Below, one piece after another: positions 1 to 64,000 of a stretch of DNA of 64,000 nt. Origin of the DNA: Pocillopora verrucosa (Eukaryota > Cnidaria > Anthozoa > Scleractinia > Pocilloporidae); NCBI RefSeq assembly GCF_036669915.1, contig NC_089315.1, forward strand, positions 23,441,936-23,505,935, read 5' to 3'. A program made the translations under genes and the position numbers. The notes beneath the pieces are model-generated. The model did not search any database. It saw only the letters and a program-made list of their open reading frames with translations, and was not told the origin of the DNA. The stretch's first letter is position 1. Every line of letters begins with the position of its first letter.

Positions 1-41
1 TCTGGTATTTCATGCTTCTTAACCTTTTACATCCGAACTTT

Positions 42-97
42 GGAGAACAGTATGGAGAATGTGCATACTGATATGCACATTCTCCATACTGTTCTCC
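42..97. repeat. Perfect 26-bp inverted repeat in MITE sequence
   Basis: Arms 42-67 and 72-97 are perfectly complementary around a 4-base loop (ctga). Both arms are the head of the short interspersed element that recurs through the window (core TATTCTCCATACTGTTCTCC), so this is two copies head to head or a foldback form. The right-hand copy continues to about 160. Confidence 0.85.
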
Positions 98-1018
98 ATA
101 CCTTTTCTAAAATCGTGACAAGGAGAATGTGTTTAACAATCAACAGCCTATCGGTATTTGTTATTTAACAAGACTACTCGAAAGAGGAATGTGTTCTTTT
201 TGTTAGATATAGAAAGGATTTCTCATCTGTATGGACCATGGACAACAAAACCTTAGGAAACCTACCAGACAGAGAGCATATAAAAAGAGGACATATACGC
301 TTCCTTGACAACTTTGAATCTCAAATCTGAAGCAAATTTGATATAACTACAAGCAATGCAAAGAATACTAAAGTATCGTAGTTTTTAGTCCGATTTATTG
401 CTGAAAGACACTTGTAAACTATTTTAGCCTGGTTTAAGGCGGATTGGCTGTGTTTTGCTTGACTGGAAATCTTCGTCAAGCATTTTACCCACTCGAATTC
501 TTTGTGCGCGGGCACTCGAGGTTATATCTACAGAAAAAGCTAACTTTTGGGTTCGATTCCTCTTAATCAACCAAATCGACACCGTATGATCACTTAGCAA
601 TGCCTTGATCCTACATCATATAAGTTTGGTCACCGAACCTGTTCGATTGATTGTAGTTCTATTGAATGCCATAAAATTTAAATTAATAAAGTATTGACTC
701 CGGTAGATCAGCGCGAAGGCAAACACTAGAGGAATTCAAAGAAAAGACGTGTAAACCGCCTAAAACGCGGGAAGACGCGTGAGACAGAGTTTTCGTTTTG
801 CATCTGATTGGTTGAACAGGAAGTGGCGCGAGTTCAGTCCACGAATCACAGGGCGTGATCAAGCAAAAGCACTGCAATCGCGGATTACTTTTATTCAAGT
901 AACATGTCGCCTAACACTCCACACTGATGTCCTTCCGTCAGAAGTTTGTGTAAATTAAATTGCATTTCAAATTCTCCATCAATCACACGGCTTGGAAAGA
1001 AGGCTTTAACAGAAATTA

Positions 1019-4000
1019 CTACGTGAAAACATTTTTGGGCGACTTCCTTAACCTGTAGTACATGTAGGCAGTAAAGGCGGACAACGAATACCTGAAAAAA
1101 AAACAAGAAAAACACAAATATCATACGCTTTCAAATAGGAATTTCCGAGAAAAAAAATAATCCTTCTATAACTTAAAATTTCAAGCAATTTTACGTCTTT
1201 TCTCGCGAAAAAAAAAAGTAAGCTTTATGACTGCTGCTTAAGTAGAGGGTCGCGGGTTTGGTTGGACATTCCAAGTAAGTTTTACAGATATGAAAGACAA
1301 CATCAATAAAAACCTCTCACTAGCCGAGTTTGACGTCCGCACCGTAAGTAACGGACCAAGTGTTTTTTTTCCGCTCAGATTTATGGCTCAGGCGCGAAGC
1401 CAAAAATACTATTGGGAAAACGAGGTTCCGTAACTTACAGTAGGCACCGAGAAAACGAGGTCAGTAGGATATGTTTCATACCGCCTGGTTCAAATAGGGG
1501 GAGATTTCAATTTAAACAAACTTTTGAATTTAGCGGGCTGTAACGTGTAATAGGACCCGTCAAATTGACCAATCATAGCGAACGTACTAACTGAGAGATA
1601 TAAAAATTTTTTTTAAGGGTAAAAAACTTTAAGTTTTATACAGACCAGGTTATAATGTACTGAAGATGTTCGTTACGAAGGTACACCCGGGTTTGGCCTC
1701 CTCGTGGTCCCCCCGGAACTGTGCTGGCTGAAAGATAAGAGCGAAGTGACGATGAAATTTCCGGAAAGCCGAAGACAGAGGAAGCGTGTAAGACACACTC
1801 GTGTTTTCTTTCCTGACGCGCCTAACTCAAGGGACGGCGGAGTTAAGAGGTTTTAGCTCCCCCACCCTTCCCCACTTTTTACGAGGACAACATCTTATTT
1901 TGTTTTAGGATGAGGCACGTAAGAAGAATAAAAGAGCAAAAAAAAGAAAACGAAAGTGTGAAGTCAAATGAGAATTAACTGATCCCTTTGACGAGAGTAA
2001 TAATACCAGTAAATTCAATCAACATTTACCAGCATCAGCATCAACTAAAATTGGCAAGCTGCCTGTAACTTCCGCCATAGCATCCACATCTCGGGAATAC
2101 CACTTGTTATTTTCTGGATTATTTTTTGCCTGAAATGGCTGTCGCTAAAAACGAAAATCACAAAACCATTCAATATTAATATCAGAATATTAGCCCTTTA
2201 CCCCCCAACATCCATATGCATATTCTCCATACTGTTCACTATACATTTACTAAGGCGCTGACAAGGAGAGTTTGTTTAAGAATCAAGAGCTCCATTAGTT
2301 GGTGATCACTTCCTTTATTCTGGTGACCATAAAATGTGATTCAGGGGGAAACACAAATTTGACCTGTATTTGAGGTATTACCCCAGAAACATTGCAGATC
2401 ATCAGGAAAGTCAGGCATGAAAAATTCTTTTTCCTATTACCGGTAACATTGAATTGATTTTCACTTCTGCATTCTGATTCTTTACCTCAAAACCTCCAGC
2501 TTTGTATTTGTTGAATGGACTACTATTATTAGTCTGATTAATCTTTTTTTTACTTCTTGAATTCTGATCAAATTTTTTTCCCTATCCTTGGATTAAACTT
2601 AGGTTCTGTCATTACTCACTTGAATGGTAATACTTTAAATTTATGTCCCATTTCACTCTCTAAATTATATCACACTTTGTATTCCCAGATTCAATATCCT
2701 CCAATTGAAAATTTTCTTACTTCTCATCATCTACTTACTTGACAACCTGTCATTGGTGTAAAGAGACATGCATTTTGATCACTTTTGGAGGAAACAAGGT
2801 TTGCCCTCCACCTGTTCCTTCTTAATTTTCAGAAGAATACAGATGGAGATCTCTCTCCTACACCTAATCCATTTTTTTTTATCTATGATTAAACAATCAT
2901 CTCATGACGACCTGAACACAAAGCCTAAGAAAACAGAACATAATGACAGAAACCTTCTCTCCTTGTCTGATGAAGCAAACCAAAGACGTCTCACCCTCAA
3001 TCTACAAATAAAAATTAAGAATGTTGGACATTGACATGTGTAAAGAATGTTTATACCTCTTTCTTCTAAATAGATCATATCTCTTTACTGTTAGACCCCT
3101 TTTTAAAATAGTTCTATTTGTGCACATCTTTTATTGTTTAATTTTCATGAATTCCAAGAAATTTTAGGCAGTAATGAGATGAGAAGCTGTAAATTTTAGA
3201 GCATTGATAATACTTTAGAGTACCCTCTCCCTCAAACAGTTTAATTTTTCTCTTCAACAATTTAGTTATTTTAAACTGGACTTCAACCTTATAAAATCAA
3301 TTTTGATATCAGATTAGAGGAAGAATTATGCAGAAAATGTTGCAATTAATTGCCTCACAAGGAACAAACATTATTGCTTAAAAATTTGAAATTCCTAAAA
3401 GTTTTCAATGTTTGTGATGACAGTACAGTAAAATAAGTTAACTTAGAATGAAAGAGTTTATTATCGACTATGGAGGATTCTAGATCAGCATAAAAAACCA
3501 TGACTCAGGACAAAAGGGATTACATTAATATTGAATTTTGTAACAGAGACCTGTCCTTCTTGTCTTTTTTCAGGTCTGATTTTGTCCATAGGCACCCAAC
3601 CCCTATTGACCAAGATTCTTTGCCTAGAAAAAAGTGGAAAAATTGGGATGTCTCAGAATTTACCATTACAAAATTACACAGTGCACAAAATCAAGCTACA
3701 ATGATATAGTGCACTTATCATATCTAACAAAATTAGACTTGAGGTGCAGCTTATCTGCCACTGCCACTTATACACCGGTGTTTGTGGTAAATATTTCTAA
3801 AACTTATGAAGACACTTTGATGTGGGTCTGGAAGGTTTCAAGGTCAAATATTTCCACCTTACCCTGTTCCAGAGATTTCAAATGGTGTGATGATTTGAGC
3901 ACCAGATTTTGGCTTTCTTCCGAGACTCCCTCCTCCATGTGCACCTTCATTGAGTGACCTTGGTGCCAAATGGATTTCCTCTGCATGATCAAATGTTCCT

Positions 4001-4979
4001 TGCACCAGGACTCGTCGATATTCCAGAAATTTTGACCTAAGTTCATCAATACTGTACAAATAATGATCTTGATTACTTTCTTAACTTTACAAAAAAAATT
4101 GAGAAAAATATTTCTCCAACAATTTATGATCATTTTTCATCTAAAGAGAAAACAAAAATTTAAAATAAAAAATTACTTTTCTGGAAGATCTCGAACTGGT
4201 TCAGTTGTCCTGGACTCAAGATCCTTGATCAATCCTTTCTTCCATTGCAATCTCTTGACCTGCCATGTTCCCAGGCCAAATGTTGATATTGGAATTATCA
4301 GCAACAAGTAATGCATTTTGGATTCCTGAGCAGCAGGATTAGCTGTTGACATTCCACAGGACTTAAGGAGGTGATGAACCACTATTGGAAAAAAGTAAAG
4401 CAAAACAAAATGAAACAAAACAAATCAAAACAAATCAAATCAAAACAAATAAATCACTTTCCCTGGTATCATCTCTTTAAGTCTGAGATGAAATGACCTA
4501 ACAGTCAGCATGCTTGAATCTGAATGTGAAGATCCAGTTTTGAGATCAACCCAAACCATACCTAGGTCAATTGAAAATTTCAAGTATAAAATGATGAAAT
4601 GAAAACCGAAAATGTGTGATGGATTGGCATCCCATTCATGATGGAATAGAACACTCCTAGTTTCTAAATTCTATGTACACCAAGATAACCTCCAGTTTGT
4701 AGTCTCTACATCTCTGGATTGCACTAAAAATCATGAGAGCTACATCTCAGTGGATGATATGGAAGAATATCGCCTGTCAACCATATCACAACATTTTTGT
4801 CATATTAAAACAGAGCCAGAGAAGAAAATTTTTTTCTACGAATATCTTAGCATTGAGGATCACGATTTCGAAGAAGAATGTCGCTTAAACGCAAGTCATT
4901 AGTATACTTCAATACCTTTGTTCCTTCCAAATGAAAACATGGCCTGACTATATCTGTGGGCAACTTTTACAAACACCAT
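1019..4979 (-). CDS. SURF1-like cytochrome c oxidase assembly protein, 8 exons
   Basis: SURF1 is an inner mitochondrial membrane protein needed to assemble cytochrome c oxidase. My exon model on the minus strand is 4979-4916, 4381-4177, 4051-3863, 3623-3551, 3001-2954, 2144-2030, 1727-1646 and 1091-1019. It totals 849 nt, giving 282 aa plus stop. Every junction is GT-AG and phases match. The N-terminus ([20 protein letters not shown]) is basic and lacks acidic residues, like a mitochondrial presequence. TM1 carries the family motif [17 protein letters not shown]. Later motifs are [31 protein letters not shown] and [12 protein letters not shown], followed by TM2 ([12 protein letters not shown]) and a short basic tail. 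Length is close to the human protein (about 300 aa). A possible polyA signal (AATAAA on the minus strand) lies at 894-889. The 48-nt exon 5 is the least certain by itself, but it fits family spacing (IEGE...) and phase. Identification is by family recall, not a database search. Confidence 0.93.
2195..2380 (+). repeat. Short interspersed MITE-like element, SURF1 intron
   Basis: This copy of the recurrent element begins near CCCTTTACCCCCCAACATCC and contains the TATTCTCCATACTGTTC core and a GACAAGGAGAGTTTG block. Related copies are at 5917, 12565, 20369, 22990, 23484, 26262, 34190 and 43888. Confidence 0.75.
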
Positions 4980-5271
4980 GTCGAGAGAGTGTTGAAAACG
5001 GTGGCTGATTGAAAAAATCTTCCCAAAATTAAAAGACTTCTACAAAATATGTTTTCTTAAAAAGCACTTACAAACGAAAAAAAAATTATTAGAATATCTG
5101 TTCTCAAAAATATGCCAATTCCAATTAGCCTAATATCTCAGCGAACGCCTTATTGCTTTCCCAATGGCAATTTCCGTCAGGCGTTACATAACCATTTGGA
5201 CAATCCCCAGTCCTTTATCCAAAATACACTGTGCGCCTGCAATACTTTTTCGTATTGTGCAAAAATTCAAG
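4980..5271. promoter_or_regulatory. Shared divergent promoter region between SURF1 and PFDN6
   Basis: The two start codons face away from each other with 292 bp between them, so both promoters must lie here or overlap the 5' UTRs. CCAAT-type motifs occur at about 5114-5165. The PFDN6 start sits in CAAGATGGCGGC (5269-5280), which matches the YY1 consensus AAnATGGCGGC that often overlaps start codons of housekeeping genes. No TATA box is evident. Transcription start sites are not visible from sequence. Confidence 0.6.
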
Positions 5272-8200
5272 ATGGCGGCTAACTTAGAGAGAATACAGCA
5301 ACAAATGCAAACGGAACTTGAGAAGTTCAAGGCTGTTCAGAAAGGTACGTTATGAGTAGTAATACAACTGAAAAGTTTGGGTGCTCTTTTATTTGAAAAT
5401 AAATAGTCTGTGATCCTATGCCTTGTCAAGGAAAAGTTGTAGGCTCCAGATCTTAGGCGTGGGTTTCGAATTTACATGGTAAGCCGAATTATGCATGCAT
5501 TTTACCGGTTTTTGCTAATGACATATTGGAGAACAGTCACATGTATGATGCCACCTTAAAAAAGTTTTGCTCTTTTTTTTTTTTTAGTGAATAGAAAAAA
5601 TAGATTCTATGTTACCGTGGGTCTGTACAGTAATAGATTACATAAGATGTCAAAACGTGGCAAGTACACAAGTTATCCACGCGGCTATGCCTCGTGTGCC
5701 ACTTTTTTGTTCTCAACGCATTTGACATCATCTGTGATCTATTTCTGAGCAGGCTCAGGGTACATGGATTGTATACAAGTAATGAAAGAAGGCTTGGAAG
5801 TTGCATACTGCTTCCTTGATTTCTTGTGGAAGGTGGAGACACCCCAAATGAAAAACAAGTCATTGTGCTGAAGAACAAACAAGCAAAACATTTTTACCAC
5901 CCATCTGTTTTTGCCTTTACACCCTTACACCAGTATGTATATTCTCTATACTGTTCTCCGTACCATCTCCATAGGTGCTGGCAAGCAGAATTTTGTTAGA
6001 CTTTTAAGAACTTCTGTAGTAGTTAATCATTTCCTTTATTCTTGTGACCATATTCAGGGGTGATATTGTAAGGAGAAATTAGATACTAATCACACTCAAG
6101 GGTCAAAGGGTGAAAGTAGGTGTGTGGATCTTCGCTGTGGATTGTCATTATTCTCCTTTTCTAATGAGGGGACACTTTCTTCTTTAAGGAAATAGGGTGA
6201 ACTTTTAGGAGGAAAATTAGTTGTGATGGAGCTAAACTGGTAGGGGGTGGACTTGCAGGGAAGCAAAACCACCTTAAACCATTTAATATGGGTAGAGAGT
6301 TTCAGATTGCCTCTTGCACTGTTTGACCCAAAAACTCTTCAAGCATGCTTGCTCCTCTTCGAACCATTATTCATCCAGTAATTATTTCTTTCAGATTTGC
6401 AGAAATTAATCAACACAAGACAGCAATTAGATGGTCAGCTGAATGAAAATAAAGTTGTAAAAGAGGTGAAACCTTCTTTAATGACTTATTTTCTTACTGA
6501 TAGATTTACCTAATTTACCTGAACTTTCTGCCATTTTTTTTCTTTCCATGTTTGGTGCCCTTCTATCTGGAAATTCTGATTTTGGGAAATAAATTCTGTG
6601 AAACATAGGATTTTTTCACGATTTTGCTCTTTCTAGATGTTACTGATTGTCCTGCTCTCCTCTCTCTAAATTATCAAACTGAAAATGTTTGAAATGTTGC
6701 ATTTGTTTCTTGTAAATGTTCTGCTGCTTGAACTGGAAATTACAACAGTTAGTTCTTGGCATAGGCTCTATTACTAGCCACTGTGTGAGAAATAAGCTTG
6801 CTGGCTCACCCCACTTGAGATGATAGAAGACGAGACAAAAAAAATTGTAGAAATTGAGCCTATTTTTCATCATCTTGAGTTGCAAATAAATTGTTCCTGT
6901 ACAACTCCAAATATCACCAATCCATAAAATAAAACTATTGCAAAATGTTCATGCTACAGGGTATGCTCAGTAAGCTGAGATTAGTGGAGTAAGAGTTCTC
7001 ATAGCTGGTGGAACTTAGTTTATGCATAACCTTACAGCTCAAAAAGAATCTTAACCCTTTCACTCCCATGATTTCATTAGTAATTCTCCTTACTGTCTGC
7101 AAAAAAAAATATTAAGGTGTTAGTTCAGATAATTTGTACTGGCTCAACTAATAATTGGCTTATTGGTCACTCATGGGAGTTAACCCTTTAACTTCCAAAA
7201 TCTGATTGTTGATTCTCCTCTCTAGCTGCTAAACATTTCTTTGTAAATTAGTATGGAGAATTAGGTGTTAGATTAAGATAACAACTTCAAACTGATAAAT
7301 TTGAGTTTTCTTATGACCTGTTTGTTGGATGAGGTGAGGATATTAAAGGGAGAAGTTACATGTTCATCACTTCTGGGAGTTAAAGGGTTAACACTAATGT
7401 TGGAGTTGTATTACAATATGTGAATGCTTGAGTTAACCTGTTGTAATGATGAACACTGAGTGATAAAAATGATTGTTGATGTGTCTTGGATGGTGTTGAT
7501 TTAGATTAGTTTCTAGAGAAATTTTGATGAATTATAATTGATAGGGTGTGATGTTTGAGTTTAAACTGACTTTGTTGTTGTGTTTTTAGGAACTAGACAT
7601 AATTGAACCTGATGGAAATGTCTACAAACTCATAGGACCTGTTCTGGTCAAACAAGATCTTGAAGAAGCCAAGCAAAATGTTGGGAAGAGGATAGAGTAC
7701 ATCACAACTGAACTGTAAGCACCATTGCTTTACTATCAGACATCTTGGTGTTCTTAAGATAAATAATCAGTGGGTTTACAGTAATATGGCATCTCTTTTG
7801 TCTCAGCTTTACCCTTATGTTCTTGAAATTTTCTTTGCCAGCTCAAAAATACTTAAAATATATTAGATAGGAAGGCTGTCTCCTTTTTTAACACCGGTCT
7901 CCTTGTTCTTTTCAAATTATGGCATGAAAGATCGTACCAAGCAAAATGTTTCAACTAATTTTGAAACTGGTTTTCACTTCTTGAATCTTCATGTCCCTGT
8001 AACGCATCCCTGCAAAAGTAACAGTTCATAGCTGCATCATGCAAGCCCCATATGTAAAGGATTTGGGCCAGGGAGACTTACGAGGGAAACACACGAGTGA
8101 TCTTCATGCAACAAAATGTTTAGATTGTTAAGCATTGTGTGGTAGTCTGGTGATGTGCGGTAGAGCGATGACAAGAATGGGGTGGTAGACTTGTGCAATT

Positions 8201-8400
8201 ATATTGGTTACTCCATTGGTTGGCTCAAAATCTTCCATCCCTTGTCCCTAACTTAAAGACTTCTTATTGGTGTTTTCAGAAAAAGAAATGAGACTGGTAT
8301 CAAAGATGTTGAAAAGAAGCGAGGCGCCAGCCAGGAGACACTTAGCAAGTTACAGCAGCAGTATCAGCAGTTCCTGACGAAGGCCGCAGCTAAAGCATAA
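5272..8400 (+). CDS. PFDN6: Prefoldin subunit 6 (beta-type), 4 exons
   Basis: This is a subunit of the hexameric prefoldin co-chaperone, which captures nascent actin and tubulin and passes them to the CCT chaperonin in the cytosol. Exons are 5272-5344, 6395-6465, 7590-7714 and 8280-8400. They total 390 nt, giving 129 aa, the same length as human PFDN6. All junctions are GT-AG with matching phases. The protein has the beta-prefoldin layout: an N-terminal coiled coil (residues about 3-50, with LQKLINTRQQLDGQLNEN), the beta-hairpin core (VYKLIGPVLVKQDLEEAK, about residues 60-80), and a C-terminal coiled coil ending in Gln-rich LQQQYQQFLTK. The ATG was chosen because the coiled coil starts immediately after it and it lies in a YY1-like motif. 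It is divergent to SURF1. No defects are seen. Confidence 0.95.
5917..6110 (+). repeat. Short interspersed MITE-like element, PFDN6 intron 1
   Basis: It is the same family as the copy at 2195-2380. It opens with a CCTTTACACCC-type end and closes with AAGGGTCAAAGGG, giving loosely inverted ends. It also has the TTCTCTATACTGTTCTCC core and a TAAGGAGAAATTAGAT block. Confidence 0.75.
7051..7182 (+). repeat. Second MITE family, short copy
   Basis: It opens TTAACCCTTTCACTCCCATG and closes with CATGGGAGTTAA, so the termini are inverted. It contains the block TAATTCTCCTTACTGTCTGC, which is also present at 22100-22302. It abuts or overlaps the next element. Confidence 0.65.
7180..7391 (+). repeat. 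MITE with matching terminal inverted repeats
   Basis: The left end TTAACCCTTTAACTTCCA and the right end TGGGAGTTAAAGGGTTAA are inverted repeats differing at one base. The 212-bp interior has no coding potential. This is a typical non-autonomous DNA transposon in PFDN6 intron 2. Confidence 0.8.
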
Positions 8401-11054
8401 GAGAGAAAAGAGACTTGCTAAAATCTACTATTTGTATTTATTTGATGTGAGAGACCAGTCATTTTTTATTGCCAGGAGAGCAGGGGTGTGCAGAGGATTT
8501 TCTTAAGGGGTACCACATGGTTTTCAGGGGAACGAGAGGGGGATCAGTTGTAGCTTAGAGAGTATAAAGGGATTGTAGAAAAATGACTGCCAAGAAGGGG
8601 GATCAGTGGAATATTACAGAGCCTCAGGGGTATGAAGTAAATTTTATCGCGGCAACCCCCCCCCCCACCTTCCCTACCATGCAGTAAATAATTACCGGTT
8701 CTCAAGTGAAAGTGCCCGAAAAAGGTGTTCTTGTTCTTTTACAAACGCTGATATTGACAGTCATATCGTCGAAGATAAGATTTTTTTAATCGAAAGTAGT
8801 ATTTCCAAAAATTTAATTTAGGTTTAGTCCTCTCTCGGGCGGATCACGATGAATCTCATAAGATGCACATGAAAGTGATAAGCTTTTTTTCCCGTTTTGA
8901 CTCATGAATACTCTCGTTGATATTTAAAACTGTGAAAACAACGCTCCCCCGAGGGTGTTTCACTAAAAAAAAAAACAGAAAACTTTAAAATACAAAGTAA
9001 TGCATAAACTGGTTTGCGTAAAATTGCGAAGTAGCACCGACGTCTTGTTCATACTATTAACAAATAGATACACCAGAAACATTTAGCGAACGTAGCCTGC
9101 GACAAAGTTTGTCATAGTCTCACAGTAAACAACGAGTGTAATGATTTCTTTTAGTGACTTGTTTACCCCTCCCCTCAATTTGTGGAGGTCCCAAGGGGCT
9201 GGATGGGCGAAGGTTAATTACAATCCTTCACTATGTGATTTTACCAGGGACAAAATTATCAAAAAATGGTACTACATTTGGGCTATTCGCAAACGACACC
9301 TCACCAGACCTCCCCATACGGTATATGTGCGAATTACGCCCGAACCAACAAGATCCTTTCGTCACGATTTTCTTCGGTCTCTCCGACTGTTGTGCGGAAA
9401 ACTGGCCGCCCCATGTAACACCAGACTTCGCTCGCTAATTTTTTTCCACTCGATTCACCAACAAAGAGAAAAAGGAGGGCAATCAGCAGTATATGACATC
9501 TTCCGAAATTCCGTTTTGAAAATAAAGATTTTGTTTTACGTCTTTTGTTTGAGCGAGCGGGTGTGTGTTTGATTCATCAATATCAGAAAGAGACTTACTT
9601 TCCACATCAGGACAGATCGACTGGGCAATAAATCATTTGCAATCTTTTCAATTGAGAACGTAGACCTTGTCAGAAAACAGAAAACAATTAACATTGGCTG
9701 AAACAGGAAAATTAGTTGACATTCAATTTAATTTCAATACCTCTTAACATGAATAGAAAGTGACAAAAGTGTCTAAACATTAGGCGGTGTTTCAGGTATT
9801 TCCCATGGGTGGAGCTGAGAACTTCTTGCCACTTCTCGCACTTGACAAAGGTGACAAAAGCTTTTCGTTGTGTTTCAGAGTTCTACTTCCGCCCAACATA
9901 TTTGAATGTTACGCAAATAGCTTTGCAAGCAGCTAACTACTCTTGAACGTGTATCAAAAAAAGGGGAAAAAAACTAATGAAAAATGAATGAACGCGATCC
10001 AAGTCATTTTCGAGGCAAATTTTCTTCAGCGGTCAAAATGTGATGAGTGGCAGTTGCGTAAAGATCAATGTTCATTTCTAGAGAAAAGTGAAATTAAATA
10101 AAAATAAGTTTTATCTTTGTTCCGCCCAGAAATTTGCCCAGACTTGCTTGCCGATTCACGGTCAGTCTCGTGTCTCCGTGTAACATGTTTATATCAAAGC
10201 TTAAAGTTAACTACGTATAAGGCGAGGCGAGGTCCGAATTCACGTTCCCTGAATTTTTTATTTTATAATTTCTAAACTGTGAAAGAAGAATGGCTCAAAA
10301 CTCGGCACGGTTGATGGAACCTGTGTTGATCAGACTGGTTTACGCAACGCGAGACCGCTGGCTGTAAGTCATCAATCTCCATTTTAAATCGTTTGCAATT
10401 GATTTAAAATGGAGTTTGATGATTTTCAGCCAACAGTCGCGTTTGTGTTCATTCGCAGTGTCAAGGAATCGCCTGAAATGTTTTACCTTAGTTAGCAAAG
10501 GCAATATTACAATTTTCAAGTTAAAAACAAAACAATTTATAAGTTTTCAAAGTAGTCATTTGCTAAAGAATTTGTCGATGTATATGTGGGCGGTTAATAA
10601 TCATTTCAAATAAGCTTTTTAAAGTGGAATGACAAAGAAAACATAGAGGTGAAAAACACAAAAGAAACTTCGCAGCTCTAAGGAAGCTTTCATTACAATA
10701 AAGTTGCAAAATTAACTAATTACTTCGACCCAAAGTGTGATGATTTCTTTTGTAATGGTTGCGTTCAGATAAAAACCAATTTCAGCTAAAACATCTGATT
10801 GTTTAAGTTAGGCTACTTAAACTCGTGAAGCCCTCAGCGGGGCACACTTCATATCGGAAACTCAGGCAAGTCTCTGACGACTGGAGCTAAATTTGATCGG
10901 AATTGTGGAGAAACTTCTGCACTGATTATTTTTCGCATCAAAAAACAATCAAAAAATGGCGCATGAGTTGAGCTCGAAGTCTCCTGATCAACGAGACTGA
11001 ACAAATACGCCGATTTCCACGCTCCCCATAGACACGTGCGCTGAAAGAGTTGAA
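8401..11054. other. Intergenic region between PFDN6 and the T-box gene
   Basis: No recognisable exon was found. Open frames at 9141-9572 and 9154-9438 overlap in two frames and match no family I know. A C-rich run lies at about 8657. The main structure is the hairpin at 10348-10441, listed separately. The region probably holds the PFDN6 3' UTR and T-box regulatory DNA. Confidence 0.5.
10348..10441. repeat. Long imperfect hairpin upstream of the T-box gene
   Basis: Arms 10348-10390 and 10401-10441 (about 42 nt each) are complementary with a few mismatches around a 10-nt loop. The innermost 14 bp (CCATTTTAAATC and its complement) pair perfectly. It lies about 0.6 kb before the T-box start codon. 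It may be a foldback element or an RNA-forming hairpin. Confidence 0.75.
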
Positions 11055-14000
11055 ATGCATTCTACGCGGGTCAGGACTTTACAACTAAACACAGATGCGC
11101 AAGATCGAAATTCGAAAACCAAGAGACTCTTTCAGGGCTCGAGGGGTAAAATTCATACAGCTAAGAGAACAAAGATGGAAGGAGAACACAGCACCATCAC
11201 CGTGCGTCTTCGAAATAAGGAACTCTGGGAGATGTTTCATCTCGAGGAGACGGAAATGATTATAACTAAAGCTGGAAGGTACGTTTTACTTCAATTTTTT
11301 TCCGTTTTAAAGGCAAAAAAGTGAATCTCTTGTTTGTTTGTTTGTGTGCATGGTAATCTGTAAGAGGGCTCAGAAAAAAGCTTGTCTGCGCGCACCATGC
11401 ATCTTGATTTTCATATTGGCTCGTGCAAGCCAACATTTTCGAACATGGTTACTCATTAGCCATCGTATTTTCATGCTTCATGCTTCACGATAAAAAAAAA
11501 ATGTCCATCTAATCATAGCTTCTCTTTTATCCACGGGAATAGAAAAACAATTTTCGTTCCTTTCCATTACCGGAACCAAAAGCAATAATGCATGCATGTT
11601 GCCCTTCTCATAATTGCTGAAATACGTTTCCCAAAAAACTGACCCAAATTATTAAATGCTCATGAAGTTATAACAAGATTTATGGTCAAATCTGAAATTT
11701 TTTTTATCTCATGAAGCTTTATGCAAACTTTTCAACGTGTTTAGAGTTCATTTTGAAATTAGTCTCAACAAGACTCCTTTGGGAATGACCACATAATGGT
11801 TTTAAGAAGAAAAACAACGTTCAAACAGCCCGTCTTGCATGTGAAATTTCTGTAAACAAAACTTCAAGGAAGAAGTGTCCGGCTTTTTTGTTCGGTTGTA
11901 GAAAAGTTGATTAAGAGCGTTATAGTTGTCTCGAATGCACCTTGATTTGGTATTCAATCGCCCAAACAGTTTTTTCATTCCCGTAAAAAGTAGCGCAAAA
12001 GATTAACGTTTTTGCGTGCGCATTAGTTTTTGCAAGGTATTTAATAGTTTTAAGCTAACGTTTTGTGTGTTGGACCAAGGGTTAACGCTCGAAATGTCAG
12101 CTTTAAAACCCTCCGCGGTGGTAAATTTACATCATAGACTCAGTAGGTAAAAATAAAGAATCTTGCAAGACCCCCCTCCCCTACCGACGTAGTACTACAG
12201 TTTTATTTGCTTCAAATGGTTTAGCTTGTCTTGTCTGGAGTGAGTGGACACTGAATTTTATATTCTTTTTTTATGCGGGAGAGCGGAATACAGAAAGTTA
12301 ACTTGTAAATGGAATCAATTATTTTGGTTATGAGACAATTTAATACTGGTAAAATTCGTTCACTTTTCGCTCAGAGGGAAATTTGGCCTATTTATATTCA
12401 TTGTTTGCGCCGACGTTTGCCTGTTTGGGAAAGATTCTGTGGTCACTGAGAGGATGTTGACAACTTAATTTTCATTATTATTCATTGTTTGCGCTGACTT
12501 TTGCCTGTTTGGTAATGATTCTGTGGTATGAGAGGATGTTGACTACTTAATTTTTTTTTCTTTATTATTGACCTTTGGGCCCCTAAGATTGACTAGCATC
12601 TAATTTCTCCTTACAATTTATAACACCCCTGGATCACAAATCAAAGGAAGTAATCATAAACAGAAGAAACTCTTGATTGATAAACAAATTCTCCATGCCT
12701 GCACCTTAGGAAATGTCTAGAGAATACTAAGGAGAATGTGCATACTGATGTTAGGATGGAAAGGGTTGTAACGACAGAAGTAGGTGTGTCTAGATTGGGG
12801 AGAGCTCGGTGCGCGCGCGTAGTGAAGAAGACTCTTGCTTATACCATTCTACCATTCCACTTTGTAATAATAAATACCTTCACGCTTTACATTCTAGACG
12901 CATGTTTCCCGTCCCAGACTTCTTCCTCGGAGGACTCGAGCCTGACCAATACTACGGCTGCGCAGTTGAAATTGTCGCTGCAGATATGAACCGGTATCGT
13001 TACAAGACACCCCAAGGGTGGGTTCCGACGGGGAAAGGAATGCAACTGGATCAAGTGCACTGCAAGTACCTTCACCCCAACTCGGCCAGCCTTGGACAGT
13101 ACTGGATGGCACAAGGAGCCTTGTTTGACAAATTGAAGCTTTCCAATCACATTATACCCAGCAGTGACAGTGTGAGTGTTTTATTTTACTAACATTTTGA
13201 CACCGATCAATATTAGGAGTTTCAAAATCCCCTTCCCTCCCCTGCCAACCCAGGGGCGTTTGACTGTCGTCCGTGTCCGGGGGGGGGGGGATGGAAATTT
13301 GAGTCTTGCTTGGGTGTGGTGGGGGATTTAAACCGGAACTGTCGAGTCTTTTCAGCGGAATGCACATGTTTTACATTTTAAAATGGAAGTGTTTAAAGGT
13401 AGACTTTACTTATGCGATCTAATGACTCAGAAGAAAAGGACTGTAAGAAATTTACAGTCGCTGATCTTGCCCTATACAAATATTTGACCATGAAATCTTA
13501 ATCTTGAGTTAGGCGTTTGAGCAAAAATTTAGGACAGTGGGTGGAAATTTTTAAGGAAAGTTTATATACCTGAGGAGTTGTGGGGAGAGGTTTCCCGGGG
13601 AAGGATAGTTGAAGCTCCGAATCAATCGACACATGACATAAAGCATGCTCTAGTTTTACCATTAAAGAACAGTTTTAAGTACTACATTTTGAGCATTTTC
13701 ACAAATCAACTTAGATTTAAAGTGTCGAATCTTATCACTCCTAAGACTTTAAGGAGGTTTCGGTCTCTCTGTTTCATTCCCTGCTGACAGATGCTAGATG
13801 GTTTAAATTTGTGAAAAATATTTCTTGCTCATAGGCTTGATCTTTCCTTTTTTCTGTTTTCTTTTCGTCTAAAAAAAACCCGTCAGAACGATAAAATGCA
13901 ACCCGTGCGCATTTCTGCGCGCGCGCACCTTTTCCACATTTACATTTCCTAATAGACCAGACAAACTTTCCCTTTGCATGAAACTCTGTTCGTCACATTG

Positions 14001-15208
14001 CATCTTTTCCTTTGATTTTTAATCGGGATTCCCTGTGCGAAGTTATCTTTCTCGTCCTCTTGTCAGAGTTGTACTGAACAGACATTTCGGAGACATAGAT
14101 GCTGTGGCAGGAAAACTATTCCTGTACGTGTTTTTGTAAAAAAAAAACTTAATTCAATGCATCCTTTTTGTAGGTGGTCGTAAACTCTATGCAGAAGTAC
14201 AGACTAAGACTGGTTGTCACTAAACTGGGAATGCATCAATGTGACCGATGGGTATTCAACTTTCCTGAGACTCAGTTTATCACTGTTACTAGTTATCAGA
14301 ACCCGCGCATGACTCAACTCAAGATCGACAACAATCCATTCGCCAAGGCTTTCAGAGAAGGAAAGAGGTAAGTTCAATCAAACAAATGCAATTTGCATAC
14401 TGAATTCATCAGATCAGGGCGATAGAAAAAAAAAAGGAAAATAAAGGTTAGATGCATTTTGACTTGCAACGAGTTCCCGGTAAGGTCCGCTTCTCCAAAT
14501 GCCTTGGAACTCCTTTGGCCCCAGAATCTTATTAGAGCGTGCGTGATTCGTAATTTATTTAAAGATAATAATCATAATATAAAAAATAAAATCCATAAAC
14601 AATGATGATAATAATGACATTATTTTGTCGCACTCTTCAGCGTTCCTACTTGCAGTAGCATTCATCATATCGGTTCTTTTTTATTGACTCATTTTGTTGA
14701 ACGTTCTTTCAGGTCGAGCCAACGAGACAGCACAGGATCTAAATCCAAGAAAAGACGCCTGCGTTTTCCATCTCCACCACCCATAATCCGTTACCAGACT
14801 CCTCTTATGAATTTCCTCAACAGTCAAGATCAACCGGCCCTGACCACCGCCTCGGTACACCCACCACCTCCACCCCTGTCACACGATTGGCCTGAGGAAC
14901 CGTATACGACAAGAAACATTCCTTTCCAGAACGACTTACCATTTCCTTGGGAACGAGACGATTTGATCCCAACGCAGATTTCCTCGGTTCCATCTACCAA
15001 CTCAAGTTTTAAAGTGGAACTCAATCGGACCTTCCACTTGCGCGAAAGTCTTTCTTTCGCGCCAAATGATATCCCCACAGAAGAGTTGCAACCGCAGTTT
15101 CCCACTCAATGCTGGTCAGCGCCTCCGCTGGGTTTAAACATATTTGAAGATGCGCAAACGCAGATGCAGCATTACACTTCACGAGACCAGTTTTGGCGAG
15201 AAAGTTAG
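11055..15208 (+). CDS. Divergent T-box transcription factor, 4 exons
   Basis: This is a nuclear DNA-binding regulator of the T-box family. Exons are 11055-11278, 12898-13171, 14174-14367 and 14713-15208. They total 1188 nt, giving 395 aa, with GT-AG junctions and matched phases. The T-box spans about residues 50-232. It opens with [13 protein letters not shown] and [14 protein letters not shown]. The middle has [14 protein letters not shown] and [14 protein letters not shown]. It ends with [20 protein letters not shown] and [17 protein letters not shown]. The tail is basic just after the domain (KSKKRRLRF), a probable nuclear signal, then Pro-rich. Several positions usually constant differ: the ISGLDP-like segment reads LGGLEP, and the domain is loosely between Tbx6/Tbx2-like and brachyury-like sequences. 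I therefore assign no subfamily. An alternative start is the ATG at 11175. The 1.6-kb intron 1 holds repeats. Confidence 0.93.
12400..12552 (+). repeat. Direct duplication of about 78 bp, T-box intron 1
   Basis: Two adjacent copies share TTCATTGTTTGCGC, TTTGCCTGTTTGG, ATTCTGTGGT and GAGAGGATGTTGAC. They begin at about 12400 and 12478. No coding potential is seen. Confidence 0.75.
12565..12771 (-). repeat. Short interspersed MITE-like element, T-box intron 1
   Basis: This is a reverse-orientation copy of the family at 2195. It has TTGACTAGCATCTAATTTCTC at the left and ends with GGATGGAAAGGGTT. It ends about 125 bp before T-box exon 2. Confidence 0.75.
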
Positions 15209-18113
15209 ATACTTGACAGAGGAGCAGTAGTTGACATAGAAGTTAAGAGCACTTGAGTATGCCCTTTTTAGGAATTCGCCATATCCTGGCATTTCGACAC
15301 AGCTGCGAATCTACAGGCTAAGACGAGTAAGGTCCCATCGTTTTTGATGAATTGTGTCTTATCATGACGGTTTTTCTTATTTTTGCGTTAGCAAAAGCAG
15401 TGATTTCTGAGCTCTTACCAGGAGACAATGACCCCTCCTTGAAGCAGATGCTAAAATTAACTACATGAACTGTTAAACTAAATAGGACATTTATACCAGG
15501 GCCTTAATAAGCCGCTGGCTGACGCACGCATTTTGATCGAAGGCCAAGTGTTTTTTCAGCTAGAGCCAATATCATTTTAAGCTTGGAAACACCACAGACC
15601 CTTGAATCGGGTAAAATATTATACCTTCTGTCATTGCAAATTCAGGAACGACTTCGGAACCAATTTCTCAGACAATATGCTTACGTCCTATTTTGACCTT
15701 TCTCTTTCTTGCAAAGAGATCATTTTCCGCATGGTAACTTTTTTGGGGTCAATATTTTTGAAGGACGGATGACCGCGCAAATCCTACTATAATAAATTAG
15801 GCGGAATTAATACTACATTTCTAACGTGTCTGAACGCATTTTAGGATTCCTGTGCGTTTGGTCGTTTATAATTATTGGACTGTTACTTCAATATTCCTTC
15901 TGCTTGCTTTAACAAGCGAAGTGACCGCACCAAGATTATTTATCAGTTCCTCATGATTGCTTATTGGGAAAAATTTTGTTGAGTTGTTAAGTACGATAGC
16001 TTCAGTCTGTTTAGCTAACCCTCACAAGACTATCTCCTGAGATGAAAGGTCAGTCTGGGAAAATTCCTTAAATTTCAGCGTTCTTCCACATTTTATGTTA
16101 TACCTGGCAGAAATTTAGATCCCAAATTTAGAATCGGCTTTATTTGACAAAGGATGTATTTTCTTTCATATGTAAGATAGTTAAAGTTACGAATCTATCG
16201 TATGCAAGTTATAAATAGTGTTCCTAATTCGGGTTTTAGTCGAAATAAAATCTGAAACGGACTTGACACAAGACGTATCTGTTTGACATCTGAAGTGATA
16301 TTTGTAACCTAATATAACTAGCAATAAGTCTTCTGCTCTCCATCATTTGACACATGAGGCATAAAAAATTTCACTCTGCTTTTCCCAAAAGCCTCTCAAG
16401 ATTAAATTCCCCACTCTCAAAAGTTAACAGATACACCCCTCTCTCCCTCCCGGGGAAAAAGGAAAGTCGATAAATTTCTGAAAACCCATAATAAAAAAAA
16501 AGAATTTTGAGAAGAAACTTGCAAAATTTGTCGCACAGCGGCTTATCTGTCTTTCATTTTATTGCAGTTTGATTGGTTTCTAAAGAAAGCCTGATTGTTT
16601 TGTTCTAGTGTTGCTTTTTCGTTGGTCGGGGAAAAGATGGTAGTTTAAAAAAAAAAGGGCGACGCAGGAATACATCGCACAGCTGAGGGCCAATCAGATT
16701 GCAAGGAAGTCCATTGATTTCATAATAAATGCAATAAAGCAAATAAAAGTATCTTTTGTTGCGATTCATCCTGTAGAATCGTTCCTTTCTGTGCACACAG
16801 ATTTATTTTTAGTTTTGATGGTAATAGGGACAGTGGCAGAAAATTGATGCTTACGTAACAAAACTTATCGAATAGAGGGCCTTTTATAGTGAAAAAAAGA
16901 ATTTTTCTGTTAGGCTGCCAAATCACAATGGTAAGAAGTTAAAAATTGCCTATGAGTATCTTATGGTTTCCTTTCCTTTTCATTTTACCTACAAGGAAGA
17001 AAAAAAATTCACGACTAAGAATTTGGCTCAACATGGCTGCAAGGAATATATATTCGGTCAGATATATTTGTGACTGTTATGTAAAGAATTTTAAAAATGC
17101 TCCACTCGATTACTGTTACCCGATAAAACATCGATGATTGGTACTTAAACTCGCTGTTTAAGTATCAATTGTAATGATTTTATCACTGATATCGGTGGAA
17201 ATTACTGTGAGAATAAAAATGGAGGAGAGTGTCTCTAAAAAATGTCATTTTCGTTGCTTATTCTTTCATGTTCACTATTAAAAGAACGCTTGTTTCCCTA
17301 TTTTATATCTATTTGTATTTTTTTAGTATATTTTTGAATTGGATTTCATAAAAGCCCAGGAAAACTTGAAGCGACTCAATTCGTTTAATAAAAATGGGAA
17401 TCTTATTCGAGTTTAGAACAGAGAGGGAAATTTTTTCGCGCTGAATTGCACAAACCGTTAACAGGAGCCCACTGAACTCCTGCCAATAATAGTACGATAC
17501 AAGTTGTGCAACACATTTGTTCATAGAAGTAGAGCGTGGAAATATTTCAGAGAAAGTTTCAAGCCGTTGACCCTTTGATTCAAGCCACTCAAAGAATCGG
17601 AATTATTGAGTCAAAAGGCTTGCCTCCGTGCGATGTTATAAATATTCCTTTTAGCAGTACAAAAGTTATGAAATAAGCTGTTATAATTTCTTTTTTTTTT
17701 TTTACAATAATTTTATGACGTCAATCGCAGCATGGTTAGTCACGCAAAAGTTAATGAAAAGTTCCAAAGATCCTAGGCAGTAATAACATTCAATCGGCTT
17801 TTTTCGAGGAGATTTTAGTCGGAACAATGAGTTATTAAGGTTGTTTATTTTGGTCTTGTTCCATTTCCGTTGCTGAATTTATCACTTTTGTCTCGCGCTC
17901 GTTGACTTTTGACTTCCGGTAGGTATAGTATAACCTGCTATCTCATGGGGGGTCGGTTTGAGTGTTGTCAATATGCAGGCACACAGCGGTTACAGCCGAA
18001 TATTTGATCTCAGCAAGACGAGACTTCAGCCCAAAACTCAAGAATGAGAATCGTGCGTATTCTCTCCATCGAAAGTTAACGAGACGCACTATTCGGGCGT
18101 CTGAAAATTGGAG
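15209..18113. other. Intergenic region between the T-box gene and RGL
   Basis: There is no gene I can support. It includes the T-box 3' UTR (a possible AATAAA at 16244-16249) and the RGL 5' flank. Small open frames here are short and overlap on both strands without family resemblance. Confidence 0.5.
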
Positions 18114-21100
18114 ATGATGCCCGCGCAAGATTTACCCGGCTCGCAAACTCCTGGTCAGGTAAGTTGCCATGAACAATTTGACTACTGACGATTGCACGCA
18201 TTTCGCGGTGATATTGACTTGATTTTCATGCACACCTTCCTCTATATTACCGCAAGTTGCTATTTTGATAAAAGTTTGATCAAAATTCTTTAACAGAGTC
18301 TTCTCACGCTTTTGTCCATCGTGTGGTTCGGGTTTTTCTCGCTTTGTCGGTCGTGACAAGTACAATGCGTACGTGATTTTTTGTGTAATACGCTGAGTAA
18401 GTTATTCCCTGATTTAATGACTCAAATAAAGTTGTCGCAGATTTGATAATATTGATGTCAAAGATGGTTTCCATGGCGTAGAATAAAAGAACTGGTGAAG
18501 TGATAAGAAATTTACAATAGAAATTTCCTGCCGGAAATTCTTCGAAAATATTTTACACTAGAGCATGTTGGCCTTAATGTCGACTTCTGAAATTACACGA
18601 AGGCCAGTGTAGATACAGTCACTTCTGAAAAAGTTCGCAATCATATCATATCCGTAAACTGTTATATTTCGAGTGACACTAAGTTCGTGATGCTGTAATT
18701 GTGTTTAGAGAGTCTTCTGGAGGGAAGAACGTGAAGACGAAGCCATTTATTCGGTATCACTGAAGAAAGTGAGATACCGCTCGAGCGATAAGCTTCTCCC
18801 TTCTCCTGACGAAGACGAACAACCAGGCTCTTATCTTCAGTGGGAGATGATGAAGATCAGAACCATTAAAGCCGGTTCTTTAACGAAGCTTGTGGAACAT
18901 TTAGCACCCCCAATTGCCTCATTTGACGAGGTTGATCCTGGCTACATTATGGCGTTCATGACTACGTATAGAACTTTTTCAACAATGACGGAAATCGTGG
19001 ATCTACTTTTCGAGCGGTAAGATTCTTTTCGAGTTTGGTGTTGCATGATAAATTTCTGGCATTGAAAGGGAACAATCTAAATATTATTTTGGTACTCCCG
19101 AAAGACAGGTGTTTATCTTTTGTTTTCTACACGTGAATGAACTATCTCTTTCTGAAGTTATTCAAGAAAGTTATTATTAATACTTATTCCGGACACTTCG
19201 TTCCCTTTATGAACTAGCTATCGTTTGAAGCCCAAGAACCCATCATAACCGTTAAGGGACTCAAAATAATTGTTTTATGTACTCTTGAGGTCAGAAATGG
19301 CAAACTTTGTCGCATCATTTACTCTTCGAAACATAAAGAGCAATCGTGCTTGACAAATCATATGGGTAAAGTGTAATCATTGTTAAAAGGCAAGCTTAGG
19401 AATACGTATTTGGTCAGTGGTGTGACAACAATTAAACCTAACTATTAGTTTATACTGTCACATCACAGGAACAGTTTTTCAACACTGCAAAATCATATGC
19501 AAAAAGTAAAGGAAGTGGTGTTAAAATACTTTGACCAACTACTTAAAATGTCAATATGTGATCATCACAAGGTTGTGTTTGGCAACTTTGCATCTTTAAA
19601 AAAGAGAGAAAGGGTTCTAAACAGGCCATAACAAAAACACTCTTGCTTGTGATGGAGGGTTATGATTTTACAGAAGTTGAAATATGGTCTGCAAGGTTTT
19701 TTTTCTGTGAAAATAAACACGGCAACTGTGAGTGACCTGTATGATGAGGACGAAGTTGTTATGCAGAGTCCAGCCATGGAGGGTTGTATGTCAAAGGAAG
19801 TTGAAATTTGATCTGCAAGGTTTTTTTCCATGTAAATAAACATGGCAACTGTGAGGAATCTGTACAATGAGGAGGAAGTTGTTCAGCTGAGTCCAGCCAG
19901 GCTATGAAAGAGAACACTGTCTCTTGTGATGGAGGGTTGCGATGTCAAAGGAAGTTGAAATTTAATCTGTAAGGTTTACTTCTGTAAATAAACATAACAT
20001 CCGTGTGTGATATGTACAAAGAGGAAGAAATTGTTAAGCAGAGTCAAGAGAACACTGTCCCTTAAATGCAGGGTTGTGTTGTCAAGGAAGTTGAAAAGTG
20101 ATCTGCCAGGGTTTTTGCCGTGTAAACAAACACGGAGGCTGTCTGGCAAACAGGAAGTTGAAGAAATGAAAGAGGACTTCCATATTACCATATTTTAACA
20201 ATAATGAAAGAATACCTTGTACTTCATTTTCCTTTATCGATAATTTGCTTTTCTCTTGAATACAGTGTGGAAAATAAGTCTTCTAGCTCTGGGCTAAAAA
20301 TGATTTATTAAGTGCTTATAAAAATGGTTAGGAAGAGTTGTTTAAATATCATCATTCATTGTGACTTTATCCCTTTACACCCTAATATCAGTATGCATAT
20401 TCTCCATACTGTTCTCCATACATTTCTTAGGGGTCTGAAAAGGAGAATTTGTTTGACCTTAATGTTTGATTCAGGGCTGATACTGTAAGGAGAAATTAGA
20501 TGCCAGTCACTCTAAGGGGTTAAAGGGCTAACAATAATGAGAGATGTATTGTGGAAGAAGCAGTATAATTGTTGTTTTCAAAAGCCTCATAAATTGTTAG
20601 TGAACTCACGCCAAAACACACAGGTTTCAAGTAAATGGAAAATTTTTAGTAAAGTTTGTGTTATTAAAAATGGCAGTAACATTTTGGTTTGTTTTTCCTT
20701 TAGTTACCGACTATTTGTGGAAAATGCTGCTCAGGAAAAGGAGGAGGTAGTTGACAAAGTGCTGAGGTAGGCAGTTAATTGTTTAGTTGTAAATGGCCTA
20801 TGTTTGTTCAGTAGCTTCTGCCAAAATGTGTTTATATTGCAGGATTCAAAATTGTTCTTTGCTGGCACAAATGAACGATGAAAGTCCTCAGAGTCTTTTC
20901 AATGGCTCAAAGGGACAGTGACAGGATTCATGGGGACTGGGTTACATAGTCCAGATAAACAAGATGCTGCATTTAAAAAATGTGAATATCAATGAGCCAA
21001 AAATAAAACTGAATAAGTATCATTTAATTAATATTATGCAAGAATCAAAAGACATCCTCAAATTACATTATTGTGCATTATTGCCAAAATGTGCTCAAAA

Positions 21101-24100
21101 TATTTTATGAGAACAATGTTTTCACAACCTTAAACACTGACGTAAATCAGTTTGTTTCATCATGTGCACATCACTATTTTTATCATTATTTGTATCTGCC
21201 TTGATGCAATAGCATCAATATTGTTTCTGTCAGTTTACATCTGCTTTGTTTGATAGCAAAAAGTTTTTACAAATCTTAAATATGAAGCTTGGGTCACTCT
21301 CCTGTAGCTAAGCATGCTTATTTAGAGATGATATGATGATAGTGAGGAAGATGATGAGAACAGCAACAAGAATGATTATGATTTAAAGAGGGAACCCAAA
21401 TAGTCCTTGTGGATAATTAATAGATCAGTAATTAATGGTTTTCAACTCAATTTTCCCAGGGGCATCGCTTCAGTGTTCCATGTATGGCTAGAACACTTCC
21501 CTTCTGATTTTGATGAGCCAGATTATACAACTCTACTAAAAATACAAAGCTTTGTGACATCAGAGATGAGGGCTAGTCATGGAGAAGAATTAGCTAAGAA
21601 GATACAACAACGTCTTGATAAATTTAGGATCACTCCATTTGAAGATGAAGGTGAGAATCTAGATATTTGTGTATTGGTTTGAGTGTGGGAAATGTGGGAA
21701 ATTGTGAAAATGTATGGAAAATCAAAACCAAAATTTGATAACAAAGGTTACACTCCACCTGTTTTATTGAAGATTGTTAGAAAGATAGTAATGAGCATTC
21801 TATTGCTATTAATGAATGATGGTCATTTTTGTAAGCATGATTATGACAATAAGTTTAATTTTTCACAGATTTTTATTGGATATTGCCCACCATCTATTGG
21901 AAGGCAGACTCATAGATGACTACGCTATTGACAACATTTTAATTTTTTATTGTGTAAAACAAATAGATTCCATATTGCCTTTGGTCTGTACAGTGATAGA
22001 TCACAAAAGACATCAAACTGTGGTAAAAACAAAAGTGACACACTCAGCTGTGCCTTGTGTGCCACCTTTTTGTTCCTACCAAGTCATCTGTGATCTAGAA
22101 CCCTTCAACTCCCAAGATCTCCTTAGTAATTCCCCTTACTGTCTGCCATACAAGTCTTGTAATGTTAGTTTGGAGAATTTGGTATTGGATCAACTTATGG
22201 TCCCCTAATTGATATCTTTCTTTATTCTCATCACTTGTCTGCTTGATATTGTATTGAAAGTGTAAGGAGAAATTCTGTCTTGGTCACTCATAGTGTTAAA
22301 GGGATAACTGAACACATGCATGGCAACTTGGATTCTATTCATTAATTAGATATCATTCAGTTCACTTTAAATTTTCCCTGGGTCCACATGAAAGTTTAGT
22401 GACTGCCTATATAATACCAAAATTAACAACTTTTGATTGACTTTTTGCTTTAGATATTGAGATAATTACATGTCCCCTTCCTGTGTCACCAAAGTTTGGT
22501 TTTCAAGATGACATGTGCTCAATTCCAGAAGAGACTGAGTCTTGTTTGGATTTTCTGACCCAACCAACCAATGAGTGTGCCGAGCAGCTAACAGTGATGG
22601 ATGCGGTTAGTTTTATTGATATAGCCTATGTTACAAACTCTCTAAGGTTGAGAGATTAGAGAAGGTGCCCATCCAGCTGAAGCTTATGATATTCAAGTTT
22701 CCCTAGCATGAAGCAGTGAGGAGTATTACTACTCTCCCTGCCCTGGATGGGATGCTAGTCCATCGCAAGGTTACTTCCAGTATTTTATCAAGCTTCCCAA
22801 ACAATTTACCATTATCTATTTATACTCCTGGTACCTGAGAGACACTGTGCAAGTGAAGTGTTTTGCCCAAGAACACAACACAATGACTGAGCCAGGTCTA
22901 GAACCCAGACCTTCCAGTTCAGAGTCCAGCTCGCTAACCATTAGGCTGCTGCAGGAAAACCTTGAATTCATTTTTTCCCCAAACTCACTTAACCCTCGAC
23001 ACCCTGAGATCAGTATGCATATTCTCCTTACTGTTCTCTATACATTTCCTAAAAATGCTGACAAGGATATTTTGCTAAACAATCAAGAGCTCCTGTTCTT
23101 GTTGATCATTTCCATTATTCTCATAACCTTAATGTTTGTCTCATGGGTGATACTGTGAGGAGAATTTAGATGCTAGTCACTCTTAGGGGTTAAAGGGCTA
23201 AGGGGCTAAAGTAGGTGGTGGGTGAGTCTCTAAAGAAACTGTGGTGTTGCATTGGAGGGATAGTATAACAGGCTAATTAAGTATTATCAACTGAGTTTAT
23301 AACATAAATTGGCATTCTTAAGAGTTTCAAAGCTGATGATTTGAGTGTTAGCCCTTTTTCAGTCACTGACAAAGGGCTAATGCTCAAAATGTAAGCTTTC
23401 AAACTTTGTACAGTGGCCAATTTATGTTATTAACTCAGTTTATAAAACTAAATTACTCAAATAAGTAGGATCTAAGGGAAGTTAACCCTTGGGCCCTTGG
23501 AGTGACTAGTATCTAATTTCTCCTTAAAGTATCACCCCTGAATGAAACACTAAGGTCATGAGAACAAAGGAAATGATCACCAATTTTAGAACCCCTTGAT
23601 TGTTAAACAAATTCTCCTTGTAAGTGCCTTTAGAAATTTATAGAGAACAGTATGGAGAAGATGCAAAATGATCTTAGGATGTAAAGGGTTTAAGAATGAA
23701 TCTATGAGTGAACTGATTCTCATAGCTGCTAGAGTTGATTCTGATTTTTGTGTTAAGAAGCAACTAGAAACATTTCTACTCCTTTTGGGCAGGATACCTG
23801 CCCAATGCTGATTCTTTCCTCAAAAAACCTCAACAGTGTGATGTAATGAACGAAAAAGAGTAGATCATGTACACTGTCTTGTCTAAAAGGTTCTTGTCTT
23901 TCAATTCCACTTATTTAAGATACTTCTGAGCCCACGTAACTCACCCTCTGCCTTAAATGGTCTTAGTTATGAACTTGTGGTATATAAACAATAGCCTCCA
24001 TTTGGCAGGAAAGTACATATGGATATTTGTCTGCAGACATTATCTGTTCAAAGATGTGAACTGCTTACTGTTTGCTGCATAGGATGTTCACTTTTCAGTG

Positions 24101-27100
24101 TTCTCTGGTACAACTTTATGAACCTTCAAACGTATCCCTTTTTCTCTAGCAACCAGAAAATGCTCTCTCATCTTGAATTAAATTTTGAAGGAAGACCTAT
24201 TTAATTAGACGTAAGGTTTTAAATTAGAGGATATCAATAGGGGGTTTATTCTCAGATATTCCCCAGTTTTATAGCAGAGCTCGCAGAGCTTAGCCTCATA
24301 ATTATATGAAATAGTAGTAACCCATCAAGCTGAAAAAAATTTGGATGTATGACCGTATAACCAACCGTACAAGGTGCTACTTTTAGCATGTGCAGCCAAC
24401 TGTACCATGGGCACTATCTTATAATCAGTCCTCTACATGGACATGGAGAAGTTGCAAATGAAAATCCATTAATATTATCACGCACTTTATCCACAGTAGG
24501 GGCTTTAGTTTTGTTGAAGAGGCGTGTGGGAAAAAAAAATGCGAGCTCCGCTTTTAGGCTTGCCTAAATCTATATATTAGCTAGGGAATATTCTGTCATG
24601 TGATGTGTTCAAACCAATTATGCACAAGCAAAAATATTTGATGGACTATAACTGCAGTTAGCACATGTTCAGTTTCTAATTATTTTATATGTTATAAACC
24701 TCTTACAGAAACTGTTCAAGAAGGTAATAGCATGGCATTGCCTGGGTTGTGTTTGGGGAAAAAACAAAAAGGAAGGAAGAGCAGCCACTGTGAAGGCCAC
24801 AGTTGACCAGTTCAATGCTGTGTCTCTTCGTGTCATTTCCACCATTTTAACTTGCACTGAAAGCAAAACAAGTGGGCCGAACATGAGGGGGAAGTACATT
24901 TCACAGTGGATAAATGTAGCGCAGGTGAATTAGATGGGTTTTCTACATTGTCCTGTGCTGTATTACTTGGCTGACAATCTAATAGGGGTTAAAAAAAAGT
25001 TATCAAAGAAATATTGTTTAAAATCAGAATAAAACTATCCTGTGCAGGAAAAAAATACCAACAAATTAATCTACAGAAAACCATTACAGTGTGTGGGAAA
25101 TTCAGGATAAAAAGGAAGGGACAATTATTTGAACACATACCACAAAAATAATGGGAAAAAATCTATCAAGTCAAGATGCAAGTTTGATTAACACATTCAA
25201 AGAGCTTCCTGAAGGCAAAAGATTGGTTCTAGCACTTGTGACAACACTTTGGCATTATAACTCTGCTCTGCTTGAAATGGTTTTGAAAACTTAAAATGTC
25301 ACCTTTGAATCCTCTGGAATATCATATTGTGTTTTCCTTAGATTTTTCCTTTGGTATGATTGTTGGCCTCCTGACAGACCATAACAGATCAGCTCAATTT
25401 TCCAAATTAAAGTAGAACCTGAAAAGTGCATTAGGGTTCATGCTTGTCAAGCTTGCTTTCAAGGATATTTGTTAGATTGATCAGCTGTTTTCATTATGTT
25501 TTATAGGAATGTAGAGATCTGAAGAATTTCTCATCCCTTAAAGCTATCTTGTCAGGTCTGCAGTCAGCTTCAATTCACAGACTCAAAAAATCTTGGTCTC
25601 ATGTTTCTAGGTAATAATTATATTTTCTGCCAAATATTACGAAACCAATTTGTTGAGCTGAAAAGAACAAAACATATCCTGTTATGTTGGGCATTATTGT
25701 GCATTTTTTAGTTCTCATTTTCTCAATGCCCTCCAAAGTAATAATGATAGATATACAGTTTATTTTCCTTTGCATAAAACACATTTTTTTGCCCATGAAC
25801 ATAACCTCTATTGTATACTTATATAGAAATGGTATAACCTCAATGCTTCAGAGTACCACAAAACCCTTCTGAAATGTAGAAAGAATGTATCATGAGTCCC
25901 TTCATTTCCAAGTAATCAGGGGGCCTGTGTCTCAAGTATAAACGAACGAAAATAAACCAGAGACCTTAATCCAAATTGGGTACAATTCTGCCGGCTGCGT
26001 GGAGGTATTGTAATAAGCCCTCTTTGCTTCAAAGGCATTTTCAGAATTCAAATTGAAATGAAATTGATATCATGACAAAGGAATGATATCCTTCTTTTCC
26101 CAGCCATGGGAATTAGTTGAATATCCTTTTGGAACTTTGTAAGACAAAAGCAAACAAGAATATCAGGTGTTTCTTTTTTTTTTTTTTTAGGAGATAACTT
26201 GGTTAAATACTGTTCTGCTATGTTAGTTTTTCAACAAGAATTTTGCTTCTTTGTTCTTTTAGAGCACCTCAGAAAATGTTTAGAGAACAGTATGGAGAAT
26301 ATGCCTACTGATGTTATGGTGTAATGGGTTAACATTATCTACCGTGGCTATTTTTTATCATATTTTGTATTAATACTGTTTATTGTATTGTTTTCCTCTA
26401 GAGATGTTCATAATTTGTTTCTCGAACTCTCAAACATTTTCTCAGAGGACAGCAATCAACAGAGTAGTAGAGAACTTCTCATGAAGGTCAGTATTGGCTA
26501 AAATATTTTAATTTCAGTTATCAGATATACTGCTTTGTTCATGCATTTTGATTGGTCCCTACTCTTTACTACATAAGAGAACATCAACTCGGGCTATTTT
26601 TGGTCACGTTACTTCTAATTAGGATTTTCAGTGGGGATCAAAACTCCTTGGGGCTGTTATTGAAAGCACACTTTTGGCCAATTCAGGCGTGTACACAGAA
26701 TCTCCTTCCCTCCTCTGACAATTTTGGTTAAAACTTTATTTTTATTAGCTTACAAAATTGAACATTGTTCGGGGGAGAGGGCGTGTGTATTCTGAGTCAA
26801 TATTTGGACCTTCGTAATAAAAATTTCTTGGGTCTTCACCTGCTCTTTTGGTTTGGCAAGCCACTGATTCTATCATACACCACCTCCTAAACTTTTTGTC
26901 CTCGGAAGATTTCATAGAATCTTGAGCGGCTTGAAAGTTTTTTCTTCTTCGTAACAGGAAGGAACTGCAAAGTGGGCGCAGCCAGAAAGTTCACCAACTA
27001 AGAAATTGCCTAATATTAAGAAACGGAAGTCACGCTTCATGGACCTGGTAAGTGTTTTTATGACGGTCTTACATACCTTTTCATTTTCTTTTGTCGGCAA

Positions 27101-30100
27101 TGCCTAACAACAACGGTGATTGTTATTCGTTTCTTGTATCCGCTGCAATATATGTGTCATGGACTCATTTTATACTGATACCCGAAACTACGAGTTGTCC
27201 CCTTTCGGCGAAATTGTCGCGCGAGTCGAAAAAAAAAACAAATCAGTGAAAAAAAAACCTGATAATGTTAGCGCGCCGTGCAGAACCTGGGAGTGAGGCA
27301 CACGAAAAGTACACCGGGCGGTCCTCGACGAAAAGCAGGGAGTGCTCGTAGTCTGCTGTACCCTTAAACTGACTGACTTGTAACTTTTTTTTAACAATAT
27401 CAACACATAGTTCAGCAAGTAGTGGATGAAAATATATCAGCTAAGGGGTGATATTATCGGCCAGTCAAATTATTGTAGTGTTTTGTTTAGTACTTTTTAA
27501 ATTTAATTTCAAAAGGCTCCATGAATGCATTGCCCAAGCGATTTTGTTAAAAAAACAAAACAAAATAAAAAAAAACAACAACACTCCCACTTTCAGAGTG
27601 CATTCCATTCAATATTTTATATGCTGCGCCGTTTTCAATGTTGCACTTAAGATTTACTCGTCTCTGTTTCAAGCACCATGAATGAAATAACTTTAACTGG
27701 GTAGCTGTCAGCACATGCATACCTTTGAATTAAACTGTCCTGAATAATATCATAGTTACACAATCCTAATTTCACGTTGAAAATAGAAACGGGTTCGCTC
27801 TTCTTCATGGAGATAGTCAAGTCATTCCGAAGGTATATGACTCAGCTTAAGAGATGAAGATGCGAGTGAAGTAGCTTTGGCTACGGAAGTGTTCATTGTA
27901 AATTCATGATTACAATCCTACAAATAGTGAGGGACATCTGCGTCATCACGAGCATGTAAACGCTTTTTAGAAGAAAGTATGTCAAAATAAATGCGTACTT
28001 GACTCAGCGTGAGATCAAGTTTTACAAGTTGGCTGGATATTGGTCTCGTTCCTTTTTTTGCCAAAAGATATCGAAAACAAATTCGGGACCTTTTTTTGTG
28101 GTTTTCTTTGTTTTGACTAGCGTCAGGTTGTGTTGTGTGTCTCAGCATTGCCATTAAAACTGTCAGAAAGGAGTTTTATTGCTAGATAAGAGATTTCTCA
28201 GAGGTTACGATGCATGGAAGAACTTTTTTTTGCGCCGGATCACAGGGAAGGAGTAGGCGAAGAGTGGCAATATAAGCTGACACAGACTATCATCTTAGTC
28301 ATTGAAAGGTCGTGGTCTTTATTGGATAGCGACTCCAAATCGTGAGACAAGCGATTACATGATCATCATCATGATATCCATGATGGACAGACGAATCTTT
28401 CCCGAAAATGATACTGAAACGATTTGTGGTTTGAATCAGACAATTATGTGAAACCATCGCAAGTGGTTCATTCAAACTCGTCATTGAAGGGTTTTAAAAG
28501 TTTATTTCCCTCCCGCCGCGATTAGCTTCATTATTTTGCGGATAGGGATTGTTACATGTGTATTTCAAATTTTAAGGAAATTAAATGTATTATAAGGTGT
28601 TTTAGTTGCCGAACCAATTGTCTAGAACAGACCTTCCTACTTGGACGTCACTGGGCCAAGTTCATATTCTTCTTGTTCAATTTGTGGCTGTGTGCATGCG
28701 GAGACAGTCATCGACCCAGAAGATAAGATACGGCGAAACTCGCTCCTGAATATAGAATTCATTCCTGCATATATGACGGGATTAACAGTGTTTGAAATGT
28801 AAAGAAAAAACATGCACAACAGTTCCAAATTTCTTGGCATGTGTGATACTAATGAAAAACGTCTTATTATGACTATGACCCAGAAAGGAATCCAACAAAC
28901 CAAAAAGGTAAAAACAACAATGAATAGCGACCTGCTCAGTCGAATTTCTTGAATGGAAATGCGCGCGTCGTTCCTTCTGAGTCCTCTCAACGCGGGAGAA
29001 ATCCCTGTCAGATGTTGACGAACAACTTTTAGAACTCTCGAGTAACCAAAAGTTGTGGCAACCAAAGGGATGACAAGAAAAAGTGTTAAAACTATTATGT
29101 AGTGGATGAACTTGGCACTTTCCCCAAGGTGTTTGAGAGAACATTGCGCATAGCCAGGCACAAACTCAAAGTCTTGCAATTTGGCCAGTTTTGGAATTGC
29201 GATGTAACAAGCCACAAAGAACCAGAGGAAGAGCACCCATAAACGAGACTTTCTGGGTGAAAATATTTTCTGGTAGGTTGTGTTTGGTTTGCACATACGA
29301 ACATATCGGTTCACAGCTGTTAAACCCATGGTTGCCGGTGAGACGTAGATGACGAAGATACTCATGAAGGCGTGAAATTGGCAAATGGTTTCTCCAAGCA
29401 ACCATTTTCCTGTGAACAGTATTATTTCACTGAGAGGCATCACAAAGACAGCGGAGAGCAAGTCGCTCACAGCCAATGCTATGATATAAAGATTCGTGGG
29501 GGTGCGTAATCTTGGATTTCTGTAAACAGATAAGCATACCATGATATTTCCTGCCAGTGACAGGATGTTTAAAATGACCAAAGAGGAGCCTTCGAAGATA
29601 ACCAGTGCTAAACTTCTTGATGCAAGATCGTCGGCCATCTTAGGTAACTGCACTTCCTTGTCTCAGTTATAGCTAACAGTGAACACAACGAGACTCTCGC
29701 TAAAAATCAAGTCAAAATGCTGATATATGGCCCGAAGCACTATTGCTGCCCATCAAAAACCGGAATACCGGCCAATATTTTAAAAGGAACCGCCCAAAAA
29801 ACCGATCTTAGGCCTGAGGGATAGGAAAGGCAAAGACCTTACAAAAAGTGGAAACAGCTCTTTTTGAGTCATTAAACCGATATTCGGTTTCGGATATCAT
29901 GACAAAATCCTAAATATGGGCATGGTAAATATGGGCACGGTAAGGAGTGCTTGTCGAAGTAAGGTCTAATAAAAACAGGAAATATCTGCCTCTAGCTAAA
30001 ATTAGTAAATCTGGGAATAACTTTGGCTGAGGCGCTCTTGAACTACATTCCTGTGTTCTGGTTTAGTGCTGTTTCCTCTCATTTATATTTAGAGATGTTT

Positions 30101-33100
30101 TTTGCTGTAAATATCTTAAATTAAAATAATGAAATTTAATTTAAATAATGTGTTTATGACTGTTTGTATTTTGTAAAACTACTTTGTAATTAAACTGCGA
30201 AGCGTAGCAAATTGCTCAATGATATCGTCCTCGAGGCGATAAGCGCTGGTTTTCATTCAAGTTGTACAACAAGGCAAGTTGTGCTTTCAGCCAAACGTGA
30301 CTGAAATGAAACGAAGACCTAAAGATTTCTCAAGTGTTTCAGGTTCTAAGTTGAAGCGTTTAAAATCGGAAGTGACTTATTTCCATCAGTATTTTTGATT
30401 TGTAGTAAATTGTAACTCGGACATTGTTTATGAACCAGTATTATGGAATGAAAGATAATTACAGTCAGAAACACAACCGTAGTAGTTATAATAATTGAAA
30501 AGTCAACCTAGACTGAACTCGAACCCATAATAGTCGGGCGATATTTTTGCAACTGAGATAGTGAAACAACTGTGAGGAAGTGATCTGTGTATCTCAGTTT
30601 TCGCAATACGCGCGTGAAGGGTGAATACAGCAAAAGTGAATCAATCGAAATGATATATTTCAATTGCGGAATAAAGATGCTCTTAGACTGATACCATTTA
30701 ACTGAAGCTAGAGACGAAATCGAAGTAGTTGTGAAAACGAAGGTGGAAAACACCATTCGACAGTGTGATATAACCAAGACTTAACAAGCCAACTGGGAGC
30801 TTGTCACGATAACAACTCTTTATTTCTTTTAACGAAAGATTTCGAGGATATTTTAACTTTTTTCCTCTCTTGGGGTTTTCACACTCCGAAGCAACGTCGT
30901 GATCACTCGAGCAAAACTGTGAGACGTACTGATAATTACAATTTGAGGCGGTACGTCTGCTATTACTGATGCAATTTTCCGATAGTAATCTTGATGACTG
31001 ACCATGGTAAAGAGCAAGTACTCAACTTTCCATTTGACTTAAAAGAAAGCCGATCCTCGATGATGATGATGATGATATTGATGATATTGCGATAAGCACA
31101 TAACTACTTCCTTATTAAATGGCAATTAATTAGAGTTCTCGTTGTTTCGAGTTACCTTCCCGACAACAACTCGAAAATAAAATATTTACTCTGAAAATGG
31201 CAGAAAATTGTTTCATTAAACTGCCGACATTGGACGATAATACTCGTAAACAGCCGATTGTTACGGAGTTACTTACTGAGGAGTCTCCATAGAGATCTTA
31301 CTTGCTCCAAAGACACAAATTTTGTGTGCACGAGCTGGAAAATCCGGAAACAGATTTTGACCGAATTCAGAAAACGAAAACCTGAATTCCTCTCCCTTAT
31401 TTTTGTAAGATGTTCGTACATGGATATTTTTTTCCTTTTTAGGGAATTATCCAAGGAACAGTTCCATACTTGGGCACATTTCTAACCGACCTAATGATGT
31501 TAGATGCCGCTTATCAAGATTTCACTGAGGTGAGAGGAACTGGGCATCATCATTCCTCCTCATTACTTAAGCCACCTTATTACGTAAGCCACCTCCCTCT
31601 TCCCGGCTATTTTACATATTAAATGTTGGACTGGACTCTGGACTCTGGACTCTGGACTCTGGATCTAGGGTCAGAATGGGTGTTAGGCGAGAAACACAGC
31701 GCTCGAAGTAGTCATCCCCAACCTAGCAACTGTTAAGGAAATCTGGGAAATTGCAGTGCGGGGGAGGGTGGGAGTTGGGAGGGGTGAGGTTTGTGTTGTA
31801 CCGGTGTCGTGCCTTTCACTCGGACTTGTACTCAGTCGAGACTTTTTTTTTACCTATCTGGAAAGGGAATCTTGGGAAGAAGGAAGAAAAAGTGGCTTTT
31901 TCTTCTTTCCTTGCCTTGATGCAACGCGAACTCGCTAATCCTTCCTATCAATCAGTGCGCAAATAAGAAAAAGCTGGGTACGAGTCTGCCTTTCACTTGA
32001 ATTGTATGCGGACTTACTTAACTTCACAGTCTACAAACGTATTTTTACCTTTTACATTCCCTTAAAATGTGAACAAAGTCATGAATTTCCCAAGGACGTT
32101 TTGCTTTCTTTTCCTAGGATGGCTTGATCAATTTTGAGAAAAGAAGAAAGGTAAGTTGAATATAGATGTTTGCTTTTTATGTAAGCCTTCTGAGAGTTAC
32201 AATTGATTTGTGTGTACTTTTAACCCAACAGGAGTTTGAAATAATCGCTCAAATAAAGCTGCTTCAAGAAGCGGCAAAGAACTATATAATCGTTCAGGAT
32301 GAAAAATTTCGACGTTGGTTTGATAACATCAAGACATTTACAGAATCAGAGAGGTTAGTTTACGTGGTAAATCGTTGTTAGGATAGAAATGGATCTGCCA
32401 GGAGAACTGGGTCGAGTTCACGAAATTGAGGCTAACTAGGAAAACGTTCTGGAAGAAACTCGTGAAACTCTTCTTTTTTTTAGCTGCTCGTATTACGAAG
32501 TCCCATCGTAAAGGAAAAAAAAAACTTTTAAAAGAGAATAGGAGCCGAAAAGGAAAAATCAAACCACGGGAAAAAAAAACATGATTGTTCGCCTGTGTTC
32601 TTTTTCCACTCAAATCTTACTAGTAAACCTCGACTTGATGTACTAGACGATCAAACGTATTGAACACGGGCTATTGAAGTATGGACGAGAGGAGCTGAGT
32701 CGAGAACCTGCGTGACACAACCGTCTGATCTAAGTCTTCTCTCGCCCAAAGCTTACGCTCCTCGCTTGCTCAATATCGAGAGAAAGCAGACTGTTAGTGA
32801 TATATACTGTGGAAGCTAACGTTGTGCTTCAGAGATAAAGTGTATTCCTAAACTGACTGGAAAACTTATTAAAAGAGGCGGACCCAAATCACAATTATAG
32901 TAAAATGGGCGTGCAGCCATCATTTAACGACTAAAAGTTCGTTCATTCATTCATGATTCATTTTGTATATTTTTGTTACTTTCCTCAGCTACCACTTGTC
33001 TTGTAAAGTTGAACGAGTGGAACTAAAGTATACGAAAAAGAAGAAGGAAACTAAAATAAGGTGTGCATCCGATTTTGCTGTTAACTATCCAATCAAGCCT

Positions 33101-35855
33101 CTAACAAAAGAGGAATATGAAGAGTTTAACTTCTCTAGTTTTAACAATCAGCGTTCGTTTTTGGTTTATGCTATAATGCCAGCCTTGTCCCAGGTTTTCC
33201 TTCTTAAAAATGTTAAGCCTGAAGCGTTCCGGGCAGTTTGAATCGTCTGTATCCTTACAATTCTCTCTTCCATCTGAGTTACCTTACCATGGTATCTATG
33301 ATGTTTTCCTACCTCAGTGAACGGCTTTTGCAATCTTTACTTAATCGCAATATTCAATTGAGTGTCGAAAGTGATGCAGGATTGGATAGGCTTTCTATTT
33401 CTTTTCTCTGATTGGTCGAGAAAAATCGCGCCTCCTCCGCTATCATTCAAATGCAAAAAATACTGGATTCAATCGCGTCTTAGTCTTAAGCGTTTTTCCG
33501 CATTTCAGCCAGGTTTCGTGTTTTTACTCTGAGTTTCCATTTCCTCTTTGTGATATTTTCCTTTGTCTTGATTAACCGCTGTAATTTCTTAGATCTTTGG
33601 TTATACGACACTTGTTTGAAACGCGCTCTGTTCTCAGTGACGCTTGAAATGGCTCAAAATCTCTTCACGTAGTCCCTTTCAGTGTTTCTCGTCGACACCT
33701 TTCAAAAAATTCGTTCAGAGAAATTTTCAATCGAGTGTCGTAAGTAAACTGCGATTTCATTGGTTTTGCTTTACTGCGCTCTGTAATTGGCTCAATGCAC
33801 TTTCACCACTCTCTTTACCAATCAGATGCAAAAACTGAAACCAATCACGACTTGGTTTCACTTTAAGGTCTTATTGGCCCCTAGAGTATTTTCCTTTCTT
33901 CTGATTGGTCGTCATGATTGCTCTGGTTTTGGTTTTATAACACTCTGTCGAAAAGTGCTCTAGGTAACGTCAGTTGTTGCTATTAATTTGTGTGGCAGAC
34001 GGATGCTCAGTGAACCAGACATCAGCAAATTGAATTTACTGACGCAAATCTCATCACAAAGTCTCTCTCCTCCTCCTGCTGATAAACAGTGCAAATCCAA
34101 TGAAAACTCTCCTGTCATGGCTCGCCACAAAAGAAATGTAAGTACAACTTTGGTGAGTGAGTCTGTTTGTTGTTTTTTTTTCTCTTGTTAACTCTTAACG
34201 CCCCAACATCAGTATGCATATTGTCCATACTGTTCTCCATACATATTCTAAAGCAATGGCGAGGAGAATTTGTCTAACCATCGAGAACCTCTTGAGTTTG
34301 TGATTTTTTTCCCTTTATTCTCATGACCTTAATGTTTGATATAGGGGTGATACTATTGGGAGAAATAATTTTGACTTAGGGGGAGGGTCAGAGGAGGCTC
34401 CGTGATATAATTATTATGATCAATAGTCTCCCCTTTATACTCTGTTGGTGACGACTGATTCCCCGTCCGTTCCCCCCGAAAACCATGTGATCCCCTCGAA
34501 AATCCTCCTATTCCCCCCCCCCCCTACCCAGCCCTCCCGCCCCCTTGGTGTGAGAAATAATGACTGGTCTCAACCGTAACCCTGAATTTTTCGTTTCAAA
34601 ATGTTTCGCGGGAAATGTTTCTGTAAGCCTCGACCTCGTGTGCTAGACCCAGGTCTCTTTGCCCGCGTCTAGTCATATTGAATAGGGTCAACCGCCTGAC
34701 TGACCGACTTGTTGCCTCACAGAACTCCGGCTCTTCCTCATCCTCCACGTCCTCCGGTGTGTCATCAGGATCAGATACGTCCTCGGTGCCAAAAAACTTT
34801 TCATTCTCCCTTCCCCGGTCACAGTTTGCTGGCTTGCCAATTGGCTCTAGGTCACCCCGCCTACGCAAGTCTAGAGGGGGTGTTTCGCGGAGGTCTTTAC
34901 CAGAACGACCGCGTCTTCCTCAGACGCCTCCTCCCGACAGTCCTTCCAATAGATCTGCACATGCTGGCTGTATTATTCGGGTCAGCATCGACGGACTGGA
35001 AGATACAAAATCTGGTGCTGGTGTTATCTACAAAGGGATTTGGGTAAGAATGTTACAAAGAAAAAACATTTTTGAAATTTAAAGCGCAAATCAATAAGAC
35101 AACTCATTATTTAGCTTAGCTCCCCTGTTCTATTTTAATTTTGACTCATTGTTTGTTTCTTGCGTTTTGTGCTCAATTAATATTGCAAAATGTTTTAGAA
35201 AGAAATTCTGAAAAATTCATAGAAATACCCTGACGGAGCTGTCAAATATTTATATTGCTTTGAACGTGAACTGGTTGTTTGTAGTAGATGCGACGGTTTG
35301 TCGAGAGAGACTGTTAACCAACTAAGGTCCAATCAGTAATTCTTCTACTTACTGCCATACTTTTCAATATTAATTAAACAGGAGAGTTTGGCCGTATTTC
35401 AAATTAAACCTTCCAACAAAAAAAAAATTTGTCTGCTGTTCTCTTAACCTGTTCTTCCTCTGGTTGTTAACAGCTTTCGGATGACGAGCGAACACCTGCT
35501 GTCATTCGATCGTGTTTGGAGAGACGAGAAATGAAGGGAGATCCAAGCGAGTATTTCCTTGTTCAAATTCTTGATAATGAAGGTAAGTCTGAGTTTAAAT
35601 GGGTGAACAGCTTGAACTCTTTTGAAGCTCGCGCTATGTTCGCACTCAGATCTTGCGCGGTCTGGGGTCTCCTTAAAGACATTAAGATTCAAACCAGACT
35701 TACCTGTTATTCCCTTACCTTGATTTTCTGATTTGTTTTCATTTGCAGGCGAACTAGTCATACCAGACAATGCGAATGTGTACTACGCCCTGAATTCAAG
35801 TATGGAATCTTTGCTGTTCAAACTCAAGAAAAAGGCAGATGAAAAGCCGAGCTGA
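18114..35855 (+). CDS. RalGDS/RGL-type Ral guanine nucleotide exchange factor, 17 coding exons
   Basis: The family links Ras-type GTPases to Ral by exchanging GDP for GTP on Ral at membranes. Exons: 18114-18158, 18709-19016, 20704-20766, 21460-21650, 22454-22605, 24709-24924, 25507-25610, 26402-26486, 26958-27047, 31443-31529, 32118-32150, 32232-32353, 32989-33060, 33999-34137, 34723-35043, 35474-35582, 35749-35855. The sum is 2244 nt, giving 747 aa, near human RGL1 (about 770). All phases agree. The REM domain (about 40-175) includes [18 protein letters not shown] and FMTTYRTFS. The CDC25 domain (about 244-505) includes [58 protein letters not shown] Ser-rich linker is followed by the RA domain (about 650-745, CIIRVSIDG ... 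[12 protein letters not shown]). The first exon is inferred from an ATG, a GTAAGT donor and phase 0. The weakest junction is the acceptor at 34723. The 4.4-kb intron after 27047 holds GPCR1 antisense. Downstream partial copies are pseudogenic. Confidence 0.93.
19645..20165 (+). repeat. Degenerate tandem repeat, about 4 units of 130-150 bp, RGL intron 2
   Basis: Units begin near 19648, 19776, 19926 and 20064. Each has GGAGGGTT or CAGGGTT, then GGAAGTTGAA, a TCTGCAAGG-like block and AAACA followed by ACGG. Spacing varies, so it is an old expansion. Confidence 0.75.
20369..20527 (+). repeat. Short interspersed MITE-like element, RGL intron 2
   Basis: It has CCCTTTACACCCTAATATCA at the left, the TATTCTCCATACTGTTCTCC core, and TCTAAGGGGTTAAAGGGCTAA at the right. 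The ends are roughly inverted. It is about 180 bp before the third coding exon. Confidence 0.8.
22100..22302 (+). repeat. Second-family MITE, RGL intron 4
   Basis: It opens AACCCTTCAACTCCCAAGAT and has a TAATTCCCCTTACTGTCTGC block like the element at 7051. It ends TGTTAAAGGGA. Confidence 0.7.
22990..23205 (+). repeat. Short interspersed MITE-like element, RGL intron 5
   Basis: This is a full-length-looking copy, with CCCTCGACACCCTGAGATCA at the left, a TATTCTCCTTACTGTTCTC core and a GGGGTTAAAGGGCTAA end. Confidence 0.8.
23330..23455. repeat. Inverted repeat, PLE-terminus-like motif
   Basis: GAGTGTTAGCCCTTTTTCAG and the following CTGACAAAGGGCTAATGCTC form inverted arms. The flank reads GTGGCCAATTTATGTTATTAA. 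The motif (GGGCTAACGCTCGAAA and GGCCAATTTATGT) recurs at 12080-12140 and at the Penelope-like remnant near 61760-61820, so it is probably a terminal piece of that element type. Confidence 0.6.
23484..23692 (-). repeat. Short interspersed MITE-like element, RGL intron 5
   Basis: This is a reverse-orientation copy. It starts TTAACCCTTGGGCCCTTGG and ends GGATGTAAAGGGTTTAA, with the complementary core GAACAGTATGGAGAA inside. Confidence 0.8.
26262..26333 (-). repeat. Truncated MITE fragment
   Basis: Only the end of a reverse copy remains: GAACAGTATGGAGAATATGC followed by a TGTAATGGGTTAA end. It lies just before the eighth coding exon of RGL. Confidence 0.65.
28637..29638 (-). CDS. GPCR1: intronless class A (rhodopsin-like) receptor nested in an RGL intron
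   Basis: This is a 333-aa single-exon receptor predicted to sit in the plasma membrane with seven helices. Visible class A marks are AGN in TM1, LAVSD in TM2, the TM3 cysteine (ETICQFHAF) with its ECL2 partner (YAQCSLKH), NRY instead of DRY at the end of TM3, CWIPFW in TM6 and NPVIYAG in TM7. The opsin retinal-lysine position in TM7 is a tyrosine, so it is not an opsin. NRY and general look recall melatonin-receptor-like cnidarian GPCRs, but the ligand cannot be assigned. The start is the ATG at 29638 (AAGATGGCC context), which aligns with the starts of GPCR3 and GPCR4; an extension upstream would need GTG. It lies antisense inside the RGL intron 27048-31442. Three relatives lie downstream. 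Confidence 0.93.
   Translation of the reverse strand: MADDLASRSLALVIFEGSSLVILNILSLAGNIMVCLSVYRNPRLRTPTNLYIIALAVSDLLSAVFVMPLSEIILFTGKWLLGETICQFHAFMSIFVIYVSPATMGLTAVNRYVRMCKPNTTYQKIFSPRKSRLWVLFLWFFVACYIAIPKLAKLQDFEFVPGYAQCSLKHLGESAKFIHYIIVLTLFLVIPLVATTFGYSRVLKVVRQHLTGISPALRGLRRNDARISIQEIRLSRSLFIVVFTFLVCWIPFWVIVIIRRFSLVSHMPRNLELLCMFFLYISNTVNPVIYAGMNSIFRSEFRRILSSGSMTVSACTQPQIEQEEYELGPVTSK
30506..30570 (-). repeat. tRNA-like SINE remnant upstream of GPCR1
   Basis: On the minus strand an A-box-like ATCTCAGTTGCAAAA is followed by a B-box-like GGGTTCGAGTTC at tRNA spacing. A related piece (AACAAGCCAACTGGGAG) lies at 30784-30800. The equivalent in unit 3 is at 57946-58010. Confidence 0.55.
31629..31664 (+). 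repeat. 7-bp minisatellite (GGACTCT)n, RGL intron
   Basis: About five tandem GGACTCT units are present. The paralogous position in unit 2 (near 41344) has about one unit, so copy number changed after duplication. Confidence 0.85.
34190..34376 (+). repeat. Short interspersed MITE-like element, RGL intron 14
   Basis: It has CAGTATGCATATTGTCCATACTGTTCTCC-type core sequence, a CGAGGAGAATTTGTCTAACC block and a GGGTGATACTATTGGGAGAAA end. The same insertion is shared by unit 2 (43888-43986), so it predates the duplication. Confidence 0.75.
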
Positions 35856-36299
35856 GGTATGTTTTCGAGTTTGTTTCCATGTTTATTGTGAAGTTGCGTT
35901 TTACAAGTATCGTTTCGACAAGCTGAATTGAAGAAGGACAAGTTCTTATTAGTGAAAATCATTGGAATGGCCGGTGAATACTTTCGCCTTTGTCGTAAAT
36001 GAAATTTCCGGGAAACGTTTTATTGTGACAATGTAAAGTTGTTAATTAAACATTTTTTTTCTCGTGTAGTTGTCAGAAAAAGGGTCAGGCAGTGTGGTAT
36101 TTCATAAACCTAATTTATACCCCATTCACTCCACGGCTAAAATACGTTTTGAATTGTTTTGCTGATAGAAAGGGCTTAAACTGATGTTTATCGACTTCAC
36201 ATTTTGCTTAATTAAAATAGAATGAAGTGATTACTCGAACCAGTCTTCCAGTTTTCTAGTGATATTTTTAATTAGTCCAAACTGGTGGAACTGAACATG

Positions 36300-36730
36300 T
36301 TCTGCCGTTGTGAATGGGGCTTAGTTACTCAATTATGCCTGAGTTGTAGATCTCTGGTGTAATGTTTGCTATTCGATAAAATATCAACATCTCATTTATA
36401 AAATTTGCATGATTTTTTTTGAACTTCCACTAGCAACTTTTAACTCCACCAGTATTAGAGTAAATTATTACTTTACAATCTTTTAATGTATGTCACCATG
36501 GTAATATTACAATCTTTTTCTCACAATCATATAATACAGTAATATTACAATTATTTGATACAGTTTTTTGGTCCCCATTCAGCCTCCCCCACTTAAAAAG
36601 TGGAACTTAAAACATGTATTGCCGTTGTGAATGGGGCGTTAGTTAATCAATTATGCCTTAGTTATAGATCTCTGGTATCGTGTTTGCTATTCGATAAAAT
36701 ATCAACATGTCATTTATAAAATGTGTATGA
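36300..36730 (+). repeat. Local duplication downstream of RGL
   Basis: About 115 bp at 36300-36415 and 36615-36730 are near copies, sharing GCCGTTGTGAATGGGGC, GTAGATCTCTGG-like sequence and GATAAAATATCAACAT. A third copy in unit 2 is at 47008-47130. No ORF is seen. Confidence 0.8.
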
Positions 36731-37317
36731 CTTTTTATTAACTTCAAAATTAACGGATGGAAAAGTGACATCTTATGACAGGATTAAGATATGTTTTTAT
36801 CCACTTCCTTGTCAGCCATCCCTGCAGATTGCCGATGCTGAATGAGGTTCTCGCCTCGCAAGGAATAGAAACTCTTTGACCAAGAAGTTGCTACGAGGTG
36901 CCCGACATTTTACAATTTTAGCCAGAGGCAATTCATTCGTACACAAATTTCCGGCCAATCGTCCCCCGAGCGGTAACAACTTCAGAACAACATGATGCAA
37001 GAGCGCATTGTGATTGGCTAGTCAAATGTGCACCTGACTTTTGCTAATATTTGCTGGGTTAGCATTTTATGCGCATGCGTTTCAATGCTCTATTGATCAT
37101 ACACAATTTTTGTAAATAAATTTTAAAAATTAAATGATCTTACGTCAGCCCAGAAATGTATTTTTAGGATTTAGTTAAATCTCATAAACAGTACTAAGAT
37201 AATTGAGGTAGATAATACATTTTTAATTGTATTATATGGAAAAGAGACATAAATCTAAATTTTTACGTTGGTATTTTGTAAATCGATTTTGAATTGCTCT
37301 ATACATATATATTTTTT

Positions 37318-37980
37318 CAGTTGTGAATGTGTTTATCCAGAAGCCATAGAGAAGACGAAGTTTTAATGGTTTTCTAAAGGTTTTTGAAATGCATTTTGCC
37401 TGATTAGGATAAAATTTCGCCGCAAAAGCTTCATTTGTCTGTTGAGATTTGCCAACTAATCAATGATGTGGACCTTGAATAAAATAAATTTGACCAATGG
37501 AACCTAAAACATTTAAGAAATTCACGAGAAAAACAACACTATAAGTAGGGAAGTTATCGTGCAATGTTTCCATTTCTATGTGCTCTTCCTCAGCAATTGG
37601 TTTAACAATCTTCTTCGTCTACGATTTTTTTAGTACAAAAAATTTTATTGAAGAGTGCAGTTTGTGACTGATAGCTGAATCGAGCGACAAAATATATATC
37701 TATTACGGCAACTGAAAAAGTTCAATATTATTGGGGTTTTTTAGTATTATTATTATTTTAATAGACAAATGAGAATTAAACCTTTTAATGCAAATGCCTG
37801 GGTTGGTTTCTTATATGTAAATTGTTATCATTATTATTTTCGTCTTTGTTATTATCATCATTATTATTATCATTATTATTATTATCATTATTTTGAAAAT
37901 CCAAATCCTATCTACTTTCTACATCGCTAATAGAAATATCTTTTTCAATTTTGATATAATAATGCAAAATAAATTATATC
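37318..37980. other. Spacer between unit 1 RGL and the SINE dimer
   Basis: No gene is seen. Positions 37318-37800 are closely matched at 61830-62330 in the spacer before GPCR4, including AGCCATAGAGAAGACGAAG. A run of ATT/ATC microsatellite lies at about 37840-37900. Confidence 0.7.
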
Positions 37981-38455
37981 ATAATGATTTTAGATATATG
38001 AAATTCATATATTTGCACTGCGGTGAAGAAACGATTTAAGAGATCTTCGCAGTTAAGAACACTACTGGACTAGTAGTTGAAAATAGGACCTGAAGAAAAA
38101 TTCAGGCCCGTACGGGATTTGACCCATGACCTCTGCGATACCGGTGCAGCACTCTGCCAACTGAGCTAACAAGCCAACTGGGAGATGGTGAATATGTTAG
38201 GTCCAAATAAACCATCCAAGTGACGGATAATGATTTTAGATATATGAAATTCATATATTTGCACTGCGGTGAAGAAACGAATTTAAGAGATCTTCGCAGT
38301 TAAGAACACTACTGAACTAGTAGTTGAAAATAGGACCTGAAGAAAATTCGGGCCCTTAGGGGATTTAAACCCATCGCCTCTGCGATACCGGTGCAGCGCT
38401 CTACCAACTGAGCTAGCAAGCCAACTGGGAGCTGGTCAATATGTTGGGAGAAAAC
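37981..38455 (-). repeat. Tandem dimer of a tRNA-derived SINE-like element
   Basis: Two copies, beginning at about 37981 and 38227 (period about 246 bp), each start ATAATGATTTTAGATATATG on the plus strand. On the minus strand each has a tRNA-type head: A box TAGCTCAGTTGGTAGAGCG (copy 2, about 38397-38415) and a B-box-like GGGTTTAAATCCC, then a non-tRNA body. A GGT anticodon would fall in the expected loop, but mismatches in the stems make a working tRNA unlikely. Confidence 0.8.
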
Positions 38456-38749
38456 AAGGGAGAAAATATAAAATGCTACATAAATAAAAGTTTTTAATAG
38501 ATATTATGAACTTCGTCATCGTTATTAATACTACTTTAATTTTACTATTATCGTTATTATTGTGATTTCTTGCCGTAAATACTTTTTGTCAACTCGAATC
38601 CTTGTTTAGGAATTTTCGCCAGCCGATGATCTGCGATTTTATTTGCTGAACCATTTCTACAAATATAAACTTTGTTTTCTCAAGCTAATTTCTTTTTCCA
38701 GGGAGTTACGGAGAAGCTGAGGTAATTGACAGTCTATTAAATATTGTAA

Positions 38750-39163
38750 TAACTTCACAGATCTCTTTGCAGCTGTAAGGAAAAAAAATTACAGCATCAG
38801 TGCAGTCTTTTGAGGATTTTCTATTTTGTCTTCAAAGAATCCAAGACTCCTGTGAGACTATTTCTCAGTGTTACATGAGCACCTTCTTCAAACCCATAAA
38901 TGGTAGTGTTTTGTTTATCGCCGGAGCTCACCAGAAAAATTATGTCTTGTTCGACGTTTGAATTAGATTATTATGTGAAACTGTCGCAAGTTGTTCATTC
39001 CAACTTGTCATTGAAGAATTTTTAATGTTTATTTCCCTTCCGCCTCGGTTAGCTTCGCTATTTTGTGGGTAGGGATTGTTACATGTGTATTTCAATTATC
39101 AAGTAAAATAATTTCATTGTAAGGTGTTTTAGTTGCCGGACCAATTGTCTGTAACAGACCATG
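38750..39163. other. GPCR2 3' flank (start of unit 2)
   Basis: No gene is seen. The stretch matches the flank before GPCR4 (62340-62716), including TTTTGAGGATTTTCTATTTTG and CAAACCCATAAATGG-like sequence, and in part that of GPCR1 (28430-28636). Confidence 0.75.
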
Positions 39164-40091
39164 TTACTTAGATGTCACTGGGCCAAGTTCATGTTCTTGT
39201 TGTTCATTTTTCCGCTGTGTGCATGCGCACAAAGACATCGACCCAGAAAATAAGATACGGCGAAACTCGCTCCTGAATATAGAATTCATTCCGGCATATA
39301 TGAGTGGATTGACAGTGTTTGAAACGTAAAGAAAAAACATGCACAACAGTTCCATATTTCTTGGCATGTGTGATACTAATGAAAAACGTCTCATTATGAC
39401 TATAAACCATAAAGGAATCCAACATGCCAAAAAGGTAAAAACAACAATGAATAGCGACCTGCTCAGTCGAATTTCTTGAATGGAAATGCGCGCGTCGTTC
39501 CCTCCGAGTCCTCTTAACGAGGGAGAAATCCCTGTCAGATGTTGACGAACAACTTTTAGAACTCTCGAGTAAGAAAAAGCTGTAGCAACCAACGGAATGA
39601 CAAGGAAAAGTGTTTAAGCCACTATGTAGTGGATAAGCTTGCGTTGTTCCCCAAGGTGTTTGATAGAACATTGCGCATAGCCAGGCACAAACTCAAAGTC
39701 TTGCAATTTGGCCAGTTGCGGAATTGCGATGTAACAAGCCACAAAGAACCAGAGGAAGAGCACCCATAAACAAGACTTTCTAAGTGAAAATATTTTCTGG
39801 AAGGTTGTGATTGATCTGCACATACGAACATATCGGTTCACAGCTGTTAAACCCATGGTTGCCGGTGAGACGTAGATGACGAAGATATTCATGAAGGCGT
39901 GAAATTGGCAAGTGAATTCTCCAAAAGACCATTTTCCTGTGAAGAGTATTATTTCACTGAGAGGCATCACAAAGACAGCGGAGAGCAAGTCGCTCACAGC
40001 CAATGCTATGATATAAAGATTAGTGGGGGTGCGTAATCTTGGATTTCTGTAAACAGATAAGCATATCATGATATTTCCTGCCAGTGAGAGG
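39164..40091 (-). pseudogene. GPCR2: truncated class A GPCR pseudogene
   Basis: This is a copy of the array receptor. It aligns from LSLAGN in TM1 to the C-terminal ELGPVTSK. It has lost about the first 25 codons: homology stops at about 40091 and continues directly into RGL intron sequence equivalent to 31236 onward. A TTA leucine codon in TM5 has become TAA at about 39616, splitting the frame in two (40069-39614 and 39592-39164). The rest is well conserved (NRY, CWIPLW, NPLIYAG), so the decay is fairly recent. Confidence 0.92.
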
Positions 40092-40464
40092 ACGATAATA
40101 CACGAAAACAGCCGATTGTTACAGAGTTACCCACTAAGGAGTTTCCATAGAGATCTTACTTGCTCCAAACACATGTTTGCACGAGCTGGATAATTCGGAA
40201 AACTGATTTTGACCGAATTCAGATAACGAAAACCTGAATTCCTCTCTCTTATTTCAGTGAGATGTTTGTACATGGGTATCTTTTTCCTTTTTAGGGAATT
40301 ATCCAAGGAACAGTTCCTTACTTGGGCATATTTCTAACCGACCTTATGATGTTAGATGCTGCCTATCAAGATTTCACTGAGGTGAGAGAGACTGGGCATC
40401 ATCATTTCTTCTTATTAAATAAACCACCTTATTACGTAAGCCACCCTCCTTTCCCCGGATATTA

Positions 40465-41335
40465 ATCTGGCCGTAAACGGGAAGTTCGGTTTGGTTTTTC
40501 CTCCCCAGGGAAATTCACAATAGGCACTTCGTGGACATAGCCTGGGAACGAGGTTGAATTTTGGCATCGAATGTATTCAGGCTTGAAGTGCTGGGCCACG
40601 CATAAACAATAACCGAGCTTGTTACAGTTTACACTTACAGAGTAAAATTTAAATTATCTATTTAAAGCACTAACCTAATACTATAAAAGTCACTGCTACA
40701 TATCTTTAATTTCAACCAGTCGAAAAACTTGCGGTCCATAAAATGCCTTCTGTGGTATATCGTTCCGAGGCAGAAACCTTCAGAGCTTTGTTATCAGATG
40801 TAAGCGGGAGAAAACTTTGTAAACAAAGATCATGGCGTTCAAATGCAAATATTTATTGAGCGACTGTGAGGCGAAACTTGACTTAGGAATGGAAAATAGG
40901 GGAATTTGGCTCGTGCAGACAGATAAAGATTTGAATCGCAGCGTTAAAATTTGATAAATTTTGCAACCGAAAATTTGATAAACGCAGGATTCCATTTAGT
41001 ACTGGTTTTGTAGAACGCCTGAGATATGCGTTTATTATTCGCGGATTTGGATGGTTATCATCATTCTGGATTTCTCCGTGACTCAAGCTAAGTCACAAAA
41101 TGATTTATTCCTTTTCTGTTGACTTTGCCGCGGTACTTACGTTAGTCCCCGCATTCCATCTAGCGATTTTAGTATTTCCAATTTGTCATGGAAATTTTCC
41201 TTAAGACTTTTTTAAGATTAAGACTTTTTCCCAAGTCTTAATCTCCATAACTCTCCATGTTAGGTAAACAATGAAAAGCACCCAACAGCAATTTTTGCTA
41301 AAAACCGCAAGGCCGTGTAGCCTCTTGTTTTACGC
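40465..41335. other. About 0.87-kb insertion in the unit 2 RGL intron
   Basis: In unit 1 GTAAGCCACC (31587) is about 50 bp from AATGTTGGACTGGACTC (31621). In unit 2 the same blocks are about 0.9 kb apart. The extra DNA has no ORF I recognise and no clear terminal repeats. Confidence 0.7.
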
Positions 41336-43887
41336 ATGTAATGTTGGACTGGACTCTGGATCCAGGGTCAGAGTGGGTGTTAGGCGAAAAACACAGCGTT
41401 CGAAGTAGTCATCCCCAACCTAGTAGCTGTTAGGGAAATTTGGAAAATTGCAGTGCGGGAGAGGGTGGGAGTTGGGTGGGTGAGGTTTGTGTTGTAACAA
41501 TGTCACGCCTTTCACTCGGACTCGTACTCAATCGTCACTCTTTTTTTTTTCTCTCTGCAAAGGAATCTTGGAAAGGAGGAAGAAAAGTGGCTTTTTTTTG
41601 TCCTTCCTTACCTTGATGCAACGCTAATCCTTACTATCAATCAGTTCGAAAATAAGAAGAAGCGACTGGGTACGAGTCTGGCTTTCACTGGAATTGTATG
41701 CGGACTTAACTCCACAGTTTACAAACGTATTTTTACCTTTTACATCCCTTAAAATGAGAACAAAGTCACGAATTTCCCAAAGAATTTTTGCTTTCTTTTT
41801 CTAAGATGGGTTGATTAATTTTGAGAAAAGAAGAAAAGTAAGTTGAATGTAGATGTTTGCTTTTTATGTAAGCCTTCTGAGAGTAAAAATTGATTAGAGT
41901 GTACTTTTAACCCAACAGGAGTTTGAAATAATAATCGCTCAAACAAAGCTGCCTCAAGAAAGAAACTACATAATCGTCCTGGATAAAAAAATTTCAACGT
42001 TGGTTTGATAACATCAAGACATTTACAGAATCAGACAGGTTAGTTTACGTGGTAAATCGTCATTAGGATAGAAATGGATCTGGAAGGAGAACTGGGTCGA
42101 GTTCACGAAGTTGAGGCTAACCAGGAAATCTTCTGAAAGAAATATCGTGAAACTCTTCTTTTCTTAGCTGCTCGTATTATGAAGTCCCATCGCAAAGGCA
42201 AAAAAAAAACTTTTAAAAGAGAAGAGAAGCCGAAAAAGAGAAGTCAAACCACGAGGAAAAAAAAAAGAACCATGTTTATTCGCCTCTTCTTTTTCCACTC
42301 AAATCTTAATAGTGAACCTCGACTTGATGTACTTGACGCTCAAACGTATCAAACGCGCCTAAGCAGCTGGACGAGAGGAGCTGGGTCGAGAACCTGCGTG
42401 GCACAACTGTCTAGTTTTTAATCTCCTCTCGCCTAAAGCTTACGCTCCTCGCTCGCTCAATTCAAGAGAAAGCAGACTGCTAGTGGTATATACCGTAGAA
42501 GCTAACGTATGTCGACTTCCAGGTTGAATCTTGTGTTTTGGAGATAAAGTGTGTTCATAAACTGTCTGGAAAACTGATCAAAAGAGGCGGACCTAAAGCG
42601 GAAAGCTTCATTTTGAACTTTTCACAAATCACATTCATAGCAAAATGGGCGTACAGCCATCATTTAACGACTAACAGTTCCTTCATTCACGATTCATTTT
42701 GTATATTTTTGTTACTTTCCTCATCTACTACTTGTCTTGTAGCGTTGAACCAGTGGAATTAAAGTACACGAAAAAGAAGAAGGAAATTAAAATCAGGTGT
42801 GCATCCGACTTCGCTGTAAACTTTCCCCTCAGGCCTCTAATAAAAGAGGAACATGAAGAGTTTAGCTTCTCCAATTTTAACAATCATCGTTCGTTTTTGG
42901 TTTATATATAAAGCCAGTCTCGTCCCAGGTTATCCTTCTTAAAAATGTTAAGCCTGAAGCGTTCCGGGTGGTTTGAATCGTCTGTATCTTTACAACTATC
43001 TCTTCCATCTGGGTTACCTTTACCATGGTATCTATGGTGTTTTCCTACCTCAGTGAACGGCTTTTGTAATCTTCACTTAATCGCAATATGCAATTGAATG
43101 TCGAAAGAGATGCAGGATTGCATTGGCTTTATTTTTCTTTTCTCTGATTGGTCGAGGAAAATCGCGCCTCCTCCTCAACCGATCAAATGCAAAAGTGCTG
43201 AAAACCAATGGCATCTTAGTCTTAAGCGTTATTCCGCATTTCAAGCAGGTTTCGTGTTTTTAATCTGAGTTTCCATTTCCTCTTTGTGATATTTTCCTTT
43301 GTCTTGATTAACCGCCGTAATTTCTTAGATCTTTGGTTTTACGACACCTGATTGAAACGCGCTTTGTTCTCGGTGACACTTAAAATGGCTCAAAATGTCT
43401 TCACGTAGTTCCTTTCACTAAATGTTTCTCGTCAACACCTTTCCAAAAATTCGTTCCGAGCAATTTGCTATTTAGTGTCACAAATAAACTGCTATTTCAT
43501 CGATTTTGCTTTACTGCGCTCTGTGATTGGCCCAGAACACTTTCGCCACTCTCTCAATCAATCAGATGCGAAAACTGAAACCAAGTCGTGACTGGTTTCA
43601 GTTTTCGCATTTAAGTTCTCATTAGCTCTTAAAGGTATTTTCCTTTCTTCTGATTGGTCGTCATGATTGCTCTGGTTTTGGTTTTTATTTTGTGTGGCAG
43701 ACGGATGCTCAGTTAACCAGACATCAGCAAACTGAATTTAATGACCCAAATCTCAGTACAAAGTCTCTCTCCTCCTCCTGCAGATAAACAGTACAAATCC
43801 AAAGAAAACTCCCATTTCATGGCTCGCCACTAAAGAAATGTAAGTACAACTTTGGTGAGTGAGTCTGTTTGTTGTTTTTTTCTCTTG

Positions 43888-43986
43888 TTAACTCTTAATG
43901 CCCCAACATCAGTATGCATATTCTCTATACTGTTATCCATATATATATACATATCCTTAAGCGATGACGAGGAGAATTTTGTTAAT
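43888..43986 (+). repeat. Truncated MITE, unit 2
   Basis: This is the left half of the element shared with unit 1 (34190-34376), cut after GACGAGGAGAATTTTGTTAA, where unit 2 diverges into unrelated sequence. Confidence 0.7.
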
Positions 43987-44590
43987 TTCGTAACTCGTTT
44001 TCTTCTCTGTGTTTTGTTTACATAACTATTATTCATTGACGATTTGTAGACTTTCTAAGTTTTTGTTATTCATGCTGTGATTGCTGTGATCAATGCAAGT
44101 TTCGCAATATAACCTTTGGAATCATGTAATTAGAGACACCACATTTTTTATCAGTTCAGTTGCGTCATCTACGTTCTCGCTATTTATACTATCGCTGTCG
44201 CCGCTATCATTCTAAGCTATCGTTTCGTCAATTGCTACCCTCGCAGGAGCAAGATCAAAGTAAGTCTTCGCTACATATTTTTAGTTGTAATCGTGTCGTT
44301 ATAGTTTAAGATCTATGTTCCATCAGTGTCCTTGATTTATGTTTTGTATCTTAGCTAGTATTAGTTTACATAAGCCTTTTGTATCGTTTTGCTTTTAGTT
44401 CGAACCACACAATCATCATTGACTACAACTTGCCTTCACAACCACATCCTAATTCCGTAATCCTGATTCTTGTATTAATGATTCATGCTAAAGATTGATT
44501 TTAATGTGAGTTGGTTACTTTGGATTATGTGCGCTCGAGTATTTCAAGTTCCTGGGGTTAAGTCGTAACCTACGCGTGGCTTCGCTCCTA
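43987..44590. other. Sequence replacing RGL exon 15 in unit 2
   Basis: Unit 1 sequence 34270-35365, including the RA-start exon, has no counterpart. About 600 bp of unrelated AT-rich sequence lies here instead, before homology resumes at GGAAAGTTTGGCCGTATTTC. No gene is seen. Confidence 0.65.
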
Positions 44591-44842
44591 ATGTTAATTA
44601 AACAGGAAAGTTTGGCCGTATTTCAAAATTACACCTTCTAACAAAAAAAAAATTGTCTGCTGTTCTCTTAACCTGTTCTTCCTCTGGTTGTTAACAGCTT
44701 TCGGATGACGAGCGAACACCTGCTGTCATTCGGTCGTGTTTGGAGAAACGAGAAATGAAGGGAGATCCAAGCGGGTATTTCCTTGTTCAAATTCTTGATA
44801 ATGGAGGTAAGTCTGAGTTTAAATGGGTGATCAATTTGAGTC

Positions 44843-46315
44843 TTTTTTTTTTTCCTTATGGTCTTCTGTGTCATTGTGTATTTGTGTTGAAGGGAAGAAA
44901 TGATCTGATCAACAAGAAAATTAAGGTTTGATTTTGAAGCTACCAATGTTCTCTGTTGTCCTTTGGGCAGATACGCTGAAAAAGTAATGGCTATTATGCA
45001 GACTTACGGGGATGGGCAAACGGGGGGGGGGGGGGGGGTGTCAAAAAGCAGCTCTTCAGGATTGGCTCGTGCAAGCAAATAAGGCCGATTTCTTATTGTG
45101 ATTTTGGAGTTTTTCTCGACAGAGATGGAGTTGCTTGCAACCCATGCCCCCCCTTCCCTTTGCTACGTCTTTGAAGCTAGTCCATAGTTTCTTTTACTAT
45201 TCGAGCATTGTTCTTCTTAAGGAGACTCCGTAGGGTTTTTGCTCAATGTTGGCGCGCGCGCCAGCGTAATGTTTTTCTGAAAAAATTTTATGTTTTCGCT
45301 TTTCTATGTCCCCAAAAGCCATCAAAATTCAGACTATCGTTTGCTGTAGTAAATATTAAGAAAATGATTTCGTTAGTAAGCTAAGGCTCTACAAATGGAG
45401 GCACTTAGCAGTAACAATTTAACTTTGCCTTTGATTTTCTTCAATTTGCTTTGATGAAATCTGTCAAAGTTTTCACAGTTTGTGAAATTTGTCCTGCCAA
45501 TCATTTAAAAGCCGAAAAAAATAGGGTTACAAAGGCAGTTTCCTCGCTATTTTCAATTTTGTGTTTTCTTCGTCTATCTCAAATTTGGTCCTATGAATTT
45601 TTTTTTTTTTTTATCAACAGGAACTAAGAAGGGCACAAATATATTTAACAGTCCAGCAAATCTTAGGAAATTCCACCGAAGGAAACGCAACGAATCTTGC
45701 TCGAAAGATCCCTGTTTTTCGGTCGCAAAACATTACGTAATCGAATAGAACTTCGCCAAGATCTGTATCTGAGTAGACGTAAACTTTCGAACCTGTCGCG
45801 ATCTGTCGCCTTTTGGCAATCTTTCCTGCGGTGCTTTTTTTTCGGTTGACCACTTTTTCAGGCGTAGAAGGCCAATGAATATTACGAATGCAGTTGCTGG
45901 AAACCCTAGATTCCAGCACTTAAAAACTGTATTGTGTACAAATATGTTTAACGGTTCTGAAAATCTTAGGAAATTTCACCGAAGGAGAGGTGATAAATCA
46001 TGCTCGAAAGATCACTGTCTTCTTTGTCGCAAAACATTACGTAATGGAATAAAACTTCGCCAAGATATATATCTGAGCATGCGTAAACTTTCGAATCTGT
46101 CGCGATCTGTCGCCTTTTGGCAATCTTTCCCGCTGTGTTTTCTTTTCAGTTGACCTCTTTTTCAGGCGTAGAAGGCCTATGAATATTACGAGTGCAGTTG
46201 CTGGAAACCCTAGATTCCATCATATAGAAACTGTATTGTGTTAAACTGTTTTAAACATACCTTTTCAGATAACAATCGTGCAATCGTATCGAGCCCCCAT
46301 GTTTGTTTTGCACAT
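44843..46315. mobile_element. About 1.47-kb insertion in a pseudogene intron
   Basis: The parent intron (35583-35748) is 166 bp but its unit 2 copy is about 1.65 kb. Intron homology breaks after TTGAGTCT (about 44843) and resumes at TTGACTCT (about 46316), where unit 1 has one TTGAACTCT. This suggests a degenerate target-site duplication of about 8 bp. Inside are a poly-G run (about 45020), a poly-T run (about 45600) and two 304-bp tandem repeats. No transposase was recognised. Confidence 0.6.
45634..46243 (+). repeat. Two tandem copies of a 304-bp unit
   Basis: Copies are at about 45634-45937 and 45938-46243. Shared blocks include AATCTTAGGAAATT, CGCAAAACATTACGTAAT, CGATCTGTCGCCTTTTGGCA and GTTGCTGGAAACCCTAGATT. 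Frames across them are open by chance on both strands (101 aa minus, 92 aa plus), so they were not called genes. Confidence 0.88.
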
Positions 46316-47189
46316 TGACTCTTTTAAAGCTCGCGCTATGTTCGCACCCAGATCTTGCGCGGTCAAAAACCCTATGGAGCCTTCTTAAAGACATCAAGAC
46401 TCAGACCAGACTTCCCTGTTATTCCCTTACCTTGATTTTCTGATTTTCTTTCCTTTTGCAGGCGAGCTAGTCATACCAGACAATGCGAATGTGTACTGTA
46501 CCCTGAACTCAAGTATGGAATCTTTGCTGTTCAAACTCAAGAAAAAGGAAGATGAAAAGCCGAGCTGAGGTATGTTTTCGAGTTTGTTTCCATGTTAATT
46601 GTGAACTTGCGTTTTACAAGTATCGTTTTGACAAGTTGAACTGAGGAAGGACAAGTTCTTATGAGTGAAAATCATTGGAATGGCCACTGAATACTTGAGC
46701 CTTTGATCGACGCTTGTAAATGAAATTTCCAGGAAACGTTTTATTGTGACAATGTAAAGTGGTTAATTAAACAATTGTTTTCTTGTGCATTTGTCAGAAA
46801 AAGGGTCAGGCAGTGAGGTATTTTATAAACCTAACTTATACCCCATTCACTCTACAGCTAAAATACGTTTTGAATTGTTTTCTTGATAGAAAGGGCTTAA
46901 ATGTTTGTCGACTTCACATTTAGCTCAACTGAAATAGAATTTAGTGATTATTCGAACCAGTCTTCCAGATTTATGGTGATACTTTATTTAGTCCCAGTTG
47001 GTGGAACTAAACATGTTCTACCGTTGTGAATGGGGCTTAGTTACTCCATTATGCCTGAGTTGTAGATCTCTGGTGTCGTGTTTACTATTCAATAAAATTT
47101 TAACATATCATTTATAAAATGTGTATGATCTTTTTTTAACTTTAACTAGTAACTTTTTACTTCTCTAGAATTACATAGAGAATAATACA

Positions 47190-47335
47190 CCGGCGCGCGT
47201 AGATATGGACTTTCTCTTCGAGTGTTTAACGCGATAGTTCACGAGTGAGCGTAGGGAACGAGTAGAGGTCGAGTTGAACACGAGAAGAGAAATTCCATAT
47301 CTACAAGCAACCATGTATTATTTTGTTTATCATAT
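47190..47335. repeat. Imperfect inverted repeat element
   Basis: ATATGGACTTTCTCTTCGAG (about 47203) pairs with CACGAGAAGAGAAATTCCATAT (about 47279), and AATAATACA near 47172 pairs with TGTATTATT near 47312. It resembles a foldback MITE between units 2 and 3. Confidence 0.6.
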
Positions 47336-47675
47336 AAACACAATAGCCCTTTACTGGGAAGAAAAGCCGAATTCATTAATGAATGAAAATAAATGAATCG
47401 ACAATCCTCGAATAACAATCGTAGAGTGCGTTGGTGCTGACTCTTAAGATGGAAAATGCGTTGAATCATGATTACAAAAACAACAATGGTCGTAATTTTC
47501 AATTTACAAAATTCTCATTTATTGACTTTGTCCTTACCGACAGAAGAAGTCTTTCAGGTAAACGGCCAAAATCGGTTGGTGGAAAATCTTCCAGTTGTCG
47601 ATTTTCATTCTTAGACGAGAGAAATGCTAACACCAAAGACACTGAATACGCAACTTTCGGTTTTTCTTTCAGTAT

Positions 47676-47930
47676 GCAGCTATTTCAATTTACGTTGTCG
47701 GATCAAGCCCTCAAGCCTACAAGACAAGACCGAAGGGGAATATAGGATCTTAATGAATAATTATCAGCAAAATTAACAATGCCTCGTCCATACAGCGAAG
47801 ATCTCCGATGGCGAGCCATTTGGATGAAAGAAATGTTGGGGTTTCAATTCTAATCTACCCATACCGCCTTTCGGTCTTGTCCCGTACCCTTGAAGCTTTG
47901 ATCCGACAACGTAAATTGAAATAGCTGTAT
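47676..47930 (+). mobile_element. Internally deleted DNA transposon with a transposase fragment
   Basis: The ends CAGCTATTTCAATTTACGTT and its complement are terminal inverted repeats; about 30 bp match exactly and similarity extends to about 65 bp. The interior codes for MPRPYSEDLRWRAIWMKEML (from 47779), an N-terminal helix-turn-helix start typical of Tc1/IS630-like transposases, and nothing more. TA adjoins the right end and TG the left, compatible with a TA target with one mutated base. It is a non-autonomous relic of about 255 bp. Confidence 0.8.
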
Positions 47931-47950
47931 TGGTTTTCTTCCCTTTTTAG

Positions 47951-48097
47951 GAAAGTTTGAACCTCATTGTCTGCCAGCGATACGGATTTTTTAGTGTTTT
48001 AGCCGCCATAATTCGAGAAAACTCCAACAAACAACTTGTATTGAAAATAGTGAAGGCTTTGCCGTTCATTCATCAACCTGACCGAGTGGCGCCAAAG
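47951..48097 (+). CDS. Candidate orphan exon (49 codons), unknown
   Basis: A 147-nt open stretch is bounded by a good acceptor (CCCTTTTTAG) and a good donor (AAG then GTGAGT). It is phase 0 at both ends and codes ESLNLIVCQRYGFFSVLAAI and on to HQPDRVAPK. The composition resembles a helical-repeat protein, but I recognise no family. It lies between units 2 and 3 with no partner exons found; an upstream open stretch ending in a donor at 47557 has an incompatible phase. It could be a gene scrap or chance. Confidence 0.3.
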
Positions 48098-48131
48098 GTG
48101 AGTAACGTGTAAGCAGCTGATCGGCTATATC

Positions 48132-48172
48132 AACACACGTGAAAAAATACAATATTTTTTTCACGTGTGTTG
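48132..48172. repeat. Short palindrome with 18-bp arms
   Basis: AACACACGTGAAAAAATA pairs with TATTTTTTTCACGTGTGTT around a 3-4-base centre. It sits about 50 bp before unit 3 homology begins (about 48200). Confidence 0.8.
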
Positions 48173-48271
48173 TTACGACTTTTCTCAGGGCCGGAAATCC
48201 TTGTATTAGATTATGTGAAACTGTCGCAAGATTTTCGTTCCAACTTGTCACTGAAGAATTTTTACTGGGAT

Positions 48272-50040
48272 ACCTGTGGTGGCCCAGTCATAAAATGCCT
48301 TTGTTTTTTTGTCGTCTTTTTTTTTCCTCCGCCACAAAAAGGAAAAATTGCGCAATAGTACCCAGAGGTCACTGGGCCCTCAACACCAAAATAGAGTTCA
48401 ATTTTAATGCGCTATATAAGAACTTATTATTAAAATTAAATTAAACTAACTGTGATCCAATGAGGTGTTCACACGCTGATCATGCGTGTTATCTTGATGA
48501 TGATTGACGTTGTCATGCACGGACTGGGCCGGGTCACATGACGAACCACGAGATTTTTGCTTATAGAACTCTTTTCTCAGTCGTTTTGTATTTCAACGTA
48601 TTTGGATTATAGCGCAAACGCTCAAAATACTTACAGACGCATACACAAGTCATATTGTTTGCGGCCAATCCACACTAAAAGATGCTACTGAGCGGTAATT
48701 TTGGAACGGATTGAGCCGCGAACGCTTGAAAGCCATGAAAGCCTTGAATGCCTTGTATGCCAAGTATGCTAACGTCTTAGTTGAAAAACGAACACTTGTT
48801 GTAAAACGCAAAATCTGAAATCTGAAACCAAACTGCATATACTCTATACAATCTATTGAACAACACGAATACCGTGAGACTGAAGAACAAAACTCTAATG
48901 GATACAAACTGCTTGTGAAGAAAGACGCCATGTTGGATTCACTTGATGCCAGGGAACGTAGCTACGATAACAGTGCGAATGGTATTAATTTCACGATCGG
49001 AAAGGTGAATCTTATGTTTGTTTTCATTGTAGTTGTATGGATATTCTTTTTAAATAAATACATGATCCAAAATCCTGTAAAAATAATGTTATTATGCTAA
49101 GTATTGTTCACGCAATTGTCTTGTCACAGGCGGCCCAAGCTCGCGCCTCGAGAAAAAGCCGAAGATTAATGCATTAACGCGTCACGCGCTGTGTGACTCG
49201 GTGTTAAGTTACGAGAGGAACCGTTGAAAATTTGAACGCGTTATAAGGAATAGTATAGAGAACGAAATATGATTGATTTACATCGATAAAAATTTCGAAA
49301 TATGAAAATTTTTCTCGTAAAATCAATAAAACTTACTCATACCCGGTGTATCCGATGTAGTTTCTGGCGATTTCTGCCGTTTTAAGCTTGCTTTACCATT
49401 ACTGTTATTTACGTCATCTACTTTTATTACGTTGGTAAAATCTGTACAGACATCACACGCGCGCAAAGTAAGAAGACTATATTGAAGGCTTGAAATTATA
49501 TTACCATCGATTTTCATCAAGAAATGGGCCAGGAATTTTCCACAATAGTGCAAATAATCGTGAAGGCTGATCGCGGAAAGGCGATTGCGTGACGCTCGGT
49601 GACTATAAGATGACATGATATTATACGACAGACGTAAAAACTCTTCAGATTCTCAGTCTGCATTTTGTACCCACTCTGAAGTCTGCAGTCTATATTTTGT
49701 ATCCGGTCTGTAGTCTGCTGTCTGTATTTTGTACTAACAGGTATCCGTGGCACCAATACAGTTTATTTTTGGTTACAGTTATTCGCAAAACACACATAAT
49801 CTACCACAAAATACTTGTGTGTGAGGTAATTCGACATTTTCGTTCTTTTACGCGCTAATACTCTTCTTCCCTTTTGTAAGAATGTAGACCGCTTACAATG
49901 TTTCAAGTAATTAACCCACCCTACAAAAAATAACTCTCGCATGCATAGCATGCCTATGTTTTGAAATAGGTGTATGCCCTTGGCCGGACTTGAGCTCACT
50001 ATTTCAGTATACTAGTCCGACACCCGTAGTATCACTACAC
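48272..50040. other. Non-unit DNA inserted in the GPCR3 3' flank
   Basis: The flank is continuous in unit 2 (38965-39030), but in unit 3 it stops after GAAGAATTTTTA (about 48271) and resumes at about 54594. This first 1.8 kb of the interruption is not part of the LINE. A minus-strand open stretch at 49616-49323 with a donor-like end (CCGG then GTATGAGT) is the only exon-like feature, and is unrecognised. A minisatellite and a tRNA-like end are listed separately. Confidence 0.6.
49645..49745 (+). repeat. Minisatellite of about 32-36 bp, three units
   Basis: The units share CAGTCT or TGTCTG followed by ATTTTGTA: CAGTCTGCATTTTGTACCCA, CAGTCTATATTTTGTATCCG and CTGTCTGTATTTTGTACTAA. Confidence 0.75.
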
Positions 50041-50323
50041 TTATTCAATTCAATTCAATTCAATTTTATTTGTTAGCAATACAATATTATCACAGTCCTA
50101 GGTGACCCGCAATTAGCAAGCTATTCTAGGCGGGCCACCCTTCTAAAACAAGTGCTGTCTCTGCTAAGGATCACATACCGATACAATTAAACAAAGATAA
50201 TCATTAATAAAAATACAATTGTTAAATAAAATAAAATAAAATTAAGTCCGTTGAATAATTAAATAATCAATTGCAAAGTTATCAAGATATATAATACAAT
50301 TGAAACAAGACTTAAACGAAGAG

Positions 50324-53300
50324 TTACTTTATCAAGAGATATTTACAAATTTCTGAGCAGCGTATATCAACATTCATCTCCTCATTTTCCAAAAGTTTTA
50401 ACAGGCGATTTTTAAGTTCACGCTTAAACGGGGTTCTGTTTTTAATACGAAGTTCTTTTGGGATGCTATTCCACAATCTTACACCTATTCTAGCAAAAGA
50501 AAATAAAAGTTGGTTAGTTCTAGACGCTTTAACGTACAGATTAGCCGTTGCTGAGAATCTTGTGAAATGGTGATGAACCTGCTCGGAGTGGATAAAGAGC
50601 ATAGAAATATTAGACGGGGCACGGTGATTATCAATGTCATGCATCAAAGAGGAAACCAAATGAGAATAGAGCATAGTTATTGGTAAGATTCTGGAGTTAA
50701 CAAATAGCGGGGCACTATGAGATTTGCTATCCGCAAAATACATTAGTCGTAGAGCACGTTTTTGTAAAATGAGAACCTTATTTAAATGAGTGTTAGCAGC
50801 TTGTCCCCAGGCAATAAGACCATAAGAGATATAGGGTTCAATTAAGGAGCGGTAGATGTTAAGAAGTGTGGCAAATGGGACAAGATGTCTTAACCTGGCA
50901 ATTATACCAATTCCTTTACTAACTTTAGATGAGATATAATCAATATGATACTTCCAAGAGAGGTTATTATCTATCAGAATTCCTAGATATTTCACAAAAG
51001 TTTTTTGTTCTAGAGATACACTTTTTTTAAGATCGTTATTATAAATTTTCAAGTGAACTATGTAGTCCAATTTGCGTTGGTAAGGATGGAAAATAACAAA
51101 GTTAGATTTACTAGTGTTAAGAGAAAGTTTGTTTGCGTCCAACCAGTCACCCACTTTTGCGAGTTCATCATTAACAACTTTTTCAAGATCCTTAAGATCT
51201 TTGTTTGAATAAAGCAAGTTAGTATCGTCAGCAAATAGGTAAAACTCAAAAATCTGGGAGCAACGGTAAATGTCGTTAACATAAATCAAAAAGAGAAGGG
51301 GGCCAAGTACAGACCCTTGAGGGACACCACAAACTAACTCTTCTATATTCGACACGGTTGAACCAATTTGAGTCGACTGGTTCCTGTTCAACAAGTACGA
51401 AGAGAACCAGTTATTAATTATTCCTCTGACTCCATAATGATATAATTTGTGCAGTAAGATTGAGTGATCCACCGTATCAAAAGCCTTTTTTAGGTCAATA
51501 AAAATACCACAAGAGAATAACTTTGCATCAATATTAGTTTGAATTTTGCTTAAGATATCTAAAATTGCATGTTGGGTTGAACACTTGTCTCTAAATCCAT
51601 ATTGAGAAGTAAAAAAGATACCGTTTTTTTCGCAATGTGATTTAAGACGTTTAGCCATCAATTTCTCAAATAATCGATTGAAGACAGAAAGGAGGGAAAT
51701 TGGGCGGTAATTACATGGATCAGTTTCGTCTCCCGATTTGTAGATAGGAATTACTTTGGCATGCTTCAAAAGATGGGGATAAATACCCGTTGAGATAGAC
51801 TTATTCATCATGGCAGCTAAGAGTGGAGAAAGGATATGGCGCCCAGATTTTAGAAGATGAACCGGGCAAGAATATAGGCCATATACTTTATTACTGGGTA
51901 TAGCCAAGATTTCCAAGTCCACCTCGGATGGAACGACGGGATCAAAAAAGAAAGACTTAAAGTGATTAGTGCCGACAAGGTAGTCCTGGAAATTTATCCT
52001 GGAAGGTGATATATTGCGTGCAAGCCGCGGTCCAATAGACGCAAAGTACTGATTAAAGATATTGGTTATTTCAGACGGATTTTGTGTTACTCCAGAGTTG
52101 TTAGAGCGTTGAAGGGCTGATACTGTTTTTCTGTTACGCTGTCTGTTCAATAGTTCATTAATCCCCTCCCACGTTTTTTTAACATTTCTTAGATTTGTAG
52201 TGAAGTAAGCTTCATAATACAATCTTTTACTGAGACGAGAAAGACTAACAATTCTATTCCTATACAGCTTATATTTTGAGATATCTCCTGAATAAAAGAG
52301 TCTATTCTTTATTTTGATAGATTTACGTAGGCCCTTAGTTATCCACGGTTTGGAAAATTGTTTAGCCTTGCGCCTAGATAAAATTTTGAGAGGAGCGTGT
52401 TTATTAATGAGCTTGTTAAATTTATTGTAAAAGGAAGAAAAGCATTTGTCTACAGATCCATATGTCATTGAGTTATCCCAATCAGTATCCAAGACATCAT
52501 TAATAAAGCATTCTTCAGAGAAGTTGGAATAATCGCGAATTTTATGTTTAGCAGTAAAATTTTTTGGTATAAGACTGTGGATAAAACAAAATTGGGAGTA
52601 GTGATCACTAATGTCTGACACGATATTTCCACCTGAAATTTTATGATCAAATCTATTCAGAAATATATTATCAATGAGTGTGGCAGAATTATTGTAGACT
52701 CTAGTTGGTTTATCAATTACCGGGAAGAACGAATAACATTGTAAAGATAACAAAAAATTTTGGGAGTAATCGGAAATTTCAGATTTGAGGAGATCAATAT
52801 TGAAATCGCCCATAAGATAAACAACTTTATCAGAGGAGCTAAGTTTTTCTAAAGTAAAGTCAACATATTGGAGGAATTGTTCCGGATCATTATGCTGCCT
52901 ATAAATCACTCCACAAACGATATTTTTACTCTTTAGGGATTCAATTTCGATCCATAAAGCCTGAAAAGCGTCTTTAGATGTTCTCTCCAGAACCTTATAT
53001 TTCAAACAATTATTAATGTACATTCCAACACCACCACATGATAGAGGTGTTGGGACATATTCAAACTGATAGTTTGGTATGCAGGCATTGAAATCTAGCC
53101 CAGATGAATTTGTAATTTTTGTTTCAGTAATACCGATTACACTGAATTGGTAGTCAAGTTCATCTAAAAGATGGACTTGAAAATTATCAATGTTTTTCCG
53201 CAAACTTCTTACGTTAGTATGAAGCATAGAGAAAGGACATTGACTATCTGATTCCAACAAAGACTCTTTAAACATAGAAAAACTATAGGGTGAGAAATAT

Positions 53301-53542
53301 TTACATCTAATTTGTTGCATGCTTAAGTTTCTGTCGGGATTTAATGTTGATTCGGTATTTAAGCGAAACAAATCTAAATCATAAATACTATGAAGTTTGT
53401 CTAAGTACTTCTTGGTCGGTAAGTCACTGTTGAGAATGTTATTAAACTGTCCATGAGCTCTAATAATTTCAACATTCGCGTATGGAAGTTCGCTTAGGGT
53501 AGATTTAATTGTACAACGAACACGTTTCTTGCTAACACTCAT
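50324..53542 (-). CDS. LINE ORF2: AP-type endonuclease and reverse transcriptase, 1072 aa
   Basis: This is the replication enzyme of the LINE. The endonuclease (about residues 105-325) shows LHTNVRSLRKN, ITETKI, GGVGMYIN, YLMGDFNIDLL and a late SDHYSQF, so the catalytic set looks complete. A linker follows. The reverse transcriptase (about 600-850) shows NYRPISLLSVFNRLFEKL, SQYGFRDKCSTQHAI, IDLKKAFDTVDH, GVPQGSVLGPLLFLIYVND and FYLFADDTNLLYS with the catalytic DD. The C-terminal part has IGVRLWNSIPKELR, shared with CR1-type elements. There are no stops or frameshifts over 3.2 kb, so insertion was recent. The start may be a later Met. It has no bearing on host genes except by insertion. Confidence 0.93.
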   Translation of the reverse strand: MSVSKKRVRCTIKSTLSELPYANVEIIRAHGQFNNILNSDLPTKKYLDKLHSIYDLDLFRLNTESTLNPDRNLSMQQIRCKYFSPYSFSMFKESLLESDSQCPFSMLHTNVRSLRKNIDNFQVHLLDELDYQFSVIGITETKITNSSGLDFNACIPNYQFEYVPTPLSCGGVGMYINNCLKYKVLERTSKDAFQALWIEIESLKSKNIVCGVIYRQHNDPEQFLQYVDFTLEKLSSSDKVVYLMGDFNIDLLKSEISDYSQNFLLSLQCYSFFPVIDKPTRVYNNSATLIDNIFLNRFDHKISGGNIVSDISDHYSQFCFIHSLIPKNFTAKHKIRDYSNFSEECFINDVLDTDWDNSMTYGSVDKCFSSFYNKFNKLINKHAPLKILSRRKAKQFSKPWITKGLRKSIKIKNRLFYSGDISKYKLYRNRIVSLSRLSKRLYYEAYFTTNLRNVKKTWEGINELLNRQRNRKTVSALQRSNNSGVTQNPSEITNIFNQYFASIGPRLARNISPSRINFQDYLVGTNHFKSFFFDPVVPSEVDLEILAIPSNKVYGLYSCPVHLLKSGRHILSPLLAAMMNKSISTGIYPHLLKHAKVIPIYKSGDETDPCNYRPISLLSVFNRLFEKLMAKRLKSHCEKNGIFFTSQYGFRDKCSTQHAILDILSKIQTNIDAKLFSCGIFIDLKKAFDTVDHSILLHKLYHYGVRGIINNWFSSYLLNRNQSTQIGSTVSNIEELVCGVPQGSVLGPLLFLIYVNDIYRCSQIFEFYLFADDTNLLYSNKDLKDLEKVVNDELAKVGDWLDANKLSLNTSKSNFVIFHPYQRKLDYIVHLKIYNNDLKKSVSLEQKTFVKYLGILIDNNLSWKYHIDYISSKVSKGIGIIARLRHLVPFATLLNIYRSLIEPYISYGLIAWGQAANTHLNKVLILQKRALRLMYFADSKSHSAPLFVNSRILPITMLYSHLVSSLMHDIDNHRAPSNISMLFIHSEQVHHHFTRFSATANLYVKASRTNQLLFSFARIGVRLWNSIPKELRIKNRTPFKRELKNRLLKLLENEEMNVDIRCSEICKYLLIK

Positions 53543-53589
53543 ACTTATTATCTAAAAACAGACAAACAACTCTACATCAACATGAATAC

Positions 53590-54384
53590 TTAGCCTTCAC
53601 GTCCATTCGTTAATCGGTGCAGGTCCGTGATATCCTTAATCTTGATGGCTCGAGACGTGGTATCTTTACGAAGATAAACAAGCGATCCCTTCGACCAGCA
53701 ATACTGATAGTGAAACTGCTCCTTGAACCTCTTAGCTTCAAATAAAACCTTTTGCATCCTTGGCGTTAAATGGTCAAAAATTCTAACAGCGGAAAGGGAG
53801 GCATCGTCAGGTAAACCAACAGCAGATGGGGCAACTTTACTTGCATTTCTTTTATGATTCATGACATCATCTTTTGACAATCGTCTAATAAATCGGCAAA
53901 TGATTGGCCGCGGGCCGCCATTGTCATTGCTTCTCGTTGGGACTCGATGGGCTGTGTCAATGTCATGAATTGAGACAGCGGATCCAATTGCCTTAAATAA
54001 ACATTCACATAGCGCACTCGTAGAAGCCGAGGATTCATCTTGACTCAATTGAGGGACACCAACAATCTTAACATTATATTGATAACTGTACTCTTGAAAT
54101 TCATCGATGCTCCTGGAAACTCTGTTAACTTCAACAGCAATCTCATCAAGCATGGCACCTAAGCGATCAAGTTCTTTACCAGCAGAGACCCTGAATCGCT
54201 CAAAGTCATCATATTCTTTACTCATGAATTCTAAGCTTTGCTCTACTTCGTCATTAGTCGCTGCAGGTTTTTTTGACTGCTCCAGCAGCATCACCTTCAT
54301 CTTAGCAATCTCATCCGCCATGACAGACAGTTGATCTTTAAGCTTACTGTTCTCTCTCTTAAGGCTAGCAACAGACTCGGGCAT
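53590..54384 (-). CDS. LINE ORF1: coiled-coil nucleic-acid-binding protein
   Basis: This ORF1 of the same element is about 264 aa if started at MPESVASLK (54384). An earlier Met at 54450 would add a hydrophobic Phe-rich stretch that looks like leader sequence read by chance. Residues about 4-105 are strongly heptad-like (LKRENSKLKDQLSVMADEIA). The C-terminal half has YNVKIVGVPQ, DIDTAHRVPTR and RPIICRFIRR, as in CR1/L2 ORF1 proteins, which act as RNA-binding chaperones. It is intact. Confidence 0.85.
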   Translation of the reverse strand: MPESVASLKRENSKLKDQLSVMADEIAKMKVMLLEQSKKPAATNDEVEQSLEFMSKEYDDFERFRVSAGKELDRLGAMLDEIAVEVNRVSRSIDEFQEYSYQYNVKIVGVPQLSQDESSASTSALCECLFKAIGSAVSIHDIDTAHRVPTRSNDNGGPRPIICRFIRRLSKDDVMNHKRNASKVAPSAVGLPDDASLSAVRIFDHLTPRMQKVLFEAKRFKEQFHYQYCWSKGSLVYLRKDTTSRAIKIKDITDLHRLTNGREG

Positions 54385-54737
54385 TCTTGAATCTCTCAGA
54401 AAGCAAAAAAAGAAAAACGATCGTGAAAAAAGAAACGAAAAATTATCCAAAACGAAACGAAAAATTATCCAAACTTGATTAAGATTAGCGGAGCTCGTAA
54501 AGTAACGTCCGTCCTGACCAACTCACCGCTGACCACTTAATTCCAAGGATCCAGTACCATCCAGGTTTCCCAGTTACCCTGCTCACAGGGTCTAGTTAAT
54601 GTTTATCTCCCTTCCGCCTCGACTAGCTTCGCTATTTTGTGGCTAGGGATTTTTACATGTGTATTTCAATTATTAAGGAAAATAAATTTATCATAAGGTG
54701 TTTTAGTTGCCGAACCAATTGTCTGTAACAGACCTTG

Positions 54738-55745
54738 TTACTTAGATGTCACTGGGCCAAGTTCATGTTCTTCTTGTTCAATTTGTTGCTGTTTGCATGC
54801 GGAGAAAGTCATCGACGCAGAAGAAAAGATACGGCGAAACTCGCTCCTGAATGTAGAATTCATTCCTGCATATATGACGGGATTGACAGTGTTTGAAATG
54901 TAAAGAAAAAACATGCACAACAGTTCCAAATTTCTTGGCATATGTCTTACAAATGAAAAACGCCTTATTATGACTATAACCCAGAAAGGAATCCAACATG
55001 CCAAAAAGGTAAAAACAACAATGAATAGCGACCTGCTCAGTCGAATTTCTTGAATAGAAATGCCGCGGCGCGCGTCGTTCCTTCTGAGTCCCCTCAACGC
55101 AAGAGAAATCCCTGTCAGATGCTGACGAACAGCTTTCAGAATTCTCGAGTAACAAAAAGCTGTGACAACCAAAGGGATGACAAGAAAAATTGGTAAAACT
55201 ATTAGGTAGTGGATAAGCTTGGCTTTTTCCCCAAGGTGTTTGAGAGAACATAGCGCATAACCAGGCACAAACTCAAAGTCTTGCAATTTGGCCAGTTGCG
55301 GAATTGCGACGTAACAAGCCACAAACAACCAGACGAAAATCACCCATAAACGAGACTTTCTGGGTGAAAATATTTTCTGGTAGGTTGTGTTTGGTTTGCA
55401 TATACGAACATATCGGTTCACAGCTGTTAAACCCATGGTTGCCGATGAGACGTAGATCACGAAGCTACTCATGAAGGCGTGAAATTGGCAAATGGTTTCT
55501 CCAAACGACCATTTTCCTGTGAACAGTATTGTTTCACTGAGAGGCATCACAAAGACAGCGGAGAGCAAGTCGCTCACAGCCAATGCTATGATGTAAAGAT
55601 TAGTGGGGGTGCGTAATCTTGGATTTCTGTAAACAGATAAGCATACGATGATATTTCCTGCCAGTGAGAGGAGGTTTAAAATGACCAAAGAGGAGCCTTC
55701 TAAGATAACCAGTGCTAAACTTCTTGATGCAAGATCGTCGGCCAT
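54738..55745 (-). CDS. GPCR3: intronless class A receptor, 335 aa
   Basis: This full-length member of the array has the same landmarks as GPCR1: AGN, LAVSD, the TM3-ECL2 cysteine pair, NRY, CWIPFW, NPVIYAG, and tail ELGPVTSK. It differs by a two-residue insertion (Arg-Gly) in intracellular loop 3, caused by 6 extra GC-rich bases near 55063, and by several TM5/ECL2 changes (GEKAKLIHYLIVLPIFLV). It shares PQLAKLQDF with GPCR2, while GPCR1 and GPCR4 have PKLAKLQDF. The ATG has the same AAGATGGCC context. The 3' flank is interrupted by the LINE about 0.14 kb after the stop, which may affect its 3' end. Confidence 0.93.
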   Translation of the reverse strand: MADDLASRSLALVILEGSSLVILNLLSLAGNIIVCLSVYRNPRLRTPTNLYIIALAVSDLLSAVFVMPLSETILFTGKWSFGETICQFHAFMSSFVIYVSSATMGLTAVNRYVRICKPNTTYQKIFSPRKSRLWVIFVWLFVACYVAIPQLAKLQDFEFVPGYALCSLKHLGEKAKLIHYLIVLPIFLVIPLVVTAFCYSRILKAVRQHLTGISLALRGLRRNDARRGISIQEIRLSRSLFIVVFTFLACWIPFWVIVIIRRFSFVRHMPRNLELLCMFFLYISNTVNPVIYAGMNSTFRSEFRRIFSSASMTFSACKQQQIEQEEHELGPVTSK

Positions 55746-56057
55746 CTTAGGTAACTGCGCTTCCTTGTCTCAGTTGTAGCTAACAGTGAACACAACGAGA
55801 CTCTCGCTAAAAATCCAGTCAAAATGCTGAGATATGGCCCGAAATACTATTGTTACCCATCGTCCAATATTTCCATAAAAAGAAACCGCAAAACCTTATC
55901 TTATCTTAAAATCTTAGACTCGAGAGAAAGAAAAGGCAATGACCTTACAAAAAGCAAAAACAGCTCTTTTTGATTCATAAAACCGATATTCGCTTTGGAT
56001 ATCATGACAAAATCCCAAATATGGGCATGGTAAGGAGTGCTTGTCGAAATAAGGTCT
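55746..56057. other. GPCR3 5' flank, conserved among units
   Basis: This matches GPCR1 29639-29966 and GPCR4 63719-64000, with shared blocks CTTCCTTGTCTCAGTT, AACCGATATTCG and GATATCATGACAAAATCC. It probably holds the receptor promoter. No gene is seen. Confidence 0.65.
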
Positions 56058-57432
56058 TTTATTGTTTTTTTAGAGGGCACGGTAACGAATCTTGCAATCT
56101 GATTGGTTCTTTACCCGGTCAGTATTTTCCTATCTCTGCCCACGGGCCACGGTAACGCTTTCGTGAGTCGCCGAGTACATCCCAACTTTCGTTGTCATTT
56201 TTCATAAATATACCTCGTTTTCCGGCTGGGCAGTATTTTTAAGCAAACACGTCGGTCACTACCTCAAGCCGATAAATAACTTATGAATCCTCCCTTTTCT
56301 CTCTATCAAATCACTTTGGTTGACAGAAAAATATTGGTTTCAGAATAAATTTGTATAAACAATAGTGTCATTACGTTGGTTGACAAGCGGCCTAAAAACT
56401 GTCTGCAATTAATTTTAATCGTTCACAAAAAGTACCCAGAAAGTTGAAACGTGAGGTATTTGGTTACAGTTAAACTGAACGATGGAACTTTCATTCATTT
56501 AATATCTGAATTTTCTCGAGCAATTTGTTCATAGTAAAAAAAAAGCGAGCGAAGTTTTAATTTAAGTTCTACAACAAATATACGCTCCTGGTGAGTCTTT
56601 CCAATTCCGTTCAATTTGGACATTTGTACCTTAACTTGGACAACAGAAATTGAAGGAATTGAGAAAAGGCTGCATTAAATTCCCTTGTGTCTCGTTGGAG
56701 TGTGCCGTTCGAATTTAGTTTTTGTGAAGGAAAGATCAGAGTTAAACACGCCATTACAGCAAACAAACGAGCAAACTCCCACAACTTCAAAATAAAAAAT
56801 TGAATTTACTCACAATTATTTTCCTCGCCGTTTACTTAATGAACAGAGGTAAATCTTCGTACATGAATGAATGGTCGATGAGAGTAAATAATACTTTCCG
56901 TTAGATCATTAACTGATTTTTAAGAAAACATTGTCGTGACAGTCCTTGCCAAACTAGTTCTGTTGGTTTTCAAATGTTCCTACGAGTTTTTTTTCTTGCG
57001 CGCTCTCGAATTGACAGGTGTCAGATTGTGACAGATACTTGTAAAAATAATGTTTCAAAGTTTGTTTGGAAGCCTTTTAAATCACCTTTATCGTTACGGA
57101 AATGAAAATGTTTCGCTGAGGCATCTCTCTTAAATTTGCATCACCTCTATTTTAACTACCATTTACCCACTCAAAAATTGTTCAGTTTATGGAAGATCTT
57201 GCCGTATTTACGGCCATAAGTCATTCGGGTTCTTTCGGAAAGAATTTCGTCAAGTTTAAAAACAATAAATATGTTATTTACCGGCTAAGGGTCGGTCCGT
57301 ATGGTGAAAAACTGTGACCTCGGTCTTGAAAATGCTGCCCTCGGCCTACGGCCTCGGGCAGTATTTTCAAGACCTCGGTCACAGTTTTTCACCATACGGA
57401 CCTCCCAGCCGGCAAATAACATATATATATAA
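56058..57432. mobile_element. 1.37-kb insertion in the GPCR3 upstream region
   Basis: In unit 1 the flank reads AAGGTCTAATAAAAACAGG without interruption (about 29961-29979). In unit 3 AAGGTCT (56051) and CAGGAAATATCTG (57434) are separated by about 1.37 kb. There is no long ORF. The right end is a long hairpin (57269-57424) next to an AT dinucleotide run. It is likely a non-autonomous element of unknown class. Confidence 0.7.
57269..57424. repeat. Long hairpin with arms of about 70 bp
   Basis: The left arm (ATATGTTATTTACCGGCT, then GTCCGTATGGTGAAAAACTG) pairs with the right arm (ACAGTTTTTCACCATACGGA, then GCCGGCAAATAACATAT) around CGGCCTACGGCC. Only a few mismatches are seen. Confidence 0.9.
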
Positions 57433-57945
57433 GCAGGAAATATCTGCCTCTTGCTAAAATTAGTAAATCTTGGAATAACTTTGGCTGAGGCGCTCTTGAA
57501 CTTCAGTCCTGTTTTCTGGTTTAGTTGTGTTTACTCCCATTTATATTTAGAAACTTTTTCTGCTGTAAATATCTTAAATTAAAGTAATGAAATTTAATTT
57601 AAAGAATGTGTTCATGACTGTTTGTATTTTAAACTGCAAAGCGTGGCAAATTGCTAAATGATATCGCTCTCGAGGCTATAAGCGCTGGTTTCTATTCAAG
57701 TTGTGCAACAAGGCAAGTTGTGCTATTAGCCAAACGTGACTGAAATGAAATGTAGACCGAGAGACTTCTCAAGTGTTTCAGGTCTCTAAACTGAAGCGTT
57801 TAAAATAAAAAGCGACCAATTTCCATCAGTATTTTTGAGCTTTTAGTAAATCGTAACTCAGACATTATTTAAGAATCAGTATTATGGACTGAAAGATAAT
57901 AAGTCAGGAACACAACTTTAGTAGTTATAAAAGTGGAAAAGTCAG

Positions 57946-58010
57946 CCCCAGACTGGACTTGAACCCATAATAGTCGGGCAATACTTTTGCAACTGAGATA
58001 GTGAAACAAC
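57946..58010 (-). repeat. tRNA-like SINE remnant, unit 3
   Basis: This is the paralogue of 30506-30570. The B-box-like GGGTTCAAGTCC is better preserved here, with the A-box-like ATCTCAGTTGCAAAA upstream of it on the minus strand. Confidence 0.55.
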
Positions 58011-58799
58011 TATGAGGAAATGATCTGTGTATCTCAGTTTTCGCAATACGCCCGTGAAGGGCGAATACAGCAGAAGTGAATCAATCGATATCATATATTT
58101 CAATTGCGGAATAAAAATGCTCTTAGACAGATACCATTTAGTTGAAGCTAGAAACAAAATCGAAGTAGTTGTGAAAATGAAGGCGGAAATACCATTCAGG
58201 CTTGGACAGATTTCGAACAAACGACCCTCGGGCGATGTCGACGGTGTGATATAACCAAGAGCTGACAAGCCAGCTGGGAGCTTGTCACGATAATAACTCT
58301 TTATTTCTTTTTACGAAAGATTTTGGGGATGTTTTAATTTTTTTTTCTCTCATGGAGTTTTTACAATCCGAAGCAACATCATGATCACTCGAGCAAAACT
58401 GTGAGACGTATTCACAATTACAATTTGAGGCGGTACATCTGCTATTAGTGATACAATTTTCTGATAATAATCTTGATGAGTGACCATGGTAAAGAGCAAG
58501 TACTCAACTTTCCATTTGACTGGAAAGAAAGCCTCTATTTTTATTTTATTATTTTTTTCTTTTTTCCTTATTCGTTGTATAACAAGAAGAAAAGTGAGAT
58601 AGTTTGCCCCGCAAATAGCTGCAAAGCTAATCGTGGCGGGGCAAAACAAGTTCATGAATAAGTGACATAGATTATCTAATATCTAAAGACAAGGAGTCAC
58701 GGACTCTTAAATGGTAGCACAGAAAAAGAAAAGCAAACATTTAGACCCTTAGCAAGTGTTTCTGCGTACCTACTTTTTTAATAATCATAAGGATCTGAA

Positions 58800-61052
58800 T
58801 ATAGTTATCCTCTTTTTCTTAGATATCAAATAGCAATTTGCGGAGAACTCTTGAAAGCTTTCTTTGGAAGATCCGATATATAACTTTGTATCTTATTCCA
58901 CAGCTTTACTCCGAACTGAGAGAAAGAATTGTTTTGTATTTCTATCTCGAATTTTTAACATAGAACTTTCCAGACGTAGATGATCGTATATTGTATGAGT
59001 GAATATTAGACGTTTTCTGAAATAAATTTAACATGTTTACTGGGGCTTTATCATTATTGATATCGTGCATTAAGGTTGATACGGACTCATAATAAAGAAA
59101 AGTTCTTGGGAGCAATTGTTAGCTTGGGGAAATAAAGGAATTGCATGGTCATGCCAGTCTGCGAAGTACAGCAGACGAAGAGCTCTTTTCTAAAGAATTA
59201 GAATTCTATTAAGATAAGTTTTGCATGCCTGACCCCAGGCAGCGAGACCATAGGTTAAATAAGGATGAATTAGTGATGAAATAGATATTCAGTAGTAATG
59301 GTCCAGGTACAGAGTGGTGTAGCTTTGCAAGAAGCCCAACATTTTTACTAATTTTTGTAACAATAGAATCAATGTGGTATTTCCAAGAGAGATGCTGATC
59401 AATAAGAACGCCAAGGTATTTTCTGTAAACTTTAGACTCGAGACGAACATATTTATTCTTTTCATCATCAAACATGCAAAGTTTTGGTTGGTAAGAAAAT
59501 CGCTTTTGGTAAGGATAAAAAATTACAAAGTTGGACTTGTTAATATTAAGTGTTAGTTTGTTGGCTGCCAACCGGTTACAAAGGTTTTGTTGCTCATTGT
59601 TGACGATTGTTTCAAGATCTTTCAGATTTTTTTCCGCATACAAAATGTTAGTGCTGTCTGTAAAAAGGTAAAACCTAAATTTATTTGAGCATCTGTGGAC
59701 ATCATTGACATATAGCAAGAAAAGCAATGGTCCAAGAATTGATCCTTGTGGAACACCACATCCAACGACAGCTCTATCTGATATATGATGGCCTACTTGC
59801 GTTGTTTACGAAAGCCATAGTGATTGAGCCTATCAAGCAAAATGTCGTGATCGACTGTGTGGAAGGCTTTTTTATGATCAATGAATACTCCTCAAGATAG
59901 CAATCGTTGATTCATGTTTGTCTGTATATCATGAACAATGTCCAATATTACGTGTTGGGTTGAATGCCCCTTACGAAAGCCGTATTGTGAGGAATACAAA
60001 CGTTCGTGTTTCTTTATATAACTCGTCAATCTGCTGTAGATTATTTTCTACAATACTCTATTAAAATTTGATAGTAAAGAGATAGGTCTGTTGTTGTTTG
60101 CGTCAGTATCATCGTCACTCACTGGCGTAATTTTTAGCAATTTTGAGCTTTGATGGATAAGTTCCAAGTCTGATAGATATATTGAGTATCTCCGAAAGAA
60201 CAGGAGCTGTGACGGCACTTGAATACTTGAGCAGTTTAGTTGGTGAGGAGTATAAACCATATGATTTATCATTCGGTACAAGTAATATTTCTGACAGTAA
60301 TTCTTCGGGTAAGACAGGTTGAAAAAAGAAGGATGAAATTGGAGATTTGCACTTATTAACAAAGTCTAGATGATGTTTTTGGGGAATGGGCAGGTTATTG
60401 GCAAGTTTGTTTCCGACTGTTGCAAAGTGTTCATTAATAATGTTAGGTATCCGCGAACCTTCCTTAATAATTTTGTTGCGATTATTAAAATCCTTTAATG
60501 CAGATATGACTTTTAAGTTTTTTTTCCGTCGATGTAAAAGTTCATTGATTCCTTGCCAGGTTTTTTTTCATTTTGCCCATATTATTTTCGAAAAACGTAT
60601 CATAATATCTCCTTTTGCTTAAGCGTGTCAGTGTACAAATTTTATTTCTATAGTGTTTGTACCTAACTTTGTCTCCAGTTGCATATAATTTATTTCTAAC
60701 CTTAATCGCCGCTTCAATTCCATTAGTTAACCAAGGTTTAGATAGCTGCTTTGCTTTGCGATTAGATCATTTTTTCATGGGGGCGTGTTTGTTAACAATT
60801 GTATTATACTTGTTGTAAAACGATGAAAACAATTTGTTCACACAATCTGTTCCATTTGCAATTATTCGATTCCATTCAACTTCAGACAGCTCATCGTTAA
60901 AGCGATCAGCGGAGAATCTTGAATAGTCACGTATTTTTATATTTTTAACTTGTTGAAGTTTATCTTCCGTTGACGTTGTGATATAGAACTGCGAAAAATG
61001 ATTACTAATATATTGAGACGATTCGCACTTAAGTAGATCTATATTAAAACGT
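58800..61052 (-). mobile_element. Decayed, 5'-truncated CR1/L2-like LINE
   Basis: Fragments of ORF2 run on the minus strand from FNIDLLK of the endonuclease (about 61050) to QFGVKLWNKI near the C-terminus (about 58910). The best open piece is 59727-59209 (172 aa), where the RT catalytic FADD reads FTDS. Other frames hold YRPIS-like and GFRK-like remnants with stops and shifts. It is a different, older family than the intact LINE at 50.0-54.6 kb. Its 5' end abuts RGL intron sequence at about 61052. Confidence 0.85.
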
Positions 61053-61450
61053 GTTGTACCAGTGTCGTGCCTTTCACTTGCACTCGTACTCGGTCGTCAT
61101 TTTTTTTCTATCTGCAAAGGAATCTTGGGAAGGAGGAAGGAAAAGTGGCTTTTTCTTCCTTCCTTCCTTACCCTAATGCAACGCGAGCTCGCTAATCCTT
61201 CCCATCAACCAGTCCGCAAATAAGAAGAAGTTGGGTACGAGTCTGCCTTTCACTTGAATTGTATGCGGACTTACTTAACTCCACAGTCTACAAACGTATT
61301 TTTACCTTTTACATTCCTTAAAATGTGAACAAAGTCATAAAATTTCCCAAGGACGTTTTGCTTTCTTTTCCTGAGATGGCTTTTTTATTTTAAGAAAATA
61401 AGACAGGTAAGTTGAATATAGATGTTTTCTTTTTATGTAAGCCTTCTAGG
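61053..61450 (+). pseudogene. Third partial copy of RGL intron/exon 11 sequence
   Basis: This matches RGL 31794-32190, starting GTTGTACCAGTGTCGTGCC. It includes a dead copy of the 33-nt exon at about 61374-61408: the acceptor is changed to CTGAG, and the frame reads to TAA after about 8 codons. It is the only RGL exon trace left in unit 3. Confidence 0.85.
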
Positions 61451-61454
61451 AGAC

Positions 61455-61835
61455 AAATAGATAGGGACATCCAAACCAGCCGCTGGACACTTCAATCTCC
61501 CTGATCATTCTAAACAACATGTGGCAGTTTGCGGCCTTTCCTTACATCTAGGCAGTTCGGAAAGCCGCAAAACACTAGAACATGAAAAATTTATCTTCCA
61601 AATCGGCACTCTTAATCCCCACGGTATCAACGAGCGCTTTTCATTCAACTAATTTATTCTGGTTTTCTCGTCACCATATTCCCACCAATAGCGTAGCACC
61701 ACTTCCTGCATATAAACAAACACACAACCCACAATTCCTCCAATTGCTTTGACGAGGGGCTAACGCTCGAAACGTCAGCTTTTTTACTCTTTACGGTGGC
61801 CAATTTATGTCAGTTGTTAACACTAATTTACCTTT
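61455..61835 (+). mobile_element. Penelope-like element 3' fragment (endonuclease tail)
   Basis: The frame at about 61468-61650 reads AGHFNLPDHSKQHVAVCGLS, LGSSESRKTLEHEKFIFQIG and TLNPHGINERFSFN, then stop. This is the usual C-terminal end of GIY-YIG endonuclease domains in Penelope-like elements. It is followed by GGGCTAACGCTCGAAACGTC and GGTGGCCAATTTATGTCAG, a terminal motif also seen at 12080 and 23330. The upstream RT part is absent. Confidence 0.75.
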
Positions 61836-62716
61836 TTTTTCAGTTGCGTATGTGATTATCTAAAAGCCATAGAGAAGACGAAGTTTTAATGGTTTTCAAA
61901 AGGTTTTTTTAGAATGGAGTTCGCCTAATCAGGAAAAATTTCGTTGCAAAAGTGTCATTTGCCTGTTAAGATTTGCCAACTAATCAATGATGAGGAAAAA
62001 ATAAATTTGACTAATGGGCCTAAAACATTTAAGAAATTCACGAGAAAAACAACACTAGAGGTAGGGAAGTTATCGGGCAATGTTCCCGTTTCTATGTGCT
62101 CTTTCTCAGCAATTGGTTTAACGATTTTCTTCCTCGTTTGCAATTATTGAGTACAAAATTTTTTTATTGAAGAGTGAAGTGTTGGATTGATTGCTGAGTC
62201 GAGCGTCAAAATATATATCTACTACGGCAACTGTACAAGTTCTATATTATTGGGGTCTTTTTATTATTATTACCATTTTGATAAAGTAATGAAAATTAAA
62301 CCTTTTTATGCAAATGCCTTGTTATCTCTATGCAGTTGAAAGAAAAAAAAAATACACCGCCGGTACAGTTTTTTGAGGATTTCCTATTTTGTCTTCAAAG
62401 AATCTTAGACTCCTTTGAGACTATTTCTTAGAGTTACATGAGCACTCTTTTTGAATCCATAAATAGCATAAATGATGAGCTCACCAGGAAAATTGTGTCT
62501 TATTCGACATTTGAATTAGATTATTATGCAAAACTTTCGTAATTTGTTCATTCCAACTTGTCATTGAAGAATTTTTAATGTTTATTTCCCTTCCGCCTCG
62601 TTTAGCTTCGCTATTTTGTGGGTAGGGATTGTTACATGTGTATTTCAATTGTTAAGGAAAATATGTTTATTGTAAGGTGTTTTAGTTCCCGAAACAATTG
62701 TCTGGAACAAACATTG
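61836..62716. other. Spacer and GPCR4 3' flank (unit 4 start)
   Basis: No gene is seen. 61836-62330 matches the RGL downstream spacer 37318-37800, and 62340-62716 matches 38750-39163. Here the two are joined directly, without the SINE dimer that separates them between units 1 and 2. Confidence 0.75.
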
Positions 62717-63718
62717 TTACTCGGACGTCACTGGGCCAAGTTCATGTTCTTCTTGTTCAATTTGTCCCTGTGTGCATGAGCACAAAGTCATCGACCCACA
62801 AGATAAGATACGGCGAAACTCGCTCCTGAATGTAGAATTCATTCCTGCATATATGATGGGATTGACAGTGTTTGAAATGTAAAGAAAAAACATGCACAAC
62901 AGTTCCAAATTTCTTGGCAAGTGTGATACTAATGAAAAACGTCTTATTATGACTATAACCCAGAGAGGAATCCAACATGCCAAAAAGGCAAAAACAACAA
63001 TGAATAGCGACCTGCTTAGTCGAATTTCTTGAATAGAAATGCGCGCGTCGTTCCTCCCGAATCCTCTCAACGCGGGAGAAATCCCTGTCAGATGTTGACG
63101 AACAACTTTTAGAACTCTCGAGTAACCAAAAGTTGTGGCAACCAAAGGGATGACAAGAAAAAGTGTTAAAACTATTATGTAGTGGATGAACTTGGCACTT
63201 TCCCCAAGGTGTTTGAGAGAACATTGCGCATAGCCAGGCACAAATTCAAAGTCTTGCAATTTGGCCAGTTTTGGAATTGCGATGTAACAAGCCACAAACA
63301 ACCAGAGGAAAAGCACCCATAAACGAGACTTTCTGAGTGAAAATATTATCTGGTAGGTTGTGTTTGGTTTGCATATGCGAACATATCGGTTCACAGCTGT
63401 TAAACCCATGGTTGCCGGTGAGACGTAGACCACGAAGATACTCATGAAGGCGTGAAATTGGCAAATGGTTTCTCCAAGCGACCATTTTCCTGTGAACAGT
63501 ATTATTTCACTGAGAGGCATCACAAAGACAGCGGAGAGCAAGTCGCTCACAGCCAATGCTATGATATAAAGATTCGTGGGGGTGCGCAATCTTGGATTTC
63601 TGTAAACAGATAAGCATACCATGATATTTCCTGCCAGTGAGAGGAGGTTTAAAACGACCAAAGAGGAGCCTTCTAAGATAACCAGTGCTAAACTTCTTGA
63701 TGCAAGATCATCGGCCAT
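62717..63718 (-). CDS. GPCR4: intronless class A receptor, 333 aa
   Basis: This full-length array member has the same landmarks: AGN, LAVSD, TM3 cysteine ETICQFHAF with ECL2 cysteine, NRY, CWIPLW and NPIIYAG. Across ECL2 and TM5 ([20 protein letters not shown]) it is identical to GPCR1, although GPCR2 and GPCR3 lie between them. The tail ends in VTSE rather than VTSK. The ATG at 63718 is in the shared AAGATGGCC context. The ligand is unknown. Confidence 0.93.
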   Translation of the reverse strand: MADDLASRSLALVILEGSSLVVLNLLSLAGNIMVCLSVYRNPRLRTPTNLYIIALAVSDLLSAVFVMPLSEIILFTGKWSLGETICQFHAFMSIFVVYVSPATMGLTAVNRYVRICKPNTTYQIIFSLRKSRLWVLFLWLFVACYIAIPKLAKLQDFEFVPGYAQCSLKHLGESAKFIHYIIVLTLFLVIPLVATTFGYSRVLKVVRQHLTGISPALRGFGRNDARISIQEIRLSRSLFIVVFAFLACWIPLWVIVIIRRFSLVSHLPRNLELLCMFFLYISNTVNPIIYAGMNSTFRSEFRRILSCGSMTLCSCTQGQIEQEEHELGPVTSE

Positions 63719-64000
63719 CTTAGGTAACTGCGCTTCCTTGTCTCAGTTGTAGCTTAAAGTGAACGCAACGAGAAAAAGCAGCACACTGCTAAAAATCAAG
63801 TAAAAATGCTAATATATGGCACTATTGTTGTCCACCAAAAACCGGAATACCGGCCAATATTTCCATATAAAGAAACCGAAAAAACCACGGATCTTACGCT
63901 TAAGAGGAAGAAAAAGCAAAGATCTTACAACAAGCAAAAACAGCTCTTTTTGATTCACGAAACCGATATTCGGTTTTGGATATCATGACAAAATCCAAAA
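63719..64000. other. GPCR4 5' flank, runs off the window
   Basis: This is homologous to the GPCR1 (29639-29915) and GPCR3 5' flanks, ending in GATATCATGACAAAATCC, so the repeat unit continues beyond the window. Confidence 0.75.

Follow-up and report, generated by a model that had tools for sequence, protein, structure and literature searches.

The host gene and its nested receptor

The window (the whole stretch of 64,000 nucleotides that was analysed) carries on its + strand the 5′ half of an RGL gene (18709..27047), recognised by domain and structure matches and not itself repeated in the array described below. This half comprises a RasGEF_N exon (18,709–19,017), RasGEF exons at ~24,709, 25,507–25,611 and 26,403–26,486, and exon X2 (26,958–27,047), the last before an intron of ~4.4 kb (27048..31442, + strand; splice sites read) that splits the RasGEF domain. 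The gene resumes in the first unit of the array with a set of 3′ exons (31443..35855, + strand), all of them open: X3 (31,443–31,529), X4 (32,118–32,150), X5 (32,232–32,354), X7 (33,997–34,137), X8 (34,723–35,043), X9 (35,474–35,584) and X10 (35,751–35,855), which carries the stop; the ends of X5 and X7 are approximate. An expected exon X6, between X5 and X7, and the 5′ end of RGL were not found at the host locus. The joined exons matched the Pfam domains RasGEF_N (E = 7.7e-11), RasGEF (1.3e-51) and RA (4.9e-8), in this order; the best match with a solved structure was RGL2, and the RA domain matched those of RGL/RGL1/RalGDS. Judged by its sequence, the host is thus predicted to be a member of the RalGDS/RGL family, that is, an RGL-type Ral activator. 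Activators of this kind can act downstream of receptors. Among the 33 matches of a genome-wide RasGEF search, each of the two upstream RasGEF exons of the locus occurred at least once and the X3 fragment at least four times. The full RGL domain set accompanies only the 5′-most unit.

By its sequence, a complete receptor gene lies in the intron on the opposite strand, between the end of X2 (27,047) and the start of X3 (31,443), which bears out the suggestion of an earlier note on this DNA that a receptor sits antisense in an RGL intron. This receptor 1 (28637..29638, − strand) is an intact single-exon gene for a protein of 333 aa. Receptor 2 (39167..40093, − strand) is a pseudogene with one internal stop and a missing 5′ end (residues 1–24 of the 333-residue frame). 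Receptor 3 (54738..55745, − strand; 335 aa, with a two-residue insertion) and receptor 4 (62717..63718, − strand; 333 aa) are intact; the frames of receptors 1, 3 and 4 are thus open, as had been stated. Including receptors 5 and 6, which lie outside the 64-kb window, five of the six frames (1, 3, 4, 5 and 6) are open.

Receptors 1, 3 and 4 matched the full profile PF00001 (7tm_1) with E values of 8.4e-43, 2.5e-46 and 4.2e-42, respectively; receptors 5 and 6 are related to them here by their 85–86% identity to receptor 1 rather than by a profile scan. Class A GPCRs typically display D2.50, D/E-R-Y in TM3, CWxP in TM6 and NPxxY in TM7. Receptor 1 has LAVSD, CWIP and NPVIY, with NRY instead of DRY in TM3, and the profile and motifs together identify the products as putative class A (rhodopsin-like) GPCRs. 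A melatonin-receptor label was rejected, the best solved match, melatonin receptor 1A (E = 4.4e-31), being nearly equalled by the beta-3 adrenergic receptor (7.6e-31). Related class A receptors of this genome (loci L022–L045 on C3, C4, C5, C9 and C14) are 43–64% identical to receptor 1; they were matched in one piece, 22 of the 24 have no internal stop, and many are clustered.

Units of the array and their passenger exons

With 50 kb of downstream sequence added to the window, the array was found to consist of six tandem units, as counted in the assembly, extending from 28,429 to ~90,150; the end of the window at 64,000 cuts it, and the unduplicated right flank resumes after unit 6, at ~90,142. 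The earlier note had described at least four receptor copies, alternating with copies or traces of the RGL 3′ half and a common spacer in duplicated blocks of about 10 kb. The receptor copies number six, and self-comparison, the counterpart of the dot-plot it had proposed, confirmed the alternation: spacer, receptor and RGL exon segments are collinear between units and ~76–95% (mostly 82–95%) identical over hundreds to thousands of bases, far above chance. The copies lie in the same orientation and have a common junction, exceptions being one inverted segment in unit 5 and unit 3, where only the junction's left side survives. Unit 1 (28429..38955) measures 10.5 kb, in line with the expected block, and contains receptor 1, the intact RGL 3′ half and 3′ flank. 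The others vary in length. Unit 2 (38956..48203), delimited by junction evidence, is ~9.2 kb long; unit 3 (48204..62508, left end approximate) consists of ~8 kb plus a LINE insertion of 6.3 kb; unit 4 begins at 62,509, is cut by the window end (62509..64000) and reaches ~70,292. The LINE-type retrotransposon (48265..54597, − strand), whose insertion an empty-site comparison supports, interrupts the flank 3′ of receptor 3 and has an open ORF1 (53,590–54,522) and an ORF2 (50,324–53,551), the latter with endonuclease and reverse transcriptase domains. Like this insertion, the inversion in unit 5 and a loss of ~5 kb in unit 6 are private to their units.

All five later units carry copies of RGL 3′-half exons, in agreement with the view that these had been dragged along with the receptor; 14 of 35 possible copies were recovered, five of them with frame lesions. 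In unit 2 (40295..46568, + strand) X3 (40,295), X9 (44,698) and X10 (46,464) are open, X4 (41,805) has lost its acceptor, X5 (41,919) is frameshifted, X7 (43,699) contains two stops and X8 is missing. Unit 3 holds a single-exon relic, a degraded X4 with a changed acceptor (61375..61408, + strand; approximate, judged by eye), unit 4 only X3 and X10, and unit 6 only X3; X3 is inverted in unit 5 and has a GC donor there and in unit 4. Continued use of these exons as alternative RGL 3′ ends, spliced from the single 5′ half, would agree with the open frames of X3 in all four passenger copies and of X10 in all three, and with a passenger omega (0.65, see below) that is not clearly 1. However, chance keeps short exons open, and no later unit has the full exon set: the damage to X4, X5 and X7 in unit 2, the inverted X3, the GC donors and the one or two exons left in units 3, 4 and 6 make such use very unlikely. 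Even less credible is that the array itself is an assembly artefact, produced from haplotypes or misjoined repeats. Tandem repeats are indeed difficult to assemble, and the copy number is that of the assembly. Nevertheless, the complete array sits inside one 31-Mb contig, the 124 kb of sequence covering it are free of N, non-coding DNA differs by ~5–21% between units, and the rearrangements described above are private to single units, all of which argues against an artefact.

Reading frames and substitutions in receptors and passengers

The earlier note had proposed that passenger exons decay and that selection acts on the receptor only. The unequal fate of the frames supports this in part: there are two lesions in 1,975 codons of the six receptors and none in 1,667 codons of the five open ones, compared with five in 464 passenger codons, and receptor frames are thus kept open better than those of the decaying passengers (Fisher P = 0.004, all six receptors). 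The Ka/Ks comparison that it had recommended, however, did not reveal receptor-only constraint. The five open receptors have an omega of 0.88 (grid 95% 0.65–1.2; LRT against 1, 0.49), hence not below 1; that of the passengers is 0.65 and that of the host lineage ~0, from few codons and with a two-ratio LRT of 2.0, which is not significant. Ka/Ks therefore fails to separate receptors from passengers; constraint appears to act on the 3′ half of the host itself. Five related receptor sets in the same genome have omega values of 0.25–0.53, lower than in the array (pooled LRT 15.6). The array receptors look relaxed or diversifying; receptors that have become dispensable would likewise have an omega near 1. 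For positive selection, comparison of M2a with M1a was not significant in the five open copies (LRT 3.5; class of omega 3.0 for 16% of sites) or in all six (~4.9). When the nearest intact paralogue was included in a two-ratio test, the result (LRT 105) was unusable, because the paralogue branch hit the upper bound of its length. The idea that the receptors differ mainly in the ligand pocket was rejected, with 10 of 35 pocket positions varying versus 87 of 333 overall.

Ordinary purifying selection on the receptors, with neutral passengers, as the earlier note had it, would explain why five of six frames are open and why the open copies contain no frameshift, where ~7–10 indels are expected at 0.06–0.08 indels per substitution (a rate assumed on the basis of the flanks), and are free of stops, of which a simple simulation expects ~3.7. 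Their coding DNA differs by 4–9% as against a corrected flank divergence of 6–23%, and the model with a fixed-site class fits better (M1a against M0, LRT 4.5, five open copies). Still, an omega that is indistinguishable from 1 and exceeds that of the related sets renders this explanation rather unlikely, and in half of the pairs coding synonymous divergence is low too, so that low total coding divergence does not stem from amino-acid constraint alone. Conversion between units, which would homogenise the receptor coding regions and help frames to stay open even if individual copies were not strongly selected, is a possibility that we entertain with reserve. For receptors 1 and 4, dS is 0.060 versus 0.188 in flanks (0 of 2,000 bootstraps), and divergence between these units jumps at either edge of the coding sequence; in the four receptor 1 pairs and pair 3/4, dS is below flank divergence (bootstrap fractions ≤0.026), and in the RGL exons of units 1 and 2 it is not below intron divergence (0.168 versus 0.135). 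On the other hand, the remaining five of the ten pairs exhibit no clear difference (0.084–0.40), and the 5′ flank of units 1 and 4 returns to 7–11% within a few hundred bases, the steep edge thus being partly a local peak. The silent-site run test, for which the flanks of units 5 and 6 were delimited ~40 bases too far left, was weak (best P = 0.009, pair 1/4, uncorrected for 10 pairs).

Founding junction, origin of the array and comparison with known systems

Junction alignment places the left duplication breakpoint at 28,429, inside the host intron that holds the receptor. The junction joins this intron to DNA 3′ of RGL, with ~4 bp of microhomology, and recurs in units 2, 4, 5 and 6 (motif TTCGAC/RYTTGAATTAG), suggesting one founding duplication followed by re-duplication. 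Unit 1 was also compared with the sequence on either side of the array (38 kb upstream, 24 kb downstream), where the sole match was a dispersed repeat. A dispersed repeat lies ~37 bases inside the left breakpoint, but BLAST found no such copy at the array's right end, and founding by homologous recombination between two repeat copies was rejected. Divergence is mosaic, as expected from exchange between units: two blocks, one running from X10 in unit 4 to receptor 5 and the other from X10 in unit 5 to receptor 6, are 2–7% different, whereas past the start codon the flanks of receptors 5 and 6 are 13–16% different. Support in the receptor tree is weak (56–73%), and the tree does not fix the duplication order.

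Taken together, it is very probable that the nested receptor was amplified in tandem with the 3′ half of its host, the host being spared and the headless copies decaying. The order of events that we infer, with its repair and exchange processes and what it presumes of promoter, expression and function, would start from an intronless class A GPCR gene placed antisense within the RasGEF-splitting intron. A block of receptor, RGL 3′ half and 3′ flank would then have been duplicated in tandem, its breakpoints, in this intron and ~3 kb 3′ of RGL, being non-homologous and of microhomology type. The 5′ half, with its presumed promoter, would have remained attached to the first of the 3′-half copies, through which RGL survives; because the duplication was tandem and its left end lay inside the host, the host would have stayed whole and further copies been headless. 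Later unequal exchange between units, together with insertions, an inversion and deletions, would have produced six units, in which headless pieces decay and receptors mostly stay open, their amino-acid sequences diverging quickly, as would befit redundant receptors under relaxed or diversifying selection. A more elaborate scheme appears improbable: nesting would be a one-sided amplifier, with the host pinning the 5′ end and growth proceeding 3′-ward, fast-diversifying receptors would exchange coding segments by conversion while non-coding DNA drifts, and the divergence, with the non-significant M2a class of omega 3.0, would reflect adaptive diversification of ligand or signalling inside the gene of a Ral activator.

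Receptor, host and headless pieces carry the same duplication history, and a single array therefore allows neutral decay to be compared with the maintenance of frames and the divergence of receptors. The array also illustrates why amplification of a nested gene need not break its host, and the omega of its receptors, raised relative to the related sets, gives a specific lead, open to testing, towards relaxed or diversifying selection.

The mechanism is an already known route of gene-family growth. In Acropora corals, genes have been described as expanding in tandem through non-allelic homologous recombination, with hitchhiking neighbours (PMC12314368). As in that account, recurrent tandem duplication here enlarges a gene family and carries adjoining DNA and transposons along; unlike there, the hitchhiker is half of the receptor's own host gene, and the founding junction displays no more than microhomology, the left-end repeat not being found at the right end. 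This instance is new to the literature searched, in that no paper listed by the searches of an open-access library dealt, judged by title and abstract opening, with a nested receptor amplified with part of its host. Opposite-strand nested genes are the subject of a study in C. elegans (PMC12274878), and the present receptor resembles them, as presented there, in lying within a host intron in the reverse direction. It departs from them in that the nested gene has been amplified and its later copies lie outside any whole host.

The array and its host gene

Self-comparison of the window (G000:C4:23,441,936-23,505,935; genome of 353 Mb in 52 contigs), extended by 10 kb on the upstream side and by 50 kb downstream, revealed a tandem array extending from 28,429 to ~90,150. 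Positions are numbered from the start of the window, including those past 64,000. The receptor array with RGL passengers described in the earlier note is real, and it is larger than was described there. Six units, each composed of a receptor, a copy or trace of the RGL 3' half and a 3' flank, could be delineated: U1 (28,429-38,955), U2 (starting at 38,956), U3 (~48,204), U4 (62,509), U5 (70,293) and U6 (84,641 to ~90,150). Compared with 24 kb of sequence downstream of the array and with 38 kb upstream of it, unit 1 matched only a dispersed repeat. A ~100-base stretch at 28466-28586, beside the left breakpoint, has 10 matches elsewhere in the genome (71-83% identity) and is a dispersed repeat.

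The host gene encodes an RGL-type protein on plus-strand exons between 18,709 and 35,855. When ten single open stretches were scanned alone, five matched RasGEF_N, RasGEF or RA, two above the curated cut-off. The joined exons (674 residues) matched RasGEF_N (7.7e-11), the whole of RasGEF (1.3e-51) and RA (4.9e-8); the top solved match was RGL2 (7e-57), and the RA part matched RGL, RGL1 and RalGDS. The RGL 5' end and the exon expected between X5 and X7 were not found at the locus. Receptor 1 (28,637-29,638, minus strand; an open frame of 333 aa without intron) sits, as had been proposed, antisense within an RGL intron. This intron, 4,395 bases long, divides the RasGEF domain and is bordered by X2 (26,958-27,047) and X3 (31,443-31,529), plus-strand exons with AG and GT splice signs at their edges. 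In a genome-wide RasGEF search (at least 33 matches), the two upstream RasGEF exons of the locus were found once each, as a lower bound, and the X3-matching fragment at least four times in the array; tblastn located five copies of X3, one of them inverted.

Open stretches resembling a T-box transcription factor were seen by eye at 12794-15208, and scanning of one of them (14,618-15,208) gave no hit. Downstream of the array lies a different single-exon GPCR-like frame (101,149-102,168, by eye; within L009-L013, loci at ~93411-107368), flanked by peroxiredoxin-like fragments at 93.4 and 107 kb, also recognised by eye.

Passenger exons, junctions and possible exchange between units

Seven RGL exons were followed through U2-U6, and 14 of the 35 possible passenger copies were found: X3 in U2, U4, U5 (inverted) and U6; X4 in U2 and U3; X5 and X7 in U2; X8 in U5; X9 in U2 and U5; and X10 in U2, U4 and U5. 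Frame lesions affect five of these (X4 of U3, by eye; X5 and X7 of U2; X8 and X9 of U5), and X4 of U2 has lost its acceptor. Judged from these sequences, a complete RGL 3' half could not come from any later unit.

The duplication junction, TTCGAC followed by RYTTGAATTAG, is similar across U2, U4, U5 and U6. Its left parent, within the RGL intron, is TTTGTG-GTTTGAAT, and its right parent, unduplicated beyond U6 in the stretch from 90,142, is TTCGTC-GTTTTGAT; GTTT is common to both. The recurring junction is best read as a single founding junction that shows microhomology and would afterwards have been copied through exchange between units. U3 retains just the left side of the junction flank before a 6.3-kb insertion, beyond which the flank continues at the point of interruption. 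This insertion (48265-54597) is a LINE-type element with two open frames of 310 and 1,075 codons between stops, possibly full-length and recent. Pieces of another reverse-transcriptase-like element were recognised by eye at 58927-60831 (U3) and 73115-75023 (U5); they occupy a similar relative place and are 89-90% identical, and the element was probably inserted before U3 and U5 separated.

Silent divergence of the receptors was lower than flank divergence in five of 10 pairs (bootstrap fractions ≤0.026), namely all four involving receptor 1 and the pair 3/4; the other five were not clear. Between units 1 and 4, divergence is mostly 1-7% in the receptor coding region, 12-19% just outside both ends and 7-11% farther 5'. 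The block from X10 of U4 to receptor 5 differs by 2-7% from that between X10 of U5 and receptor 6; past the start codons of these two receptors the flanks differ by 13% over the first 300 bases and by 16% beyond. Gene conversion or exchange between units is a plausible, although not proven, reading of these sequences.

Selection tests on receptors and passengers

Frames are open in five of the six receptors: 1, 3, 4, 5 (70,468-71,469) and 6 (84,817-85,818). In receptor 2 the 5' end is missing and the frame is broken by a single stop. The passengers, counted without X4 of U3, carry five lesions in 464 codons, compared with none in 1,667 codons of the five open receptors (Fisher P 0.0005) and two in 1,975 codons of all six (P 0.004), the latter figure being fairer because the open copies were chosen for openness. 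The receptor tree holds ~120 substitutions, for which a simple simulation starting from receptor 1 gives a neutral expectation of ~3.7 stops (P of none 0.022), and rates assumed from the flanks predict 7-10 indels, against one observed, in frame. With fewer lesions than in the passengers and than expected neutrally, the receptor frames are therefore kept.

To this extent the claim of selection on the receptor only stands; Ka/Ks does not bear it out, receptor omega being 0.85 for six copies and 0.88 for the five open ones, neither below 1 (0.72-1.21 in the 10 pairs of open copies). In a check of the codon model (eight runs each), simulated values of 0.2, 0.5 and 1.0 were returned as 0.12-0.29, 0.47-0.69 and 0.86-1.52. 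Among 24 related control loci (L022-L045), 23 pairs more than 60% identical had omegas of 0.15-0.76, 22 of them below 0.6; the pair L039/L042, at 0.76, reaches the level of the lowest array pairs. Five close control sets (15 of the 24 loci; tree lengths 0.15-0.59) gave 0.27, 0.49, 0.44, 0.25 and 0.53, leaving aside L027, L029, L032 and L044 (pair omegas 0.35-0.48) and loci without a close partner. Array omega differed from the pooled sets (LRT 15.6, 1 df) and, singly, from three of the five (P 1e-5, 6e-4, 0.011), not clearly from the other two (0.050, 0.074). For RGL exons, a single omega over all copies was 0.44; splitting it gave ~0 for the host lineage and 0.65 for passengers, a split that was not significant (LRT 2.0).

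Receptor relatives and precedent

The array receptors belong to a large family of class A GPCRs, with 118 scored matches from 2,687 genome candidates, six of them the array itself. The closest relatives found outside the array, by the scored matches and a DNA search, are on C5. An intact one (L022, C5:414,323-415,243) is 64% identical; ~5 kb away, a broken one (L015, C5:409,269-409,962; 71-75% at the DNA level) was found by DNA search and was absent from the protein search results. This adjoining pair (C5:409269-415243) is possibly the source locus of the array receptors. The top solved match of the array receptors is a melatonin receptor, and since the beta-3 adrenergic receptor scores nearly the same, no ligand is inferred. 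A cluster of 20 listed matches to the receptor at C3:2.23-2.79 Mb offers a useful comparison array.

Gene families in coral genomes reportedly expand by tandem duplication with hitchhiking neighbours (PMC12314368), and the mechanism here, tandem duplication with passengers, is already known. Specific to this array are a passenger that is half of a host still looking whole alongside it, and receptors whose frames, though not their sequence, are preserved.
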